From contig NZ_CP077800.1 of NCBI RefSeq assembly GCF_019112525.1, forward strand, positions 1,426,001 through 1,490,000: 64,000 nucleotides of DNA, read 5' to 3'. A program made the position numbers and the translations under genes. This document shows positions 1 through 64,000 of the stretch, one piece after another. The DNA comes from Modestobacter sp. L9-4 (lineage in GTDB: Bacteria; Actinomycetota; Actinomycetes; Mycobacteriales; Geodermatophilaceae). The notes beneath the pieces were generated by a model, which was given only the letters and a program-made list of their open reading frames with translations, was not told the DNA's origin and made no database searches. Numbering within the stretch: position 1 is the first letter of the stretch; every line of letters begins with the position of its first letter.

Positions 1-2
1 TC

Positions 3-491
3 AGCGTGCAGGGCAACATGCTCGCCTCCGCCGACGTCCTGCCGGCCATGTCCCAGGCCTTCTCCGTGACCGGTGGCTCGCTCGCCGACCGGCTGCTCGC
101 CGCGCTGACCGCCGGGCAGGACGCCGGCGGCGACCTCCGCGGCCGGCAGTCCGCGGCCCTGCACGTGGTCAGCGGCGGCCCGGCCACCGACGACGACGAC
201 GGCGTCCGGCTCGACTTGCGGGTCGACGACTCCGGGGACCCGGTCGCCCAGCTGCGGATGCTCCGCAACCTGCAGCGCGCCTACGACGAGCGGGACTACG
301 AGACGCTCGCCGTCTTCGCCCCCGAGGGCGCCCGGGACCTCTACGCCGCGCTGGCCGCCTCCCGGCGCGGCGACCGGGCGGCGGCGCGCAGCGCACTGGA
401 GTCGATGCGGGCCCGGCCCGGCTGGTCGGCGTGGCTGGCGTCGATGGCCGGGGACTCCCGGCTGGCCGGGGTGTCCCGGCTGCTCGACTGA
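3..491 (+). CDS. DUF1028 family protein, C-terminal part (5' end outside window)
   Basis: The reading frame is open to the left edge, so the gene starts outside the window. The first visible residues, [14 protein letters not shown], followed by a stretch containing [16 protein letters not shown], match what I know of DUF1028 proteins (an Ntn-hydrolase-like family of unknown substrate, sometimes with a C-terminal peptidoglycan-binding region). The tail after about residue 70 ([19 protein letters not shown] and on) looks helical and could be a small TPR-like or lid segment. No function can be assigned beyond the family. The stop codon is followed by 167 bp of non-coding DNA before the next start. 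Confidence 0.75.
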
Positions 492-658
492 ACGACCGCT
501 CCGCGGCGGCCCTCGCCCCCTCACGCACCGTCACCGGCCTGGCCGGTGCCGTACCGCATCGGGTGATCCGCCCGTCCGCCACCTCAAGATGCCCGCGCCG
601 GTGCCGAACACGAGTGAGGCGGGACCCACCGGTCGCGCCGACGACCGTTGGAGGACCC

Positions 659-3040
659 GTGCGTTCCCGTACCCGTACCCCCCGCCGGACGGTCGCCGCG
701 CTGGCCGCGGCCACCGTCCTGCTCGGCGGCGTCCTGACGCTGGCCCAGCCGCCCGCCACGGAGACGCCGCTCACGACAGCCGCAGACGACGCCGGGGTGA
801 CGGCCCTGCCCCCCGCCTACGGGTGGTTCGAACCGGACACCGTCTGGAACGGCGACTTCGGCGACCCGACCGTGGTCCGGGTGGGGAACACGTACTACGC
901 CTACGCCTCACCGGTCGGTGGCCGGGTGCTCCCGGTGCTGACCAGCACCGACCTGCGGACCTGGAAGGTCCACCCCCGGTACGCCCCGCCCGGGAGCGTG
1001 CCGTACCAGAACGGCTTCGACCCGCTGACCGACCGCTCCGTCCCGGCCGAGGTGCAGAGCTGGGCGTCGAGGCTGCCACTGAGCACGCTCGACCGTGGCT
1101 GGAGCGCCTTCAACAACAACGACGCCCTGGTCAGCCGTCCGACCTGGGGCGTGCGGGCAGCCGACTCCTGGGTCGACCGCAACTACTGGGCGCCGGGCGT
1201 GTTCCCGATCGGCAGCACCTGGTACGCCTACTCCCCGGTCCTGTACTCCGACGGGCGCTTCTGCCTGACCGTCGCCTCGGCCACCTCGCCGCTGGGCCCC
1301 TTCCGTGACGTCAGCGGTGGCGGGCCGATCCAGTGCGAGGACGCGGCGGTCGACCCGGGAGGCTCGATCGACCCGGCCGGCTACCACGACGACGCCACCG
1401 GCAAGGACTACCTGATGTGGAAGTCCTCGGGGAAGGTCGACCACCACCCGTCCTCCCTCAAGGCCGTCGAGCTGGGCAGCAACGGCCTGCCGAAGCCGGG
1501 CGCGCCCGTCGTGAAGCTGCTCGAGACCGACTCCGCCTCCCCGTGGGAGGGCTTCACCATCGAGAACCCCTCGATGGTGAGGTTCGGCGGCACGACCTAC
1601 CTCTTCTACTCGGCCAACCTCTCCGACCCGCTGGACCGCATCGGGCACAGCAGCTACGCCAGCGGCTACGCGATCTGCCGCAACGGACCACTGGCCCCCT
1701 GCGAGCGGGCCGCGGCGAAGGTGCCGCTGCTGTCGAGCAACGGGACGGCGCAGGGGCCGGGCGGCTCCTCGGCGTTCGTGGCCGCCGACGGCAGCCTTCG
1801 CATGGCCTACGCGACGTTCTGGCTCGGTGAGAACATCGGCGGCCCGGTGCCCAACCCGCGCCGGATGGGCATCGCCACGCTGCTGCGCAACGGCGACGGC
1901 ACGCTCCGGGTCGCCGACGGCACCGGCCCGGTCTCCCCGGTGCAGGCGCTGTGGGCCTCGCGTGGCGGCGCGGCCGGCGCCCTGGGCCCGGCGGTGACCG
2001 CCGAGACCAACTTCGGCGACGTCGCGGCGGCCGAGCACTTCCGCAACGGCTCCGTCTACTGGTCCACGACCACCGGCGCGCACTCGGTGCAGGGGGCGAT
2101 CCGCGACAAGTGGGCCTCGCTCGGCTGGCAGGGCGGGACACTGGGCTTCCCCACCACCGACGAGGTCGCGCTGGCCGGCGGGGCGGTGAGCCACTTCCAG
2201 GGCGGCTCCGTCTACTGGTCGCCGGGGGGCGGCGCACACGTCGTCCGTGGGCTGATCCGGGACGCCTGGGCGGCCAGCGGCTGGCAGGCCGGCCCGCTGG
2301 GCTACCCGGTCACCGACGAGGTCGCGCTGCCCGGCGGCGGCGCGGTCACCCACTTCCAGGGCGGGTCCGTCTACTGGTCGCCGAGCACCGGCGCGCACGC
2401 TGTCCGCGGGGCCATCCGTGACCTGTGGGCGGCCAACGGCTGGCAGGCCGGGTCGCTGGGCTACCCGGTCACCGACGAGGTCGCGCTGCCCGGCGGGGCC
2501 GTCACCCACTTCCAGGGCGGCTCGGTCTACTGGTCGGCCGCCACGGGCACGCACGTCGTCCGTGGGCTGATCCGGAGCGCCTGGGCGGCCAGCGGCTGGC
2601 AGGCCGGCCCACTGGGCTACCCGACCACCGATGAGCTCCCCCTGCGCAACGGCGCCGTCACCCACTTCCAGGGCGGCTCCGTCTACTGGTCGCCGGCCAC
2701 CGGTGCGCACGTCGTCCGCGGGGCCATCCGCGACGTGTGGGCGGCCAGCGGCTGGGAGGCCGGCCCGGTCGGCTACCCCACCACCGACGAGCTGGCGCTG
2801 CCCGGCGGCGCCGCGGTGAGCCACTTCGAGCGCGGCTCGGTCTACTGGTCGCCGGCCACCGGCGTGCACCTGGTGATGGGCGCGATCCGCGACCGCTGGA
2901 ACGAGCTGGGCGCCGAACGGTCGTCGTTGGGCTTCCCGACCAGCGACGAGTACGCCGGCTCCGGCGGTCGGCGCACCGACTTCCAGGGCGGCTCCATCGT
3001 GTGGACGCCCAGCACGGGAGCCGTCGTCCTCGCCCGTTGA
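659..3040 (+). CDS. Secreted GH43-like five-bladed propeller protein with LGFP repeats
   Basis: A GTG start at 659 with GGAGG four bases upstream is chosen because it opens directly on a signal peptide (RSRTRTPRR, then a hydrophobic Ala/Leu/Val core ending near AQPPA). In-frame codons upstream give no sensible protein. About 793 residues. Residues ~55-430 resemble the family 43 glycosidase propeller: FGDPTVVRVGNTYYAYASP, then NYWAPGVFPIGSTWYAY, then WEGFTIENPSMVRFGGTTYL. Such enzymes usually cleave arabinan or xylan; the substrate here is unknown. About seven LGFP repeats (period near 52 residues; GFPTTDEV, GYPVTDEV, GYPTTDEL) follow, ending in a variant repeat with GFPTSDEY. LGFP repeats are thought to hold proteins on the actinobacterial cell wall; there is no sortase motif. 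Likely role: wall-bound polysaccharide hydrolase or binder. Confidence 0.82.
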   Translation: MRSRTRTPRRTVAALAAATVLLGGVLTLAQPPATETPLTTAADDAGVTALPPAYGWFEPDTVWNGDFGDPTVVRVGNTYYAYASPVGGRVLPVLTSTDLRTWKVHPRYAPPGSVPYQNGFDPLTDRSVPAEVQSWASRLPLSTLDRGWSAFNNNDALVSRPTWGVRAADSWVDRNYWAPGVFPIGSTWYAYSPVLYSDGRFCLTVASATSPLGPFRDVSGGGPIQCEDAAVDPGGSIDPAGYHDDATGKDYLMWKSSGKVDHHPSSLKAVELGSNGLPKPGAPVVKLLETDSASPWEGFTIENPSMVRFGGTTYLFYSANLSDPLDRIGHSSYASGYAICRNGPLAPCERAAAKVPLLSSNGTAQGPGGSSAFVAADGSLRMAYATFWLGENIGGPVPNPRRMGIATLLRNGDGTLRVADGTGPVSPVQALWASRGGAAGALGPAVTAETNFGDVAAAEHFRNGSVYWSTTTGAHSVQGAIRDKWASLGWQGGTLGFPTTDEVALAGGAVSHFQGGSVYWSPGGGAHVVRGLIRDAWAASGWQAGPLGYPVTDEVALPGGGAVTHFQGGSVYWSPSTGAHAVRGAIRDLWAANGWQAGSLGYPVTDEVALPGGAVTHFQGGSVYWSAATGTHVVRGLIRSAWAASGWQAGPLGYPTTDELPLRNGAVTHFQGGSVYWSPATGAHVVRGAIRDVWAASGWEAGPVGYPTTDELALPGGAAVSHFERGSVYWSPATGVHLVMGAIRDRWNELGAERSSLGFPTSDEYAGSGGRRTDFQGGSIVWTPSTGAVVLAR

Positions 3041-3053
3041 GCCGCCGCTCACG

Positions 3054-3089
3054 ACCGGCCGGTGCGAGGGCGACCTCGCACCGGCCGGT
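3054..3089. terminator. Perfect 16-bp hairpin after GH43/LGFP gene
   Basis: A perfect inverted repeat (arms 3054-3069 and 3074-3089, loop GCGA) starts 13 bp after the stop codon. There is no T-tract. I read it as a strong terminator-like hairpin typical of high-GC actinobacteria. Confidence 0.6.
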
Positions 3090-3302
3090 GCGCCTGAGGC
3101 GGGCGGGACCGGTGGGCCACCTCCTCCGAGGGCCAGTCCTCTACCACGTGTCCTGACGCTCCGCAGCGGGTCGGTCACCCATAATCAGGACGTCCTCCGA
3201 CCGGCCCTCCACCCGTCCCCGCCCGCGTCTGCGTGCCGGAGGCGGCCGTGCCGCTCGACGCCCGTCCTGCCGTGCAGGACCAGCTCCACCCCTGGGGGAA
3301 CC

Positions 3303-3923
3303 ATGTCCGCACCATCCCGCAGTCGGGCCGGCGTGACGCTCGTGTCGGTCCTCGTGCTGGCCGTCGTCGCCGCAGCCGTCCTCCTTGGCCGGGGTGACGC
3401 GCCCGGCACCGCGGCCGCGGCCGGACCGGCCACCAGCACCGCGACCACCACCGCCACGGCCACGGCCGCTGAGCAGCCGTCCGCGGCCGCCGCCACCTCC
3501 ACGGCGCCCCGGACCACCGCCGCCACGACCTCGTCCACCGTCGTGCCGGCCGCGACGGCCTCGCTCGGGCCGACCGAGATCCCGACGGCCGTCGCGACCG
3601 ACCGGCCCGACACCGCCGCCCCCGGCAGCGCCGACGTCGTCATCACCTACGCCGGCTGGGACGCCGGCACCGCCTCGGTCGAGGTCAACGCCTTCGTGTC
3701 CGGCGTCATCGAGGACGGTGGCACCTGCACCGCGACGCTGACCCTCGGGTCGACCACCCGCACCGTCACCGCACCGGCCGCCGGCGACGCCACCACGACC
3801 GGCTGCGCGCCGATGATCGTCACCGGCGACCAGCTCTCCGCCGGTGACTGGCAGGCCGTCGTGTCCTACACCTCCGCCACGGCGGAGGGGCGGTCCCCGG
3901 TGACCGGGGTGTCCGTCCCGTGA
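3303..3923 (+). CDS. Small secreted Ser/Thr/Ala-rich protein, coupled to the downstream LGFP gene
   Basis: ATG at 3303 is preceded by a purine-rich GGGGGAA. The 206-residue product has one N-terminal hydrophobic helix (about residues 11-28, TLVSVLVLAVVAAAVLL) that is a signal anchor or uncleaved signal peptide. A low-complexity Ala/Thr linker of about 90 residues follows, then a C-terminal region of about 100 residues (from DVVITYAGWDAGTASVEV) that looks like a beta-sandwich with two cysteines, probably a disulfide. I do not recognise a family. The stop codon overlaps the GTG of the next gene by 4 nt, so the two are translated together and the protein is probably a partner of that LGFP protein at the surface. 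Confidence 0.65.
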   Translation: MSAPSRSRAGVTLVSVLVLAVVAAAVLLGRGDAPGTAAAAGPATSTATTTATATAAEQPSAAAATSTAPRTTAATTSSTVVPAATASLGPTEIPTAVATDRPDTAAPGSADVVITYAGWDAGTASVEVNAFVSGVIEDGGTCTATLTLGSTTRTVTAPAAGDATTTGCAPMIVTGDQLSAGDWQAVVSYTSATAEGRSPVTGVSVP

Positions 3924-6900
3924 TCCCCCGGCCGGGGGCGTCGTCCTGGGCCTGGGCACGGCGGCTCGGACTGCTCGTCGCCGTGCTGGCGCTCGCCCTG
4001 GTCGCGGTGCTGGGCGGGGCCAGCTCGCCGGCCGGTCGCAGTCCGGCCGACACGACCGCAGCCACCGCCCCCGCCCTGGCGCTGGCTGCCGACGCGAGCC
4101 AGTTCCGGCCGGGCAACATCATCAGCGACAACATGTTCTTCGACGGCGCGGCGATGGCCGAGCCGGAGATCCAGGCCTTCCTCACCGCCAAGGGCGCCAA
4201 CTGCCGGGCTGCGGCGATGCCCTGCATCAAGGACATCCGTCTCGACACCCCGACCATCGCCGCCGACGCCTACTGCAGCGGCTACGCCGGGGCGCGGCAG
4301 GAGAGCGCCGCCTCGGTCATCGCGAAGGTCGGCCGGGCCTGCGGGATCAGCCAGCGGGCGATCCTCGTGATCATGGAGAAGGAGCAGGGGCTCATCCGCA
4401 AGACGAGCCCCACCGTGCGCGGCTACGACGCCGCGCTGGGCTTCGCCTGCCCGGACACCGCACCCTGCGACCCGGCCTACGCCGGGTTCGCCAAGCAGAT
4501 CTACTACGGCGTCCGCGTGTTCAAGGTCTACGCGGCGACCGCCGGCACCCGCAACTACCGCGCCGGGCGCAACAACTACGTGCAGTACAACCCGGACGCC
4601 GGCTGCGGCGGCTCCCAGGTCTACATCGAGAACCAGGCGACGGCCGGCCTGTACGTCTACACGCCCTACCAGCCCAACGCCGCCGCACTGGCCGCCGGCT
4701 ACGGCAGTGCTCCGTGCGGCGCGTACGGCAACCGCAACTTCTGGCTCTACTACACCGACTGGTTCGGCTCGACGCAGTCGCCGGGCGGCAACGCCGTCGT
4801 CACGCGCGCGCTGGCACCGGGCGCCTCGACGGTGCTGGGCACCGCCAGCGGCAGCGTCGTCTGCGGCCTGGCCGACGGCGGCTGCTACCAGGCCTTCGCC
4901 AAGGGCTCCGTCTACTGGTCACCCGGCACCGGCGCGCAGATCGTCAAAGGGCTGGTCCGCGACCGGTGGGCGGCGCTGGGCTGGGAGACGGGCTCGCTCG
5001 GGTACCCCACGGGCGAGGAGGTCTGCGGCCTGGTGGGCAGTGGCTGTTATCAGAACTTCCAGAAGGGGATGGCCTACTGGTCCCCCGCCTCCGGCGCCTG
5101 GTCGGTCCGCGGGCTGATCAAGGACGCCTGGGCCGCCTCCGGCTGGGAGGGCGGCGCTCTCGGGTACCCCCTCTCCGACGAGAGCTGCGGCCTGGTCGGC
5201 GACGGCTGTTGGAGCCGGTTCCAGAAGGGCTCGATCTACTACGCCCCGGCGACCGGCACCCAGACCGTCCTGGACGGCCCGGTGAGCGACCGGTGGGCAG
5301 CCCAGGGCCGCGAGAACGGCGCGCTGGGCTACCCGGTCAGCGGCACGATGTGCGGTCTGGCCGGCGGCGGTTGCTGGCAGGTGTTCCAGGGCGGCTCGGT
5401 CTACTGGACCCCGGCCACCGGCGCCCGGGTCGTGCAGGGCGACGTCCGCGACCACTGGGGCGCCCTCGGGTGGGAGACCGGCACGCTCGGCTACCCGGTC
5501 GGCGAGCAGGTCTGCGGCCTGGCCGGCGGCGGTTGCTACCAGGACTTCCAGAACGCGACGGTCTACGACTCCCCCGGCTCGGGCGCCTGGTCGGTGCGCG
5601 GGGTGATCAAGGAGAAGTGGGGCACCTGGGGCTGGGAGGCCGGCTCGCTGGGCTATCCCGTGTCCGACCAGGTCTGCGGCCTGAGCGGCGGGGGGTGCTT
5701 CAGCGAGTTCCAGCGCGGCGCCGTCTACTGGTCGCCGGCCACCGGCGTGCACGTGGTGGCCAGCGGTCCGGGCCGGGACGCCTGGGCCGCCCAGGGCTGG
5801 GAGAGGGGCGCGCTGGGCTACCCCGTGGGCGACACCGTCTGCGGGCTGACCGGCGGCGGCTGCTTCACCTCCTTCCAGCAGGGCACGGTCTACTCCTCCA
5901 CCGCCACCGGCGGGCAGGTCGTGGCCAACGGCCCGCTGCGCGACGTCTGGGCCGCGCAGGGCTTCGAGACCGGCGCCCTGGGCTACCCGACCGGCAACGC
6001 CGTGTGCGGCCTGCCCGACCGCGCCTGCACGCAGAGGTTCCAGGGCGGCACCGTCACCACCTCAGCGACCACCGGAACCCACGCGGTGACCGGGGCGGTG
6101 CACGTGGCCTGGACCCGCTGGGGCGGGGTGTCCGGCGACCTCGGCCACCCGACCGACGACCAGCGGTGCGGGTTGGCCGCCGGCGGCTGCACCCAGACGT
6201 TCCAGGGCGGCAGCGTCTACGACTCCGCCGACACCGACGCCCGGATGGTCCGCGGCGCGATCCGCGACGTCTGGGTGTCCCGAGGCGCGCAGGACGGCGC
6301 ACTGGGGTACCCGACCAGCGACGAGGTGTGCGGCCTGGTCGGGGGCGGCTGCTTCACGTGGTTCCAGGGCGGGGCCGTCTACTTCTCCCCTGGCACCGGC
6401 GTCCGCGTGCTGACCGGACCCGTGCTCGACAAGTGGAGCACCCAGCGCTACGAGACCGGTCTGCTGGGCTACCCGGTCGCCGACCAGGTGTGCGGTCTGA
6501 CCGGCGCCGGCTGCGCCCAGCAGTTCCAGGGCGGGTCGGTCTACTGGACCGCGTCGACCGGGGCCCGGCAGGTGATCGGCGCCGTCCGCGACGCGTGGGT
6601 CGCACAGGGCGCCGAGCGCGGCGCGCTGGGCTACCCGCTGGCCGACGAGGTCTGCGGGCTGGCGCGCAACGGCTGCTACCAGGCGTTCCAGGGCGGGTGG
6701 GTCTACTTCAGCCCGGCCGGGGGCGGTCACGCGCTGACCGGTCAGCTCCAGGCCGCGTGGGCGGCCCTCGGCTGGGAGAACGGCGCCCTCGGCTACCCGA
6801 CCGGGGATGCGGTCTGCGGGCTGACCGGCGGCGGCTGCTCGCAGCGGTTCGAGCGGGGCAGCCTCTACTGGACGGCGGGCACGGGGGCGCACCTCGTGCG

Positions 6901-7222
6901 GGGTGCGGTCCGCGACTCCTGGACGGCGCAGGCCGCGGAGCAGGGCCCCCTGGGCTACCCGGTCACCGACGAGGTCTGCGGCCTGGCCCGCAACGGCTGC
7001 TACCAGGCGTTCCAGAACGGCTGGACGTACTTCAGCCCGGCCACCGGCGCACATCCGCTGAGCGGCCCGGTCCAGGCCGCCTGGGCCGCGCAGGGCTGGG
7101 AGACCGGGAAGCTGGGCTACCCGACCGGCGACCCGGTGACCACCGGCGCGACCGTCACCCAGCGGTTCGAGGGCGGCACCCTGGTGCTCGACCGGCAGTC
7201 GGGCCGGGTCACCCGCGGCTGA
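3920..7222 (+). CDS. Large secreted LGFP protein (about 15 repeats) with an N-terminal lysozyme-like domain
   Basis: The GTG at 3920 overlaps the preceding stop (GTGA). 1100 residues. A signal peptide (about residues 1-45) precedes a domain of ~230 residues starting QFRPGNIISDNMFFDG and containing AILVIMEKEQGLIRKTSP; this block is seen in actinobacterial LGFP proteins and, with its Glu-containing helix and aromatic-rich end (NFWLYYTDWFGST), suggests a lysozyme/glucosaminidase-like peptidoglycan module. Catalysis is inference. Then come about 15 repeats of ~54 residues. Fourteen begin with a Cys-pair signature, VCGLxGGGC, absent from most repeats in the other LGFP proteins of the window. The last repeat (GYPTGDPVTTGATVTQRFEG) lacks the cysteines and acts as a cap. 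Probable cell-wall-bound surface protein or autolysin. Confidence 0.8.
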   Translation: MIPRPGASSWAWARRLGLLVAVLALALVAVLGGASSPAGRSPADTTAATAPALALAADASQFRPGNIISDNMFFDGAAMAEPEIQAFLTAKGANCRAAAMPCIKDIRLDTPTIAADAYCSGYAGARQESAASVIAKVGRACGISQRAILVIMEKEQGLIRKTSPTVRGYDAALGFACPDTAPCDPAYAGFAKQIYYGVRVFKVYAATAGTRNYRAGRNNYVQYNPDAGCGGSQVYIENQATAGLYVYTPYQPNAAALAAGYGSAPCGAYGNRNFWLYYTDWFGSTQSPGGNAVVTRALAPGASTVLGTASGSVVCGLADGGCYQAFAKGSVYWSPGTGAQIVKGLVRDRWAALGWETGSLGYPTGEEVCGLVGSGCYQNFQKGMAYWSPASGAWSVRGLIKDAWAASGWEGGALGYPLSDESCGLVGDGCWSRFQKGSIYYAPATGTQTVLDGPVSDRWAAQGRENGALGYPVSGTMCGLAGGGCWQVFQGGSVYWTPATGARVVQGDVRDHWGALGWETGTLGYPVGEQVCGLAGGGCYQDFQNATVYDSPGSGAWSVRGVIKEKWGTWGWEAGSLGYPVSDQVCGLSGGGCFSEFQRGAVYWSPATGVHVVASGPGRDAWAAQGWERGALGYPVGDTVCGLTGGGCFTSFQQGTVYSSTATGGQVVANGPLRDVWAAQGFETGALGYPTGNAVCGLPDRACTQRFQGGTVTTSATTGTHAVTGAVHVAWTRWGGVSGDLGHPTDDQRCGLAAGGCTQTFQGGSVYDSADTDARMVRGAIRDVWVSRGAQDGALGYPTSDEVCGLVGGGCFTWFQGGAVYFSPGTGVRVLTGPVLDKWSTQRYETGLLGYPVADQVCGLTGAGCAQQFQGGSVYWTASTGARQVIGAVRDAWVAQGAERGALGYPLADEVCGLARNGCYQAFQGGWVYFSPAGGGHALTGQLQAAWAALGWENGALGYPTGDAVCGLTGGGCSQRFERGSLYWTAGTGAHLVRGAVRDSWTAQAAEQGPLGYPVTDEVCGLARNGCYQAFQNGWTYFSPATGAHPLSGPVQAAWAAQGWETGKLGYPTGDPVTTGATVTQRFEGGTLVLDRQSGRVTRG

Positions 7223-7239
7223 CCGCCCGCACGCCGCCG

Positions 7240-7290
7240 CACGACGACGCCCGCCGCCCCCGCATCCCGGGGACGGCGGGCGTCGTCGTG
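7240..7290. terminator. Bidirectional hairpin between convergent genes
   Basis: Perfect 17-bp arms at 7240-7256 and 7274-7290 with a 17-nt loop that can itself pair. It sits between the convergent LGFP gene and purE, so it can end both transcripts. No T-tract. Confidence 0.65.
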
Positions 7291-7306
7291 TCCGCCGCGG
7301 GGCGGG

Positions 7307-7816
7307 TCAGTCCGACAGCTGCTGCTGCAGACGCGCGTCGCGCTCCACCACGGAGTCGGCCAGCGCCGCCTGGAAGCGCTCGACGGCCGCGCGCAGCTCC
7401 GGGTCGCCGGCGGCCAGGATGCGCACGGCCAGCAGCCCGGCGTTGCGGGCGCCGCCGATCCCCACGGTCGCGACCGGCACGCCGGCCGGCATCTGCACGA
7501 TCGACAGCAGGCTGTCCATGCCGTCGAGCTGGCCCAGCGGCCGCGGCACACCGATCACCGGCAGCGGCGTGGCGGCAGCGACCATGCCGGGCAGGTGGGC
7601 CGCTCCCCCGGCGCCGGCGACGATGACCCGCAGCCCGCGACCGGCCGCGGCCTCGGCGTAGTCGAGCATCCGCCGCGGCGTGCGGTGCGCGGAGAGCACG
7701 TGCACCTCGTACGGGACGCCGAACTCGGTGAGTGCCTCGGCGGCCGGGGTCATGGTGGGCCAGTCGGAGTCGCTGCCCATGACGATGCCGACGACGGGGT
7801 CCCGGGTGTCGCTCAT
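7307..7816 (-). CDS. purE: N5-carboxyaminoimidazole ribonucleotide mutase
   Basis: 169 residues, the normal size for class I PurE. It carries [10 protein letters not shown] near the N-terminus, the active-site [11 protein letters not shown], and [13 protein letters not shown]. PurE converts N5-CAIR to CAIR, the step after PurK in purine synthesis. ATG at 7816 lies only 4 bp after the purK stop, so the two are one operon, with purK first. The last residues after about 150 are less conserved. Confidence 0.97.
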
Positions 7817-7820
7817 CTGC

Positions 7821-9026
7821 TCAGTGCTCCTCGTCGAAGGCGAACGCAGGGTCGACCACGCCGTCGGCGAGGTACCGCGCCGCCGCCACGGCCCGGGCGC
7901 GGACCTCGGTCAGGTCGGTGCCCAGTGCGGTGACGTGCCCGAGCTTGCGGCCCCGGCGCTGCCCCTTGCCGTACCAGTGCAGCTTCACGTCGGGCCAGTG
8001 CGCCATCAGGTGGTGCACGCGCTCGTCGACACCCGGCCCGGCCCACGCCTCGTCGGCCGCCTCGCCGCCGAGCACGTTGGCCATCACCACGACCGGCGCG
8101 GTCATCGCCGTGGAGCCCAGCGGGTAGTCCAGGACGGCGCGCAGGTGCTGCTCGAACTGGCTGGTGCGAGCGCCCTCGATCGTCCAGTGCCCGGAGTTGT
8201 GCGGGCGCATGGCCAGCTCGTTGACCAGGACGCCGTCGGCGGTCTGGAACAGCTCGACGGTGAGCATGCCGACCACGCCGAGGGAGTCGGCCAGCCGCAC
8301 GGCGAGCTCCTGGGCGGCGGTGGCCAGCTCGTCGTCCAGGTCCGGCGCCGGCGCGTACACCTCGTTGCAGACGCCGTCGCGCTGCACGGTCTGCACGACC
8401 GGCCAGACGGCGACCTGCCCGAACGGCGAGCGGGCCACCTGGGCGGCGAGCTCGCGGACCATGGGCACGCGCTCCTCGGCCAGCAGCGTGCCGTGCCGCT
8501 CGAGCAGGACGGCGACCTCGTCGGGCCCGGGGACGACGAACACGCCCCGGCCGTCGTAGCCACCGCGCGGGGTCTTCAGCACGATCGGCCACCCGACCTC
8601 GTCGGCGAAGGCGGTCGCCTGGTGCACGGTCGCGACCTCGGCCCAGGCGGGCTGCGGCTCACCGGCCGCGGCGAGCGCGCGCCGCAACACGAGCTTGTCC
8701 TGGGCGTGCACCAGCGCGGCCGACCCGGGGGCGACCCGGTGGCCGGCGTCCTCGAGTGCCCTCAGGTGCGCGGTCGGCACGTGCTCGTGGTCGAAGGTGA
8801 CCACGGAGGCGCCCTCGGCCAGCCGCTGGAGGTCGGCCAGCTCGCGGTGGTCGCCGAGCTGCACGTCGGCGGCGACCAGCGCGGCCGACTCGTCGGGCGA
8901 GGCGGCCAGCACCCGCAGGGACTGGCCCAGCGCGATGGCCGCCTGGTGGGTCATCCGGGAGAGCTGGCCGCCGCCGACCATGGCCACGACGGGCAGCCCG
9001 GTGCGCGGGTCGGTGGGTGCGTTCAT
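7821..9026 (-). CDS. purK: N5-carboxyaminoimidazole ribonucleotide synthase
   Basis: 401 residues, ATP-grasp enzyme. N-terminal [12 protein letters not shown] is the family nucleotide-fold start; DHEHVP, the ATP-grasp loop [14 protein letters not shown], and [17 protein letters not shown] are diagnostic. It makes N5-CAIR from AIR, bicarbonate and ATP and feeds PurE, which is encoded immediately downstream. ATG at 9026 is supported by a TAGCGT hexamer 9 bp upstream, suggesting a leaderless or nearly leaderless mRNA. Confidence 0.97.
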
Positions 9027-9035
9027 CGGGGCAGG

Positions 9036-9041
9036 ACGCTA
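9036..9041 (-). promoter_or_regulatory. Putative -10 (TAGCGT), purK, near-leaderless
   Basis: TAGCGT reads on the minus strand, with 9 bp between the hexamer and the purK ATG and no Shine-Dalgarno sequence between them. Confidence 0.5.
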
Positions 9042-9063
9042 CCGGGAGGGCACCGGCACCACG

Positions 9064-9103
9064 CACGAGAGGGAGCCGTCCGGGCGGACGGCTCCCTCTC
9101 GTG
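9064..9103. terminator. Perfect 18-bp hairpin after ppm1
   Basis: Arms 9064-9081 and 9086-9103, loop GGGC. It lies between ppm1 and the promoter of purK on the minus strand and separates the two transcription units. No T-tract. Confidence 0.65.
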
Positions 9104-9150
9104 GGACGACGCCGACGCCGGTCGGGCGCGTCAAGGTCAGGTGGGGCAGG

Positions 9151-9969
9151 TCAGGCGACGGGGCTGCCGGTCCGGCCGTTGCGCAGGCCGCGGACACGCG
9201 CACGCAGCTTCTGGGTGCGGTACTCCGCGCCCCACACGGTCACGCGCCACAGGGCCTCACGGACGATCGAGCCGCTCATCTTGCTCTCGCCGCGCTCGCG
9301 CTCGGCGAAGGTGATCGGCACCTCGACGATGCGGCACCCGGCCTGCACCGCGCGCCAGGCCAGGTCGACCTGGAAGCAGTAGCCCTGCGACTCGACGCTG
9401 GCGTAGTCGATGGCCTCCAGCGCGCTGCGCCGGTACGCCCGGTAGCCACCGGTCGCGTCGTGCAGCCCGGCACCGAGCACCGCGCGGGTGTAGAGGTTGC
9501 CGCCACGGGAGAGGACCTCGCGGCTCTTGGGCCAGTTCACGACCTTGCCGCCGGCGACCCAGCGGGAGCCCAGCACCACGTCGGCGCGGTCCAGCGCGGC
9601 CAGGAGGTCGGGCAGCTGCTCGGGGGCGTGGGAGCCGTCGGCGTCCATCTCGACCAGGACGTCGTAGCCCTGCCCGATGCCCCAGCCGAACCCGGCGATG
9701 TAGGCGGCGCCCAGCCCGGCCTTGCTCGTGCGGTGGAGCACGTGCACGCGCGGGTCGGCGGCGGCCATGTCGTCGGCGAGGTCGCCGGTGCCGTCGGGGC
9801 TGCCGTCGTCGACCACCAGCACGTGCGCGGTCGGGACGGCGGCGTGCGTGCGCTGCACGATGGGGCCGACGTTCTCACGCTCGTTGTAGGTCGGGATCAC
9901 GACCAGCACTCGCTGCAGCTGCGGGGACTCGGCGTCGGTGATCGGCCCACCCAGCGTGTTCTCAGTCAT
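9151..9969 (-). CDS. ppm1: Polyprenol monophosphomannose synthase (Dpm1/Ppm1-type GT2)
   Basis: The ATG at 9969 (MTENTLGG) is chosen because the GT2 domain starts 18 residues later and a TAGCAT hexamer lies 8 bp upstream. 272 residues. [23 protein letters not shown], the metal-binding [17 protein letters not shown] and [13 protein letters not shown] are hallmarks of dolichol/polyprenol-phosphate mannose synthases. It transfers mannose from GDP-mannose to polyprenyl phosphate, giving the donor used by GT-C mannosyltransferases such as the MptB-like protein at 32252. It has no transmembrane segments, so it is the stand-alone catalytic type rather than the fused Lnt-Ppm form. Confidence 0.93.
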
Positions 9970-9977
9970 CGGCAGCG

Positions 9978-9983
9978 ATGCTA
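9978..9983 (-). promoter_or_regulatory. Putative -10 (TAGCAT), ppm1, leaderless
   Basis: TAGCAT on the minus strand, 8 bp before the ppm1 ATG, with no ribosome-binding sequence in between. Confidence 0.5.
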
Positions 9984-10218
9984 GGCCACGGGGCACCCGG
10001 CGTCCGGTCAGTGCAGAGGCTGCTGGGACTGCTGGTGTACCTGGGGGACGTGCGCGCCGGAGAGGCATGGCGGACGAACCGGTCACACCACCCGTGGACC
10101 CCGGACCGCGGCTGGATCCGGTCCTGAGCTGCGGTTTCACCCCCGCGAAGGGGTGCGGCCCGGTTGCACGGACCAACACGCGACGACGTCCGCGCCGACG
10201 GCGGCCGCGTGACCGTCC

Positions 10219-10224
10219 TACAGT
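10219..10224 (+). promoter_or_regulatory. Putative -10 (TACAGT), gtrA gene, leaderless
   Basis: TACAGT is followed by 6 bp and then the GTG start of the GtrA-family gene. Confidence 0.5.
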
Positions 10225-10230
10225 CTTCAC

Positions 10231-10758
10231 GTGCCCCTCCTCGAGCGCCTCCTCAGTCGTGCCGGCCTGACATGGCGGCTGCTGCTCAAGGAGCTGAGTG
10301 CCTTCGGTGTCGTCGGGGCTGTCTGCCTCGTCATCGACCTGGGTCTCTTCCAGCTCCTCTACGCCCACGCCGGGATCGGCGCGGTGACCTCCAAGCTCGT
10401 CACCACGCTGATCTCGATGACGCTGGCGTACCTGGGGCACCGGTTCTGGTCGTTCTCCCACCGTGCCCGCACCGGCGTGCGGCGTGAGTACACGATCTTC
10501 TTCATGGTCAACGGCGTGACGCTGCTGATCGGCCTCGTGATGGTCGCCGCGGTCCGCTACCCGCTGGGCCAGGACGGCGCACTGGCACTGCAGATCACCA
10601 ACCTGGTCTCGATCGGGCTCGGCACGGTCATCCGGTTCCTCGCCTACCGCCGCTGGGTGTTCGTCGCCGCCGACGCGCCGGCCGCCATCGCCCACCGGCA
10701 GCAGCAGGAGGAGCGGCAGGCTGCCGCCGCCGGCCGCACCACCGCCCGGGCCGCCTGA
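10231..10758 (+). CDS. GtrA-family membrane protein
   Basis: 175 residues with four predicted membrane helices ([80 protein letters not shown]), the GtrA-like arrangement, with the typical HRFWSFS and YRRWVF ends. Family members move or help use lipid-linked sugars. It is divergent from ppm1, so a role with polyprenol-phosphate-mannose is plausible but inferred. The C-terminus is a Gln/Ala-rich cytoplasmic tail. A GtrA-like gene occupies the same place next to purK in mycobacteria (from memory). Confidence 0.88.
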
Positions 10759-10797
10759 GCCCAGGCAGTTCGGGTCCGCCCGGGCACGACAGACCTC

Positions 10798-10837
10798 CCG
10801 ACGGGGAGCCGGCGCACTCGCGCCGGCTCCCCGTCGG
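10798..10837. terminator. Perfect 18-bp hairpin after the gtrA gene
   Basis: Arms 10798-10815 and 10820-10837 with a 4-nt loop (ACTC), 39 bp after the stop. No T-tract. Confidence 0.65.
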
Positions 10838-10932
10838 CGTTCCCGGGGTGGGCAGCCCCCGCTCCCAGGACGCACGCACACCGACCCTGGGGAACACGCC
10901 GCGCGTCGGCCCCGGTGGGCAACGAACGCCTC

Positions 10933-10972
10933 GGGACGCAGGGACGCCGACCAGGAGGCGTCCGTGCGTCCC
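10933..10972. repeat. Near-perfect 16-bp inverted repeat of unknown role
   Basis: Arms 10933-10948 and 10957-10972 pair with one mismatch around an 8-nt loop. It is about 100 bp past the probable terminator and 350 bp before the next start, so it is not explained by either neighbour. Confidence 0.5.
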
Positions 10973-11227
10973 GGACGAGGACGTCGGTGCTGCTCCGCCG
11001 GCGCACCAGGCGTCGGCCCGTGTCCGTGACCCCCTCGGCGTGTCCGTCCCGCCGCGCCGCGGGTCCCACCGCGCGACACGCCGCGATCTCACGGGCGACG
11101 ACTGCGCGCCAGGGCGTCCGCCCAGGTCAGCGGCTCGTCGGAGGACCTGTGCGGGGAGGGTGGTACGGATGTGACGGACGGTCCCCCTTCATGCGTTTCG
11201 ATCACGGATCGGTGACGGTTCGGGCGT

Positions 11228-11233
11228 TAGCGT
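11228..11233 (+). promoter_or_regulatory. Putative -10 (TAGCGT) for acyltransferase gene
   Basis: TAGCGT lies 93 bp before the GTG, in the only less GC-rich part of the intergenic region. It would give a leader of about 85 nt ending in the AGGAGG at 11312-11317. Confidence 0.35.
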
Positions 11234-11326
11234 CAACATCGGCAGTCACGGAGAACACCGTTCCGGGCGCCCTGTGCAATCGGATGGCCCCGGCCGCCGG
11301 TTGACCCGATCAGGAGGAACCGCCCC

Positions 11327-12955
11327 GTGACGAAGCAGACCGCGACCCGGCGCCGTGGCCGCCTCGGAGCCCTCGACGTCCTGCGGCTGCTCGCCGCGGT
11401 GATCGTGGTGGGCTTCCACTTCACGGCACGGGACAGCCCCGGCTGGAACGGCCCGGCGCCGGAGGAACTGGCCCCGGTCGGCGAGTGGACCATGTACGGC
11501 CGGATGGGCGTACCGCTGTTCTTCGTCATCAGCGGCTTCGTGCTCCTGATGAGCTCCTGGGGCCGGGACGTGCCCAGCTTCGTCGCCTCCCGCGTGGGCC
11601 GGCTGTTCCCGGCGTACTGGGTCGCGGTGGTCGTCAGCCTGGTGCTCGTCGTCTACGTGTGGCCCGAGGGCATGACGTTCTTCCACAAGGACATCAGCCT
11701 GGCCAACGGCCTGCTGAACCTGACGATGTTCCAGGAGTCGTTCGCCCGGCCCGACATCGACGGCTCCTACTGGACGCTCTGGTACGAGGCCCGGTTCTAC
11801 GCCCTGATCGCGGTGCTGATGCTCGTCGGGATGACGCGCGGCCGGATCATCGCGTTCTGCGCCCTGTGGCCGATCGTCGCCTCGGTGGCCCAGAACCTGC
11901 ACTCGGACCTCCTCGCCGCGGCCCTGATGCCCGACTTCGCGCCCTTCTTCGCCGGCGGCATGCTGCTGTACGTCATCTACCGCGACGGCCACGACCTGCT
12001 GACCTGGCTGCTCGTGGGCATGCAGGTGCTGTTCGCGCTCAACTTCTGCCTCGACTACTACCCGCCGCTGCTGACCGACGAGACGCCGTGGGAGGCCTCC
12101 GAGCTGACCGTCGGGCTGATCTGCGTGGCCTGCTTCGCCCTCGTGGCGCTGGTGACCCTCACCCCCCTCGCCGGCCTGAGCGCCCGCTGGATGACGCTGG
12201 CCGGCGCGCTCACCTACCCGCTGTACCTGATCCACGAGAACCTCGGCTGGTTCGTGATCGCCAAGACCCGTGAGGCCCACGGTTGCTGGATCGCCGTCGG
12301 CCTGGCGTCCACCGTGTGCCTGCTGGCCGCGCTGGCGCTGCACTACGGGGTGGAGAAGCCACTCGGTTCGCGCCTCCGCAAGGCCACCCTGAACTCGCTG
12401 CGGTCGGTCGGCCGCTCCCCGGCCGAGGCGAGGGTCTCGGCGACGAAGGTCGCCGAGGTGGAGGCCGCGAGCAGCGCGCAGCCGGCCGTCGAGCCGTCCG
12501 CCGCCCCGCAGCCGGTCACGGCTGCCGCTGACGGGCAGCCGGTCGAGGACCAGCCGCACATCCCGCTCCCCCGCGTCCGCCCGGCCGGTGCCGCGCAGCC
12601 GGCCACCGTCCCGCCGCAGTCCCACCGTCTCCCGCACCACGCACCGGTCCCGCACCACGCGTTCGCCCGGACCCTCGACAGCCGCGGCGCCGATGACCGG
12701 ACCACCGCGAGCCTGGGTCGGGACGCGACGCGGGTGTCGGACACCTGGGCCACCGAGACCCGGCACTTCGACGACCGGGTCCTGGGCGACCGCGTCCTGA
12801 CCGATGGCTGGGGCTCCGACGCCTGGCCGACGGACACGCAGCCCGGCACCCGCGAGCTGCCGGCGCAGGCTGGCGCACATCCGCGAGGTGCGCACGCAGC
12901 GCCCGCACCGACGCGGCACCCGCTGGACGAGCCCGCGGTGACCGGCCAGTCCTGA
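11327..12955 (+). CDS. Acyltransferase 3 (OafA/YrhL-like) integral membrane protein with long C-terminal tail
   Basis: GTG at 11327 has AGGAGG nine bases upstream. 542 residues. The first ~350 residues carry about ten hydrophobic segments and acyltransferase-3 signatures: LGALDVLRLLAAVIVVGFHF at the start (the His is the expected catalytic residue), GVPLFFVISGFVLLMS, and YWTLWYEARFYALI. Such enzymes O-acylate surface sugars, lipids or antibiotics; the substrate is not shown here. After about residue 355 comes an unusual, probably disordered cytoplasmic tail of ~190 residues, rich in Pro/Ala/Asp and with several short DxR/TDxW-type repeats, that I cannot relate to a known domain. Confidence 0.87.
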   Translation: MTKQTATRRRGRLGALDVLRLLAAVIVVGFHFTARDSPGWNGPAPEELAPVGEWTMYGRMGVPLFFVISGFVLLMSSWGRDVPSFVASRVGRLFPAYWVAVVVSLVLVVYVWPEGMTFFHKDISLANGLLNLTMFQESFARPDIDGSYWTLWYEARFYALIAVLMLVGMTRGRIIAFCALWPIVASVAQNLHSDLLAAALMPDFAPFFAGGMLLYVIYRDGHDLLTWLLVGMQVLFALNFCLDYYPPLLTDETPWEASELTVGLICVACFALVALVTLTPLAGLSARWMTLAGALTYPLYLIHENLGWFVIAKTREAHGCWIAVGLASTVCLLAALALHYGVEKPLGSRLRKATLNSLRSVGRSPAEARVSATKVAEVEAASSAQPAVEPSAAPQPVTAAADGQPVEDQPHIPLPRVRPAGAAQPATVPPQSHRLPHHAPVPHHAFARTLDSRGADDRTTASLGRDATRVSDTWATETRHFDDRVLGDRVLTDGWGSDAWPTDTQPGTRELPAQAGAHPRGAHAAPAPTRHPLDEPAVTGQS

Positions 12956-12966
12956 TCATCCCGTGA

Positions 12967-13006
12967 ACGACGGCGGCCCGGACGACGACGTCCGGGCCGC
13001 CGTCGT
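12967..13006. terminator. Bidirectional 17-bp hairpin
   Basis: Perfect arms 12967-12983 and 12990-13006 with a 6-nt loop, between the convergent acyltransferase and sbcC genes. Confidence 0.65.
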
Positions 13007-13080
13007 CTGCAGCCACACCGGCCGGACGGACTGCGCCGGAGCGCACTGCCGCCGCGCTGCGGCCGACGCCGGCCCGCAGG

Positions 13081-16041
13081 TCAGCCGGCCAGCCGGGAGC
13101 CCTCCCGGCCGGTGACGACCTCCAGCCGGCTGGTGATCCGGGTGCGCAGCTCCTCGACGTGGCTGATGACCCCGACCGTGCGCCCACCGCGGCGGAGCTC
13201 GTCGAGGACGGTCATCACCGCGTCCAGCGACTGCGGGTCCAGCGTGCCGAAGCCCTCGTCGACGAAGAGCGTGTCGATCTGCACACCGCCGCTCTCGGCG
13301 GTGACCACGTCGGCCAGCCCCAGGGCGAGAGCGAGCGAGGCCATGAAGCTCTCCCCACCGGACAGGGTCTTGGTGGGCCGGCGCACCCCGGTGTACTCGT
13401 CGAGCACGTCCAACCCGAGGCCACCGCGGGCACCGTGCCGGCCCTGGGCGTCGCTGTGCAGGAACGTGTAGCGGCCGCCGGACATGTCCCGCAGCCGCCG
13501 GCTGGCGACCTCCGCGACCTGTTCGAGCCGGGCGGCGAGCACGAAGGACTGCAGCCGCATCCGCAGCGTGTTGGCCCCCCGGCCGTTCACCAGGTCGGCC
13601 AGGGCGGTGACCTGCTCGGCGGCGGCCCGCCGCTCGTCGAGCTCCACCTCTACGGCGGTGAGGTCGGCGGCCAGCGCGTCGAGGGCGCCGGCGCGGCTGC
13701 CGGCCTGGGCGAGCGCGGCCACCGTCTCCTCCCGGGCGGCGGTGGCGGTGCGGCAGGTGGCCGTGGCCGCGTCGAGGTCCGGCCGCGGCGCGAGGTCGGC
13801 CAGCTCGGGCTCGGCGAGGGTCGCGGTGACCACCGACCACTGCTGGTCGTGCCCGGCCACCCGGCGGCCGATGGTGTCGGCCCGGCCGCGGTCGAGCAGC
13901 GCGCCGGCGGCGTCCATCAGGTCGGCGAAGCCCGCCTCGACCACCCGCTCGCGGGCCAGCCGCTGCGCCGCGTCGGCCGCGGTGCGGGCGCGCAGCTCGG
14001 CGCCCTCGGCGTCCAGCAGCGCCTCGCAGCACTCGGCCTCGCCGGTGAGCCGGTCGGCCCGGGCGGCGATGCCGGTGTCGGTGCCCTGCGCGGTGGCCAG
14101 CCGCTGCTGCACGTCGGCGAGCTGCTCACCGGCCGCGGTCAGCTCGGCGCGGGCGAGCGCCAGTTCTTCGCGCGTGGCCGCGCGGGCGGTGGCGGCGGCA
14201 TCACGCTCGGCGACCAGCACGGCGAGCTGCCGGCGGGCGCCCGGGAGCGCCGCGGCCCGCTCGCGGACCGCCCGTTCCTCCTCGGTCGTCGTGGCGAGGG
14301 CCGCCTGCTGGTCGGCGAGCGGCATCTCACCGGCCTGGGCGCGCAGCGCGGCCAGCTCCCGCTCGGTCTGCTCGGCCTGCTGCTGAGCGGTGCGGTGCGC
14401 GGCCTCCAGCCGGTCGGCGCCGGCCCGGGCGGTGTCCTCGTCGGCCTGGGTGACGACGGGACCGGTGTGCTCGGCCACCCGCGGGTGGTCGAGCGACCCG
14501 CAGACCGGGCAGTCGGCGCCGGGTGCGAGACCGGCGGCCAGCTCGGCGGCCATCCCCTCCAGCCGCTGGACCCGCAGGTCGGTCCAGCGCTCGCGGGCGT
14601 CCAGCCAGGTCTCGCGGGCCGCGCGGGCGCGGTCGTGCTGCGCGCGCACCCGGTCGGTGAGCTCGGCCGCCGCAGCGGCGGCCTGCACCGCGGCCCGGCC
14701 GCGCTCCAGCGCCGCGGTGAGCCCGGGGAGCTGCGCGGCCGCCTCCGCGGCGGCCGCCACGACCTGCTCCTGGGCGAGCACCCGCGCCGGCCAGCTCTCG
14801 GCCGCGGCGTCGTCGGCGGTGGCGCGTCGTCCCAGGTCCTCCACCCGGCGGGCGCCGCGGCCGATCATCGCCGTGAGCGCGGCTGCCCGGTCGACCTCGG
14901 GGAGCAGGGCACGCAGCAAGGCCGCCTCGTCGCGCAGGGCCCGGGCCAGCAGGGCGTCGGCGGGGCGGCCGGCCGCGACCGCGGTCCAGGACACCCGGGC
15001 CTGCACCAGCTGCTCGGCGGCGCGCTCGGCGTCCAGGGCCGCGCGCCCGGCGGCCTCGAGCACGTCGCGGACCGGCTCGGCGCGGGTGCCGGCCTCCAGC
15101 AGCGCGCGCAGCGGCTCGAGCTCGGCGGCCTCGGCGGCCAGCCGGGCGTGCTCGGCGCGGGCGCGGTCGCGGCGGACGTGCCGGTCGACCTCGGCCCGGG
15201 CCGCGGCCAGCGCCGCGTCGACCCGGACGACCTCGGCGGCGGCCTCGGCGGCGGCCGCCTCTCGTGCTCGCAGCTGCTCGGCGGCCTGGGTGCGCACGCG
15301 GTGCACCCAGGACCCTGCGCCTGCCGACGCCCGGGCGCCCACCAGGTCGGGTGCGAGCTCCTCGGGCACCTCCACGTCGGCGACCTGGGCGACCCGGGCG
15401 AGCAGGGTGCTGGCCTGCACCCGCGCCTGGTCGAGCTGATCGCGTGCGGTGCGGCGCTGCTCGTCCAGCCAGCCCTCGACCGCACCGAAACGGGTGACGT
15501 CGAACAAGGTCTGCAGCAGCCGACCCCGCTCCTCGGGCTCGGCGCGCAGGAACCGCGCGAAGTCGCCCTGCGGCAGCAGGACCACCTGGCAGAACTGCTC
15601 TGCGGAGAGCCCCAGCCGGGTGCGCAGGTGCTCGGACCCCTCGTCGATGCGGGTGCTCACCGGCTCCCAGCTGTCGCCCGTCCACCGCTGGACGGTGAGC
15701 TTGGCCTGCTCCTTCGTCACCCCGGTGCCCTTGAGCTTGGGCCGTGTCTGCTCGGGACGGCGGACCACCAGCAGGCGCTCGCCGCCCAGCGTGACCTCGC
15801 ACTGCACCTCGGTGCGGACGGCGGGCCCGGCGTGGTCGCTGCGCAGCCGGCGTTCCTGGCCGCGTGCGCCGGGGACGGTGCCGTAGAGGGCGTACACGAC
15901 CGCGTCCAGCAGCGTCGTCTTGCCGGCGCCGGTGGGGCCCCACAGCAGGAACAGCCCGTCGCGGCCGACCTCGTCGAGGTCGACGGCGACCGTGTCGGCG
16001 AACGGGCCGAAGGCGGTCAGCTCGAGCCGGTGCACCCTCAC
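13081..16041 (-). CDS. sbcC: Exonuclease subunit SbcC (Rad50-like SMC ATPase)
   Basis: GTG at 16041 overlaps the sbcD stop by 4 nt and starts VRVHRLELTAFGPFADTV; in-frame upstream sequence belongs to sbcD in another frame. 986 residues. Walker A GPTGAGKTT is at residues 35-43. Two long Ala/Arg/Glu-rich coiled coils flank the zinc hook CPVCG (near the middle). The C-terminal half-ATPase has the signature TLSGGESFMASLALALGLAD and Walker B IDTLFVDEGFGTLD. With SbcD it processes hairpins and DNA ends in double-strand-break repair and acts in the cytoplasm. Confidence 0.95.
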   Translation of the reverse strand: MRVHRLELTAFGPFADTVAVDLDEVGRDGLFLLWGPTGAGKTTLLDAVVYALYGTVPGARGQERRLRSDHAGPAVRTEVQCEVTLGGERLLVVRRPEQTRPKLKGTGVTKEQAKLTVQRWTGDSWEPVSTRIDEGSEHLRTRLGLSAEQFCQVVLLPQGDFARFLRAEPEERGRLLQTLFDVTRFGAVEGWLDEQRRTARDQLDQARVQASTLLARVAQVADVEVPEELAPDLVGARASAGAGSWVHRVRTQAAEQLRAREAAAAEAAAEVVRVDAALAAARAEVDRHVRRDRARAEHARLAAEAAELEPLRALLEAGTRAEPVRDVLEAAGRAALDAERAAEQLVQARVSWTAVAAGRPADALLARALRDEAALLRALLPEVDRAAALTAMIGRGARRVEDLGRRATADDAAAESWPARVLAQEQVVAAAAEAAAQLPGLTAALERGRAAVQAAAAAAELTDRVRAQHDRARAARETWLDARERWTDLRVQRLEGMAAELAAGLAPGADCPVCGSLDHPRVAEHTGPVVTQADEDTARAGADRLEAAHRTAQQQAEQTERELAALRAQAGEMPLADQQAALATTTEEERAVRERAAALPGARRQLAVLVAERDAAATARAATREELALARAELTAAGEQLADVQQRLATAQGTDTGIAARADRLTGEAECCEALLDAEGAELRARTAADAAQRLARERVVEAGFADLMDAAGALLDRGRADTIGRRVAGHDQQWSVVTATLAEPELADLAPRPDLDAATATCRTATAAREETVAALAQAGSRAGALDALAADLTAVEVELDERRAAAEQVTALADLVNGRGANTLRMRLQSFVLAARLEQVAEVASRRLRDMSGGRYTFLHSDAQGRHGARGGLGLDVLDEYTGVRRPTKTLSGGESFMASLALALGLADVVTAESGGVQIDTLFVDEGFGTLDPQSLDAVMTVLDELRRGGRTVGVISHVEELRTRITSRLEVVTGREGSRLAG

Positions 16042-17189
16042 AGGGCCGCCTCGGCAGCAGCGGCGGCGGCCAGCGCGCGGCCGAGCAGCTCGCGCTCGGC
16101 GGCGCTGGCCTCGACCCCGTCGCGGACGTGGCTGACGAACTCGCCGGCCACCTCGAGGTCGCTGCGGCCGGCCATCCGCTCGGTGTAGCTGCGGGTGTCG
16201 CTGCCCGGGCCGGAGCCGGTCCACTCCAGGTGCACGCAGTGCGGGAAGCGGGCCTGCAACCGGCGCATCGGGTCGACCGGGCGGACCGGGTCGGTGAGCT
16301 CGACGGAGACGAAGTGCTCCTCGACCGGCTCCAGGTCCGGGTCGGCGAGGAGCTCGGGCAGCTCACCGCGCAGCACGGTGAGCCGGCGCGGGGTGGGCAG
16401 CGGCACGGCGCGCACCCCGCCGAGGCCGTCGGCGTCCAGGTCGACCAGCCAGGCCTGCTTCTGCTGCCCGGCCTCGCCGAAGGAGTAGGCCAGCGGGGAA
16501 CCGCTGTAGCGCACCCGGTCGCTGAGCGACTGCGGCCGGTGCAGGTGGCCCAGGGCGACGTAGTCGACGCCGTCGAAGACCCCGGCCGGGACCAGGTCGA
16601 CCCCGCCGACGGCGATGTCGCGCTCGCTGTCGCTCGGCTGGCCGCCCCCGACGAAGGCGTGCGCCAGCACGACCGACCGGACGCCGGGCCGCCGGGCCAG
16701 GTCGGCCCGGACCCGGGTCATGGCCGCGGCCAGCACCGCCTCGTGGCTGCGGGCCGAGGGCAGGCCCAGCTCGTGGCGGGCGATCTCCGGCTCCAGGTAG
16801 GGCAGCCCGTAGACCGCGACCTGCCCGTGCCCGTCGGCGAGGAGCACCGGCTCGTCGAGCCGCGGGGTGTCGGCGCGGACGTGCAGCCCGCCGGCGGCCA
16901 GGACCTCCGACAGCGTGTCGAGCCGCCGCGCGGAGTCGTGGTTGCCCGGGGTGAGGACGACCTGCGCGCCGGCGCGGATGAGCCGGTTGACGACCCGGCT
17001 GAACACCCCGGTCGCGTCCGCGGAGGGCACCGCGCGGTCGTAGACGTCACCGGCGACGAGCACGACGTCGACGGACTCGGCGGCCACGACGTCGGCGAGT
17101 GCACCCAGCACCGCCTCCTGCTCGGCGAGCAGGTCGGTGCCGTGCAGGGAACGGCCGACGTGCCAGTCGGAGGTGTGCAGCAGCCGCAT
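16038..17189 (-). CDS. sbcD: Exonuclease subunit SbcD (Mre11-like nuclease)
   Basis: ATG at 17189 begins MRLLHTSDWHVGRSLHG, the canonical phosphodiesterase motif I (D and H metal ligands). VLVAGDVYDRAVPS, LTPGNHDSARRL and VALGHLHRPQ are the other metal-binding motifs. 383 residues, normal length. Its stop overlaps the sbcC start, so the two are translated in tandem. A TACCGT hexamer lies 7 bp before the ATG with no ribosome-binding site. Confidence 0.95.
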   Translation of the reverse strand: MRLLHTSDWHVGRSLHGTDLLAEQEAVLGALADVVAAESVDVVLVAGDVYDRAVPSADATGVFSRVVNRLIRAGAQVVLTPGNHDSARRLDTLSEVLAAGGLHVRADTPRLDEPVLLADGHGQVAVYGLPYLEPEIARHELGLPSARSHEAVLAAAMTRVRADLARRPGVRSVVLAHAFVGGGQPSDSERDIAVGGVDLVPAGVFDGVDYVALGHLHRPQSLSDRVRYSGSPLAYSFGEAGQQKQAWLVDLDADGLGGVRAVPLPTPRRLTVLRGELPELLADPDLEPVEEHFVSVELTDPVRPVDPMRRLQARFPHCVHLEWTGSGPGSDTRSYTERMAGRSDLEVAGEFVSHVRDGVEASAAERELLGRALAAAAAAEAAL

Positions 17190-17196
17190 GCCCCGC

Positions 17197-17202
17197 ACGG
17201 TA
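17197..17202 (-). promoter_or_regulatory. Putative -10 (TACCGT), sbcDC, leaderless
   Basis: TACCGT on the minus strand, 7 bp before the sbcD ATG. Confidence 0.5.
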
Positions 17203-17257
17203 GGTCGCCCCTCCGACAGGACCGGACGCGGCCTCCCGGCCGGACCCGCGGACCGGA

Positions 17258-17866
17258 TCAGAAGCGCTCGGTGCGGTGCTGCCCGTCGGCGGTGTCCCAG
17301 GGGTCGTGCGCGTCGTCGTGGGAGGTGTCGTACGTGTCGTGGTGGCCGGACGCCGGACCGCCGCGGCCGGCCCGCCGGTCGGCGTCCTCCTCGACGAGCT
17401 GGGCGAGCAGCTGCTGCACCCCGTCGCTGTCCGGGATCGCGGAGAAGACCGTCGCGCCGCCCTCCCCGGCCGTCTCGATCGAGACCGTGCCGGAGTTGAC
17501 GACCCGGTCCCACAGGCTCTGCCGGTAGGAGACGTCGGTGATCCGCGACAGCCCGATGTCGCGGCCGTGCCGGGACAGGACGCCGGTGCGGTACAGCAGC
17601 CGGTGGGTGGTGACGACGTAGTGCGTCGTGCGCCAGCGCAGCAGCGGGACGGCGACGAAGACGACCCCCACGACCAGCGCCGCTGCCACCAGGACCAGCC
17701 GCCAGGTCCCCTGCTGCTCCCCGGCCGGCACCAGCGCGGCACCGAAGGACGTGGCCCCGACCAGCACGAGGAACAGCACGACGGGCCAGGCGACGGTCAG
17801 CCAGTGCGGGTGCAGGTGACGGACGACCTCTTCGTCGTCCCCGAGGACCTTGTCGGGATAGGGCAC
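17258..17866 (-). CDS. Membrane-associated PH-domain protein (bPH2/DUF304 type)
   Basis: 202 residues. Two adjacent membrane helices (about residues 25-48 and 57-77) precede a bacterial PH-like domain starting LRWRTTHYVVTTHRLLYRTG and containing DIGLSRITDVSYRQSLWDR. The last ~45 residues are His/Asp-rich and disordered. Function unknown; such proteins may sense or bind membrane components. GTG at 17866 is 31 bp after the birA stop, so it is probably in the birA transcript. A PH-domain gene holds the same place next to birA in mycobacteria (Rv3278c, from memory). Confidence 0.85.
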   Translation of the reverse strand: MPYPDKVLGDDEEVVRHLHPHWLTVAWPVVLFLVLVGATSFGAALVPAGEQQGTWRLVLVAAALVVGVVFVAVPLLRWRTTHYVVTTHRLLYRTGVLSRHGRDIGLSRITDVSYRQSLWDRVVNSGTVSIETAGEGGATVFSAIPDSDGVQQLLAQLVEEDADRRAGRGGPASGHHDTYDTSHDDAHDPWDTADGQHRTERF

Positions 17867-17897
17867 CCGACGAGGATGACCGACCCGCGCGGCCTCG

Positions 17898-18737
17898 TCA
17901 CCCCTCGCGGCGGGTGGGCCGGACGTGTCGCACGTCGCCGGAGGCCAGCTCGACCACGCCGTCGTCGGTGCGCACCACGAGCCGGCCGTCCCAGTCGACG
18001 GCCTCGGCGACCCCGTCGAGGGTCGAGCCGTCGGGCAGGGTGACGGTGACGGTCGTGCCCACGGTGGAGCACCAGGCCAGGTAGTCCCGCGCCAGGCCCG
18101 AGCTCACCGGGTCGCCGAGCACCTGCTCCCAGCGGGTGTAGCGGGTCTCGAAGGCGCGCAGCCAGGCCAGCAGCAGTGCGCCGCGGTCGACCGGGGCGCC
18201 GGCGGCCAGCTCCAGCGACGTGCCGGTCCCCGGCAGCTCGTCGGCCCGGGTGGAGACGTTGACACCCGTGCCGATGACCACCGCCTGCCCGGTGCCCTCG
18301 GCCAGGATGCCGGCCAGCTTCGCCCCGTCGGCGGCGAGCAGGTCGTTGGGCCACTTCAGCGACGCGCGCACGCCGGCCACCTCGGCCACCGCCTCGGCCA
18401 GCGCGACCCCGGTGAGCAGCGACAACCAGGCCCGCCGGGCGGCCGGGACGTCGGGGCGCACCAGCACCGAGACGGTGAGCCCGGCCCGCGGCGGGGAGGT
18501 CCAGGTGCGGTCGAGCCGGCCCCGGCCGGTGACCTGGTGCTCGGCGACCAGCACCAGCCCGGCCGGCTCCCCGGCGGCCGCCCGCGCGACCAGCTCGGCG
18601 TTGGTGGAGCCCAGCTCCTCGACGACCTCCACGGCCCGCCACAGGCTGCTCGACCCCGTCAGCGCCGCGGTCAGCGCGGCGGCGTCCAACGCCGGTCGGT
18701 CGGGGTGGGGAGCTGCGGAGGAGGCGGCGTCGGGCAC
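17898..18737 (-). CDS. birA: Biotin--[acetyl-CoA-carboxylase] ligase
   Basis: 279 residues. The catalytic signatures are visible: [11 protein letters not shown], the biotin-adenylate loop [18 protein letters not shown], and [21 protein letters not shown]. There is no N-terminal DNA-binding domain, so this is a group I ligase that does not repress transcription. It attaches biotin to the BCCP domain of AccA3 encoded at 23922. It is divergent from accD with only 20 bp between the two start codons. Confidence 0.95.
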
Positions 18738-18743
18738 GTCACC

Positions 18744-18749
18744 TACGCT
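18744..18749 (+). promoter_or_regulatory. Putative -10 (TACGCT), accD operon, leaderless
   Basis: TACGCT ends 8 bp before the accD GTG and lies 7 bp from the divergent birA start, so the accD core promoter must extend into the birA coding sequence. Confidence 0.45.
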
Positions 18750-18757
18750 ACGGCGCT

Positions 18758-20373
<1,616 letters not shown>

Positions 20374-20377
<4 letters not shown>

Positions 20378-20586
20378 GCGCACCCGTGCTGCTGCAGGTC
20401 GTGAAGGGCGAGCCGTCGGCGGAGGAGCTGGCCGCGCTCGCCGTCGTCGTCGCGGCCCTGTCGCAGGCCCGGACCGCCCGCCGTCGTCCCGCCGCGGTCG
20501 GCGGCTGGGCCTCGCGCACCGGTGTGCTGCGCCGGCCGTCGCAGCCCGGCCCCGGTGGCTGGCGCGCGGCAGGCGGCCCGGCATGA
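20374..20586 (+). CDS. accE: Acyl-CoA carboxylase epsilon subunit
   Basis: A 70-residue protein from a GTG at 20374 that overlaps the accD stop by 4 nt. [20 protein letters not shown] is the conserved core of actinobacterial epsilon subunits, followed by a basic Pro/Arg/Trp tail ([11 protein letters not shown]). Epsilon peptides bind and activate the alpha/beta carboxylase complex. Its stop overlaps the maf ATG (ATGA), giving a three-gene coupled operon. Confidence 0.9.
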
Positions 20587-21185
20587 CCCGGCGCGTGGTG
20601 CTGGCCTCCCAGTCACCGGCCCGGCTGGCCCTGCTCCGGCAGGCCGGCATCTCCCCCGACGTCGTGGTCAGCGGCGTCGACGAGTCGGCGGTCACCGCCC
20701 CCCGGGTGGCCGAGCTGGTCGCGCTGCTGGCCACCGCCAAGGCCCGGGCGGTCGCCGCGCAGACCGACGACGCGCTGGTCATCGGTGCGGACTCGCTGCT
20801 GGAGTTCCGCGGCGAGCCGCTGGGCAAGCCCGCCGACGCCGCCGAGGCGCGGGTGCGCTGGCAGCGGATGGGCGGGCGCACCGGCACCCTGCACACCGGC
20901 CAGGCCGTGCTGGACGTCTCCGGCGGGACGATCGCCGCGCGGGACGTCGGGGTCTCCTCCACCGTCGTCCACTTCGCCACCCCGACGCCGGAGGAGCTGG
21001 AGGCCTACGTCGGCTCCGGCGAGCCGCTGCACGTCGCCGGGGCGTTCACCCTCGACGGGCTCGGTGCGCCGTTCGTCCGCCGGGTGGAGGGCGATCCGTC
21101 CGGCGTCGTCGGCCTGTCGCTGCCGCTGCTGCGCACCCAGCTGGCGCGGCTCGGGGTGCCGATCACCGACCTCTGGTCGCGCTGA
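20583..21185 (+). CDS. maf: Maf nucleotide pyrophosphatase
   Basis: 200 residues. LASQSPARLALLRQAG is the N-terminal substrate-binding motif, followed by ESAVTAPRVAELVALLATAKA, GADSLLEFRGEPLGKP (catalytic Asp) and FVRRVEGDPSGVVGLSLPLL. Maf proteins hydrolyse non-canonical nucleoside triphosphates and have been linked to septation arrest. ATG at 20583 is coupled to the epsilon subunit stop. The accD-accE-maf order is common in actinobacteria. Confidence 0.94.
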   Translation: MTRRVVLASQSPARLALLRQAGISPDVVVSGVDESAVTAPRVAELVALLATAKARAVAAQTDDALVIGADSLLEFRGEPLGKPADAAEARVRWQRMGGRTGTLHTGQAVLDVSGGTIAARDVGVSSTVVHFATPTPEELEAYVGSGEPLHVAGAFTLDGLGAPFVRRVEGDPSGVVGLSLPLLRTQLARLGVPITDLWSR

Positions 21186-21251
21186 GCCCCACCGGTCACA
21201 GCGGTCCCAACCGTTCCGCATGCCGGTGGCGCGGCAGGCAGACTGCCGGTG

Positions 21252-23318
21252 ATGCGCCGCTCAGCTGTCCTGCTCACCGCCCTGGTGGCACTGTCGTTCC
21301 TGACCGGTGGTGGCGGGGTCGCCCGGGCGGACGCCGCCCAGTCCCTGGTGGACGCCGGCAGTGCCGAGGCCGCGGCCCGGGGCACCACCGCCGGCATCGC
21401 CGTGTACGACCGGCGCACCGGCCGCTACAGCGACAACGGCCCCACCGCCCACCAGTGGTTCGGCTCCGCGTCGCTGGTCAAGCTGTTCATCGCCGACAGC
21501 GTGCTGCGGCGGGCACGCACCGGCGAGATCCGGCTCTCCGACGCCGACCGGAACTCCCTCGGGCTGATGCTGCGCTCCTCCGACGACGCCGCGGCCAGCA
21601 GCCTGTGGAGCCGGTTCGGCGGCAGCGGGATCGTCACCGACGTCAAGGCCCGCTACGGGCTCGCCGAGACCGCGGCGCCGGCGAACCCGCGGTACTGGGG
21701 GCTCACCCAGGTCACCGCCCGGGACATGACGGGCTTCTACGACGGCATGCTCTCCGGTCGCGGGGGCCTGGACGGCGCCGACCGCGACTTCATCGTCGAC
21801 CAGCTGCGCCGGGCCACCGACCGCGGCACCGACGGCGTCTACCAGTGGTTCGGGCTGCACGACGGCCTGCCGCGGGACAGCGTGGGCGTCAAGCAGGGCT
21901 GGATGTGCTGCTTCTCCGACGGCTTCATCTGGCGGCACTCCACCGGCCTGGTCGGGCCCGACGCGCGGTACGTGGTCGTCGTCCTGGCCCGGGACGAGGG
22001 GTGGCAGGGCGCTGCGCACACCGAGGCGTCCACGACACGGATCGTGCAGCGGATGTTCCCGGCCGGGCTGGTGCCGCGGGTGCAGGGTCTGATCGGCGAC
22101 CTCTGGTACCAGCTGGGCGGCGCCGGCAGCGTCCTCGGCCTGCCCACCGGTGAGGAGGTCCCCCTGCGCGGCGGCGCGTTCAGCTTCTTCGAGCGCGGAG
22201 CCGTCTACTGGTCGCCGCCCACCGGGGCCCACGAGGTCCACGGGCAGGTCCGGGCCGCCTTCGACCGGCTGGGGGCGGAGAACGGGCTCCTCGGCTACCC
22301 CACGAGCGACGAGCTGCCGCTGGCCGGCGGCGCGCTGGGCCGGTTCCAGGGCGGCTACGTCTACTGGTCACCGGCCACCGGGCCGCACGAGGTGCACGGA
22401 CAGGTGCTCGCCGCCTACAGCCGGCTCGGGTACGAGCGCGGTCTGCTCGGCTACCCCACCAGCGACGAGGTGCGGCTCCGCAACGGCGCGCTGGGACTCT
22501 TCCAGGGCGGCTACGTCTACTGGTCGCCGGCCACCGGGCCGCACGAGGTGCACGGCCAGGTGCTCGCCGCCTACAGCCGGCTCGGGTACGAGAACGGGTT
22601 CCTCGGCTACCCCACCAGCGACGAACAGCGGCTGGCCGGCGGTGCGCTGGGCCGCTTCCAGGGCGGCCACGTCTACTGGTCGACCTCCACCGGGGCCCAC
22701 GAGGTGCACGGCCAGGTGCTCGCCGCCTACAGCCGGCTGGGGAACGAGCGAGGCTGGCTGGGCTATCCGACCAGTGACGAGATCAGCCTGTACGGCGGTG
22801 CGCTCGGCCGGTTCGCCGGCGGTTCGGTCTACTGGTCGCCCGGCACCGGCGGGCACGCCCTGGGCGGCGCGCTGCTCACCGCGTACACCTCCAGCGGTGC
22901 CGAGCGTGGCCTGCTCGGCTACCCGATCAGCGACCCCTACGCGGTCGGCACCGGCACCCGGGTCGACTTCGAACACGGGAGTCTCACGCTGACGTCCTCG
23001 GGCCAGGTCGTCCGAGTTGACGCACCGAGCCCGACGGCCACCGCCCTCACGCCGCGGACCGCGCCAGCACCCCCACCGGCCCCGGCACCCGCGCCTGCGC
23101 CTGCGCCTGCGCCGGCACCCGTGCCCGCGCCTGCACCCGCGCCCGCCCCTGCGCCTGCCCCCTTGCCGTCGGCTCCGGTGGTACCGGCCGAGCCGCAGCC
23201 CGGTGGGCTCGCACCGGTCACGACCCCGACACCCCCGGCCGTCGCGCCCACGACCACCGCCACGCCCATGCCGGAGTCCCCGGCCGCTGAGCCGTCGCCG
23301 ACCACCGCGGCGCCGTGA
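21252..23318 (+). CDS. Secreted beta-lactamase-fold serine hydrolase with LGFP repeats and Pro/Ala tail
   Basis: ATG at 21252 (a GTG lies one codon earlier) gives a signal peptide RRSAVLLTALVALSFLTGG cut near ARADA. Residues ~30-265 resemble a class A beta-lactamase/PBP-like fold: SLVK at 74-77 (SxxK nucleophile motif), SDD at 110-112 (SDN position, shortened spacing) and VGVKQGWM where KTG is expected. The changed second and third motifs make classic beta-lactam hydrolysis doubtful. Six LGFP repeats follow (GYPTSDEL, GYPTSDEV), with EVHGQVLAAYSRLG in several, then a tail of alternating Ala-Pro. The stop overlaps the lipoprotein start downstream (GTGA). Possibly a wall-bound peptidoglycan or ester hydrolase. 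Confidence 0.8.
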   Translation: MRRSAVLLTALVALSFLTGGGGVARADAAQSLVDAGSAEAAARGTTAGIAVYDRRTGRYSDNGPTAHQWFGSASLVKLFIADSVLRRARTGEIRLSDADRNSLGLMLRSSDDAAASSLWSRFGGSGIVTDVKARYGLAETAAPANPRYWGLTQVTARDMTGFYDGMLSGRGGLDGADRDFIVDQLRRATDRGTDGVYQWFGLHDGLPRDSVGVKQGWMCCFSDGFIWRHSTGLVGPDARYVVVVLARDEGWQGAAHTEASTTRIVQRMFPAGLVPRVQGLIGDLWYQLGGAGSVLGLPTGEEVPLRGGAFSFFERGAVYWSPPTGAHEVHGQVRAAFDRLGAENGLLGYPTSDELPLAGGALGRFQGGYVYWSPATGPHEVHGQVLAAYSRLGYERGLLGYPTSDEVRLRNGALGLFQGGYVYWSPATGPHEVHGQVLAAYSRLGYENGFLGYPTSDEQRLAGGALGRFQGGHVYWSTSTGAHEVHGQVLAAYSRLGNERGWLGYPTSDEISLYGGALGRFAGGSVYWSPGTGGHALGGALLTAYTSSGAERGLLGYPISDPYAVGTGTRVDFEHGSLTLTSSGQVVRVDAPSPTATALTPRTAPAPPPAPAPAPAPAPAPAPVPAPAPAPAPAPAPLPSAPVVPAEPQPGGLAPVTTPTPPAVAPTTTATPMPESPAAEPSPTTAAP

Positions 23319-23848
23319 GGCGCGCCCTGCTCGTCAGCGCCGTCCTCCCGGCCGTGCTGCTCGCGGCCGGCGGCTGCTCCAGCGGGCCGTCCGCGCCGGT
23401 GGCCGGCCCGGGCTCCTCCCCCGCCGCGTCGGCGTCGTCAGCCCCCTCCCCGGTGGACCCGGTACCGACTCCGACGGACCCGGTGGCCACACCGGCCGGC
23501 CCCGCAGAGGCCTCCGCGCTCGCCGCACTGCCGACCGGACCGGCCACCGGGACGGCGGTGCTCGCCTACGCCGGCGTCGGCGAGGTCCGGGAGCCCTTCA
23601 CCGGCACCTGCACCCACGACGGCGGCACCACGCGCATCGAGGGCACGGCCGACACCGCCCGGATCACGCTCACCGTCGCCCCGGCCGGCGCGACGGTCGT
23701 GCTGGAGGACGTCGGCTTCGCGGCGACCTCCACCCTGGCCACCGGCCGGTACGACGTCGCCGGACGTCATCTGTCCCTCGCCGCGCCGCTGACCTCCGGT
23801 GACCAGCCGTCGGGCTCGATCGAGCTGGAGCTCGACTGCGGGAGCTGA
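23315..23848 (+). CDS. Small lipoprotein coupled to the LGFP/serine hydrolase gene
   Basis: GTG at 23315 overlaps the previous stop by 4 nt. 177 residues with a lipoprotein signal: LLAAGGC, lipid-modified Cys about residue 21, then a Ser/Pro/Ala linker. The ~95-residue C-terminal domain (from GTAVLAYAGVGEVREPF) has one Cys early (GTCTHDGG) and one at the very end (ELDCGS), weakly like the beta-sandwich of mycobacterial LpqH-type lipoproteins. That likeness is by eye only. The pairing with an LGFP gene repeats the arrangement at 3303-7222, so it is probably a membrane-anchored partner. Confidence 0.7.
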   Translation: MRRALLVSAVLPAVLLAAGGCSSGPSAPVAGPGSSPAASASSAPSPVDPVPTPTDPVATPAGPAEASALAALPTGPATGTAVLAYAGVGEVREPFTGTCTHDGGTTRIEGTADTARITLTVAPAGATVVLEDVGFAATSTLATGRYDVAGRHLSLAAPLTSGDQPSGSIELELDCGS

Positions 23849-23885
23849 GGACCCTGACCCCGGCGACCGCCGTCCGAGCGCTCGT

Positions 23886-23891
23886 TAGAGT
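23886..23891 (+). promoter_or_regulatory. Putative -10 (TAGAGT) for accA3
   Basis: TAGAGT is 30 bp before the accA3 GTG; GAGGGAG at 23908-23914 is its ribosome-binding site. Unlike many neighbours, this gene has a short leader. Confidence 0.45.
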
Positions 23892-23921
23892 CCTCGCGAC
23901 GTCTTTCGAGGGAGTGCGAAC

Positions 23922-25679
23922 GTGCAGAAGGTCCTGATCGCCAACCGCGGCGAGATCGCGGTGCGGGTGGCGCGTGCCTGCCGGGACGCCGGGCTGACCA
24001 GCGTCGCGGTGTACGCCGAGCCGGACCGGGACGCCCTGCACGTGCGCTCCGCCGACGAGGCCTTCGCCCTCGGCGGCACCACCCCGGGTGACTCCTACCT
24101 GGTCATCGACAAGATCATCGACGCCGCCCGGCGGTCCGGCGCGGACGCCGTCCACCCCGGGTACGGCTTCCTCTCGGAGAACGCCGACTTCGCCCGGGCC
24201 GTGATCGACGCCGGGCTGACCTGGATCGGCCCCTCGCCGCAGGCGATCGTCGACCTGGGCGACAAGGTGGCCGCCCGGCACATCGCGATGGCTGCCGGCG
24301 CCCCGCTGGTGCCCGGCACCAAGGACCCGGTCGAGAACGCCGACGAGGTCGTCGCCTTCGCCCGTGAGCACGGGCTGCCGGTGGCCATCAAGGCGGCGTT
24401 CGGTGGCGGCGGGCGTGGGCTGAAGGTGGCCCGCACGCTCGAGGAGATCCCCGAGCTGTTCGACTCCGCCGTCCGCGAGGCCGTCTCCGCCTTCGGCCGC
24501 GGCGAGTGCTTCGTCGAGCGCTTCCTGGACCGGCCGCGGCACGTCGAGGCGCAGGTGCTCGCCGACACGCACGGCAACGTGATCGTGGTGGGCACCCGCG
24601 ACTGCTCGCTGCAGCGCCGCAACCAGAAGCTGGTCGAGGAGGCACCCGCGCCGTTCCTCACCGCCGAGCAGCGCGAGCGCATCCACTCCTCGGCCAAGGC
24701 GATCTGCCTGGCCGCGGGCTACGTGGGCGCGGGCACCGTCGAGTACCTGGTGGGCACCGACGGCTCGATCTCCTTCCTGGAGGTCAACACCCGGCTGCAG
24801 GTCGAGCACCCGGTCAGCGAGGAGACCGCCGGCATCGACCTGGTGCGCCAGCAGTTCCGCATCGCCGAGGGCCTGCCCTTGGAGATCACCGAGGACCCCA
24901 CGCCCCGCGGCCACAGCATCGAGTTCCGGATCAACGCCGAGGACGCCGGCCGCAACTTCATGCCCGCGCCCGGCCCGGTCACCCGGCTCGTCGTGCCGCA
25001 GGGCCCCGGCGTGCGCTGGGACTCCGGCGTCGAGGCCGGCGGCGAGGTGGCCGGCGCGTTCGACTCGATGCTGGCCAAGCTGATCGTCACCGGCGCCACC
25101 CGGGCCGAGGCGCTGCAGCGGGCGGCCCGGGCGCTGGACGAGCTGGTCGTCGAGGGCATGCCCACCGTCGTCCCGTTCCACCGGGCCGTGGTGCGCGACG
25201 CGGCCTTCACCAGCGAGCCGTTCACCGTGCACACCCGCTGGATCGAGACCGAGTGGGACAACCAGGTGCCGGCCTGGTCGGCTGCACCGGTGGAGGGCGA
25301 GGAGCCCGAGCCGCGGCAGACCGTCGTCGTCGAGGTCGGTGGCCGCCGGCTGGAGGTCTCGCTGCCGGCCGGCCTGGCCGCCGGCGGTGCGGCGCCCGTG
25401 GCGGGCGCCGCGAAGCCGCGCAAGCGCTCGGGTGGCTCGGGCGGTCAGGCGGCCTCCGGGGACTCCCTCACCGCGCCCATGCAGGGCACGATCGTGAAGG
25501 TCGCGGTGGCCGACGGCGCCACGGTCGCGGCCGGCGACCTCGTCGTGGTGCTGGAGGCGATGAAGATGGAGCAGCCGATCACCGCGCACAAGGCGGGTGT
25601 CGTGTCTGGGCTGTCGGCCGAGGTCGGCGCCGCCGTCACCAGCGGCGCGGTCCTCTGCACCATCACCGACCCGAGCTGA
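23922..25679 (+). CDS. accA3: Acyl-CoA carboxylase alpha subunit (biotin carboxylase + BCCP)
   Basis: GTG at 23922 with a good ribosome-binding site. 585 residues. The biotin carboxylase domain (1-~450) starts [20 protein letters not shown] and has the ATP-binding [25 protein letters not shown] and the KLIVTG region. A short linker rich in Gly/Lys leads to the biotinyl domain, with the biotin-accepting Lys in LEAMKMEQP near the C-terminus. It carboxylates its own biotin and serves AccD/AccE; BirA at 17898 is the modifying enzyme. Confidence 0.96.
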
Positions 25680-25683
25680 CCCG

Positions 25684-25715
25684 CCGGGGTCCGCGCCGGC
25701 CGGCGCGGACCCCGG
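25684..25715. terminator. Perfect 32-bp palindrome, bidirectional terminator
   Basis: Two 16-bp arms (25684-25699, 25700-25715) with no spacer, sitting in the 39 bp between the convergent accA3 and LGFP genes. Confidence 0.65.
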
Positions 25716-25718
25716 AGG

Positions 25719-27659
25719 TCAACGGCTCGAGACCGCCCCCTTCGCCGGCGTCCAGGTGATGGAGCCGAAGCGGAAGTCACTGCGCCGCCCACCGGGGACG
25801 TCGTACTCCTCGCTCGTCGGGTAGCTGAGGACCGAGTCCTGCCAGCCCATCGACGCCCACCTGTCCCGGATCGCACCCCAGACGGCATGCGCACCGGTGA
25901 ACGGCGTGAAGTAGATCGAGCCACCCTGGAAGTGCACGACGACGTTGGTGGTGCTCGGCCGGAGGAGGGTCTCGTCGGTGAGCGGGTAGCCCAGTACGCC
26001 GTCCTGCCAGCCGAGGGAGGCCCAGCGGTCGCGGACCGCGCCCTTGACGACGTGCGCACCCGTGGCCGGCGACCAGTAGACCGAGCCGCCCTGGAAGTGC
26101 GTCACCGCACCCCCGGCGAGCACGACCTCGTCGGTGGTCGGGTAGCCGAGAGGCCCTCCCTGCCACCTCTGGGACGCCCACTTGTCCCGGATCGCACCCC
26201 GCACCGCGTGCGCACCGGTCGCCGGCGACCAGTAGACCGACCCACCCTGGAAGTGCGTCACCGCACCCCCGCCCAACCCCACCTCGTCCGTGGTCGGGTA
26301 GCCGAGCGTCCCGTCCTGCCAGCCGAGGGCCGCCCACCTGTCCCGGATCGCACCCCGCACCGCGTGCGCACCGGTCGCCGGCGACCAGTAGACCGACCCA
26401 CCCTGGAAGTGCGTCACCGCACCTCCGCGCAACGCGACCTCGTCGGCCGTCGGGTAGCCGAGCGTCCCGTCCTGCCAGCCGAGGGCCGCCCACCTGTCCC
26501 GGATCGCACCGCGCACGAGGTGCGCACCGGTGCCCGGCGACCAGTAGAGCGAGCCGCCCTCGAAGTGGGCCACCGCTCCGTCGCGCAGGGTGACCTGGTC
26601 GGTGACCGGGAAGCCCAACTGGTCGAAGGCGTCGTCATCATCGAGCCAGCGGTCCTCGACCGGCCCGGTGAGCCAGTGGGCGCCGGTGGTCGGCGTCCAG
26701 TACATCGTCCCGCCCTGGAACTCCTGGTAGCAGCCGTCCTCGGGCAGCTCGCCGCACGTCTCCTGGCCGAGCACTCCACCCAGGGGACCGGCGGATCCGC
26801 CGGCAGCCTCGTAGGCCTCGCCGATCGCCCCTCCGGACAGCAGAGGACCCGAGGGGACCGGGACCGGCTGCGGGGCCCACGGGGGCGTCGGCTCCCCGGC
26901 TCCGGGGGCCACCGGGGAGGTCGGCGCGCTCTGCCGGCTCTCACCGGCTGCGTTGGTGGCGGTGACCGTGAACGTGTAGGCCGTCCCCTGGGTCAGGTCC
27001 CGTACCCAGGCGGCACGTCCCGGCGACTCCAGGAGCACCTCGTAGCGCACCGGTTGCGGCACCGCGGACCCGCTCGCGTAGGCCCGGAGCGTGTAGCTGT
27101 CGATCGGGTAGCCGTTGCCTGCCGGGACCGGCCAGCTCACCAGCACGCTGCCGGGGAGCGGAGACGCCGTCACGGACGAGGGCGGGTCGGGAACGGCTCC
27201 GCCGGTGGTGTGCGTGGTGAGGGGGACGCTCGGGTACCCGGGTCCGACCTCGTTGGCGGCGGTCACCGACACCCGGTAGATCGAGCTGCGCACCAGCCCG
27301 GTCACCCGAGTGGTGGTCACTGCGCCGGGGACCGTCACGCTGACGGTGTCGGACTCGACGCCGGCCCGCCACACACCTGCGGTGACCGTGTAGGACGTCG
27401 GGGACCCGCCCTCCGCCGAGGGCGCGGTCCACGAGACGGTCAGGCTCTCGTCGTCGCCGGACGCGGTGACCCCGGTCGGCACGTCCGGGACGGCGACGGC
27501 CGCAGCACCAGGGGCCCCGACGACGTCCGGCTGCCCGCCGGACCCGGCCGGTGCGGCACCGGCCGGGGACGCCGTGAGCAGCAACGGTCCGGTGACCAGG
27601 AACGCGGCCAGGGCCAGCAGCGAGGCTCGGCTGCGCCTCGGGGGGTGGTGACGCGACAT
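25719..27659 (-). CDS. Secreted protein with two FN3 domains and seven LGFP repeats
   Basis: ATG at 27659 gives a clear signal peptide (SRHHPPRRSRASLLALAAFL, cut near SPAGAAPA), and a TACTGT hexamer lies 7 bp upstream. 646 residues. Two fibronectin type III domains follow (about 50-150, DVPTGVTASGDDESLTVSW; and 155-255, DPPSSVTASPLPGSVLVSW). About seven LGFP repeats come next; the first has a Cys pair (TCGELPEDGC) and the last is the cap form with SYPTSEEY. No catalytic module is visible, so it is probably a wall-bound adhesin or scaffold. It lies 68 bp downstream of the subtilase/LGFP gene in the same direction and shares its FN3-LGFP half, suggesting duplication. Confidence 0.82.
   Translation of the reverse strand: MSRHHPPRRSRASLLALAAFLVTGPLLLTASPAGAAPAGSGGQPDVVGAPGAAAVAVPDVPTGVTASGDDESLTVSWTAPSAEGGSPTSYTVTAGVWRAGVESDTVSVTVPGAVTTTRVTGLVRSSIYRVSVTAANEVGPGYPSVPLTTHTTGGAVPDPPSSVTASPLPGSVLVSWPVPAGNGYPIDSYTLRAYASGSAVPQPVRYEVLLESPGRAAWVRDLTQGTAYTFTVTATNAAGESRQSAPTSPVAPGAGEPTPPWAPQPVPVPSGPLLSGGAIGEAYEAAGGSAGPLGGVLGQETCGELPEDGCYQEFQGGTMYWTPTTGAHWLTGPVEDRWLDDDDAFDQLGFPVTDQVTLRDGAVAHFEGGSLYWSPGTGAHLVRGAIRDRWAALGWQDGTLGYPTADEVALRGGAVTHFQGGSVYWSPATGAHAVRGAIRDRWAALGWQDGTLGYPTTDEVGLGGGAVTHFQGGSVYWSPATGAHAVRGAIRDKWASQRWQGGPLGYPTTDEVVLAGGAVTHFQGGSVYWSPATGAHVVKGAVRDRWASLGWQDGVLGYPLTDETLLRPSTTNVVVHFQGGSIYFTPFTGAHAVWGAIRDRWASMGWQDSVLSYPTSEEYDVPGGRRSDFRFGSITWTPAKGAVSSR
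26185..26426 (-). repeat. Near-identical 156-bp tandem repeats inside the FN3/LGFP gene
   Basis: A block of more than 80 bp starting at 26185 recurs essentially unchanged from 26341, exactly 156 bp (52 codons) away. Synonymous positions match too, so the copies are recent or kept alike by recombination. Confidence 0.75.
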
Positions 27660-27666
27660 GAGCTGG

Positions 27667-27672
27667 ACAGTA
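27667..27672 (-). promoter_or_regulatory. Putative -10 (TACTGT), FN3/LGFP gene, leaderless
   Basis: TACTGT on the minus strand, 7 bp before the ATG at 27659. Confidence 0.45.
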
Positions 27673-27727
27673 ACGGCGAGGTTCCCGCAGGTCAGTGCGG
27701 CGAGCCGTGTCCTGCGGGGAGAGTCGC

Positions 27728-30130
27728 TCAGCGGTAGCGGACGACGGCGCCGGCCGCCGGGCTCCAGTCGATCGAGCCGCCCGCGAAGTCCGAGCGCACC
27801 CCACCGGGGACGGCGTACTCCTCGCTGCGGGGGTAGCCCAGCCGAGAGTCCTGCCAGCCCAGCGACGCCCATCGGTCACGGATGGCACCGCGGACGGCGT
27901 GTGCGCCGTTCGCCGGCGACCAGTACACCGACCCGCCCTGGAAGTGGTTCACCGCTCCCCCGGCCAGCCGGACCTCGTCGGTGGTCGGGTAGCCCAGCGA
28001 CCCGACCTCCCAGCCGTTGGCCGCCCAGCGGTCCCGGATGGCACCGCGGACGACGTGGGCGCCGGTGGCCCCGGACCAGTAGACCGACCCGCCCTGGAAG
28101 ACGTTCGCCGCTCCGCCGGCCAGGGTGACCTCGTCGGTGGTCGGGTAGCCCAGCGACCCGACCTCCCAGCCGTTGGCCGCCCACCGGTCGCGGATCGCAC
28201 CGCGCACCATGTGCGCCCCGGTGGCTCCCGACCAGTAGATCGACCCGCCCTGGAAGACGTTCGCCGCTCCGCCGGCCAGGGTGACCTCGTCGGTGGTCGG
28301 GTAGCCCAGCGGGCCCGCCTGCCATCCCAGCGCCGCCCACCTGTCGCGGACGGCGCCGCGCACCGCGTGCGCGCCGGTGGCCGGGGAGAAGTAGACCGAC
28401 CCACCCTGGAAGTGGTTCACCGCACCGCCGGCGAGCGTCGTCTCGTCGGTGACCGGGTACCCCAGCGATCCGTTGACGCCGCCCAGGGCCGCCCACCGTC
28501 CGGCGACGGCCCCACGGACCCAGTGCGCCCCCGTCGCCGGTGACCAGTACACGCTCCCGCCGGTGAACTCGCGGGAGCACCCGCCGCCGGCGAGACCGCA
28601 GACCTCCTCGGTGCGCGGGGCACCGAGCGGGCCCCGGACGCCGCCGCTCGCGTCGTAGGCACGCTGGACCGGGCTCGCGGCCACCGGCACGACCGGCGCG
28701 CTGGTCTCGCTGACCGGCCCCTGGCCCGCCGCGTTGACCGCCGCCACCTGGACCGAGTAGGCCGTGCCGTTGGTCAGCCCCGGCACGACCGCCGTCGTGG
28801 CGCCCGTCGTTCGGACCACGATGTCACCGGGTGAGGTGTGGACGGTGTAGCCGGTGATCGGGCTGCCGTCGGAGGTCGCCGCCGTCCAGGACACCTCCAG
28901 CCGGCCGTCACCCGGCCGCACGGTCACCCCGGTGGGCATCGAGGGCGTCGTCGGGGCAGGCGGCGCGTCGGCCGCTCGCAGCAGCTCGTAGCCGTCGATC
29001 AGCCCGAAGCCGGTGTCGTCGTCCCGACCGGGGGTCTCGAGGTCGATGGCGGTGGCGATCACCGCTGCCCGGACGTCGGCCACCGTCGCCGCGGGGTGCC
29101 CCTGGCGGTAGCGGGCGAGGACGGCGGCCACGAAGGGCGCGGCCATGGAGGTGCCGCTGCGGTTGGCGTAGCCGGCCGGGCCGTTGGTGGACAGGATGCC
29201 CACGCCCGGCGCGGAGACGACGTTGGTCGGGCCGGAGTAGGAGAAGGAGGCCGACACGCGCTGGTCGTCGGTCGCGGACACCGCGATCACCCCCGGCGAC
29301 GCGGCCGGGCAGTTGACCTGGTTGCCCGTCTGACGGTTGTTGCCCGCGGCGGCGACCACGACCACACCGTGGTCGACGGCGTACTGCACCGCGGTGTCGT
29401 ACTGGGTGTTGCACGGCCCTGCGAGGCTCATGTTGATGACGTCGGCACCGTGGTCGACGGCGTGGATGATGCCGCTGGCCACCGTGGAGGACGTGCCCTG
29501 CCCGTTGGCGTCCAGCACCCGGACCGGCATGACCCGGGCGGCGCTGGCACCGGCGACGCCGATCCCGTTGCCCGACACCGCCGAGATCTCGCCGGCGACG
29601 TGCGTGCCGTGTCCCTGCACGTCGCGGCAGCCGTCACCGGCGGGGTCGGCGGTGGCCGCGTCCGGGGCGAAGTCCGCGCCCAGGTCGCACCGCACGCGTC
29701 CCGGCAGGTCCTCGTGGTCGGCGGCCACCCCGGTGTCCAGGACGGCGACGAGCTGGTCGGAGCCGTCGGGTGCGCCGAGGGGCGCGGGGTCCAGCCCGAG
29801 GTCGGCCAGTGCCCACTGCTGCGCGCGACCCGGGTCGCCGGCGTCGGCGATCTGCACCGGTGTGTCGACGGAGACGCTGACGACGCCGGGCTGGGCGCGG
29901 AGCTCGGCGCGGGTGGCCGCGACGTCGGCGGGCGGGACCTCCCGGGTCACCACCTCCGCGGAGTCGTCGGTGACGACGATGGCGCTGACCGCGGTGAGGT
30001 CACCGGCCGGGGCCTCGGTGGCGGACGGGACGCCCACCTCGGCCCGGGCGGGCACGCCGGTGAGCAGCGGGACCGTCAGGACGGCCAGCAGGGCGGCGGG
30101 CAGCACGGACCTCACGCGGGGCAGGCGCAC
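27728..30130 (-). CDS. Secreted subtilisin-family (S8) protease with FN3 domain and six LGFP repeats
   Basis: GTG at 30130 has a GAGGAG ribosome-binding site and opens on a signal peptide (RLPRVRSVLPAALLAVL, ending ARA). 800 residues. A short propeptide (~45-95) precedes the S8 domain with Asp132 (AVLDTG), His174 (GHGTHVAG), oxyanion Asn (AAGNN near 264) and Ser328 (SGTSMAAPFVA), so the triad is complete. One FN3 domain (PSMPTGVTVRPGDGRLEVSW) follows, then six LGFP repeats, the first with VCGLAGGGC and the last the cap form GYPRSEEY. Likely a wall-tethered protease that could process the neighbouring surface proteins; that target is inference. Confidence 0.9.
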   Translation of the reverse strand: MRLPRVRSVLPAALLAVLTVPLLTGVPARAEVGVPSATEAPAGDLTAVSAIVVTDDSAEVVTREVPPADVAATRAELRAQPGVVSVSVDTPVQIADAGDPGRAQQWALADLGLDPAPLGAPDGSDQLVAVLDTGVAADHEDLPGRVRCDLGADFAPDAATADPAGDGCRDVQGHGTHVAGEISAVSGNGIGVAGASAARVMPVRVLDANGQGTSSTVASGIIHAVDHGADVINMSLAGPCNTQYDTAVQYAVDHGVVVVAAAGNNRQTGNQVNCPAASPGVIAVSATDDQRVSASFSYSGPTNVVSAPGVGILSTNGPAGYANRSGTSMAAPFVAAVLARYRQGHPAATVADVRAAVIATAIDLETPGRDDDTGFGLIDGYELLRAADAPPAPTTPSMPTGVTVRPGDGRLEVSWTAATSDGSPITGYTVHTSPGDIVVRTTGATTAVVPGLTNGTAYSVQVAAVNAAGQGPVSETSAPVVPVAASPVQRAYDASGGVRGPLGAPRTEEVCGLAGGGCSREFTGGSVYWSPATGAHWVRGAVAGRWAALGGVNGSLGYPVTDETTLAGGAVNHFQGGSVYFSPATGAHAVRGAVRDRWAALGWQAGPLGYPTTDEVTLAGGAANVFQGGSIYWSGATGAHMVRGAIRDRWAANGWEVGSLGYPTTDEVTLAGGAANVFQGGSVYWSGATGAHVVRGAIRDRWAANGWEVGSLGYPTTDEVRLAGGAVNHFQGGSVYWSPANGAHAVRGAIRDRWASLGWQDSRLGYPRSEEYAVPGGVRSDFAGGSIDWSPAAGAVVRYR
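28091..28310 (-). repeat. Near-identical 156-bp tandem repeats inside the subtilase/LGFP gene
   Basis: The stretch beginning at 28091 is repeated at 28247, 156 bp away, over more than 60 identical bases; a related third copy lies further 3' in the gene. This encodes LGFP units 3-5. Confidence 0.75.
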
Positions 30131-30245
30131 GGGACACTCCTCGGTAGGCCGCCGACCCACCCGTGGGTCCGGGCAGGTCAGGCGGTCACCTCTGGTATCG
30201 ACCGGGGAGGTCGCGGAGTGGAGCGCTGTCGCCCACCCGGGTGAC

Positions 30246-31655
30246 TCAGCTGTGCTCGTCCTCGATCCCCATCAGCCGGCGCCCGGCCTCGGTGATGGAG
30301 CCCGACAGCGACGGGTAGATGGCGAAGGTCTGCGCCAGGTCGCCGGCCGTGAGCCCCTTGGTGACCGCCAGCGCGATCGGCAGGATCAGCTCCGAGGCGC
30401 CCGGGGACACGACCACGCCGCCGATGACGACGTCGGTGGAGCGCCGCGCGTAGAGCTTGATGAACCCGTCGCGCAGGTCGCCCATCTTGGCCCGGGCGTT
30501 GGTGGCCAGCGGCAGCCGGATCACCTCGACGTCGGCGCCGTCGGTGAGCGACTCCTCCTGCACCCCGACCGTGGCGATCTCCGGGTGGGTGAAGACGTTG
30601 GCCGCGACCGTCTTGAGCCGGATCGGCGAGACCGCCTCGCCGAGGGCGTGCCACATGGCGATCCGGCCCTGCATGGCCGCGACCGAGGCGAGCTGGAACA
30701 CCCCGGTGACGTCGCCGGCGGCGTAGATGCCCGGCACCGACGTGCGGGAGACCCGGTCGACGACGATGTGCCCGGAGCGGGTGACGGCGACCCCGGCGGC
30801 CTCCAGGTTCAGCCCCTCGGTGTTGGGCACGGTGCCCACGGTCATCAGCGCGTGCGAGCCCTCGACGACGCGGCCGTCGGTGAGCTCGACCCGCACGCCC
30901 TTCTCGGTGCGCTCGACCTTCTCCGCGCGGCCCCGCTCGGCGATCCGTCCGCCGCGGGACTGGAACACCCGCTCGACCACGGCGGCGGCGTCGACGTCCT
31001 CACCGGGCAGCACCTGGTCGCGGGAGGAGACCAGGGTCACCGGGACGCCGGCCTCGAGGTAGCCGGAGGCGAACTCCGCACCGGTGACGCCGGAGCCGAC
31101 GACCACGAGGTGCTCGGGCATCTCGTCGAGGTCGTACACGTCGCGCCAGGACAGGATCCGCTCGCCGTCGGGCTCCGCGCCGGGCAGCACCCGCGGGTCG
31201 GCGCCGGTGGCCAGCAGGACGACGTCGCCGGCGATCTCCTCGGCGACCCCGCCGTCGCGGTCGAGCACCTGCACCCGGTGGGCGGCCAGCCCCGGCTCCT
31301 GGTCGGCCAGCCGGGCCTGCGCGGTGACCACGCGGACGCCCTCGGACTCAAGCCGGGCGTGGATGTCGGCGGACTGGGCCATCGCCAGGCCCCTGATCCG
31401 CTGGTTGACCGCGGCCAGGTCGAGGCTGACGGTGTCCAGGTCGGTGCCGCGCAGACCCAGGACCGCGGAGTCGCGCACCGAGGTCATCGCCCCGGCGGAG
31501 GCGATGAAGGTCTTGGACGGGACGCAGTCGGTGAGCACGCTGGCCCCGCCGATGCCGTCGCGTTCGACGACGGTGACGTCCGCACCCAGGGAGACGGCGA
31601 CGAGCGCGGCCTCGTAGCCGGCCGGGCCACCGCCGATGATCACGATGCGGGTCAT
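30246..31655 (-). CDS. lpdA: FAD-dependent NAD(P)H dehydrogenase, LpdA (Rv3303c) type
   Basis: ATG at 31655 has GGAGGAA just upstream. 469 residues with the glutathione-reductase fold: FAD motif IVIIGGGPAGYEAAL, NAD motif VVVGSGVTGAEFASG, and IYAAGDVTG. At the redox site it reads GGASVLTDCVPSKTF: only the second of the two cysteines of lipoamide dehydrogenases is present, and the C-terminal His-Glu pair is replaced by IYPSLSGSITEA. It therefore cannot be a true disulfide reductase; the mycobacterial homologue of this type reduces quinones. Likely an NAD(P)H:quinone reductase at the membrane. Confidence 0.88.
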   Translation of the reverse strand: MTRIVIIGGGPAGYEAALVAVSLGADVTVVERDGIGGASVLTDCVPSKTFIASAGAMTSVRDSAVLGLRGTDLDTVSLDLAAVNQRIRGLAMAQSADIHARLESEGVRVVTAQARLADQEPGLAAHRVQVLDRDGGVAEEIAGDVVLLATGADPRVLPGAEPDGERILSWRDVYDLDEMPEHLVVVGSGVTGAEFASGYLEAGVPVTLVSSRDQVLPGEDVDAAAVVERVFQSRGGRIAERGRAEKVERTEKGVRVELTDGRVVEGSHALMTVGTVPNTEGLNLEAAGVAVTRSGHIVVDRVSRTSVPGIYAAGDVTGVFQLASVAAMQGRIAMWHALGEAVSPIRLKTVAANVFTHPEIATVGVQEESLTDGADVEVIRLPLATNARAKMGDLRDGFIKLYARRSTDVVIGGVVVSPGASELILPIALAVTKGLTAGDLAQTFAIYPSLSGSITEAGRRLMGIEDEHS

Positions 31656-31746
31656 GGTTCCTCCTCCGAACGGGACAGCCTGCCCAGTGTCCCAGTTCTG
31701 GGCGCCCCTGTCGGCCACCACGCGGGCAGCCCCGGCCGGGGCTGGC

Positions 31747-31752
31747 TAGGCT
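31747..31752 (+). promoter_or_regulatory. Putative -10 (TAGGCT), leaderless
   Basis: TAGGCT is followed by 7 bp and the ATG at 31760; the 7 bp hold no independent ribosome-binding site at usable distance. Confidence 0.5.
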
Positions 31753-31759
31753 CCCGGGG

Positions 31760-32221
31760 ATGGGCCTCTACGCCGCGTACGGCTCGAACATGGACCCCGC
31801 CCAGATGCGGCAGCGCTGCCCCTCGGCACCGTTCTCCGGCACCGGCTGGATCCCCGGCTGGCGCCTGACCTTCGGCGCGGAGGACGTGGGCTGGGAGGGC
31901 GCCCTGGCGACCCTGGTGCCCGACGAGGGCGCCGACGGCTCCGGGGTGTTCGTCGCGCTCTACGACCTCACCGCCGCCGACGAGGCCGCGCTGGACGCCT
32001 GGGAGGGCGCCGACCACGGCCTGTACCGCAAGGTCCGGCTGCGCGTGCACACCCTGGCCGGCGACGTGGTGGCCTACGCCTACGCGCTGGACGCCTTCGA
32101 AGGCGGGCTGCCCTCGGCGCGCTACCTGGGCGCGATCGCCGACGCCGCGGAGGCCGCCGGCGCCCCCGCGGACTACCTGACCGGGCTGCGCCACCGCGAC
32201 TGCCGCTCGATCGACAGCTGA
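31760..32221 (+). CDS. Gamma-glutamylcyclotransferase-like protein
   Basis: 153 residues. LYAAYGSNMDPAQMRQRCP is the family's substrate-binding loop (YGSNM), and WEGADHGLYRKVRLRVHT covers the conserved Tyr-containing strand. The general-acid Glu expected in the family may be the one in LDAWEGA. Members release 5-oxoproline from gamma-glutamyl amines or peptides. Actinobacteria use mycothiol, so the true substrate is uncertain. It stands alone between lpdA and the MptB-like gene, as a similar small gene does next to lpdA in mycobacteria (Rv3304, from memory). Confidence 0.82.
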   Translation: MGLYAAYGSNMDPAQMRQRCPSAPFSGTGWIPGWRLTFGAEDVGWEGALATLVPDEGADGSGVFVALYDLTAADEAALDAWEGADHGLYRKVRLRVHTLAGDVVAYAYALDAFEGGLPSARYLGAIADAAEAAGAPADYLTGLRHRDCRSIDS

Positions 32222-32251
32222 CCCGCCCGCGGGCGGGTCAGCTGCCGCAGG

Positions 32252-33619
32252 TCAGCTCGCGGCAGCGGTGAGCTGCTGCCGCTCGTCCTCGCGCTTCTCG
32301 TCCCGCCAGCGGGACATCACGTTGGTGGCGGTGGCCCAGATCAGCAGGACGGCGAACAGCGCCAGGGACATGTTGAACACGCGCGGCCAGCCCAGGTAGC
32401 CCAGGGTGGGCTCCCCGCCGGGGAACGTCGTGAACAGCAGCGCGACCGAGGCCATGATGCTGAACAGCAGCTCCTGCGGCCTGCCGGCGACGGCGAACAG
32501 CAGCACCGGCACGATCAGGTACCAGGGCCACACGACCGGGCCGACGGCGAGCACCGTGAGGATCACCCACGCGAGCACCCGGATCAGGCCCCAGCGGCGC
32601 AGCCGGGTCAGCAGCACCAGGCAGATCACCCCGCCGAGCAGGACGCCGAGCGAGCGGATCTTGTCCAACGGCGGGGCCACCGGGTCCAGCACCATCGCCA
32701 GGCTGGTCAGCGGGGAGAGCGGGATCAGCGCCTTGCCCGGCGAGGACAGGTTGTCCAGCCAGCCCCAGCCGTAGCCCGACAGCTGGGCGGCGACGACGAA
32801 CGCGCCGCCACCGACCAGCCCGGACAGCACCAGCGCCTTGAGCTGGGCGAGCCGGCCCTGCTGGCGGCGGGCGTAGTCGACACCGATGACGAAGACGGCG
32901 ATCAGCGCGGTGACCTTCACGCTGGCCCCGGCGGCGCAGCAGAGCACCGCCAGCAGCGGCCGGTCGGCCAGCGCGAGCAGGATGCCGGCCACCAGGAACA
33001 CGAGCATGACGATGTCGTTGTGGCCGGCGGACACCCCGTTGACCAGCATCAGCGGGTTGACGATGCCCAGCCAGACCGCGCGGGTCGGGTCGACGCCGCA
33101 GCGCTCGGCGAGCTTCTTGGTCAGCACGGCCAGGGCCACCCAGGAGGCGACCGCGACGACCCGCAGCGCGACCAGGACCTGCAGCATGTGCTCGTTGAAC
33201 AGGCTGGACAGCCCGGCGAGGAAGACGATGAACGGCGGGCTGTAGGGCGTGGGGCTGAACCGCCAGAACGGCTCGGCGCCGCGCACGGCCGGGATGTCAC
33301 CGGCCGCACCGGGGCCGGCCAGGTAGGGGTCGACGCCGTGGTGCACCGAGGCGCCGATCGCGGTGTACGCGTACATGTCCGGGCTGAACAGCGGCGGGAC
33401 GACGAGCAGCGGCACCACCCACACGCTGCCCAGGACCATCAGCGCCCTCACCGAGGTGCCGCGCCGCACGGCCAGGCCGGCCAGCAGCCAGGCGACCGCC
33501 CAGACGCCGAGCGCGGCGAAGTTCAGCACGATCGCCTGCGAGCGGCCCTGCTGCTCGGGGGCGAGGTCGGTGACCTCGAAGAACCAGAGGTCGTTGCGCG
33601 GCAGGCTCAGGCCGAGCAC
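32252..33619 (-). CDS. mptB: MptB-like polyprenol-phosphomannose-dependent alpha-1,6-mannosyltransferase (start unresolved)
   Basis: The product is a polytopic GT-C glycosyltransferase with about a dozen membrane helices. The first-loop acidic motif is FSPDMYAYTAIGASVHHGVDPY; RFSPTPYSPPFIVFLAG and NPLMLVNGVSAGHNDIVMLV are typical of the MptA/MptB group, which lengthens the alpha-1,6-mannan core of lipomannan from polyprenol-phosphate-mannose. GTG at 33619 is the first usable start, but it would cut off a membrane helix (TLLLVGAGLLGLAGATYLAA) encoded in frame just upstream. That frame stays open to 33872 with no ATG, GTG or TTG. AGGAGA at 33775-33780 lies 5 bp before an in-frame GTC (33769-33767) that reads VSTQTIVEPPR, so the natural start is probably there. 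Confidence 0.78.
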   Translation of the reverse strand: MLGLSLPRNDLWFFEVTDLAPEQQGRSQAIVLNFAALGVWAVAWLLAGLAVRRGTSVRALMVLGSVWVVPLLVVPPLFSPDMYAYTAIGASVHHGVDPYLAGPGAAGDIPAVRGAEPFWRFSPTPYSPPFIVFLAGLSSLFNEHMLQVLVALRVVAVASWVALAVLTKKLAERCGVDPTRAVWLGIVNPLMLVNGVSAGHNDIVMLVFLVAGILLALADRPLLAVLCCAAGASVKVTALIAVFVIGVDYARRQQGRLAQLKALVLSGLVGGGAFVVAAQLSGYGWGWLDNLSSPGKALIPLSPLTSLAMVLDPVAPPLDKIRSLGVLLGGVICLVLLTRLRRWGLIRVLAWVILTVLAVGPVVWPWYLIVPVLLFAVAGRPQELLFSIMASVALLFTTFPGGEPTLGYLGWPRVFNMSLALFAVLLIWATATNVMSRWRDEKREDERQQLTAAAS

Positions 33620-33774
33620 GTTGCCGGCGGCGGCCAGGTAGGTGGCGCCGGCCAGGCCGAGCAGGCCCGCGCCGACCAGCAGGAGGGTCGTCGTCCGGTC
33701 GCGGGCCGGGGCTTCTGCGTCGGCCCGCGCTGCGGTCCGCGGGGGCTCGACGATCGTCTGGGTGCTGACGGTCT

Positions 33775-33780
33775 TCTCCT
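33775..33780 (-). promoter_or_regulatory. Ribosome-binding site pointing to an upstream mptB start
   Basis: AGGAGA reads on the minus strand, 5 bp before the in-frame GTC at 33769. No such signal precedes the GTG at 33619, so this site decides for a longer protein. Confidence 0.5.
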
Positions 33781-33945
33781 GACTGGTCGACCCGGCGCCG
33801 GGGCGGCGGGCAGGTGCTGCGGGGCGGGGCGACGGCCCGGCGGATGGGCACCCGCCGCGCCGGTCCGGTCACGCGCGTCCCCACCGTGCGGGACCACCCG
33901 GCGGGGCGGCGAGCCGCGGCCTCGACCGGGCAGCGCCGTGGCCGG

Positions 33946-33951
33946 ACCCTA
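33946..33951 (-). promoter_or_regulatory. Putative -10 (TAGGGT) for mptB
   Basis: TAGGGT on the minus strand would start a transcript near 33939, before the AGGAGA at 33775-33780. The 250 bp between meaB and this point otherwise holds only hairpins. Confidence 0.35.
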
Positions 33952-33981
33952 ACAGCCGGCGGGCCGCCGGCGGGGCGTCGT

Positions 33982-34015
33982 CCGGCCCCCTCCGGACCGT
34001 CCTGCAGGGGGCCGG
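33982..34015 (-). terminator. Hairpin after meaB
   Basis: 10-bp perfect arms (33982-33991, 34006-34015) with a 14-nt loop, 41 bp past the meaB stop: probable end of the mut operon. Confidence 0.5.
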
Positions 34016-34056
34016 CGGGCACGCGGCGCGGACCTCCCGGCGCCGTCCCGGTGTCG

Positions 34057-35061
34057 CTACCGCGGGTCGGTCGGGGGTGCGTCCGTGCTGGTCAGGAAGG
34101 TGCGGAGCACCTGGTCACCGGCTGCGGCGGGGGTCAGCCCACCGGCCAGGACGGCCGCCTCGAGCCGGGGTGCCAGGGCCGCCACGGCCGGGTGCGTGCG
34201 CAACGCGTGGTCCAGACCGTCGTGTACCAGCTGCCACATCCAGCGCACCTGTTGCGACCGGCGTCGCTCGGCGAGCTCCCCCGTCTCGCGGAGCCGGTCC
34301 TGGTGGGCGACGAGCGCCGCCCAGACCTCGGGCACCCCGGCGCCGGTGAGCCCGGCGCAGGTGAGCACCGGCACGGGCTCCTCGGGACCCCGCAGCATCC
34401 GCACCGCCCCGGCGAGCTCCCGGGCAGCCCGACGGGCGTCGCTCTCCCCCGGTCCGTCGGCCTTGTTCACCGCGATGACGTCGGCGATCTCCAGGACGCC
34501 GCGCTTGATGCCCTGCAGCTGGTCGCCGGTGCGGGCCAGGGTGAGGAACAGGAAGGAGTCGACCATCTCCGCGACGGTCACCTCCGACTGCCCCACACCG
34601 ACGGTCTCGACCAAGACGACGTCGTGCCCGGCGGCCTCCAGGACCACCATCGACTCCCGCGTGGCGCGGGCGACCCCGCCGAGCGTGCCGGCGGTGGGTG
34701 CGGGCCGGATGAACGCCCGCGGGTCGACGGCCAGCCGTGACATCCGGGTCTTGTCGCCCAGGATCGACCCGCCGGACCGGGTGGAGGACGGGTCGACGGC
34801 CAGCACCGCCACCCGGGAGCCGGCGGCGGTCAGCGTCGTCCCGAGGGTGTCGACGAAGGTGGACTTGCCGACGCCGGGGACCCCGCTGATGCCCACCCGC
34901 CGCGCTCCCCCGGCGTGCGGCAGCAGCGCGCCGAGCAGCTCCTGGGCGGCGTCGCGGTGGTCGCCACGGGTCGACTCGACCAGCGTGATCGCCCGCGCCG
35001 TCGCCCGCCGGTCACCGGCCAGCACCCCCGCCACCAGCGCCGGGACGTCGGGTGCGGTCAT
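34057..35061 (-). CDS. meaB: Methylmalonyl-CoA mutase-associated GTPase MeaB
   Basis: 334 residues. Walker A is [42 protein letters not shown] and NKADGPG are the remaining G3E-family switch and base-specificity motifs. MeaB guards cobalamin loading and reactivation of the mutase. Its ATG overlaps the mutB stop (ATGA), so its dose is tied to the enzyme. Confidence 0.95.
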
Positions 35062-37262
35062 GCGTGCCCGAGGCGCCCGGCGAGGGTGGTCAGCAGCTCC
35101 TGCGCCGCGTCGGCGATGACCGTGCCGGGCGGGAAGACCGCGGCCGCGCCCATCTCCTTCAGCGTCGGGACGTCGTCGGGCGGGATGACCCCGCCGACCA
35201 CGACCAGGACGTCGTCGGCGCCGAGGTCGGCCAGCGCGGTGCGCAGCGCCGGGACCAGCGTCAGGTGCCCGGCGGCCAGCGACGAGACGCCGACGACGTG
35301 CACGTCGGCCTCGACCGCCTGGCGGGCGACCTCCTCCGGGGTCTGGAACAGCGGGCCGACGTCGACGTCGAAGCCGAGGTCGGCGAAGGCGGTGGCGATG
35401 ACCTTCTGCCCCCGGTCGTGGCCGTCCTGGCCCATCTTGGCCACCAGGATCCGGGGCCGGCGCCCCTCGGCCTCGGCGAACGCGGCCGCGCGGGCACGGG
35501 TCCCCTCCACGGCGGCGGACCCCCCGGCCTCGTCGCGGTACACACCGGAGATGGTGCGCACCTGGCCGGCGTGCCGCCCGTACACGGCCTCCAGCGCGTC
35601 GGAGATCTCCCCGACGGTGGCCTTCGCCCGGGCGGCGTCGACGGCGAGGGCGAGCAGGTTGGTCTCCAGCCCCTGGCCCCGGCGGCCCTCGGCGGCGGCC
35701 CGGGCGGCGTCGGTGAGCCGGCGCAGCGTGTCCTCCACCGCGCGGGGGTCGCGGGTGGCCCGCAGCTCGGCGAGCCGGGCCCGCTGCTGGGCGAGCACGT
35801 CGGCGTTGTCGACGCGCAGCACCTGGATCGGCTCGTCGGTCTCGACCCGGTAGCGGTTGACCCCGATCACGGGCTGGCGGCCGGAGTCGATCCGCGCCTG
35901 GGTGCGTGCGGCGGCCTCCTCGATGCGCAGCTTGGGGATGCCGTCGTCGATCGCCCGGGCCATGCCGCCGTGCGCGGCGACCTCCTCGATGTGCGCCCAG
36001 GCGCGCCGGGCGAGGTCACGGGTGAGCCGCTCCACGTGCGCCGAGCCGCCCCAGGGGTCGATGACCCGCGTCGTCCCGGACTCCTGCTGCAGCAGCAGCT
36101 GGGTGTTGCGGGCGATCCGGGCGGAGGAGTCGGTGGGCAGCGCGAGCGCCTCGTCGAGGGCGTTGGTGTGCAGCGACTGGGTGCCGCCCTGGGTGGCGGC
36201 CATCGCCTCCAGGCAGGTGCGGACGACGTTGTTGTAGACGTCCTGCGCCGTCAGCGACCAGCCCGAGGTCTGGCAGTGGGTGCGCAGCGACATAGACTTG
36301 GGCGTCGTGCCGCCGGCCTCCCGCACCAGCCGGGCCCAGAGCAGCCGGCCGGCGCGGAGCTTCGCGACCTCCATGAAGAAGTCCATGCCGATGCCGAAGA
36401 AGAAGCTCAACCGCGGGGCGAACGCGTCGACGTCCAGCCCGGCGCCCCGGCCGGCGGCGAGGTACTCCACGCCGTCGGCGAGGGTGTAGGCGAGCTCCAG
36501 GTCGGCCGTCGCCCCGGCCTCCTGGATGTGGTAGCCGGAGATGGAGATCGAGTTGTACCGGGGCATCCGGGCGGAGGTGAACGCGAAGATGTCGCTGATG
36601 ACCTGCATCGAGGGCCCAGGCGGGTAGATGTAGGTGTTGCGGACCATGAACTCCTTGAGGATGTCGTTCTGGATCGTCCCCGTGAGCTGGTCCGGGCTCA
36701 CCCCCTGCTCCTCCGCCGCGACGACGTAGAGGGCGAGCACCGGCAGCACGGCGCCGTTCATGGTCATCGAGACGCTCATCCGGTCCAGCGGGATGCCGTC
36801 GAAGAGCTGCCGCATGTCCAGGATCGAGTCGATCGCCACCCCGGCCATGCCGACGTCGCCGACCACGCGCGGGTGGTCGGAGTCGTAGCCGCGGTGGGTG
36901 GGCAGGTCGAAGGCGACGCTGAGCCCCTTCTGCCCGGCGGCGAGGTTGCGCCGGTAGAAGGCGTTGGACGCCGCGGCCGTGGAGAACCCGGCGTACTGGC
37001 GCACCGTCCACGGCTGGGTCGTGTACATCGTCGGGTAGGGCCCGCGCAGGAACGGCGGGACGCCCGGGAGGGTGTCGAGGAGGTCGGCACCGGCCAGGTC
37101 GGCCGCGGTCGCCAGCGGCGGGACGGCGATCCCCTCCGGCGTCTGCCAGGTCGCGTCGGCCACGGTGTGCCCGGTCGCCTGCTCGTAGGCCGCGGCCCAG
37201 TCCGTGCCGTCGGGAGCCGGGCTGCCCAGCTCCAGGTCGCCGAAGTCGGGGATCGCGCTCAC
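35058..37262 (-). CDS. mutB: Methylmalonyl-CoA mutase large subunit
   Basis: GTG at 37262 overlaps the mutA stop (GTGA) and starts [13 protein letters not shown]. 734 residues. The TIM-barrel domain has [39 protein letters not shown] and [10 protein letters not shown]. The C-terminal cobalamin domain has the B12-binding [11 protein letters not shown] (DxHxxG) and [11 protein letters not shown]. It interconverts methylmalonyl-CoA and succinyl-CoA with adenosylcobalamin. It probably works downstream of the AccA3/AccD carboxylase if that enzyme accepts propionyl-CoA; no epimerase gene is in the window. Confidence 0.97.
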
Positions 37263-39151
37263 GCCTGCACCTCCTCGGAGCCGGGTCGGCCGACCTGGCC
37301 AGGTAGCAGTTCGGCCAGGACGGTGGTCAGCACGGCCAGGGCGTCGCAGCCGGTGTGCAGGTGGCCGTCGACGCCCTCGACCTCGGTGGTGCCGGCGAGC
37401 CAAACCTGGGTGGCGCCGGCGGCCCGCAGCTCGGCGGCCAGGTCGGCGGCGGAGGCCGCGTAGTCGCGGTCGGTGCCGCAGATGCAGGCCACCGTCGCAC
37501 CCGCCAGCCCGCTCGCGCCGTCACCGGTGGGGGTCGCCAGGCCGCCGGCGGCGAACAGGTTGGCCGCGAAGCCGGCCCGGGCGGTGTGCCGGGCGGCCGG
37601 GCCGATCGTCGCCAGGTACACGGCCGGGCGGGGCTCGACCGCCTCGACCCGGTCGCGCAGCTCCTCGAACGCCGCGGCCGCGCGCACCCGGGGCAGCCCG
37701 CCGGACGGCGGCACGGCGGCGGGACGGCGCACCGGCAGCACCTCGGCCGGGTCGGGGAACTCGCTCACGCCGGTGATCGGGTCGGTGCGGTGCGCGACCC
37801 GGTCGGCCCGCTGCGCCCAGACGGCGGCGACCCGCTCGGCCACCAGGCCGTCGGCCAGCGCCGCGGCCAGCCCGCCGGCCCGCTCGATCTCGGTGAACCA
37901 CGCCCACGCCGCCTCGGCCAGCGCGGCGGTCAGCGACTCGACGTACCAGGAGCCGCCTGCGGGGTCGAGCACGCGGGCCAGCGCCCCCTCCTCGACCAGC
38001 AGGCTCTGCGTGTTGCGGGCGATCCGGCGGGCGAAGGCGTCGGGCAGGCCGAGGGCGGCGTCGAAGGGCTGCACGGTGACGACGTCGGCACCGCCCACGC
38101 CCGCGGCGAAGCAGGCGACCGTCGTGCGCAGCATGTTCACCCACGGGTCGTGCCGGGTGACCATCACGTCGGAGGTGACCGCGTGCTGGCGCTGGACGCG
38201 GGCATCGGGCGAGGCCCCGCTGGCCTCACCGACCCGGTCCCAGACCCGGCGGGCGGCGCGCAGCGCGGCGATGGTCGTGAACTGGTCGGCACCGGCCGAC
38301 AGCCGGAACTCCAGCTGGCCGAACGCCTCGTCGACGTCCAGCCCGCCCTCGGTGAGCGCCCGCAGGTAGGCCACCCCGGCGGCGGTAGCGCAGCCCAGCT
38401 CCTCCACCACCGACCCGCCCGCGCCGGCGAACACCGTGCCGTCGACGACGACCGTCCGCAGGCCCGGGTGCGTCTGCGCCCGCCGGGCCAGGGGGGCGAG
38501 CACGGTGAGGTCCTGCGGCTGCCCGGTCGCGGCCTGCACACCCAGCGGGTCCAGGCCCAGGGAGCCACCCGCCGCCAGGTCGGTGCGGCCCTCGACCAGG
38601 TCCAGGAACGCCTCCGCCGCGGCGACGCCGCCCTGCACCGCCACCGGCGCCAGGTCCAGGAGGACGCCGTCGAGCACCCGGCCCAGCGCCTCCACCGGCA
38701 CCGCACCCGCGCCCAGCACCAGCCACAGCGAGGAGACGCCGTTCTCCAGGTCGGCGAGCACGGCCTCGGTGGTGCGGACGACGTCGGGGTCGGCGTGCCG
38801 CTGGCGCACGTCCCAGCGGGCGGGCACGCCGGGGTCGCCGCTGCCCGCGCGGGAGCCGCGGACGAAGGGCGGCCGGCCCGGCAGGCCGGCCAGCGCGGGC
38901 AGCTCGCCGGCGTCCTCGGCGGTGTACAGCGGCCCGACGGTCACCCCGGTCGCGACCGGGTGGCGCAGCGCGTCCTCGACGGCCTCGGGGGCGACGTCCC
39001 GGCCCGACCTCCGCAGCACCCCGGCCACCAGGTCACGCCACTGCGCGCGGGTGGCGGGCGGGAAGTCACCGGCCAGCACGAGGTCCTCGGGCAGAGCCGG
39101 CGGCGCCGGCACGTCCGCGGTCGCGGGTGCCGGCCGGTCGGGGGTGCTCAT
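37259..39151 (-). CDS. mutA: Methylmalonyl-CoA mutase small subunit
   Basis: ATG at 39151 ([15 protein letters not shown]) starts 38 bp after the stop of the M20 gene. 630 residues. It has the degenerate mutase barrel ([39 protein letters not shown]) and a C-terminal Rossmann-like domain without the DxHxxG B12 motif ([13 protein letters not shown]), as expected for the non-catalytic subunit of the heterodimer. First gene of the coupled mutA-mutB-meaB operon. Confidence 0.95.
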
Positions 39152-39189
39152 CGAGTGGGTGCCGCCTCTCCGGTCGCGAGGGGCAGACG

Positions 39190-40452
39190 CTACCGGGGGT
39201 CGAGAGTGGCCGGGGCGGCGTCGGCGGACAGCGCGTGCAGCGCGGCGCGGGCCATCAGCCGCACCCCCACCCCGATCGCCCGCTCGTCGACGTCGAAGGT
39301 GCCCCGGTGCAGGTCCAGCGGCTGGCCGCCGCCGTGGGTGCCCAGCCGGGCCAGCGCGATGGGCAGCACCTCGGCGAACCAGCCGAAGTCCTCCCCGCCC
39401 ATGCTCTGCGGCGACAGGGCCACGCCCTCGCTGCCGACGGTCTCCAGTGCCGCCGACCGCAGCAGCGCGACGCTGCGCGGGTCGTTGACCACCGGCGGCA
39501 CCCCGCGGACGTAGTCGATCTGCACACCGGCGCCCGAGGCCTCGGCCACCTCGGTGACCAGCCGGCGCACCAGCTCCTCGGCCTGGCCCCACACCGAGCG
39601 GTCCAGCACCCGCAGCGTGCCGCGCAGCTGGCCGGTCTCGGGGATGGTGTTGGCCGCGACGCCGGCGCTGGCCGCACCCCAGACCATCGACAGGGCCGAG
39701 CGCGGGTCGACCAGCCGGGACAGCAGCCCGGGCACCTCGGTGACGACCCGGCCCATGGCGTGCACCAGGTCGACGGTCAGCTGCGGGCGCGCGGTGTGCC
39801 CGCCGGGTCCGGTGAGCGTCACCTCCACCCGGTCGCAGGCGGCGGTGATCGCGCCGGTGCGCAGGCCCACCTTCCCGACGTCCAGCGAGGGGTCGCAGTG
39901 CAGCGCGAAGGCCCGGGTCGCCCCGGCCAGCACGCCCTCCTCGACGACCTGCAGCCCACCGCCGGGCACCTGCTCCTCGGCCGGCTGGAACACGCAGCGC
40001 ACCGTGCCGGGCAGGTCGTCCAGCGAGGCCAGCGCCAGCGCGACGCCGAGCAGCACGGTGGTGTGCACGTCGTGGCCGCAGGCGTGGGCCAGCCCGTGCC
40101 GGGTGGAGGCGTACGCGACGTCCTTGAGGTCGGTGAGCGGGAGTGCGTCGATGTCGGCGCGCAGCACCACCACCGGACCCGCGTCCGGGTCGCCGCCCAC
40201 GTCGCAGACCAGTCCCGTGCCGCCCTTGAGCCGGCGCGGCTGCAGCCCGGCCCGGGTCAGCCGCGACTCGAGGAACGCGGTGGTCTCGTGCTCGACGAAG
40301 CCCAGCTCGGGGTGGGCGTGCAGGTGCCGCCGCACGGCGACCAGCTCGGTCTGGTGCACCCGCGACCAGCCGTCGACCGCCGCGCCCCGGCCGTCCTCGC
40401 CCGGACGTCCCGCGCCGTCGACCCCCGCCGTGCGCACGTCGTCCCCGCTCAC
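39190..40452 (-). CDS. M20-family amidohydrolase (AmiA/HipO-like)
   Basis: 420 residues. Metal ligands are visible: HLHAHPELGF at the N-terminus, VLRADIDALP, HACGHDVHTT, the catalytic FQPAEEQVPGGG and the C-terminal MGGEDFGWFAEV. The family hydrolyses N-acyl or N-aminoacyl amides, often after import. GTG at 40452 overlaps the stop of the GCS2 ligase gene, so ligase and hydrolase are made together. The TAG stop is part of a TAGCGT hexamer that could be a promoter for mutA. The homologous place in mycobacteria holds amiA1 (from memory). Confidence 0.9.
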   Translation of the reverse strand: MSGDDVRTAGVDGAGRPGEDGRGAAVDGWSRVHQTELVAVRRHLHAHPELGFVEHETTAFLESRLTRAGLQPRRLKGGTGLVCDVGGDPDAGPVVVLRADIDALPLTDLKDVAYASTRHGLAHACGHDVHTTVLLGVALALASLDDLPGTVRCVFQPAEEQVPGGGLQVVEEGVLAGATRAFALHCDPSLDVGKVGLRTGAITAACDRVEVTLTGPGGHTARPQLTVDLVHAMGRVVTEVPGLLSRLVDPRSALSMVWGAASAGVAANTIPETGQLRGTLRVLDRSVWGQAEELVRRLVTEVAEASGAGVQIDYVRGVPPVVNDPRSVALLRSAALETVGSEGVALSPQSMGGEDFGWFAEVLPIALARLGTHGGGQPLDLHRGTFDVDERAIGVGVRLMARAALHALSADAAPATLDPR

Positions 40453-41597
40453 TCCTGCGTCGCCGACGGGAGGCCGTCCCGCATCTCGGCCAGCAGGCTG
40501 TCCACGACCGGCTCGAGGGCGCCCCCGGAGGCGGCGGCGACGGCGCGCTGCCGCGCCGCGGACCCACCGGTGGCGACCAGCCGGCGCACGTCGAGCAGCT
40601 CGGCCTCGCAGCCCAGCTCCCGGGCGACCGGCAGCAGCTCCTCGACCAGCTCGTCCAGCGCCTCACGGACGGGGCGCACGGTGCCGGCGTCGTCGACGAC
40701 GATCGAGGCGTCGAGGCCGAACCGGGCCGCGCGCCACTTGTTCTCCCGGGCGACCCAGCCGGCCGGCACGGGGAGGGTCTCGCCGCGGTCGAGCCGCTGG
40801 TCGAAGCTCTCCACGAGGCACTGGGCGAGCGCGGCGACCGCGCCGATCTCGTCGAGGTTGGTCAGGCCGTCGCAGATGCGCAGCTCGACGGTGCCGAAGT
40901 CCGGGTGCGGGCGGATGTCCCACCACACCTCGCGGACGCTCTCCACCGAACCGCTGGCGATCAGCGTGGCCATGTACTGCTCGAACTCCGCCCAGTCGGA
41001 CAGCTGGTGGGGCAGCCCGGCGGTCGGCATGCCCTCGAACACCAGCGCGCGTGCCGACGCCAGACCGGTGTCGATGCCGTCCCAGTAGGGCGAGGACGCC
41101 GACAGCGAGAGGAAGTGCGGCACGTAGCCGGTGAGCGCGTTGACGATCGGGACGACCTTCTCCGCCGACCGGACGCCGACGTGCACGTGCACCCCGAAGA
41201 TCTGCATCCGCCGGACGACCCACTGCATCCGCTCGACCAGCTGCGCGTAGCGCTCCTTGGGCGAGATCTGCTGGCTCTCCCACGGGGTGAACGGGTGGCT
41301 GCCGGCGCACATCACGCCCAGGCCGCGGGCGTCGGCGGCGGCGACCACCTCGGCCAGCGTGCCGGCCAGGTCGGCCTTCGCCTCGGCCACCGTGCCGCAG
41401 ATGCCGGTGATGATCTCCACGGTCGACTGCAGCAGCTCGTACTTGGCCTTGGGGTGCTCCTCGAGGCCGGCGGGCGTGAGGTCGGCGAGGACCCCGACGG
41501 CCCCGGCGGTCAGCTGCCGGGTCTCCCGGTCGATCAGCTGGAGCTCCCACTCGACCCCCAGGCTCGAGCGCTCGGACGAGTGGAAGGGGATCTGCAC
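40449..41597 (-). CDS. GCS2/YbdK-type carboxylate-amine ligase (glutamate--cysteine ligase-like)
   Basis: 382 residues. SSLGVEWELQLIDRETRQL and LQSTVEIITGICGTVAEAK are the Glu-rich metal/ATP site of the GCS2 family; GVHVHVGV and DIRPHPDFGTVELRICD complete it. Such enzymes join glutamate to cysteine or other amines at low rate; the physiological product is unknown. In mycothiol users it may make gamma-glutamylcysteine for ergothioneine or another gamma-glutamyl amide. GTG at 41597 has TAGACT 7 bp upstream (leaderless). It is coupled to the amidohydrolase. Confidence 0.88.
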   Translation of the reverse strand: MQIPFHSSERSSLGVEWELQLIDRETRQLTAGAVGVLADLTPAGLEEHPKAKYELLQSTVEIITGICGTVAEAKADLAGTLAEVVAAADARGLGVMCAGSHPFTPWESQQISPKERYAQLVERMQWVVRRMQIFGVHVHVGVRSAEKVVPIVNALTGYVPHFLSLSASSPYWDGIDTGLASARALVFEGMPTAGLPHQLSDWAEFEQYMATLIASGSVESVREVWWDIRPHPDFGTVELRICDGLTNLDEIGAVAALAQCLVESFDQRLDRGETLPVPAGWVARENKWRAARFGLDASIVVDDAGTVRPVREALDELVEELLPVARELGCEAELLDVRRLVATGGSAARQRAVAAASGGALEPVVDSLLAEMRDGLPSATQE

Positions 41598-41604
41598 GGT
41601 GCGG

Positions 41605-41610
41605 AGTCTA
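41605..41610 (-). promoter_or_regulatory. Putative -10 (TAGACT), GCS2 gene, leaderless
   Basis: TAGACT on the minus strand, 7 bp before the GTG at 41597; back to back with the PNP promoter. Confidence 0.5.
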
Positions 41611-41681
41611 GGCAGCCCGGCCGCCGGTCACCGGTCGAGCGGCGACCGGCCCGGACCCGACCGGCCCGCCGCGAGCTGCGT

Positions 41682-41687
41682 TAGCGT
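41682..41687 (+). promoter_or_regulatory. Putative -10 (TAGCGT), PNP operon, leaderless
   Basis: TAGCGT followed by about 6 bp and the GTG of the PNP gene. Confidence 0.5.
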
Positions 41688-41693
41688 CGCGGC

Positions 41694-42509
41694 GTGAGCA
41701 CGCCGAAGACCGATCCCGCCGATCCCGCCGTCCTGGCCGCCCGCGCCGCCGAGGACCTCACCACCGCCCTCGGTGGCCAGCACGACGTCGCCGTGGTGAT
41801 GGGCTCGGGCTGGGCGCCCGCCGCCGACGCCTTCGGCGAGACGCTGGCCAGCGTGGAGATCGGGCAGCTGCCCGGCTTCTCGGCCCCCACCGTGAGCGGT
41901 CACGGCGGTGAGGTGCGCTCGGTCTCCGTCGCCGGCCGCCGGGTGCTGCTGTTCCTGGGCCGCACCCACCTGTACGAGGGCCGCGGCGTGCAGCCGGTCG
42001 TGCACGGCATCCGCACCGCGGCCGCCGCCGGGGTCCGCACCGTCCTGCTGACCAACGCCGCCGGCGGGCTGTCGCCGGACCACCGCGTCGGCCAGGCGGT
42101 GCTCATCAGCGACCACCTGAACCTCACCGCGACCTCGCCGCTGGTGGGCGCCACCTTCGTCGACCTCACCGACCTGTACTCGGCGCGACTGCGGGCCCTG
42201 GCGCAGGAGATCGACCCGAGCCTGGTCGAGGGCGTCTACGCCGCCCTCCCGGGTCCGCACTTCGAGACCCCGGCCGAGATCCGGATGCTGCGCACCATGG
42301 GCGCGGACCTGGTCGGCATGTCCACCGCGCTCGAGGCGATCGCGGCCCGCGCCGCGGGCGTCGAGGTGCTCGGCCTGTCGATGGTCACCAACGCCGCCGC
42401 CGGCATGACCGGTCAGGCGCTGGACCACGTCGAGGTGCTCGACGCCGGGCGCGCCGCCGCGGGCCGGCTCGGGGAGTTCCTGGTGCAGCTGATCAGCCGG
42501 CTGCCGTGA
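41694..42509 (+). CDS. deoD: Purine-nucleoside phosphorylase (trimeric type)
   Basis: 271 residues. [15 protein letters not shown] (phosphate loop), [56 protein letters not shown] and the late VTNAAAGM are the trimeric PNP signatures. It splits purine (deoxy)ribonucleosides with phosphate into base and pentose-1-phosphate. It starts a three-gene coupled operon with an epimerase-like gene and a PGM2-type mutase, whose substrate could be the pentose phosphate released here. Confidence 0.95.
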
Positions 42510-43345
42510 CCGGCACCGTCCTGGTCACCGGCGCCGCCGGGCGGATCGGCAGCTGGCTGCGCGGCGGGCTCCCGGAGCTGGGCTGGTCGGTCCGTGGCCT
42601 GGACGTCGTCGACGTCCCCGACCCCCGGCCGGGCGAGGAGCACCGGGTCGCCGACGCCACCGACCCCGACGCGGTGCTGTCCGCCGCCACCGGCGCCACC
42701 GCGCTGGTGCACCTGGCCGGCATCGCGACCGAGTCCACCTGGGCCGCGATCGAGCACAGCCAGGTCGAGAGCACGCACGTCGCGCTCGAGGCCGCCCGCC
42801 GGGCCGGGGTGCAGCGGGTCGTGCTGGCCAGCAGCAACCACGCCACCGGCTGGACCCCGCGCCCGGCGGTGGGGCTGCTCACCGAGGCCGCCTCCCCGCC
42901 GCGGCCGGACACCTACTACGGCGTGGCGAAGGTGACCATGGAGGCGCTCGGCTCGCTGTACGCCGACCGCTACGGCCTCGACGTCGTCTGCCTGCGGATC
43001 GGCAGCGCCCTGCCCGAGCCGCTCGCGGTGCGCCACCTGGCCACCTGGCTCTCCCCCGGGGACACCGTGCGGCTGGTGCAGGCGGCGCTGACCGCACCCT
43101 CGCCGGGCTACCGCGTCGTCTGGGGCGTCTCGGCCAACACCCGCGGCTGGTGGGACCTCACCGCGGCCCGCGCGCTCGGGTACTCCCCTGCCGACGACGC
43201 CGAGCGCTACGCCGCGGCGCTGGTCGCCGCGCACGGCGAGGCCGACCTCGCCGACCCGGTGCACGCCCGGGTGGGCGGGGAGTACACGCTGCCGGACATG
43301 GACGTCGACGTCGTCGCGGCGCAGGCCGCTGGAGGCCGGGCATGA
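42506..43345 (+). CDS. NAD-dependent epimerase/dehydratase, uronate dehydrogenase-like
   Basis: GTG at 42506 overlaps the PNP stop. 279 residues, extended [21 protein letters not shown] (NAD loop), LVHLAGIAT, catalytic [12 protein letters not shown] (YxxxK) and [13 protein letters not shown] near the C-terminus, a feature of uronate/sugar-acid dehydrogenase-like members. Substrate unknown. It sits between PNP and the sugar-phosphate mutase with overlaps on both sides, so a role in sugar handling from nucleosides is suggested by context only. Confidence 0.85.
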
Positions 43346-44982
43346 CCCTGCTGGACACCGCACGCGCCTGGGCCGCCGACGACCCGCACGCCGGCGACCG
43401 GGCCGAGGTCGAGGCGCTGGTCGCTGCCGCTGACCTGGACCCCGGCGCCGCGGCCGAGCTCGCCCGCCGCTTCACCGGCCCGCTGACCTTCGGCACCGCC
43501 GGGCTGCGCGGCCCGCTGCGCGCCGGACCCGCGGGGATGAACGCCGCCGTGGTCACCCGCGCCGCATCCGGGCTGGGCTCCTGGCTGGCCGCGGCGGGCC
43601 ACACCGGCGCCGGGGTGGTCATCGGGTACGACGCCCGGCACCGCTCCGCCGAGTTCGCGCACACGTCCGCCGCGGTGCTCAGCGCCGCCGGGTTCGCCGT
43701 GCAGGTGCTGCCCCGCCCGCTGCCCACGCCGGTGCTCTCCTTCGCCGTCCGGCACCTGGGCGCGGTGGCCGGGGTGATGGTGACCGCCAGCCACAACCCG
43801 CCGCAGGACAACGGTTACAAGGTCTACCTCGGCGACGGCGCGCAGCTCGTGCCGCCGGCCGACCGGCAGGTCGAGGCGGCCATCGCCGCGGTCGGCCCGG
43901 CCCGCGAGGTGCCGCTGTCCGACGACTGGCGCACCCTCGGCGACGACGTCGAGACCGACTACGTGGCCGGGGTCGTCGACGCGCTGCAGCCGGGCCGCGT
44001 GCCGCTGGCCGCCCGGCAGGGGCTGCGGGTGGCCTACACCGCGATGCACGGAGTCGGCTCGGCGACCACCCGCCGGGTGTTCGAGGCCGCCGGCTTCGCC
44101 CCGCTGCACGCCGTCGCCCAGCAGGACCGGCCGGACCCGGACTTCCCGACCGTCGCCTTCCCCAACCCGGAGGAGCCCGGCGCGGTCGACCTGCTGGTCG
44201 ACCTGGCGGTGCAGGCCGGGGCGCACGTGGCCATCGCCGAGGACCCCGACGCCGACCGCTGCTCGGTGGTCTGCGACGGCCGGCAGCTCACCGGTGACGA
44301 GGTGGGCGTCCTGCTGGCCGACTGGCTGCTGCGCCGCGGCGTGCAGGGCACCTACGCCCGGTCGCTGGTCAGCGGCTCGCTGCTGGGTGCGCTGGCCCGC
44401 GCGCACGGCGTGCCCGCCGCGGAGACCCCGACCGGCTTCAAGTGGATCATCCGCGCCGGCTCGGCGCAGGCGCCGCTGGTCTTCGGCTACGAGGAGGCGC
44501 TGGGCTACGCGGTGACCCCGTCGGTGGCCCACGACAAGGACGGCGTCTCCGCCGCCCTGGCCGTCGCGCTGCTCGCCGCCGAGCTCGCCGCCGACGGCCG
44601 CACGCTCACCGGCCGGCTCGACGAACTGGCACTGGAGCACGGGCTGCACGCCACCGGCCAGCTGTCGGTGCGGGTCGAGGACCTCACGCTCATCTCCGGC
44701 GCGATGGCCCGGCTGCGGGCCACCCCGCCGGCGCAGCTGCTCGGCCGGGACGTCGAGGTCACCGACCTGGCCGAGGCCGACCCGCCGGTGGACGCCGTCC
44801 GGCTGCGCGGCGAGGGCGTGCGGGTGATCGTGCGCCCCAGCGGCACCGAGCCCAAGCTCAAGGCCTACCTGGAGACCGTCGTCCCGGTGCCGGACGCCGC
44901 CGGGGTGCCGGCCGCGCGCGAGCAGGGTGCGGACCAGCTGGACCGGCTCCGCACCGAGATGTCGGCGGCACTGGGGCTCTAG
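43342..44982 (+). CDS. pmmB: Phospho-sugar mutase, PGM2/phosphopentomutase type
   Basis: ATG at 43342 overlaps the preceding stop (ATGA). 546 residues, four-domain alpha-D-phosphohexomutase. The phosphoserine loop is TASHNPPQDNGYKVY, the metal loop AEDPDADR, the sugar loop GYEEALGYAV followed by HDKDGVSAAL, and the phosphate loop RPSGTEPKLKAY. The GYEEALGY sugar loop groups it with PGM2-like enzymes, several of which prefer pentose phosphates, rather than with GEMSGH-type mannomutases. No deoB-type mutase is in the window. With PNP and DeoA upstream and DeoC downstream, it is the obvious candidate for moving phosphate from C1 to C5. Confidence 0.9.
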   Translation: MTLLDTARAWAADDPHAGDRAEVEALVAAADLDPGAAAELARRFTGPLTFGTAGLRGPLRAGPAGMNAAVVTRAASGLGSWLAAAGHTGAGVVIGYDARHRSAEFAHTSAAVLSAAGFAVQVLPRPLPTPVLSFAVRHLGAVAGVMVTASHNPPQDNGYKVYLGDGAQLVPPADRQVEAAIAAVGPAREVPLSDDWRTLGDDVETDYVAGVVDALQPGRVPLAARQGLRVAYTAMHGVGSATTRRVFEAAGFAPLHAVAQQDRPDPDFPTVAFPNPEEPGAVDLLVDLAVQAGAHVAIAEDPDADRCSVVCDGRQLTGDEVGVLLADWLLRRGVQGTYARSLVSGSLLGALARAHGVPAAETPTGFKWIIRAGSAQAPLVFGYEEALGYAVTPSVAHDKDGVSAALAVALLAAELAADGRTLTGRLDELALEHGLHATGQLSVRVEDLTLISGAMARLRATPPAQLLGRDVEVTDLAEADPPVDAVRLRGEGVRVIVRPSGTEPKLKAYLETVVPVPDAAGVPAAREQGADQLDRLRTEMSAALGL

Positions 44983-44986
44983 CCGG

Positions 44987-45421
44987 TCACTTCCAGGTCG
45001 GCGGCACGTACAGCGGCCCGTCCGGCAGCGGCGCCGGTGGGGCGCCGGGCGGCGGGCCCGGCGGCGGGCCGTACCGGTTGGGCTTCGCGTCCCCGCGCAC
45101 GAAGCCGGTGAGCACGAGCAGCGCGACCTGCCCGAAGAGCGGCACCAGGGCGATGAGCAGCAGCCAGGCCGGGAGCCCGCGGTCGTGCAGCCGGGTGGCG
45201 CTGCCGGAGATGGACGCCGGCAGCGTCAGCAGCCCCACGGTGACCACGATCGCGCCGTAGTCCGACCGGCCGGCCGCCAGCTCCTGCAGGTCGCTGTTGC
45301 CCAGCGCCAGGTCGGCGAAGAGGGCCAGCACGCTCAGCACGGCCAGCGGCACGGCGTACTGCAGCCACCAGGTGCGCCGGTCGATCCGGCCGCGGCGGAC
45401 GTACCACTCCCAGACGGTCAC
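44987..45421 (-). CDS. DUF805-family membrane protein
   Basis: 144 residues from a GTG at 45421 that overlaps the stop of the oxidoreductase gene. VWEWYVRRGRIDRRTWWLQY is the DUF805 start (cf. YhaH/YhaI), with about four membrane helices and TRLHDRGLPAWLLLIALVP, the conserved LHDRG motif. The C-terminus is a Pro/Gly-rich tail. Function unknown. Its 3' end is only 4 bp from that of the convergent mutase gene. Confidence 0.85.
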   Translation of the reverse strand: MTVWEWYVRRGRIDRRTWWLQYAVPLAVLSVLALFADLALGNSDLQELAAGRSDYGAIVVTVGLLTLPASISGSATRLHDRGLPAWLLLIALVPLFGQVALLVLTGFVRGDAKPNRYGPPPGPPPGAPPAPLPDGPLYVPPTWK

Positions 45422-46335
45422 GCCGTCACGGTCTCCCGGCAGCCGCTGGCCAGCGAGCGCTGGGCGGCCTCGAGCACCCGGACGACGTCCCGGCCGAAGG
45501 CCGCGTCGCAGGGGTGCGCTCCCCCGGTCAGGGCCGCAGCCTGCAGCTCGTCGACGGCGACCCGGTGGGCCTCGGTGGCGGTGTCGGACTCCGGCAGCAG
45601 CACCAGCCGGCCGGCGTCGCCGTGCACCCAGGACTCGATGCCGGCCGAGAGCGGGGCGGCGGTGGAGCTCACGCTGACGGTGCTCGTGCGGCCCTCGGCG
45701 TGGGTGAGCACCAGGTGCACCAGGTCGCCCAGCCCGGCACCGGCCTGCACCGCGGTGACCGGGCCGAGGGTGGGCACCAGCAGCGACAGCGCGTGCGGGC
45801 CGACGTCCCAGAGGGCGCCGTGCTCGTGCCGCCACGGTGACGCGTCGAAGGGGGTGCCGGCCAGCGAGCCCAGCCAGGTGACCGAGCCGCCGGTCAGCGT
45901 GGTCCGGCCGGCCTGCTCCAGCCAGGTGGAGGTCGCTGTCCGGAAGCGGTTGGTGAAGAACACGACCGAGGCGACCCCGGCCGCCTCGACGGCGTCGACG
46001 ACCCGGTCGGCGGCGGCGACCGACAGTGCGACCGGCTTCTCCAGCAGCAGGTGCTTGCCGGCCGCGGCGGCGCGCTCGGCGAGCGGGGCCTGCACGTCCG
46101 GGGGCAGCGAGATGCTCACCGCGTCGACGTCGGCCAGCAGCGCGTCCAGGTCGTCGGTGCCGGGGACGTCGAACTCCGCGCCGGCCTCCTGCGCCTTGGC
46201 CGGGTCCCGGCCCCAGATGCCCACGAGCTCCGCGCCCGGGTGCCCGGCCAGCGAGGCGGCGTGCACGGTGCGGGCCCAGAACCCGGTGCCCAGGACGGCG
46301 AAGCGCACCTCAGACCGCGCCGAACTGGCGGTCAC
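45418..46335 (-). CDS. Gfo/Idh/MocA-family oxidoreductase
   Basis: About 305 residues from a GTG at 46335, which would overlap upp by 26 nt; an alternative GTG at 46308 begins right after the upp stop ([15 protein letters not shown]) and is also plausible. The Rossmann fold is evident from [14 protein letters not shown] and [14 protein letters not shown], then [10 protein letters not shown] (EKP motif). These enzymes oxidise or reduce sugars and cyclitols with NAD(P); the substrate cannot be told. The C-terminal half is shorter than in most family members. Confidence 0.85.
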
Positions 46336-46933
46336 CGGCGTCGCCGAGGCCCGGGACGATGTAGGCGTGCTCGTTGAGCCGCTCGTCGACGCTGGCGGTG
46401 AAGACGCGCAGCGGCAGGCCGGACTCCTCCAGCCGCTGCAGGCCCTCGGGGGCGGCGAGGGCGCACAGCACGGTGATGTCGGTGGCGCCGCGGTCGGTGA
46501 GCAGGGTGCAGCAGTTCACCAGCGAGCCGCCGGTGGCCAGCATCGGGTCCAGGACGAAGACGTGCCGGTCGACCAGCGTCGCCGGCAGCGAGGCCATGTA
46601 GGGCTCGGGCTCGAAGGTGACCTCGTTGCGGGCCAGGCCGACGAAGCCCATCTGCGACTCCGGCAGCATGCTGTGGGCGGTCTCGGCCATGCCCAGGCCC
46701 GCGCGCAGCACCGGGACGATCAGCGGCGGGCTGGCCAGCCGGTAGCCGGTGGTCGCGGTGACCGGGGTGGTGATCCGGTCCTCGGCCACCTCCAGGTCGC
46801 GGGTGGCCTCGTAGACGAGGTACGTCGTCAGGTCCCGCAGCGCGGCGCGGAAGGTGGCGTTGTCGCTGCGCTCGTCGCGCATCCTCGACAGACGGGCACG
46901 GGCGAGCGGGTGGTCGACGACGGTCAGCTGCAC
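46310..46933 (-). CDS. upp: Uracil phosphoribosyltransferase
   Basis: About 207 residues. [38 protein letters not shown], and the PRPP site [16 protein letters not shown] are diagnostic. It makes UMP from uracil and PRPP. Two GTG codons compete: 46939 directly abuts a TACCGT hexamer, whereas 46933 lies 6 bp after it, the spacing seen at other leaderless genes in this window. I chose 46933; the longer form adds only two residues. Confidence 0.95.
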
Positions 46934-46939
46934 GCGCAC

Positions 46940-46945
46940 ACGGTA
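46940..46945 (-). promoter_or_regulatory. Putative -10 (TACCGT), upp, leaderless
   Basis: TACCGT on the minus strand, 6 bp before the GTG at 46933. Confidence 0.45.
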
Positions 46946-46972
46946 ACGGCCGTGGCGACCCCTTCTCCCGGC

Positions 46973-47021
46973 CCCGCTGCAGGGGCCCGCGCCGCGCGGG
47001 GCGTGGCGTGGGGGCAGCGGG
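46973..47021 (-). terminator. Nested hairpin after the antiporter gene
   Basis: Outer arms of 8 bp (46973-46980 and 47014-47021) enclose a second GC-rich hairpin. It lies just past the cation antiporter stop and before the upp promoter. Confidence 0.4.
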
Positions 47022-47029
47022 CTCCTCCC

Positions 47030-48142
47030 TCAGGGGTTGACGGCGAGGAACACGAAGCTGGCCAGCAGCGCCAGGTGCACCACGCCCTGCAGCCGGGTCG
47101 CCCGGCCGGGCACCACGGTGAGGACGGCGGCCACCACGGTCACGCCCAGCAGCACCACCTGCGTGGAGCCCAGCCCCAGGAGCAGCGGGCCGTCGAGCCA
47201 GATGGTGGCCAGCGCGATCGCCGGGATGGTCAGGCCGATGCTGGCCATCGCCGAGCCGAAGGCGAGGTTGAGGCTGGTCTGCAGCCGGTTGCGGCGGGCG
47301 GACTTGGCCGCGGCGATGCTCTCCGGCAGCAGCACGAGCAGTGCGATGACCACCCCGACGAACGACTGCGGGAACCCGGCGGCGGCGACGGCGTCCTCGA
47401 TGGCCGGCGACTCGACCTTCGCCAGCCCGACCACGGCCACGAGGGCGACCAGCAGCAGACCGAGGGAGGTGAGCGTCGCCCGGGCGGACGGCGGGTCGGC
47501 GTGGTCGTCGTCGGTGAGCACGCGGCCGTCCTCGGCGACGGGCAGGAAGAAGTCGCGGTGCCGGACGGTCTGGGTGAGCACGAACGCGCCGTAGAGGGCC
47601 AGCGAGGCGACGGCGGCGAAGGCCAGCTGGCCCGGGGAGAACTGCGGCCCGGAGGCGGCCGTGGTGAAGGTCGGCAGCACGAGGCTGAGCACGGCGAGGG
47701 TGGTGACCGTGGCCAGCGCGGCGCCGGTGCCCTCGGCGTTGAACGACACGGTGCCGTGGCGCAGTGCCCCGAGCAGGATGGACAGGCCGAGGATGCCGTT
47801 GCAGGTGATCATCACGGCCGCGAAGACGGTGTCGCGGGCGAGCGTGGCCGTGTCGTCCCCGCCGGAGATCATCAGCGTGACGATGAGCGCGACCTCGATG
47901 ATCGTCACCGCGACGGCCAGCACCAGCGACCCGAAGGGCTCCCCCACCCGGTGGGCGACCACCTCGGCGTGGTGGACGGCAGCGAGCACCGCGCCGATGA
48001 GGACGACGGCGACGAGCACCGACAGCACCGCGGGCAGGTACCGCCCCCAGGTGAGCGCCAGCACGACGAGCGCGAGCACCGGGACGGCGGTGGTCCAGGT
48101 CAGGGCGGCGGACAGCGGACGACGTCGGACCTGAGGCGTCAT
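47030..48142 (-). CDS. Calcium/cation:proton antiporter (ChaA/CAX family)
   Basis: ATG at 48142 (MTPQVRRRPLSAALTW). 370 residues, about eleven membrane helices. The two alpha repeats with acidic residues are visible: AVTIIEVALIVTLMISGG with NGILGLSILLGALRHG, and VIALLVLLPESIAAAKSA with LQTSLNLAFGSAMASIGLTI. It exports Ca2+ or Na+/K+ in exchange for protons at the cytoplasmic membrane. Single-gene unit. Confidence 0.92.
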   Translation of the reverse strand: MTPQVRRRPLSAALTWTTAVPVLALVVLALTWGRYLPAVLSVLVAVVLIGAVLAAVHHAEVVAHRVGEPFGSLVLAVAVTIIEVALIVTLMISGGDDTATLARDTVFAAVMITCNGILGLSILLGALRHGTVSFNAEGTGAALATVTTLAVLSLVLPTFTTAASGPQFSPGQLAFAAVASLALYGAFVLTQTVRHRDFFLPVAEDGRVLTDDDHADPPSARATLTSLGLLLVALVAVVGLAKVESPAIEDAVAAAGFPQSFVGVVIALLVLLPESIAAAKSARRNRLQTSLNLAFGSAMASIGLTIPAIALATIWLDGPLLLGLGSTQVVLLGVTVVAAVLTVVPGRATRLQGVVHLALLASFVFLAVNP

Positions 48143-48497
48143 GCACCCCACCGTTCCACACGGCCGGTGGGCGCCCCGCCGACCAGCGCTCGTCGGAGCG
48201 GTCCCCCGGGAGCCGGTGCACACCGGACGGCACCGGGGCGGGGCACCCGTACCGGACGACCCGCCGTCCCGACGACGAGGACCGCTCTGCCGCGCGCCGG
48301 GGTCTTGACCACCACCGGAGGACTGAGGACGGTCACCGGTGAGGGACACGGACGGTGACGTCCACCGCGGGGCGTGTCCACCTGCCCGGGGGCTCTCCGG
48401 GCCGCCGTCCCGGTGCGGGAGCTGCACGCCCCGGACGGCTCGTCGCCAGCGTCACCCGCCAGGTCCGTGCTCCTCACCCCGTCAGGACGGGAACCCC
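48143..48497. other. 355-bp divergent intergenic region
   Basis: It separates the divergent antiporter and hemerythrin genes. I see no gene. TTGACC at 48305-48310 could be a -35 toward the hemerythrin gene, but no clear -10 follows at 17 bp. No strong hairpin. Confidence 0.5.
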
Positions 48498-49169
48498 ATG
48501 ACCGCTCACCCGCCCACCACCGTCGACACCCGCGACATGGTGGTCGTGCACGACTCGTTCCGCCGCGAGTTCGGCCAGGCCCCGGCGCTGGTCCGCGCGG
48601 TCACGTCCGGGGACACGGCGCGCGCCGCCGTCGTCGCCGACCACGTCGACCTCCTCGGCGCCCTGCTGCACCACCACCACACCGGTGAGGACCGGCTGCT
48701 CTGGCCGGTGCTCGGGCCGCGCCTTCCGGCGGCGGACCGCGACACCGTGGCCCGGATGGAGAGCCAGCACGACGGCATCGCCCGGGCGCAGTCCGACGTG
48801 ACCGCCGCCGTGACCGCCTGGCGGGCGACCGCCGGAGCCGCCGAGCGCGACGACCTGGCGACCGCACTGGAGGCGCTGCTGGCCCGCACCACCGAGCACC
48901 TGGCGGCCGAGGAGGAGCACCTCCTGCCGCTGGCCGCCGTGCACATGACCCCCACGGAGTGGCAGCGACTCGGGGAGGAGGGCGTCGACGGGCTGCCGCG
49001 CCGGCAGCTGCCGCTGGTCTTCGGCATGATCATGTACCGGGCCGACCCCGAGGTGGTCCGGGGGATGCTGGCGCACGCCCCGCTGGTGCCGCGGGTGGTG
49101 GTGCCGCGGCTGGCCCGGCGCAGCTACGCCCGGTACGCCCGGCGGCTGCACGGCACGGCGACGCCGTGA
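48498..49169 (+). CDS. Hemerythrin domain-containing protein
   Basis: ATG at 48498; in-frame codons upstream are low-complexity and not conserved-looking. 223 residues. A four-helix HHE domain covers the first ~150: DMVVVHDSFRREF, LLHHHHTGEDRLLWPVL, MESQHDGIARAQ and TTEHLAAEEEHLLPLAA supply the His and Glu/Asp ligands for a di-iron site. The last 70 residues (MTPTEWQRLGEEGVDGLP and a basic Arg/Tyr end) are an extension seen in actinobacterial members. Probable oxygen or redox/NO sensing or iron handling; not specified by context. Confidence 0.87.
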   Translation: MTAHPPTTVDTRDMVVVHDSFRREFGQAPALVRAVTSGDTARAAVVADHVDLLGALLHHHHTGEDRLLWPVLGPRLPAADRDTVARMESQHDGIARAQSDVTAAVTAWRATAGAAERDDLATALEALLARTTEHLAAEEEHLLPLAAVHMTPTEWQRLGEEGVDGLPRRQLPLVFGMIMYRADPEVVRGMLAHAPLVPRVVVPRLARRSYARYARRLHGTATP

Positions 49170-49271
49170 CCCCACCGGGACCTGCCGTACGGCCGGTCCA
49201 CCGCCTGACCGGGGCACCTCCGGCGGGAGCGGACCCGGGGCCGGCACCGTCGGCCGTGGAGAATGACGGGC

Positions 49272-50279
49272 ATGACCCACGTGCTGGACCCGAACGCGCT
49301 GGCCGGTGACGAGCCCGCGGTCGGCGGCCCGGCCGGCACGCCGCCGGACCCCTTCGCCGACGTGACCCGCTCCGACGCCGCCTTCCGCGCGTTCCTGCAC
49401 GGGCTGCCCGGCGTCGACCAGGTGGGCGCCCAGCAGCGCACGGCGGTGCTGGGCACCCGGTCGATCAAGACCACCGCCAAGGCGTGGGCGATCGACACCG
49501 CCATCTCGATGGTCGACCTGACCACGCTGGAGGGCTCGGACACCCCCGGCAAGGTGCGCAGCCTGGCCGCCAAGGCCCGCCGCCCCGACCCCGAGGACCC
49601 CAGCTGCCCGGCGGTCGCCGCGGTCTGCGTCTACGGCGACCTCGCCGGGGTCGCGAAGGAGGCGCTGGCCGGCACCGGCATCAAGGTCGCCGCCGTCGCC
49701 ACCGCGTTCCCCAGCGGTCGGGCCAGCCGCGCGGTCAAGCTCGCCGACGTCCGGGACGCCGTGGCGAACGGCGCCGACGAGATCGACATGGTCATCGACC
49801 GCGGCGCCTTCCTGGCCGGGCGCTACCTCGACGTCTACGAGGAGATCGTGGCGGTGAAGGAGGCCTGCGGACCGGCGCACCTGAAGGTCATCCTGGAGAC
49901 CGGGGAGCTGGTCACCCTGGACAACGCCCGCCGCGCGTCCTGGCTGGCGATGCTGGCCGGCGGTGACTTCATCAAGACCTCCACCGGCAAGATCTCCCCC
50001 GCGGCGACCCTGCCGGTCTGCCTGGTGATGCTGGAGGCCGTGCGCGACTTCCGCGCCGCCACCGGCCGCCAGGTCGGGGTCAAGCCCGCCGGCGGCATCA
50101 AGACCACCAAGGACGCCGTCAAGCACCTGGTGCTGATCAACGAGACCGTCGGCGAGGACTGGCTGTCCCCCGACTGGTTCCGCCTCGGTGCCTCCAGCCT
50201 GCTCAACGACCTGCTCCTGCAGCGGCAGAAGCTCCGCACCGGCCACTACTCCGGCCCCGACCACGTGAGCGTCGACTGA
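49272..50279 (+). CDS. deoC: Deoxyribose-phosphate aldolase
   Basis: Two ATGs are possible; 49272 is preferred because GGAG at 49258-49261 lies 10 bp before it but only one base before the ATG at 49263. About 335 residues, with a ~60-residue N-terminal extension over the core. CVYGDLAGVAKEAL, AVATAFPSGRAS, DEIDMVIDRGAFLAG, LKVILETGEL and the Schiff-base Lys in GVKPAGGIKTTKDA are present. It cleaves 2-deoxyribose-5-phosphate to glyceraldehyde-3-phosphate and acetaldehyde. The next gene, an ALDH, overlaps it by one base and can remove the acetaldehyde. Confidence 0.95.
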   Translation: MTHVLDPNALAGDEPAVGGPAGTPPDPFADVTRSDAAFRAFLHGLPGVDQVGAQQRTAVLGTRSIKTTAKAWAIDTAISMVDLTTLEGSDTPGKVRSLAAKARRPDPEDPSCPAVAAVCVYGDLAGVAKEALAGTGIKVAAVATAFPSGRASRAVKLADVRDAVANGADEIDMVIDRGAFLAGRYLDVYEEIVAVKEACGPAHLKVILETGELVTLDNARRASWLAMLAGGDFIKTSTGKISPAATLPVCLVMLEAVRDFRAATGRQVGVKPAGGIKTTKDAVKHLVLINETVGEDWLSPDWFRLGASSLLNDLLLQRQKLRTGHYSGPDHVSVD

Positions 50280-51718
50280 TGAGCATCTTCGAGTACGCCC
50301 CGGCCCTGGAGTCCCGCTCCCTCGTCGACCTGCGGCCCAGCTACGGGCTGTTCGTCGACGGCGAGTTCACCGAGGGCACCGGCACGCCGCTGAAGACGGT
50401 CAACCCGGCCACCGAGGAGGTGCTCAGCGAGGTCGCGACCGGCTCCGACGCCGACGTCGACCGCGCGGTGCGCGCCGCCCGCCGGGCGTTCGTGAAGACC
50501 TGGGGCCCGATGCGCCCGGCCGACCGCGGCAAGTACCTGTTCCGCATCGCCCGGCTGCTGCAGGAGCGGGCGCGGGAGTTCGCCGTCCTGGAGACCCTGG
50601 ACAACGGCAAGCCGATCCGGGAGAGCCGGGACGTCGACGTCCCGCTGGCCGCGGCGCACTTCTTCTACCACGCAGGCTGGGCCGACAAGCTCGAGCACGC
50701 GGGCCTGGGTGCGGCCCCGCGCCCGCTCGGCGTGGCCGGTCAGGTCATCCCGTGGAACTTCCCGCTGATGATGCTGGCCTGGAAGGTGGCCCCGGCGCTG
50801 GCCACCGGCAACACCGTCGTCCTCAAGCCCGCGGAGACCACGCCGCTGACCGCGCTGCTGTTCGCCGAGATCTGCCAGCAGGCCGACCTGCCCCCGGGCG
50901 TCGTCAACATCGTCACCGGCGCCGGGGAGACCGGCCGCGCGGTGGTCAGCCACCCCGACGTGGACAAGGTCGCCTTCACCGGCTCGACCGAGGTGGGCCG
51001 CTCGATCGCCCGCACGGTGGCCGGCACGCACAAGCGGCTCACCCTGGAGCTGGGCGGCAAGGCGGCCAACATCGTCTTCGACGACGCCCCGGTCGACCAG
51101 GCCGTCGAGGGCATCGTCCGCGGCATCTTCTTCAACCAGGGCCACGTCTGCTGCGCGGGCTCCCGGCTGCTGGTGCAGGAGTCGGTGCACGACGAGGTCG
51201 TGGCCGCGCTCCAGCGGCGGATCGGCACGCTGCGGGTGGGCGATCCGCTGGACAAGAACACCGACCTCGGCGCGATCAACTCCGCGCCGCAGCTGGAGCG
51301 GATCCGCGAGCTGGTGGCCGCCGGGGACGCCGAGGGCGCGCAGCGCTGGCAGCCCGAGGGCGACCTGCCGGCCCGCGGGTACTGGTTCAAGCCGACCGTC
51401 TTCACCGGCGTCTCCTCGGCCCACCGGATCGCCCGGGACGAGGTGTTCGGCCCGGTGCTGAGCGTGCTCACCTTCCGCACCCCGGACGAGGCGGTGGCCA
51501 AGGCGAACAACTCCACCTACGGGCTGTCGGCCGGCGTCTGGTCGGAGAAGGGCTCCCGGATCCTGTCCATCACCTCGAAGCTGCGGGCCGGCGTGGTGTG
51601 GGCCAACACCTTCAACGAGTTCGACCCGACCTCGCCGTTCGGCGGCTACAAGCAGTCCGGCTACGGCCGCGAGGGCGGCCGGCAGGGCCTGGCCGCGTAC
51701 CTGAAGGGCGACGCCTGA
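50279..51718 (+). CDS. Aldehyde dehydrogenase, full-length
   Basis: ATG at 50279 shares a base with the deoC stop (TGATG). 479 residues, normal length. VIPWNFPLMMLAWKVAPAL, FTGSTEVGRSIA (NAD binding), LELGGKAANIVFDDA (general-base Glu) and the catalytic Cys in NQGHVCCAGSRLLV are intact, and FGGYKQSGYGRE closes the C-terminal domain. Probably oxidises the acetaldehyde made by DeoC. Confidence 0.95.
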   Translation: MSIFEYAPALESRSLVDLRPSYGLFVDGEFTEGTGTPLKTVNPATEEVLSEVATGSDADVDRAVRAARRAFVKTWGPMRPADRGKYLFRIARLLQERAREFAVLETLDNGKPIRESRDVDVPLAAAHFFYHAGWADKLEHAGLGAAPRPLGVAGQVIPWNFPLMMLAWKVAPALATGNTVVLKPAETTPLTALLFAEICQQADLPPGVVNIVTGAGETGRAVVSHPDVDKVAFTGSTEVGRSIARTVAGTHKRLTLELGGKAANIVFDDAPVDQAVEGIVRGIFFNQGHVCCAGSRLLVQESVHDEVVAALQRRIGTLRVGDPLDKNTDLGAINSAPQLERIRELVAAGDAEGAQRWQPEGDLPARGYWFKPTVFTGVSSAHRIARDEVFGPVLSVLTFRTPDEAVAKANNSTYGLSAGVWSEKGSRILSITSKLRAGVVWANTFNEFDPTSPFGGYKQSGYGREGGRQGLAAYLKGDA

Positions 51719-52584
51719 TGTCCGACCGGCTCACCGTGCGCAAGACCTACAAGCTGTACGTGAACGGGGCGTTCCCCCGCTCGGAGTCCGGCCGCACCTA
51801 CGAGGTGACCGACGCCCGCGGCCACTTCCTGGCCAACGCCGCCTGGGCCTCCCGCAAGGACGCCCGGGACGCCGTCGTCGCCGCCCGTAGTGCGTTCGCC
51901 AAGTGGTCGGCGGCCACCGCCTACAACCGCGGTCAGGTGCTCTACCGGGTCGCCGAGGTGCTGGAGGGCCGCGCAGCCCAGTTCGCCGAGGAGGTCGCCG
52001 CCGGCGAGGGGCTGTCGGGCTCGAAGGCCCGGGCCGAGGTGGACGCCGCCATCGACCGCTGGGTCTGGTACGCCGGCTGGACCGACAAGCTGGCCGCCGT
52101 GCTGGGCAGCAGCAACCCGGTCGCCGGCCCCTACTTCGGCTTCTCGATGCCCGAGCCCACCGGGGTCGTCGCCGTCCTGGCGCCCCAGCGGTCGAGCCTG
52201 CTCGGCCTGGTCAGCGTGCTCGCCCCGGTGCTGGCCGGCGGCAACACCGCCGTCGTCGTGAGCTCGAAGGGCCGCCCGCTGCCGGCGATCACCCTCGGCG
52301 AGGTGCTGGCCACCTCCGACGTCCCGGGCGGGGTGGTCAACCTGCTCACCGGCGACGCCGCGGAGATCGGCCCGTGGCTGGCCGAGCACGCCGACGTCGA
52401 CGCGATCGACCTGGCCGGCACCGCCGGGCCGCTGGCCATGGAGCTGGAGCGCTCGGCCGCCGGCACGGTCAAGCGGGTGCTGCGCGCCCCGGCCGAGGAG
52501 CCGGACTGGAGCAGCGACCCCGGGCTGTCGCGGCTGCGCCCCTTCCTGGAGACGAAGTCGGTCTGGCATCCCATGGGCGTGTGA
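51718..52584 (+). CDS. Truncated ALDH-family protein lacking catalytic residues
   Basis: ATG at 51718 shares a base with the previous stop (TGATG). Only 288 residues: the N-terminal part of an ALDH (TYKLYVNGAFPRSESGRTYE; WVWYAGWTDKLAAVLGSSNP; PTGVVAVLAPQRSSLLGLV) without the second half. Where ELGGK is expected the text is LERSAAGTVKRV, the NAD motif reads IDLAGTAGPLAME, and there is no Cys domain, so it cannot catalyse. It ends KSVWHPMGV. The frame is intact and composition normal, so it is a maintained gene, not a decaying one. Likely a regulatory or structural partner of the full ALDH. Confidence 0.85.
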   Translation: MSDRLTVRKTYKLYVNGAFPRSESGRTYEVTDARGHFLANAAWASRKDARDAVVAARSAFAKWSAATAYNRGQVLYRVAEVLEGRAAQFAEEVAAGEGLSGSKARAEVDAAIDRWVWYAGWTDKLAAVLGSSNPVAGPYFGFSMPEPTGVVAVLAPQRSSLLGLVSVLAPVLAGGNTAVVVSSKGRPLPAITLGEVLATSDVPGGVVNLLTGDAAEIGPWLAEHADVDAIDLAGTAGPLAMELERSAAGTVKRVLRAPAEEPDWSSDPGLSRLRPFLETKSVWHPMGV

Positions 52585-52626
52585 GGCCCCGTCCCGGGTC
52601 CCGGCCCGGCGCTCGCGGCGGGTCGG

Positions 52627-52643
52627 GGAGGACGGGGTCCTCC
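52627..52643. terminator. Short hairpin after the deoC-ALDH operon
   Basis: 7-bp perfect arms (52627-52633, 52637-52643), extendable with nearby complementary GC runs from 52587. 43 bp past the stop. Confidence 0.35.
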
Positions 52644-52723
52644 GACTGGCACCCGATGGGGGTGCAGCCACCCCGGCGAGCACCGCCATGCGGACTCACA
52701 GTCCGACCCGGCAGGATGGGCGG

Positions 52724-54166
52724 GTGGCCAGGCCCAGCATCGTCCCCATCGCCCTGACTCTCGACGACCGCACGGGCTACACCCTGTGGGCTCCCCCGTG
52801 GGAGGAGGACGGCGAGGAGTGGCAGGCCTTCCTCGGCGGCACCGTCGACCCCGGCCCGGACGACGACCCCGAGGCCGGGCCGACCGCGGTCGTGCACCTG
52901 TTCCCCTCGCCGGCGGCGCTGGCGGCGTTCTGCCGCACCAGCACCGACCACGACCTGGCCGACCACCCGGTCTGGCCGGTCGTCGCCGGCCTGGCCGCAG
53001 CTGAGCTCACGCCGGACGAGGAGCACCGCTACGACCTCGACGGTGTCTACGACGTCGTCGCCGAGAACCCCGACCGCTGGGCCGTCGACGAGCTGGCCGC
53101 GGTGCTGGACATGGTCGGCCGGCTCGCCGAGTGCTGCGACGCCGCCACCGGCGACGAGGACGACGAGGACGACGACGAGGAGACCGGCTTCGAGGCCGTC
53201 GCCGAGCTGGTCGCCCGTCCCGAGGCCGCCGCCCTGGGCCTGGGCATCGATGCCTTCGTCGGCCGGGACGGCGAGGAGAGCTGGAGCCGGCTCGGCACCG
53301 CGATCGACGAGCTGTGGGAGGACGTCCTGGAGGACCTCGACGACCACCTCGACTGGTCCGGCGCGGGCACCGTCTCCGTCGACGACTACCCCTCTGCGGC
53401 GGAGGAGGCCGAGTCCCGCACCGCGGAGCCGGCCGACCTCGACGAGCTGGACGACGACGAGGACGACGACGTGGACGTCGCCCCCGCTGCCCGCCCGGCC
53501 GCCGGGTCCACCGCGGCCGCCCCGGCGGAGGCGGCGACCGCCGGCATCCGCACGATCCGCAGCGGCAGCGGGCTCACCGCCAGCCCGGCCGCCGTCGCCG
53601 CGGCCCAGGAGTTCTGGGAGGCCGTCGGCATCCTCCCGGTCGAGGTGGTGACCCCGCAGGTCAGCGGCGTGACCCTGCGCTGCTACGTCGAGGACCGCGC
53701 CCGTTTCCTCGGCCGGGACGGGCAGGTGTTCGTCTTCCCCTCACCCGTCGACCTCGCCCGCTTCTGCGCCGGCGACGAGCGGCACGACCTCAGCGAGATC
53801 GCCTCGTGGCCGGAGGTCGCCGACACCGACGTCATGCCGCTGCCGGCCGACGAGGACCGCTACGACCTCACCGAGCTGACCGAGGTGCTCGCCGAGGTGG
53901 CCCGCGGCGCCGGTGGCCTGGTCGGTCACTCCGCGCTGGTGCAGCCGGCCGAGGGCGCCCTGGACCTGGCCGAGTACGCCGGGCTGGCCCGGGTGCAGCA
54001 GCTGCTCGGCGCCGGGGCGCCGCTGGGCCGCGCGGTGGCCCGGGGCGAGTCCGAGCCCGGCGCCCCGCTGTCGGCCGAGGAGTCGCCGGCACTGGCCGCG
54101 GCCTGGGACGACGTGGTCGCCGACGTCGCCACCGCACTGGTCCTGCGCAGCGACGTGCAGCGCTGA
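52724..54166 (+). CDS. Acidic two-module protein of unknown function
   Basis: GTG at 52724 (VARPSIVPIALTLDDRTGY) is preferred; an in-frame ATG at 52688 would add 12 residues. About 480 residues, very acidic. Two related modules are visible. The first contains VVHLFPSPAALAAFCRTSTD with DEEHRYDLDGVYDVVAE. The second contains VFVFPSPVDLARFCAGDERH with DEDRYDLTELTEVLAEVA. Between them lie Asp/Glu runs (DEDDEDDDEET; DELDDDEDDDVDV). Similar proteins are sometimes called primosomal protein in actinobacterial annotation without evidence. No signal peptide, so cytoplasmic. Function not known. Confidence 0.75.
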   Translation: MARPSIVPIALTLDDRTGYTLWAPPWEEDGEEWQAFLGGTVDPGPDDDPEAGPTAVVHLFPSPAALAAFCRTSTDHDLADHPVWPVVAGLAAAELTPDEEHRYDLDGVYDVVAENPDRWAVDELAAVLDMVGRLAECCDAATGDEDDEDDDEETGFEAVAELVARPEAAALGLGIDAFVGRDGEESWSRLGTAIDELWEDVLEDLDDHLDWSGAGTVSVDDYPSAAEEAESRTAEPADLDELDDDEDDDVDVAPAARPAAGSTAAAPAEAATAGIRTIRSGSGLTASPAAVAAAQEFWEAVGILPVEVVTPQVSGVTLRCYVEDRARFLGRDGQVFVFPSPVDLARFCAGDERHDLSEIASWPEVADTDVMPLPADEDRYDLTELTEVLAEVARGAGGLVGHSALVQPAEGALDLAEYAGLARVQQLLGAGAPLGRAVARGESEPGAPLSAEESPALAAAWDDVVADVATALVLRSDVQR

Positions 54167-54195
54167 GGACAGGCCCCGGCAGCGGGGCCGTAGGA

Positions 54196-54242
54196 AACGG
54201 CAACGGCCGGCCCCCGCAGTGCGGGAGCCGGCCGTCGCCGTT
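54196..54242. terminator. Bidirectional hairpin
   Basis: A long imperfect GC-rich hairpin (about 20 bp of stem with small bulges) between the convergent acidic-protein and helicase genes. Confidence 0.55.
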
Positions 54243-54315
54243 CTCAGGTGCCGCCGGTCAGGACGGCCGGCCCCTCCCCCGCCCCGGACGTGCCGAGGGG
54301 GGAAGGGGTCCTACG

Positions 54316-55953
54316 TCAGTAGGAGCGCGCCGGGCGGGCGGGCCGACCCGAGGAGCGCTGCCCCTCGGCCGAGCCGCGGTACCCACCGGGACGGCGGTCG
54401 CCACCGGCCGAACGATCCCGGTCGCCGTAGGAGCGCTCGCCCGAGGGGCGGTCTCCGTACGAGCGGTCGCGGTCGCCGGAGGGGGCACCGGCCGAGCGAT
54501 CCCGGTCGCCGTAGGAGCGCTCGCCCGAGGGGCGGTCTCCGTACGCGCGATCGCGGTCGCCGGAGGGACGACGGGGGGCACCACCGGAGCGGTACCCACC
54601 CGGACGGTCACCGGAGGGACGACGCCCACCGGAGGCACCGGCCGGACGGCTCGAGGAGCGCGCCGGACGGACGATCGGCTCGACGAACGTGCCGCCGGCC
54701 ACGAGCTCCGCGATCGGGGCGTCGCCCGGGCGGATCCGCGACACGGGCGGGTCGAGCTTGGCCTGGCGGAACCGGCGCTTGGCCTGTCCCACCTGGTCGG
54801 GCAGCAGCAGGGAGACCACGACACCCGCGGCACCGGCGCGCGCGGTGCGGCCGGAGCGGTGCAGGTAGGTCTTGTGGTCTGCCGGCGGGTCGTAGTGCAG
54901 GACCAGCGACACGTCGTCGACGTGGATGCCGCGGGCGGCGACGTCGGTGGCCACCAGCACCGGGCTGCGGGCGTCGGTGAAGGCCTCCAGCGCCCGACGA
55001 CGGGCTGCCTGGGGCAGACCACCGTGGATGGGCTCGGCGTTGATGCCGACGTGCTGCAGGTTCTCCGCCAGCCGGTCGGCACCGTGCTGGGTGCGCACGA
55101 AGATGATGATCCGGCCCGGACGGGCGGCCATCGCCTCGGCGATCTTCAGCTTGTCCGGGAAGGACACGCTGTAGGCCAGGTGCTCGGCCTGGGGACCGGA
55201 GTCCTCGGCCTTGGCGACCTCGTGGCGGGCCGGGTCCTTGAGGTAGCGGCGGACCAGGGTGTCGACCTCGCCGTCCAGCGTGGCCGAGAAGAGCAGCCGC
55301 TGGCCGTCGGTGCGGGTCTGGTCGAGCAGCTCCTTGACCACCGGGAGGAAGCCCAGGTCGGACATGAAGTCGGCCTCGTCGATGACCGAGACGACGACCT
55401 CGGCCAGCGTGGTCTCACCCTGGTTGATCAGGTCCTGCAGGCGACCGGGGGTGGCGATGAGCACGTCCACGCCGCGGCGGAGCTGCTGGATCTGGCGGTA
55501 CATCGAGGCCCCGCCGTAGACGGCAGCGAGCTGCACGCCGATGGACTGGCCGAGGGGGGCCAGGTTGTCGTGCACCTGCTGGGCCAGCTCGCGGGTCGGG
55601 ACCAGGATCAGCCCGCGCGGTGCGCGGCGGCCCTGACCCGGCTCGGCACCCAGGCGGGCGAGCAGCGGCAGGCCGAAGGCCAGCGTCTTGCCCGAGCCGG
55701 TGGCGGCCTTGCCGAGCACGTCGCGCCCGGCGAGGGCGTCCGGCAGCGCGGAGGTCTGGATGGCGAACGGGTGGCGGATGCCCTTGCGCTCGAGCGCGGT
55801 GACCAGCGGCTGGGGCAGGCCCAGCTGGGCGAAGGTCGGACCGGTGGGCTCGGGGGCGACCTCGGCCTCAGGGGCCTGGGTCTCGACGGCCTCGACGGCG
55901 GTCGTGTCGTTCAGGGGGGCGTTCTGGGCGTCGACAGAGTCGAACGAGGACAA
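54316..55953 (-). CDS. DEAD-box RNA helicase with Arg/Gly/Asp-rich C-terminal repeats
   Basis: A TTG at 55953 (LSSFDSVDAQNAP) with GGAG 8 bp upstream is preferred over the in-frame start at 56109, which would add a basic 52-residue leader unlike the family. About 545 residues. Q-motif GIRHPFAIQTSAL, Walker A AATGSGKT, VPTRELAQQV, TPGRLQDL, DEAD in SVIDEADFMSDLGF, SATL and HRSGRTARAG are all present. The C-terminal ~100 residues are basic/acidic repeats built on SYGDRDRS and DRPSGE. Likely acts in ribosome assembly or mRNA turnover, as other single-unit DEAD helicases with RGG-like tails. Confidence 0.92.
   Translation of the reverse strand: MSSFDSVDAQNAPLNDTTAVEAVETQAPEAEVAPEPTGPTFAQLGLPQPLVTALERKGIRHPFAIQTSALPDALAGRDVLGKAATGSGKTLAFGLPLLARLGAEPGQGRRAPRGLILVPTRELAQQVHDNLAPLGQSIGVQLAAVYGGASMYRQIQQLRRGVDVLIATPGRLQDLINQGETTLAEVVVSVIDEADFMSDLGFLPVVKELLDQTRTDGQRLLFSATLDGEVDTLVRRYLKDPARHEVAKAEDSGPQAEHLAYSVSFPDKLKIAEAMAARPGRIIIFVRTQHGADRLAENLQHVGINAEPIHGGLPQAARRRALEAFTDARSPVLVATDVAARGIHVDDVSLVLHYDPPADHKTYLHRSGRTARAGAAGVVVSLLLPDQVGQAKRRFRQAKLDPPVSRIRPGDAPIAELVAGGTFVEPIVRPARSSSRPAGASGGRRPSGDRPGGYRSGGAPRRPSGDRDRAYGDRPSGERSYGDRDRSAGAPSGDRDRSYGDRPSGERSYGDRDRSAGGDRRPGGYRGSAEGQRSSGRPARPARSY
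54413..54580 (-). repeat. 84-bp direct repeat encoding 28 residues of the helicase tail
   Basis: A segment from 54413 recurs from 54497, 84 bp on, with very few changes. It encodes the repeated DRDRSYGDRPSGERSYGDR block. Confidence 0.75.
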
Positions 55954-56242
55954 GCGGGGACTCCGATACAGATCGGTGCGCGTCCCGTGGTGATGCTGAC
56001 CGCCGGGTGTCCCGGCGTCCACACTGGTGATCGCGGCCGTCTTCGTTGACGCGTGATCTGCACGGATGCGCTGTGCCCGGGCAGGACCGCCCGGGAGGAT
56101 GACCGGCACGCGCCGGCACGATCAGGTTAGCAGCGCCGGGGCCCAGAAGATTCCCGAGCGAGGGTGACGCTGCTCGCCCGGGGTGCGCACCCCCTCGTCC
56201 CGGCCTCCCATGGGCCCGGAGCGGTCCCTGCAGGGCGGCAGA
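55954..56242 (-). promoter_or_regulatory. Long structured leader of the helicase gene
   Basis: 289 bp without a gene. A TAACCT -10 candidate on the minus strand at 56124-56129 would give a leader of about 160 nt. Within it lies a 7-bp perfect hairpin (56076-56082 with 56089-56095). A long folded leader would allow helicase autoregulation or cold control; this is inference. Confidence 0.35.
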
Positions 56243-57325
56243 TCAGCTCGGTCCGCGCAGTGCGTCGAAGCCCGGCCGGAGCACCTCGGTGGTGATCCGC
56301 GCACGCGTCGCGTCGTCGGCGAACCCGGCGCGCAGCGCCCGCTCGGCCACGGTCTGGACGTCGTCCCAGCCCCAGCCGAACGTGCTGACGACGTCGGTGA
56401 GCTCGCTGGTGACCGACACCCCGCTCATCAGCCGGTTGTCGGTGTTGAGCGTGACGGCGAAGCCGGCGCGGTGCAGCCGGTCGACCGGGTGCTCGGCCAG
56501 CGACGGGTAGGCGCCGGTCTGCACGTTCGACGACGGCGCGACCTCGAGGGTGACCTGCTCGTCGCGCACCCGCTCGGCCACCGGGCCCAGCGGTCCGTCG
56601 ACCGGCACCTGGTCGGCGATCCGGACCCCGTGGCCCAGCCGCTCCGCACGGGCGCCGTCCAGGGCGGCGACGATCGAGCCGATGCCCGCGGCCTCCCCGG
56701 CGTGGATCGTGCGGTGGGCATCGGCCCGGTCGAGCACGGCGATCGCCTCGGGGATGCGGTCGGGGAGGAAGCCGTCCTCCGGGCCGGCCAGGTCGAAGCC
56801 GACGACGCCCTCACCGCGGCGCCGCACGACCTGCCCGGCGACCTCGACCCAGCGGTCGGCCTGGCGCATGGCGCACAGCAGCGTGCCGACGACGATCGGG
56901 TGCCCGGCCGCGGCGGCCTCGCGGCTGCCCTGCGCGTAGCCGTCGAGCATGGCCTCGACGGCCTCGTCCAGGCTCATCCCGCCGGTGGTCAGCAGTTCCG
57001 GCGCCATCCGCACCTCGGCGTAGACGACCCCGTCGGCCGCCAGGTCCAGCGCGCACTCCCGGGCCACCCGCTGCACGGCCTCGGGGCGCTGCATGACCCC
57101 GACGGTGTGCGCGAACGTCTCCAGGTAGCGCACCAGCGACCCGGAGTCGGCCGACTCGCGGAACCAGCGGCCCAGCGCCTCGGGCTCGTCGGCCGGGAGG
57201 TCCCGGTACCCGGCCTCCTCGGCCAGCTCCAGGACCGTCTGCGGCCGCAGCCCGCCGTCCAGGTGGTCGTGCAGCAGCACCTTGGGCGCGCGGGCGAGGG
57301 TCTCGGCGGTCAGCGGGAGTGCCAT
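56243..57325 (-). CDS. add: Adenosine deaminase
   Basis: ATG at 57325 has TACGGT 6 bp upstream. 360 residues. Zn ligands in LLHDHLDGGLRP (HxH), IHAGEAAGIGS and LNTDNRLMSG, the catalytic Glu in HAGEAAG and LGHGVRI are all present. It converts (deoxy)adenosine to (deoxy)inosine, which PNP can then split. It is 47 bp from the ABC-2 permease stop but has its own promoter candidate. Confidence 0.96.
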   Translation of the reverse strand: MALPLTAETLARAPKVLLHDHLDGGLRPQTVLELAEEAGYRDLPADEPEALGRWFRESADSGSLVRYLETFAHTVGVMQRPEAVQRVARECALDLAADGVVYAEVRMAPELLTTGGMSLDEAVEAMLDGYAQGSREAAAAGHPIVVGTLLCAMRQADRWVEVAGQVVRRRGEGVVGFDLAGPEDGFLPDRIPEAIAVLDRADAHRTIHAGEAAGIGSIVAALDGARAERLGHGVRIADQVPVDGPLGPVAERVRDEQVTLEVAPSSNVQTGAYPSLAEHPVDRLHRAGFAVTLNTDNRLMSGVSVTSELTDVVSTFGWGWDDVQTVAERALRAGFADDATRARITTEVLRPGFDALRGPS

Positions 57326-57331
57326 GCCGGA

Positions 57332-57337
57332 ACCGTA
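57332..57337 (-). promoter_or_regulatory. Putative -10 (TACGGT), add, leaderless
   Basis: TACGGT on the minus strand, 6 bp before the add ATG. Confidence 0.45.
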
Positions 57338-57372
57338 CTGACCCCCTCGGGACCGGCGCGGCGACGGGCGGG

Positions 57373-58188
57373 TCAGTCCTGGCCGCGGTCCTGCCAGCGG
57401 AACGTGCGCACGCACAGCACCAGGCCCACGACGCACCAGATGCCCAGCACCAGCGCGACCCGGCCCAGCTCGAAGGAGCCGGCCGGCTCCCGGGCGGCCA
57501 GCGCGTCGGGCAGGAACACCGACCGCAGCCCCTGCGCCATCCACTTGAGCGGGAACAGCGAGGCGATCGTCTGCAGCCAGGTGGGCACCTGGTCGAAGGG
57601 CAGGAACACCCCGGAGATGAACTCGAGCACCAGCGCGATCGGGGTGACCGTCGCCGAGGCCGAGCGGCTGTTGCGGGCCAGCGTGGAGACGGTGATGCCC
57701 AGCAGGGTGCAGGCCGCCGCACCCAGCACCGCCACCCAGGCAAAGGTGAGCCAGTCCCTGCCGGTGGGCAGGTCGATGCCGTACACGAGCACGCCGATGA
57801 GCAGCAGGACCACGATGGTCGCGACGGCGACCGCGAGCACCTGCACGACCTTGCCGATGAAGTACGCGCTCTTGGGCATCGGCGTCCCGGACAGGCTCTT
57901 CAGCGTGCCGTCGGAGCGCTCCCCGGCGATGTGGATCGCCATGTTCTGCAGGCTGGCGCCGAAGATGCCGACGGCGATGACCCCGGCCATGAAGTACTGC
58001 GGGAAGTCGACGCCCGAGCCCAGGTCGTAGTCGAGGATCGCGCCGAGGGCCAGCAGCAGGATGACCGGGAAGAACAGCGTGAAGACGACGGACTCACGCT
58101 GGCGGAAGAACTCCTTGAGCTCCACCCCCGACCGGGTCCGGACGACGCTGAGCAGCGAGGGCAGCGGGCGGTGCTCGGTGGTGGTCAT
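57373..58188 (-). CDS. ABC-2 type transporter permease
   Basis: 271 residues, six membrane helices, starting with a cytoplasmic segment VVRTRSGVELKEFFRQRESV and continuing FTLFFPVILLLALGAILDYD. The motif QNMAIHIAGERSDGTLKSL (E-loop of drug and lipid exporters) fits the daunorubicin-type family. ATG at 58188 overlaps the stop of the ATPase gene, so the two form one exporter. The cargo is unknown. Confidence 0.92.
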   Translation of the reverse strand: MTTTEHRPLPSLLSVVRTRSGVELKEFFRQRESVVFTLFFPVILLLALGAILDYDLGSGVDFPQYFMAGVIAVGIFGASLQNMAIHIAGERSDGTLKSLSGTPMPKSAYFIGKVVQVLAVAVATIVVLLLIGVLVYGIDLPTGRDWLTFAWVAVLGAAACTLLGITVSTLARNSRSASATVTPIALVLEFISGVFLPFDQVPTWLQTIASLFPLKWMAQGLRSVFLPDALAAREPAGSFELGRVALVLGIWCVVGLVLCVRTFRWQDRGQD

Positions 58189-59087
58189 GCAGGGTCGCCG
58201 ATCATGCGCAGGTAGACGTCCTCGAGGGTGGGGCGGGCGACGGCCAGGTCGGGCACCTCGCCGGGGAACCGGGCGGCCAGCCCGGCGACGAACGCGGTCG
58301 GGGTGTCCGTCTCCGCCGTCCGGCGGACGCCGTCCTCGGTCCAGTGCACGACCGCCGGCGCCTGCCCGCGGCCACCGAGCTCGGCCGGGACGGCGACCTC
58401 GACCAGCCGGCCGCGGGTGATGACCCCGACCCGGTCGGCCAGCTCCTCGGCCTCGTCCAGGTAGTGGGTGGTGAGCAGCATCGTCGTCCCGAGCTCGCGC
58501 AGGGAGTGGATCAGCGACCAGAACTGCCGGCGCGCCTCGGGGTCGAAGCCGGTGGTCGGCTCGTCCAGGAACAGCAGCCGCGGGCGGCCCACGATGCCGA
58601 GTGCGACGTCGAGCCGGCGGCGCTGGCCACCGGACAGCGTGCGGCCCCGGGAGCCGGCCTTGTCGCTCAGCCCGACCAGCTCGAGCACCTCGGCCGGGTC
58701 GCGCGGGTCGGGGAAGTAGGCGGCCTGGGCGCGCAGCAGCTCCAGGCAGCTCAGCTGGCTGTCACCGGCGCCGGACTGCAGCACGATGCCGATGTCGGAC
58801 CGCCACTGCCGCCCACCGGTGGCCGGGTCGACGCCCAGCACCCGCACCTCGCCGCCGTCGCGCCGGCGGTGGCCCTCCAGGATCTCCACGGTGGTGGTCT
58901 TGCCGGCGCCGTTGGGACCCAGCAGCGCGAAGATCTCCCCGCGCCGGATGTCGAGGTCCACGCCGTCCACGGCGTTGCGGTCGCCGTACCGGCGGACCAG
59001 GCCGCGGACCGAGATCGCGGCGTCCGGGTCCAGGGGCGTGGACGGGTGCACCGCGCCGGCAACGGTCGCAGCGGGCGTTCGGGTCAC
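58185..59087 (-). CDS. ABC-2 type transporter ATP-binding protein
   Basis: GTG at 59087 (VTRTPAATVAGAVHP) is preferred; an ATG at 59111 is also in frame. About 300 residues: Walker A LLGPNGAGKTTTVE, Q-loop GIVLQSGAGDSQL, signature LSGGQRRRLDVALG, Walker B LLFLDEPTTGFD and H-loop LLTTHYLDEAEELAD, then a C-terminal extension VDWTE-like region typical of the DrrA group. Works with the permease downstream. Confidence 0.93.
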   Translation of the reverse strand: MTRTPAATVAGAVHPSTPLDPDAAISVRGLVRRYGDRNAVDGVDLDIRRGEIFALLGPNGAGKTTTVEILEGHRRRDGGEVRVLGVDPATGGRQWRSDIGIVLQSGAGDSQLSCLELLRAQAAYFPDPRDPAEVLELVGLSDKAGSRGRTLSGGQRRRLDVALGIVGRPRLLFLDEPTTGFDPEARRQFWSLIHSLRELGTTMLLTTHYLDEAEELADRVGVITRGRLVEVAVPAELGGRGQAPAVVHWTEDGVRRTAETDTPTAFVAGLAARFPGEVPDLAVARPTLEDVYLRMIGDPA

Positions 59088-59130
59088 GAGCCGAGAGTGT
59101 CCTCCCCGCATCTGTGTGAGCTGCGTCGGG

Positions 59131-59172
59131 TGGAGTGGATCCGTCGGCGTCACGCCGACGGGTCCACTCCAC
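59131..59172 (-). terminator. Strong hairpin directly after deoA
   Basis: Arms of about 20 bp (59131-59151 and 59153-59172) with one G-U-type mismatch and a minimal loop, abutting the deoA stop. It ends the transporter-cdd-deoA operon before the ABC-2 exporter genes. Confidence 0.65.
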
Positions 59173-60456
59173 TCACGCGGTGATGCGGTCCAGGACCAGG
59201 GGCAGAGGGACGTCGTCGGTGTCGACGCCGATCGCGCCCTCGAGTGCCTCCAGGGCGCGGGCGATGCGGGCCGGGTCGTCGGTCTGCAGCTCCAGCAGCG
59301 GCTGCCCGGCGGTCACCTGCTCCCCCACCCCGGCGGTCCAGACGACGCCGGCCGCGGCCGACACCGGGTCCTCCTTGCGGGCCCGGCCTGCGCCGAGGCG
59401 CCAGGCGGCCACGCCGAGGGCATAGGCGTCCAGCTTCGTGAGCGTGCCGGTGGCCGGGGCGGTGACCACGTGCCGCTCGGCCGGCTGCGGCAGCGGTGCG
59501 TCGGGGTCGCCGCCCTGGGCGCTGATCATCTGCCGCCACACGTCCATGGCCCGGCCGTCGGCGAGGGCGTCGGCGGGGTCGACGTCGGTGCGCCCCACCC
59601 CGGCCAGCATCTCCCGGGCCAGCGCCAGGGTGAGCTCGACGACGTCGGCCGGGCCACCGCCGGCCAGCACCTCCAGCGACTCGGCCACCTCGACGGCGTT
59701 GCCCGCGCTGCGGCCCAGCGGGCGGTCCATCGCGGTGACCAGGGCGACGGTGCGCACCCCGGCCGCCTCACCGAGACCGACCATCGTGCGGGCCAGGGTG
59801 CGGGCGTCGTCCGCGTCGCGCATGAAGGCACCGGAGCCGGTCTTCACGTCCAGCACCAGTGCGTCGGCGCCCTCGGCGATCTTCTTGCTCATGATCGAGC
59901 TGGCGATCAGCGGGATCGACTCGACCGTCCCGGTGACGTCGCGCAGCGCGTAGAGCAGCTTGTCGGCCGGGGCCAGGTCGTTGCCGGCGGCGCAGATGAC
60001 CGCGCCCACCTGGCGCAGCTGCTCGAGGTAGGCCTCCTCGTGCACGTCGGCGCGCCAGCCGCTGATGGCCTCCAGCTTGTCCAGCGTGCCGCCGGTGTGG
60101 CCCAGCCCGCGGCCGGACAGCTGCGGCACCGCCACGCCGCAGGCGGCCACGAGCGGTGCCAGCGGCAGGGTGATCTTGTCGCCGACGCCGCCGGTGGAGT
60201 GCTTGTCCGCGGTCGGGCGGCCCAGGGAGGAGAGGTCCTTGCGGACGCCGGAGTCGATCATCGCCTGGGTCCACACGGCGAGCTCGTCGGCGCTCATGCC
60301 GCGGAAGAACACCGCCATGAGCAGCGCGCTCATCTGCTCGTCGGGCACCTGATGGTGCGTGTAGGCACCGATCACCCAGCGGATCTGGTCCGCGCTCATC
60401 CCCGCGCCGTCCCGCTTGGCCCGGATGACGTCGATGGCGTCGAAGGGGGCGGTCAT
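59173..60456 (-). CDS. deoA: Thymidine phosphorylase
   Basis: ATG at 60456 overlaps the cdd stop. 427 residues. DVIRAKRDGAGMSADQIRWV, the substrate loop KHSTGGVGDKITL, SGRGLGHTGGTLDKLEAI, and VDVKTGSGAFM-like LDVKTGSGAFMRD are the pyrimidine phosphorylase motifs. It splits thymidine or deoxyuridine to base and deoxyribose-1-phosphate. Last gene of the nucleoside import operon. Confidence 0.96.
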   Translation of the reverse strand: MTAPFDAIDVIRAKRDGAGMSADQIRWVIGAYTHHQVPDEQMSALLMAVFFRGMSADELAVWTQAMIDSGVRKDLSSLGRPTADKHSTGGVGDKITLPLAPLVAACGVAVPQLSGRGLGHTGGTLDKLEAISGWRADVHEEAYLEQLRQVGAVICAAGNDLAPADKLLYALRDVTGTVESIPLIASSIMSKKIAEGADALVLDVKTGSGAFMRDADDARTLARTMVGLGEAAGVRTVALVTAMDRPLGRSAGNAVEVAESLEVLAGGGPADVVELTLALAREMLAGVGRTDVDPADALADGRAMDVWRQMISAQGGDPDAPLPQPAERHVVTAPATGTLTKLDAYALGVAAWRLGAGRARKEDPVSAAAGVVWTAGVGEQVTAGQPLLELQTDDPARIARALEALEGAIGVDTDDVPLPLVLDRITA

Positions 60457-60872
60457 GCGCGCTGCCCCCGGTCGGCCGCGGCGACCAGGTCCTCGGGGCC
60501 GAAGGCGTCGGGCAGCACCTGGCTCATCGGCACGATCCCCAGGGAGACCGTCTCCAGCAGCATGTCGCGGCCGCCGTGCTCCCACAGCAGCTGCCGGCAC
60601 CGGCCGCAGGGCATCAGCGGCTGGCCGTCCCCGCCGACGCAGGCCACCGCGACCAGCCGGCCCCCGCCGCTGCGGGCCAGGTCGGAGACCATGCCGCACT
60701 CGGCGCACAGACCCAGCCCGTACGAGGCGTTCTCCACGTTGCAGCCGGTGACCACGCGGCCGTCGTCGACCAGCCCGGCCACGCCCACGGGGAACTGCGA
60801 GTACGGCGCGTAGGCGTGGGCCATCGCGTCGCGGGCGGCGCCGCGGAGGGCGTCCCAGTCGATGTCGGGCAC
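60453..60872 (-). CDS. cdd: Cytidine deaminase
   Basis: GTG at 60872 shares a base with the TAG stop of the permease gene. 139 residues. The Zn site is GLCAECGM (Cys and catalytic Glu) and MPCGRCRQLLWE; YAPYSQFPVG and NVENASYGLG bind the nucleoside. It deaminates (deoxy)cytidine before DeoA acts. Confidence 0.96.
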   Translation of the reverse strand: MPDIDWDALRGAARDAMAHAYAPYSQFPVGVAGLVDDGRVVTGCNVENASYGLGLCAECGMVSDLARSGGGRLVAVACVGGDGQPLMPCGRCRQLLWEHGGRDMLLETVSLGIVPMSQVLPDAFGPEDLVAAADRGQRA

Positions 60873-62149
60873 TAGTGCTCTCCTCGTCGGTACACGAGCC
60901 CGTCGGCCTTCGGCATCCGTAGTCGCTGGGAGGCCAGCGACAGCACCAGCAGCGTGATCAGGTGCGGGGTGAAGGAGACCAGGCCCTCGGGCAGCTCGTC
61001 GATGGTCAGGTAACCGACCAGTGCGGCCACCGCGAACACCGCGGCGACCACGGCCTGGGTGACCTTGCGGCGGGTGGCCTGCCAGATCGCCACGCCCAGC
61101 AGCAGGACGGCGATGAGCAGGAACAGCGCCACGACCGCGGTGCGGCTGCGCAGCTGCAGGGCGTCGGAGAAGCCGAACAGCCCGGCGCCCATGGCCAGCC
61201 CGCCCGGCCGCCAGTTGCCGAAGATCAACGCGGCGAGGCCGATGAACCCGCGGCCGCCGGTCTGGCCCTCGCGGTAGATCGTGGCGATGAAGACCAGGAA
61301 GACACCGCCCAGGCCGGCCAGCGCGCCGGAGATGACCACGGCGATGTACTTGAGCCGGTAGACGGGCACGCCGAGGGAGTCGGCCGCCGCCGGGTTCTCC
61401 CCGCACGAGCGCAGCCGCAGCCCGAAGGCCGTGCGCCACAGCAGCAGGTAGACCAGCGGCACGAGCAGGACGGCCAGCACGGTGAGCACCCCGACGCCGC
61501 TGGTGAACCCGCGCAGCAGCCCGGCGAGGTCGGACAGCAGGAACCAGTGCTTGTTCTCCAGGTCACCCAGCAGGTCCGGTCCCGACGACAGCACCGGCAG
61601 CGAGAAGCTCGGTGGCGATGACGACAGCGACGGCGACTGCGTGACGCCACCGCCGGCGGGGTTGTCGGTGTAGACGAGCTCGGAGAGGAAGCGGACGACG
61701 CCGTCGGCGAGGATGTTGATCGCCACACCGGACACGACGTGGTCGACACCGAAGGTCACCGTGGCGATCGCGTGCAGCAGGCCGCCGGCCGCGCCGAAGA
61801 CGGCCCCGCCGATCAGCGCACCGCCCCAGCCCCACTGGTAGCCGGCGTAGCCGGCACCCCAGGTGCCCAGCACCATCATGCCCTCGAGGCCGATGTTGAC
61901 CACGCCCGCGCGCTCGGAGAACAGCCCGCCCAGCGCGACCAGCACCAGCGGGACGGCGAGCAGCAGCGCGGCGGAGAACGTCGAGGACGACGTGAGCGCC
62001 TGCTCCCCGGAGATCACCCGCACCGCGGAGACCAGCACGACCAGCCCGACCAGCAGGTAGGCCAGCTTGCGCGAGCGCGACCCGCCGAACACCCGGTCGG
62101 TCAGCGTGCCGCGGCTCTGGGCCGCCGGCGTCTTCATCGCAGTGCTCAT
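60872..62149 (-). CDS. Nucleoside ABC transporter permease (second, YufQ/BmpC-cluster type)
   Basis: ATG at 62149 (MSTAMKTPAAQS) overlaps the stop of a tiny upstream ORF. 425 residues, about ten helices. LFSERAGVVNIGLEGMMVLG is the family signature, with GVAINILADGVVRFL, GENPAAADSLGV and ALIFGNWRPGG. Such permeases pair in BmpA-type (deoxy)nucleoside importers. Overlap with cdd shows that import and deamination are one operon. Confidence 0.93.
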   Translation of the reverse strand: MSTAMKTPAAQSRGTLTDRVFGGSRSRKLAYLLVGLVVLVSAVRVISGEQALTSSSTFSAALLLAVPLVLVALGGLFSERAGVVNIGLEGMMVLGTWGAGYAGYQWGWGGALIGGAVFGAAGGLLHAIATVTFGVDHVVSGVAINILADGVVRFLSELVYTDNPAGGGVTQSPSLSSSPPSFSLPVLSSGPDLLGDLENKHWFLLSDLAGLLRGFTSGVGVLTVLAVLLVPLVYLLLWRTAFGLRLRSCGENPAAADSLGVPVYRLKYIAVVISGALAGLGGVFLVFIATIYREGQTGGRGFIGLAALIFGNWRPGGLAMGAGLFGFSDALQLRSRTAVVALFLLIAVLLLGVAIWQATRRKVTQAVVAAVFAVAALVGYLTIDELPEGLVSFTPHLITLLVLSLASQRLRMPKADGLVYRRGEH

Positions 62150-62232
62150 CGCTCGACTCCGGTCTCGTTCCGCTCCTCGGTCGCTGGCGCTCCCTGCGAT
62201 GCTCGCTCGACCGTCGTCCTCGGGACGCTCAT
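62146..62232 (-). CDS. 28-residue bridging ORF between the two permease genes
   Basis: ATG at 62232 overlaps the stop of the first permease (ATGA), and its TGA overlaps the ATG of the second (ATGA). The peptide MSVPRTTVERASQGAPATEE and eight more residues is charged, has no domain and no signal. The perfect fit of both ends suggests that it exists to carry ribosomes across an inserted ~60-bp stretch, with or without a functional peptide. I have not seen this reported. Confidence 0.5.
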   Translation of the reverse strand: MSVPRTTVERASQGAPATEERNETGVER

Positions 62233-63479
62233 GCCCCTGCTCCCTCACGGTGGTCGCTGCGGCCACCCTCGCCGGTGACGGTGCGCAGGCCTGCGCCGGT
62301 GGCCGAGCCCGGGCCGTCGTCCGGCGGGGGGCCGCCGTCGGGACCCTGGCCGCCGCCGGTGCTGCCGTCACCGGTGCTCGGCGAGCTGACCGCGTTGCCG
62401 CGCTCGGCCGAGCGGCGGGTGAGCCGGCGGGAGACCTCGTTGGCCACGACGACCGACAGCACGATCGTGCCCTGGATGATCGTGACGACCGAGGCCGGGA
62501 TGTCGGCGAACTGCAGCGGGATCGCCGCCCGGTCCAGGAAGCCGAACAGCAGCGCGCCGAGCGCGATGCCGATCGGTGAGTTGCGGCCCAGCAGGGCCAC
62601 CGCGATGCCCAGGAAGCCCAGGCCGGCGGTGAACTCGGTGCCGTAGTTGTGCTGGTCGCCCAGCAGGTCGGGCAGGCCGATCAGCCCGGCGATGGCCCCG
62701 GAGATGAGCATCGTCTTGATGACCATGCCGCGGGCGTCGACACCGCTGGCGGTGGCCGCCGAGGGCGACAGGCCGCTGGCCCGCAGGTCGAAGCCGAAGC
62801 GGGTGCGCTTGATCAGCACCGACACCACGACGCCCACCACGATCGCGACGAGCAGGAAGCCGTAGAGCTCGGTGCGGGGCTGGGCCAGGCCCAGGACCCG
62901 CAGCAGGCCGTTCAGGCCGGGGAACCAGCCGGACTCGGGGATCTCGGCGGTCGTGACGATCTGGGCGCCCGGGGGGCTGCCCCGCAGCGGGCCGGTGAGC
63001 AGGAAGGAGGCGATGCCGAGCGCGATGAAGTTCAGCATGATCGAGCTGATCACCTCGCTGACGCCGCGGGTCACCTTGAGCACCGCGACGATGCCGGCCC
63101 AGATCGCGCCCACCGCCATCGCGACCACGATGATCAGCAGCACGTGCAGCGGGCCGGGCAGCGCGACCGCGGCACCCACCGCGGCGGCCAGGATCGTGGC
63201 GAGCCGGTACTGGCCCTCCACGCCGATGTTGAACAGGCCCATCCGGAACGCCACCGACACGGCGAGGCCGGCCAGGAACAGCGGCACGGCCCGGTTGAGG
63301 ACCACCACGATGGCCTGCGTCTGCTGCGCGGGGGTGTCGCCGAAGTCGAACATGACCCGGACGGCGTCGAACGGGTTCTCCCCGATCAGCCGGATGACGA
63401 CGCCGGAGATGACCAGGGCGACCACGATGGCCAGCACCGGCGCGAACAGCGACAGGCCGACCCGGCGGAGGACGGTCAT
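62229..63479 (-). CDS. Nucleoside ABC transporter permease (first, YufP type)
   Basis: ATG at 63479 overlaps the ATPase stop. 416 residues with about nine helices. VAFRMGLFNIGVEGQYRLAT is the diagnostic motif, with GVSEVISSIMLNFIAL and GLGFLGIAVALLGRN. A Gly/Pro/Asp-rich cytoplasmic tail of ~45 residues follows the last helix. Pairs with the second permease and the ATPase. Confidence 0.93.
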   Translation of the reverse strand: MTVLRRVGLSLFAPVLAIVVALVISGVVIRLIGENPFDAVRVMFDFGDTPAQQTQAIVVVLNRAVPLFLAGLAVSVAFRMGLFNIGVEGQYRLATILAAAVGAAVALPGPLHVLLIIVVAMAVGAIWAGIVAVLKVTRGVSEVISSIMLNFIALGIASFLLTGPLRGSPPGAQIVTTAEIPESGWFPGLNGLLRVLGLAQPRTELYGFLLVAIVVGVVVSVLIKRTRFGFDLRASGLSPSAATASGVDARGMVIKTMLISGAIAGLIGLPDLLGDQHNYGTEFTAGLGFLGIAVALLGRNSPIGIALGALLFGFLDRAAIPLQFADIPASVVTIIQGTIVLSVVVANEVSRRLTRRSAERGNAVSSPSTGDGSTGGGQGPDGGPPPDDGPGSATGAGLRTVTGEGGRSDHREGAGA

Positions 63480-64000
63480 GCCGCACCCGCCGTCGAGCCG
63501 GCGCCGGTCATGTGGGAACCGAGCTCCTCCGGTGTGAGCGAGGCCGGGTCCAGCGTGGCGACCAGCGCCCCGCGGAGCATGACGTGCAGCGTGTCCGACA
63601 GGCCGATCAGCTCGTCGAGGTCCGCCGAGACCAGCACGATCCCCATCCCCTCTGCGCGGGCGTCCTTGAGCAGTTCCCAGATGACCGACTGGGCGCCGAC
63701 GTCGACGCCACGGGTCGGGTGGGCGGCGATGAGCAGCCGCGGTGCGGCGCTCATCTCCCGCCCGACGATCAGCTTCTGCTGGTTGCCACCGGACAGCGCG
63801 ATCGCCGCGGTGTCCGGGCTCGGGGCCCGGACGTCGTACTCGCGCATGATCCGGGCGGTGTCGGCGCGGGCGCCCTTGCGGTCGATGAACGCGCCCTTGA
63901 CCGCCGGCGGGCGGGTCTGGTGGCCGAGGATGCGGTTCTCCCACAGCGGCGCGTCCAGCAGCATGCCCTGGCGGTGCCGGTCCTCGGGGATGAAGCCCAG
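63476..64000 (-). CDS. Nucleoside ABC transporter ATP-binding protein, C-terminal part (5' end outside window)
   Basis: The frame is open at the right edge. The visible 174 or so residues start GFIPEDRHRQGMLLDAPLWE, the hallmark of the second nucleotide-binding domain in sugar/nucleoside ATPases (RbsA/YufO type), followed by signature ALSGGNQQKLIVGRE, AAHPTRGVDVGAQSVIWELL and H-loop-like VLVSADLDELIGLSD. First visible gene of the coupled ATPase-permease-permease-cdd-deoA operon; a BmpA-type binding protein is expected just outside. Confidence 0.93.
   Translation of the reverse strand: MGFIPEDRHRQGMLLDAPLWENRILGHQTRPPAVKGAFIDRKGARADTARIMREYDVRAPSPDTAAIALSGGNQQKLIVGREMSAAPRLLIAAHPTRGVDVGAQSVIWELLKDARAEGMGIVLVSADLDELIGLSDTLHVMLRGALVATLDPASLTPEELGSHMTGAGSTAGAA

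Follow-up and report, generated by a model that had tools for sequence, protein, structure and literature searches.

LGFP-repeat proteins next to galactan genes in Modestobacter sp. L9-4: a conserved core and lineage-specific extras

We found that the LGFP-repeat proteins encoded in and beside a 64,000-nucleotide stretch of the Modestobacter sp. L9-4 genome (the window) form a set of two layers, a conserved core made up of an orphan-LGFP protein, its partner hyp196 and an LGFP amidase, and a group of lineage-specific extras. Our preferred reading, to which we assign a probability of roughly 0.55, is that LGFP acts as a wall-binding tail and that the main set belongs physically, and probably functionally, to the galactan layer in this lineage. 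In related bacteria, the orphan-LGFP and amidase-LGFP proteins and the small partner appear to make up a conserved component of the galactan machinery that has received little study.

The first-pass annotation had described five genes at positions 659-30130 of the window with 6-15 LGFP repeats each, and this was confirmed both by profile counts (Table 1) and by Pfam, where the five proteins scored 294-832 bits against PF08310 (curated cut-off 22). Each of them has an N-terminal hydrophobic stretch after two to five basic residues and is thus secreted-looking. Genes were called with simple in-house callers (the source of the starts at 27659, 30130 and 21252), so start sites, and hence overlaps, are approximate. 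Four of the five front ends named earlier were also borne out by Pfam, namely GH43 (89.3 bits, cut-off 32.2), Beta-lactamase2 (38.7, cut-off 22), two FN3 domains (74.8, cut-off 25) and a subtilase with FN3 (Peptidase_S8, 170.9, cut-off 21.8; fn3, 52.1), but the supposedly lysozyme-like front end of the 3920 protein had no significant family match. Similarly, four of the five proteins do end in LGFP as had been stated, but the 21252 protein does not, since about 100 Pro/Ala-rich residues lie C-terminal of its repeats. The 659 protein contains GDP at 68 and ENPS at 302, motifs that may supply the GH43 catalytic Asp/Asp/Glu, and its GH43 part aligns with 4QQS with both motifs matched. The SxxK, SDD and KxG motifs of the 21252 protein were found at 72, 109 and 214, and PDB sequences gave no match to this protein up to E 0.1. 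Subtilase motifs were observed in the 27728 protein (DTG at 132, GHGTH at 173, GTSMA at 326), which scored below the cut-off of the mycosin model. The region at 7307-25679 of the window holds PurE, PurK, GT2, GtrA, SbcCD, BirA, AccD, Maf and AccA, several of these identified by eye, in an order similar to that of the mycobacterial Rv3275-Rv3285 region, with the beta-lactamase-LGFP gene placed between Maf and AccA. An acyltransferase (Acyl_transf_3) is encoded at 11327-12955, close to the wall genes, and a wall polysaccharide is a possible substrate.

Table 1. LGFP genes and partner gene in window coordinates, with the sixth clustered LGFP gene given by its own locus; repeats of the five window proteins were counted with a profile built from the L9-4 genome.
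Feature	Position	Strand	Remarks
GH43-domain protein, 7 LGFP repeats, secreted-looking	659..3040	+	Pfam GH43; LGFP 451.7 bits; lineage-specific extra
hyp196 partner gene	3333..3923 (ORF start possibly 3303)	+	anchor, low-complexity linker, predicted C-terminal Ig-like beta-sandwich
orphan-LGFP: Cys-rich domain (about aa 53-290), 15 LGFP repeats, secreted-looking	3920..7222	+	core member
Beta-lactamase2-family domain, 6 LGFP repeats, Pro/Ala-rich C-terminal tail, secreted-looking	21252..23318	+	
Two-FN3 protein, 7 LGFP repeats, secreted-looking	25719..27659	-	no recognised enzyme domain
Subtilase, FN3, 6 LGFP repeats, secreted-looking	27728..30130	-	
LGFP amidase: Amidase_2, 937 aa, 10 repeats	L031:14034-16847		sixth clustered LGFP gene; 9-12 kb upstream of window

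The set turned out not to be limited to five genes. A whole-genome LGFP profile search of L9-4 (one contig, 4.22 Mb) found 12 genes with 87 repeats, six of them within 42 kb at 1414.0-1456.1 kb and the other six elsewhere. When 12 genes were placed uniformly, six fell within 45 kb once in 200,000 trials. The seven LGFP genes outside the window carry Amidase_2, Ltp, GH3, YkuD, Excalibur and, in two cases, propeller-ASH architectures, with a PQQ_2 propeller above cut-off in one of the latter two. Two paralogues of about 1,220 residues each (L034:4803-8471 and L036:3919-7572) combine propeller, ASH and LGFP parts, and their repeats share 64% mean identity. The Amidase_2 domain of the clustered LGFP amidase scored 50.9 bits (cut-off 26), and the protein can be aligned with PGRPs, the HH and GHRD...CPG metal-ligand motifs being present.

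Galactan is best known within the mycolyl-arabinogalactan of mycobacteria and corynebacteria. In L9-4, a galactan and arabinan cluster begins 1.3 kb outside the window on its upstream side and extends about 16.5 kb beyond that point, with genes for PAP2, DPPR synthase, DprE1, DprE2, LCP, AftA, the LGFP amidase, a galactan exporter, GlfT1, GlfT2 and Glf. Seven passed the cut-offs of NCBIfam equivalog models, namely GlfT1, DprE1, DprE2, DPPR synthase, Glf and the exporter ATPase and permease (NF050108/NF050109), while GlfT2, AftA, LCP, UbiA, PAP2 and Amidase_2 were identified by Pfam. Glf, GlfT1, GlfT2 and the exporter, the galactan part of an arabinogalactan-type wall, were thus all present. 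The two markers used for a mycolyl-arabinogalactan wall were not found in L9-4: the EmbABC arabinosyltransferase family (PF04602) had no match in the genome at E <= 0.001, with the control matching in C. glutamicum, and the best mycolate reductase score was 162.5 bits against a cut-off of 380, which was passed in 1 of 14 control genomes. Whole-cell galactose and arabinose are described for several Geodermatophilaceae strains in the available part of one source (PMC9686282). The LGFP amidase adjoins Wzm, with AftA on its other side, and the orphan-LGFP/hyp196 pair lies about 20 kb from GlfT2 and not beside Wzm. Three multi-membrane GT-C-like proteins were also observed upstream of the window (L031:4920-6467, L031:6574-8010, L042:17626-19131), two with an N-terminal DDAYITLSYA stretch and the third with LIDDAY or similar. 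They had no Pfam or NCBIfam match and are candidates for the furanosyltransferases missing along with EmbABC; an AftB-like identity for one of them was set aside after a PDB sequence search without a match.

Strong GlfT2 matches were found in 30 of the 56 family genomes, L9-4 included (split over two contigs in G211), and 16 of the 29 relatives, picked for long contigs and not at random, were compared over a fetched stretch of about 60 kb each (51 kb in G231 and 35 kb in G244, where contigs end). LGFP genes were observed in the GlfT2 stretch of 15 of these 16 relatives, the exception (G201) having galactan genes and an amidase there and no LGFP gene. Between 6 of 16 and 22 of 22 of a genome's LGFP repeats fell inside the stretch, against 0.04-0.8 expected under uniform placement. 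Every classifiable LGFP gene in the 16 stretches was either an orphan-LGFP gene (13 relatives) or an amidase-LGFP gene (10 relatives), one fragment cut by a contig end in G244 being left out of the classes. The pairing with hyp196 was constant: in every one of the 14 cases (13 relatives and L9-4) hyp196 lay directly upstream of orphan-LGFP and on its strand, and the caller placed a 4-base overlap between the two in 10 cases, and also in L9-4 if the start is at 3920. A fifteenth hyp196 copy (G196) lies close to the stretch end, its neighbour falling outside the fetched DNA. Named relatives of the 3920 protein were found in Modestobacter, Blastococcus and Geodermatophilus, and hyp196 was directly upstream of the orphan gene in seven of eight named loci, all but a Rhodoglobus MAG, although two of the eight apparently come from species also among the 16 relatives. 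Orphan-LGFP adjoins Wzm on the same strand in nine of the 16, and the full string of Wzm, orphan-LGFP, hyp196 and amidase-LGFP was present in seven. Other genes part the core genes from Wzm in G209, G237, G246 and G197, and in G246 the orphan pair lies away from Wzm, as in L9-4.

GH43, FN3, subtilase and beta-lactamase front ends were absent from all classifiable LGFP genes found near GlfT2 in the 16 relatives, and GH43-LGFP was observed only in L9-4 among the 56 family genomes. Close GH43 relatives of the 659 protein were absent from the other 55, where three weak partial matches (33-35% identity) were found, and we rejected GH43 as an arabinogalactan hydrolase common to galactan makers, as it is not conserved. 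These front ends favour a reading in which the five window genes encode unrelated secreted proteins that share a common tail and form no system. We consider that improbable, as uniform placement would rarely put six of the 12 genes into 45 kb and the orphan pair and amidase are conserved beside galactan genes. The earlier proposal of a dedicated envelope system is supported for the orphan-LGFP/hyp196 pair and amidase-LGFP, which are tied to galactan genes mostly outside the window, but not for the GH43, FN3, subtilase and beta-lactamase extras.

The tails themselves were compared over 82 repeats, five short ones having been dropped. For the GH43, FN3 and subtilase proteins (659, 25719, 27728), repeat identity between proteins (56-58%) was about as high as that within a protein (52-61%). 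Those of the orphan protein were 42-46% identical to these three tails and 51% within, and those of the beta-lactamase protein 42-47% and 54%, respectively. Amidase repeats shared 39% among themselves, as unlike each other as they are unlike the rest. The best match lay within the same protein for 52 of the 82 repeats, and two Cys residues were observed in 13 of the 14 compared repeats of the orphan protein. These values are consistent with a scenario in which one tail was recently copied onto several new front ends, with an older core alongside.

For the orphan front end at 3920, searches of Pfam, NCBIfam, PHROGs and PDB sequences gave nothing significant; weak matches to unrelated proteins were seen at E 0.03-0.9, and a PHROGs match at E 0.029 was disregarded. 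Its structural model was poor (pLDDT 58, pTM 0.62), and Foldseek returned only two matches, both non-significant and both entries of the Staphylococcus aureus GH73 glucosaminidase autolysin E. HHalign placed a K-E-Q pattern on the GH73 catalytic 'ETG' motif with 1.8% probability, in a single, weak comparison with an approximate GH73 alignment (30 loci, of which several were misframed). For these reasons we treat 'lysozyme-like' as a lead, and the likeness of the domain to lysozymes is weak. By contrast with that poor model, the C-terminal domain of hyp196 was modelled well (pLDDT 91.2, pTM 0.81, nearly all beta), and we confidently predict from the model an Ig-like sandwich on a hydrophobic anchor. 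A lipobox pattern was present in 5 of 15 hyp196 copies, and a fold search with the Ig-like domain gave generic beta-sandwich matches (best E 0.0058).

Beyond the family, we examined all 16 genomes that our class sample holds of a second family of the same order (f2), over glf-glfT2 stretches of 10-19 kb. An LGFP gene was present in 15 of the 16 stretches and amidase-LGFP in 10; the stretch without one (G149) is at a contig end. The orphan domain was found in none of these 16 genomes and in 11 of 196 class genomes, namely L9-4 and ten of another family (f33). Six of these ten have GlfT2, and in all six it lies 18-39 kb from the orphan domain. LGFP repeats were detected by profile on only 1 of the 15 f33 copies. 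Of the remainder, some lack a tail and the rest look by eye as if they carried known wall- or carbohydrate-type tails of other kinds; several f33 proteins are truncated where the fetched loci stop. The first-pass idea of an exchangeable wall-binding tail gains support from these mostly different tails on the orphan front end, from the tail similarity across front ends in L9-4 and from the literature on MytA, as far as available and discussed below. We tentatively suggest that the orphan domain may represent an undescribed family of peptidoglycan- or galactan-cleaving enzymes with a conserved K-E-Q helix, paired with its Ig-like partner at the galactan attachment site, and that LGFP may be its galactan-reading tail in the L9-4 family, a job that other tails would do in f33. 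The domain and its constant partner offer a concrete testable object.

Across the 196 class genomes, LGFP was present in 24 of 41 with GlfT2 and in 43 of 155 without it (Fisher p 0.0004), with repeat counts in this survey taken from at most 32 scored candidates per genome. Outside L9-4's own order the numbers were 7 of 24 and 43 of 153 (Fisher p 1.0), and with no association there we rejected the general rule that LGFP marks galactan makers. LGFP and AftA were both present in 18 class genomes, 17 of them in the same order as L9-4. Within the family, LGFP was lacking in 2 of 30 genomes with strong GlfT2 and 9 of 26 without (Fisher p 0.016, kinship ignored), and repeat counts showed a modest relation to GlfT2 that is not corrected for ancestry (p 0.025). 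Family genomes without any GlfT2 match had up to 35 repeats (35, 33, 31, 29 and 29), and two with only a weak match had 56 and 32. LGFP in genomes lacking GlfT2, its presence in an archaeon (Methanosarcina acetivorans) and the missing association outside the order count against an LGFP aimed at galactan. So do the six L9-4 LGFP genes located elsewhere, the distance between the L9-4 orphan pair and GlfT2, the lack of an LGFP gene at the galactan genes of G201 and the four relatives with core genes parted from Wzm. LGFP in genomes without GlfT2 and in the archaeon suits an alternative in which LGFP binds peptidoglycan or some general wall feature, its place in the galactan locus being inherited gene order with no functional link. 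This alternative seems to us somewhat unlikely, as each of two families shows LGFP linked to galactan genes in 15 of the 16 genomes compared, as the orphan domain is linked to GlfT2 in f33 mostly with non-LGFP tails, and as the arrangement varies in detail among genomes yet remains local.

The arabinan part of arabinogalactan would be a very unlikely ligand, even with AftA, DprE1/E2 and DPPR synthase adjoining the L9-4 LGFP genes: a strong AftA match (E < 1e-80) was limited to 3 of 56 family genomes and a match of any kind (E <= 0.001) to 14, 13 relatives have LGFP genes next to GlfT2 yet no strong AftA, and the fetched stretches contained DprE1 in 4 and AftA in 2 of 16 relatives. The difference between 3 of 56 for strong AftA and 30 of 56 for strong GlfT2 suggests that lineages may lose or acquire the arabinan part independently of galactan.

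The preferred galactan-linked reading can be laid out as a model. A three-gene core, consisting of the LGFP amidase (PGRP type, Ami3/Csp-like), the orphan-LGFP protein and the membrane-anchored Ig-like partner, would accompany the galactan genes, in the commonest arrangement continuing the Wzm-Wzt-GlfT1 gene string on the same strand and presumably being co-transcribed. Galactan would be made by Glf, GlfT1 and GlfT2, exported by Wzm/Wzt and then joined to peptidoglycan through the LCP protein. Once secreted, the core proteins would dock via LGFP on the galactan-bearing wall as their likely ligand and location, and remodel peptidoglycan there, catalytic activity being predicted. The GH43, subtilase and FN3 extras may have arisen in the L9-4 genome when the tail was copied onto new front ends. 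A soil actinobacterium without Emb or a mycolate reductase above cut-off, from a family in which galactan genes and LGFP enzymes stay together, makes a less complex system for studying the ligand of LGFP and the wall hydrolases that act at the junction of galactan and peptidoglycan.

Among known systems, the LGFP part of Corynebacterium glutamicum MytA/PS1 (PDB 6SWZ, 6SX4) was reportedly described by Dietrich et al. in 2020, work that we know via citing papers. The LGFP domains of MytA interact with peptidoglycan-arabinogalactan, according to the part of a later article available (PMC11299179). MytA/PS1 resembles the L9-4 proteins in its C-terminal tandem LGFP tail, and the 25719 protein matches 6SWZ (E 1.4e-38), but it has a mycoloyltransferase at the front, a domain that, like an esterase domain, was matched by no LGFP protein among the 12 of L9-4. 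The autolysin E resemblance of the orphan domain stays at the non-significant level given above. Rv3811 itself probably carries LGFP repeats. It is described as an Amidase_2 protein (PMC3987819, partial text), and loss of Ami3 in M. smegmatis had no phenotype while its overexpression impaired growth (PMC12735335, in the section available). The L9-4 amidase is of this Ami3/Csp type, combining Amidase_2 with its metal-ligand motifs and an LGFP tail beside Glf-GlfT2, the same arrangement as in 10 of 16 f2 genomes; it differs in lying between Wzm and AftA, and it has 10 repeats where the f2 amidases have 2, a number that the L9-4 profile may undercount. As to the first-pass remark that such a system was not known to be described, the modular use of LGFP as a wall tail is already in the literature, including its use as an interchangeable C-terminal module of phage endolysins and GH70 GtfD enzymes (PMC3314691, PMC11299179). 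Unlike the L9-4 set, the LGFP-tailed endolysins and GtfD are not connected with the orphan domain or with any galactan locus in the accessible parts of these sources. Wall binding by LGFP is already published, and what appears new, as far as our literature searches reach, is the linkage of LGFP to galactan genes in a family that lacks Emb and mycolate genes, together with the orphan pair.
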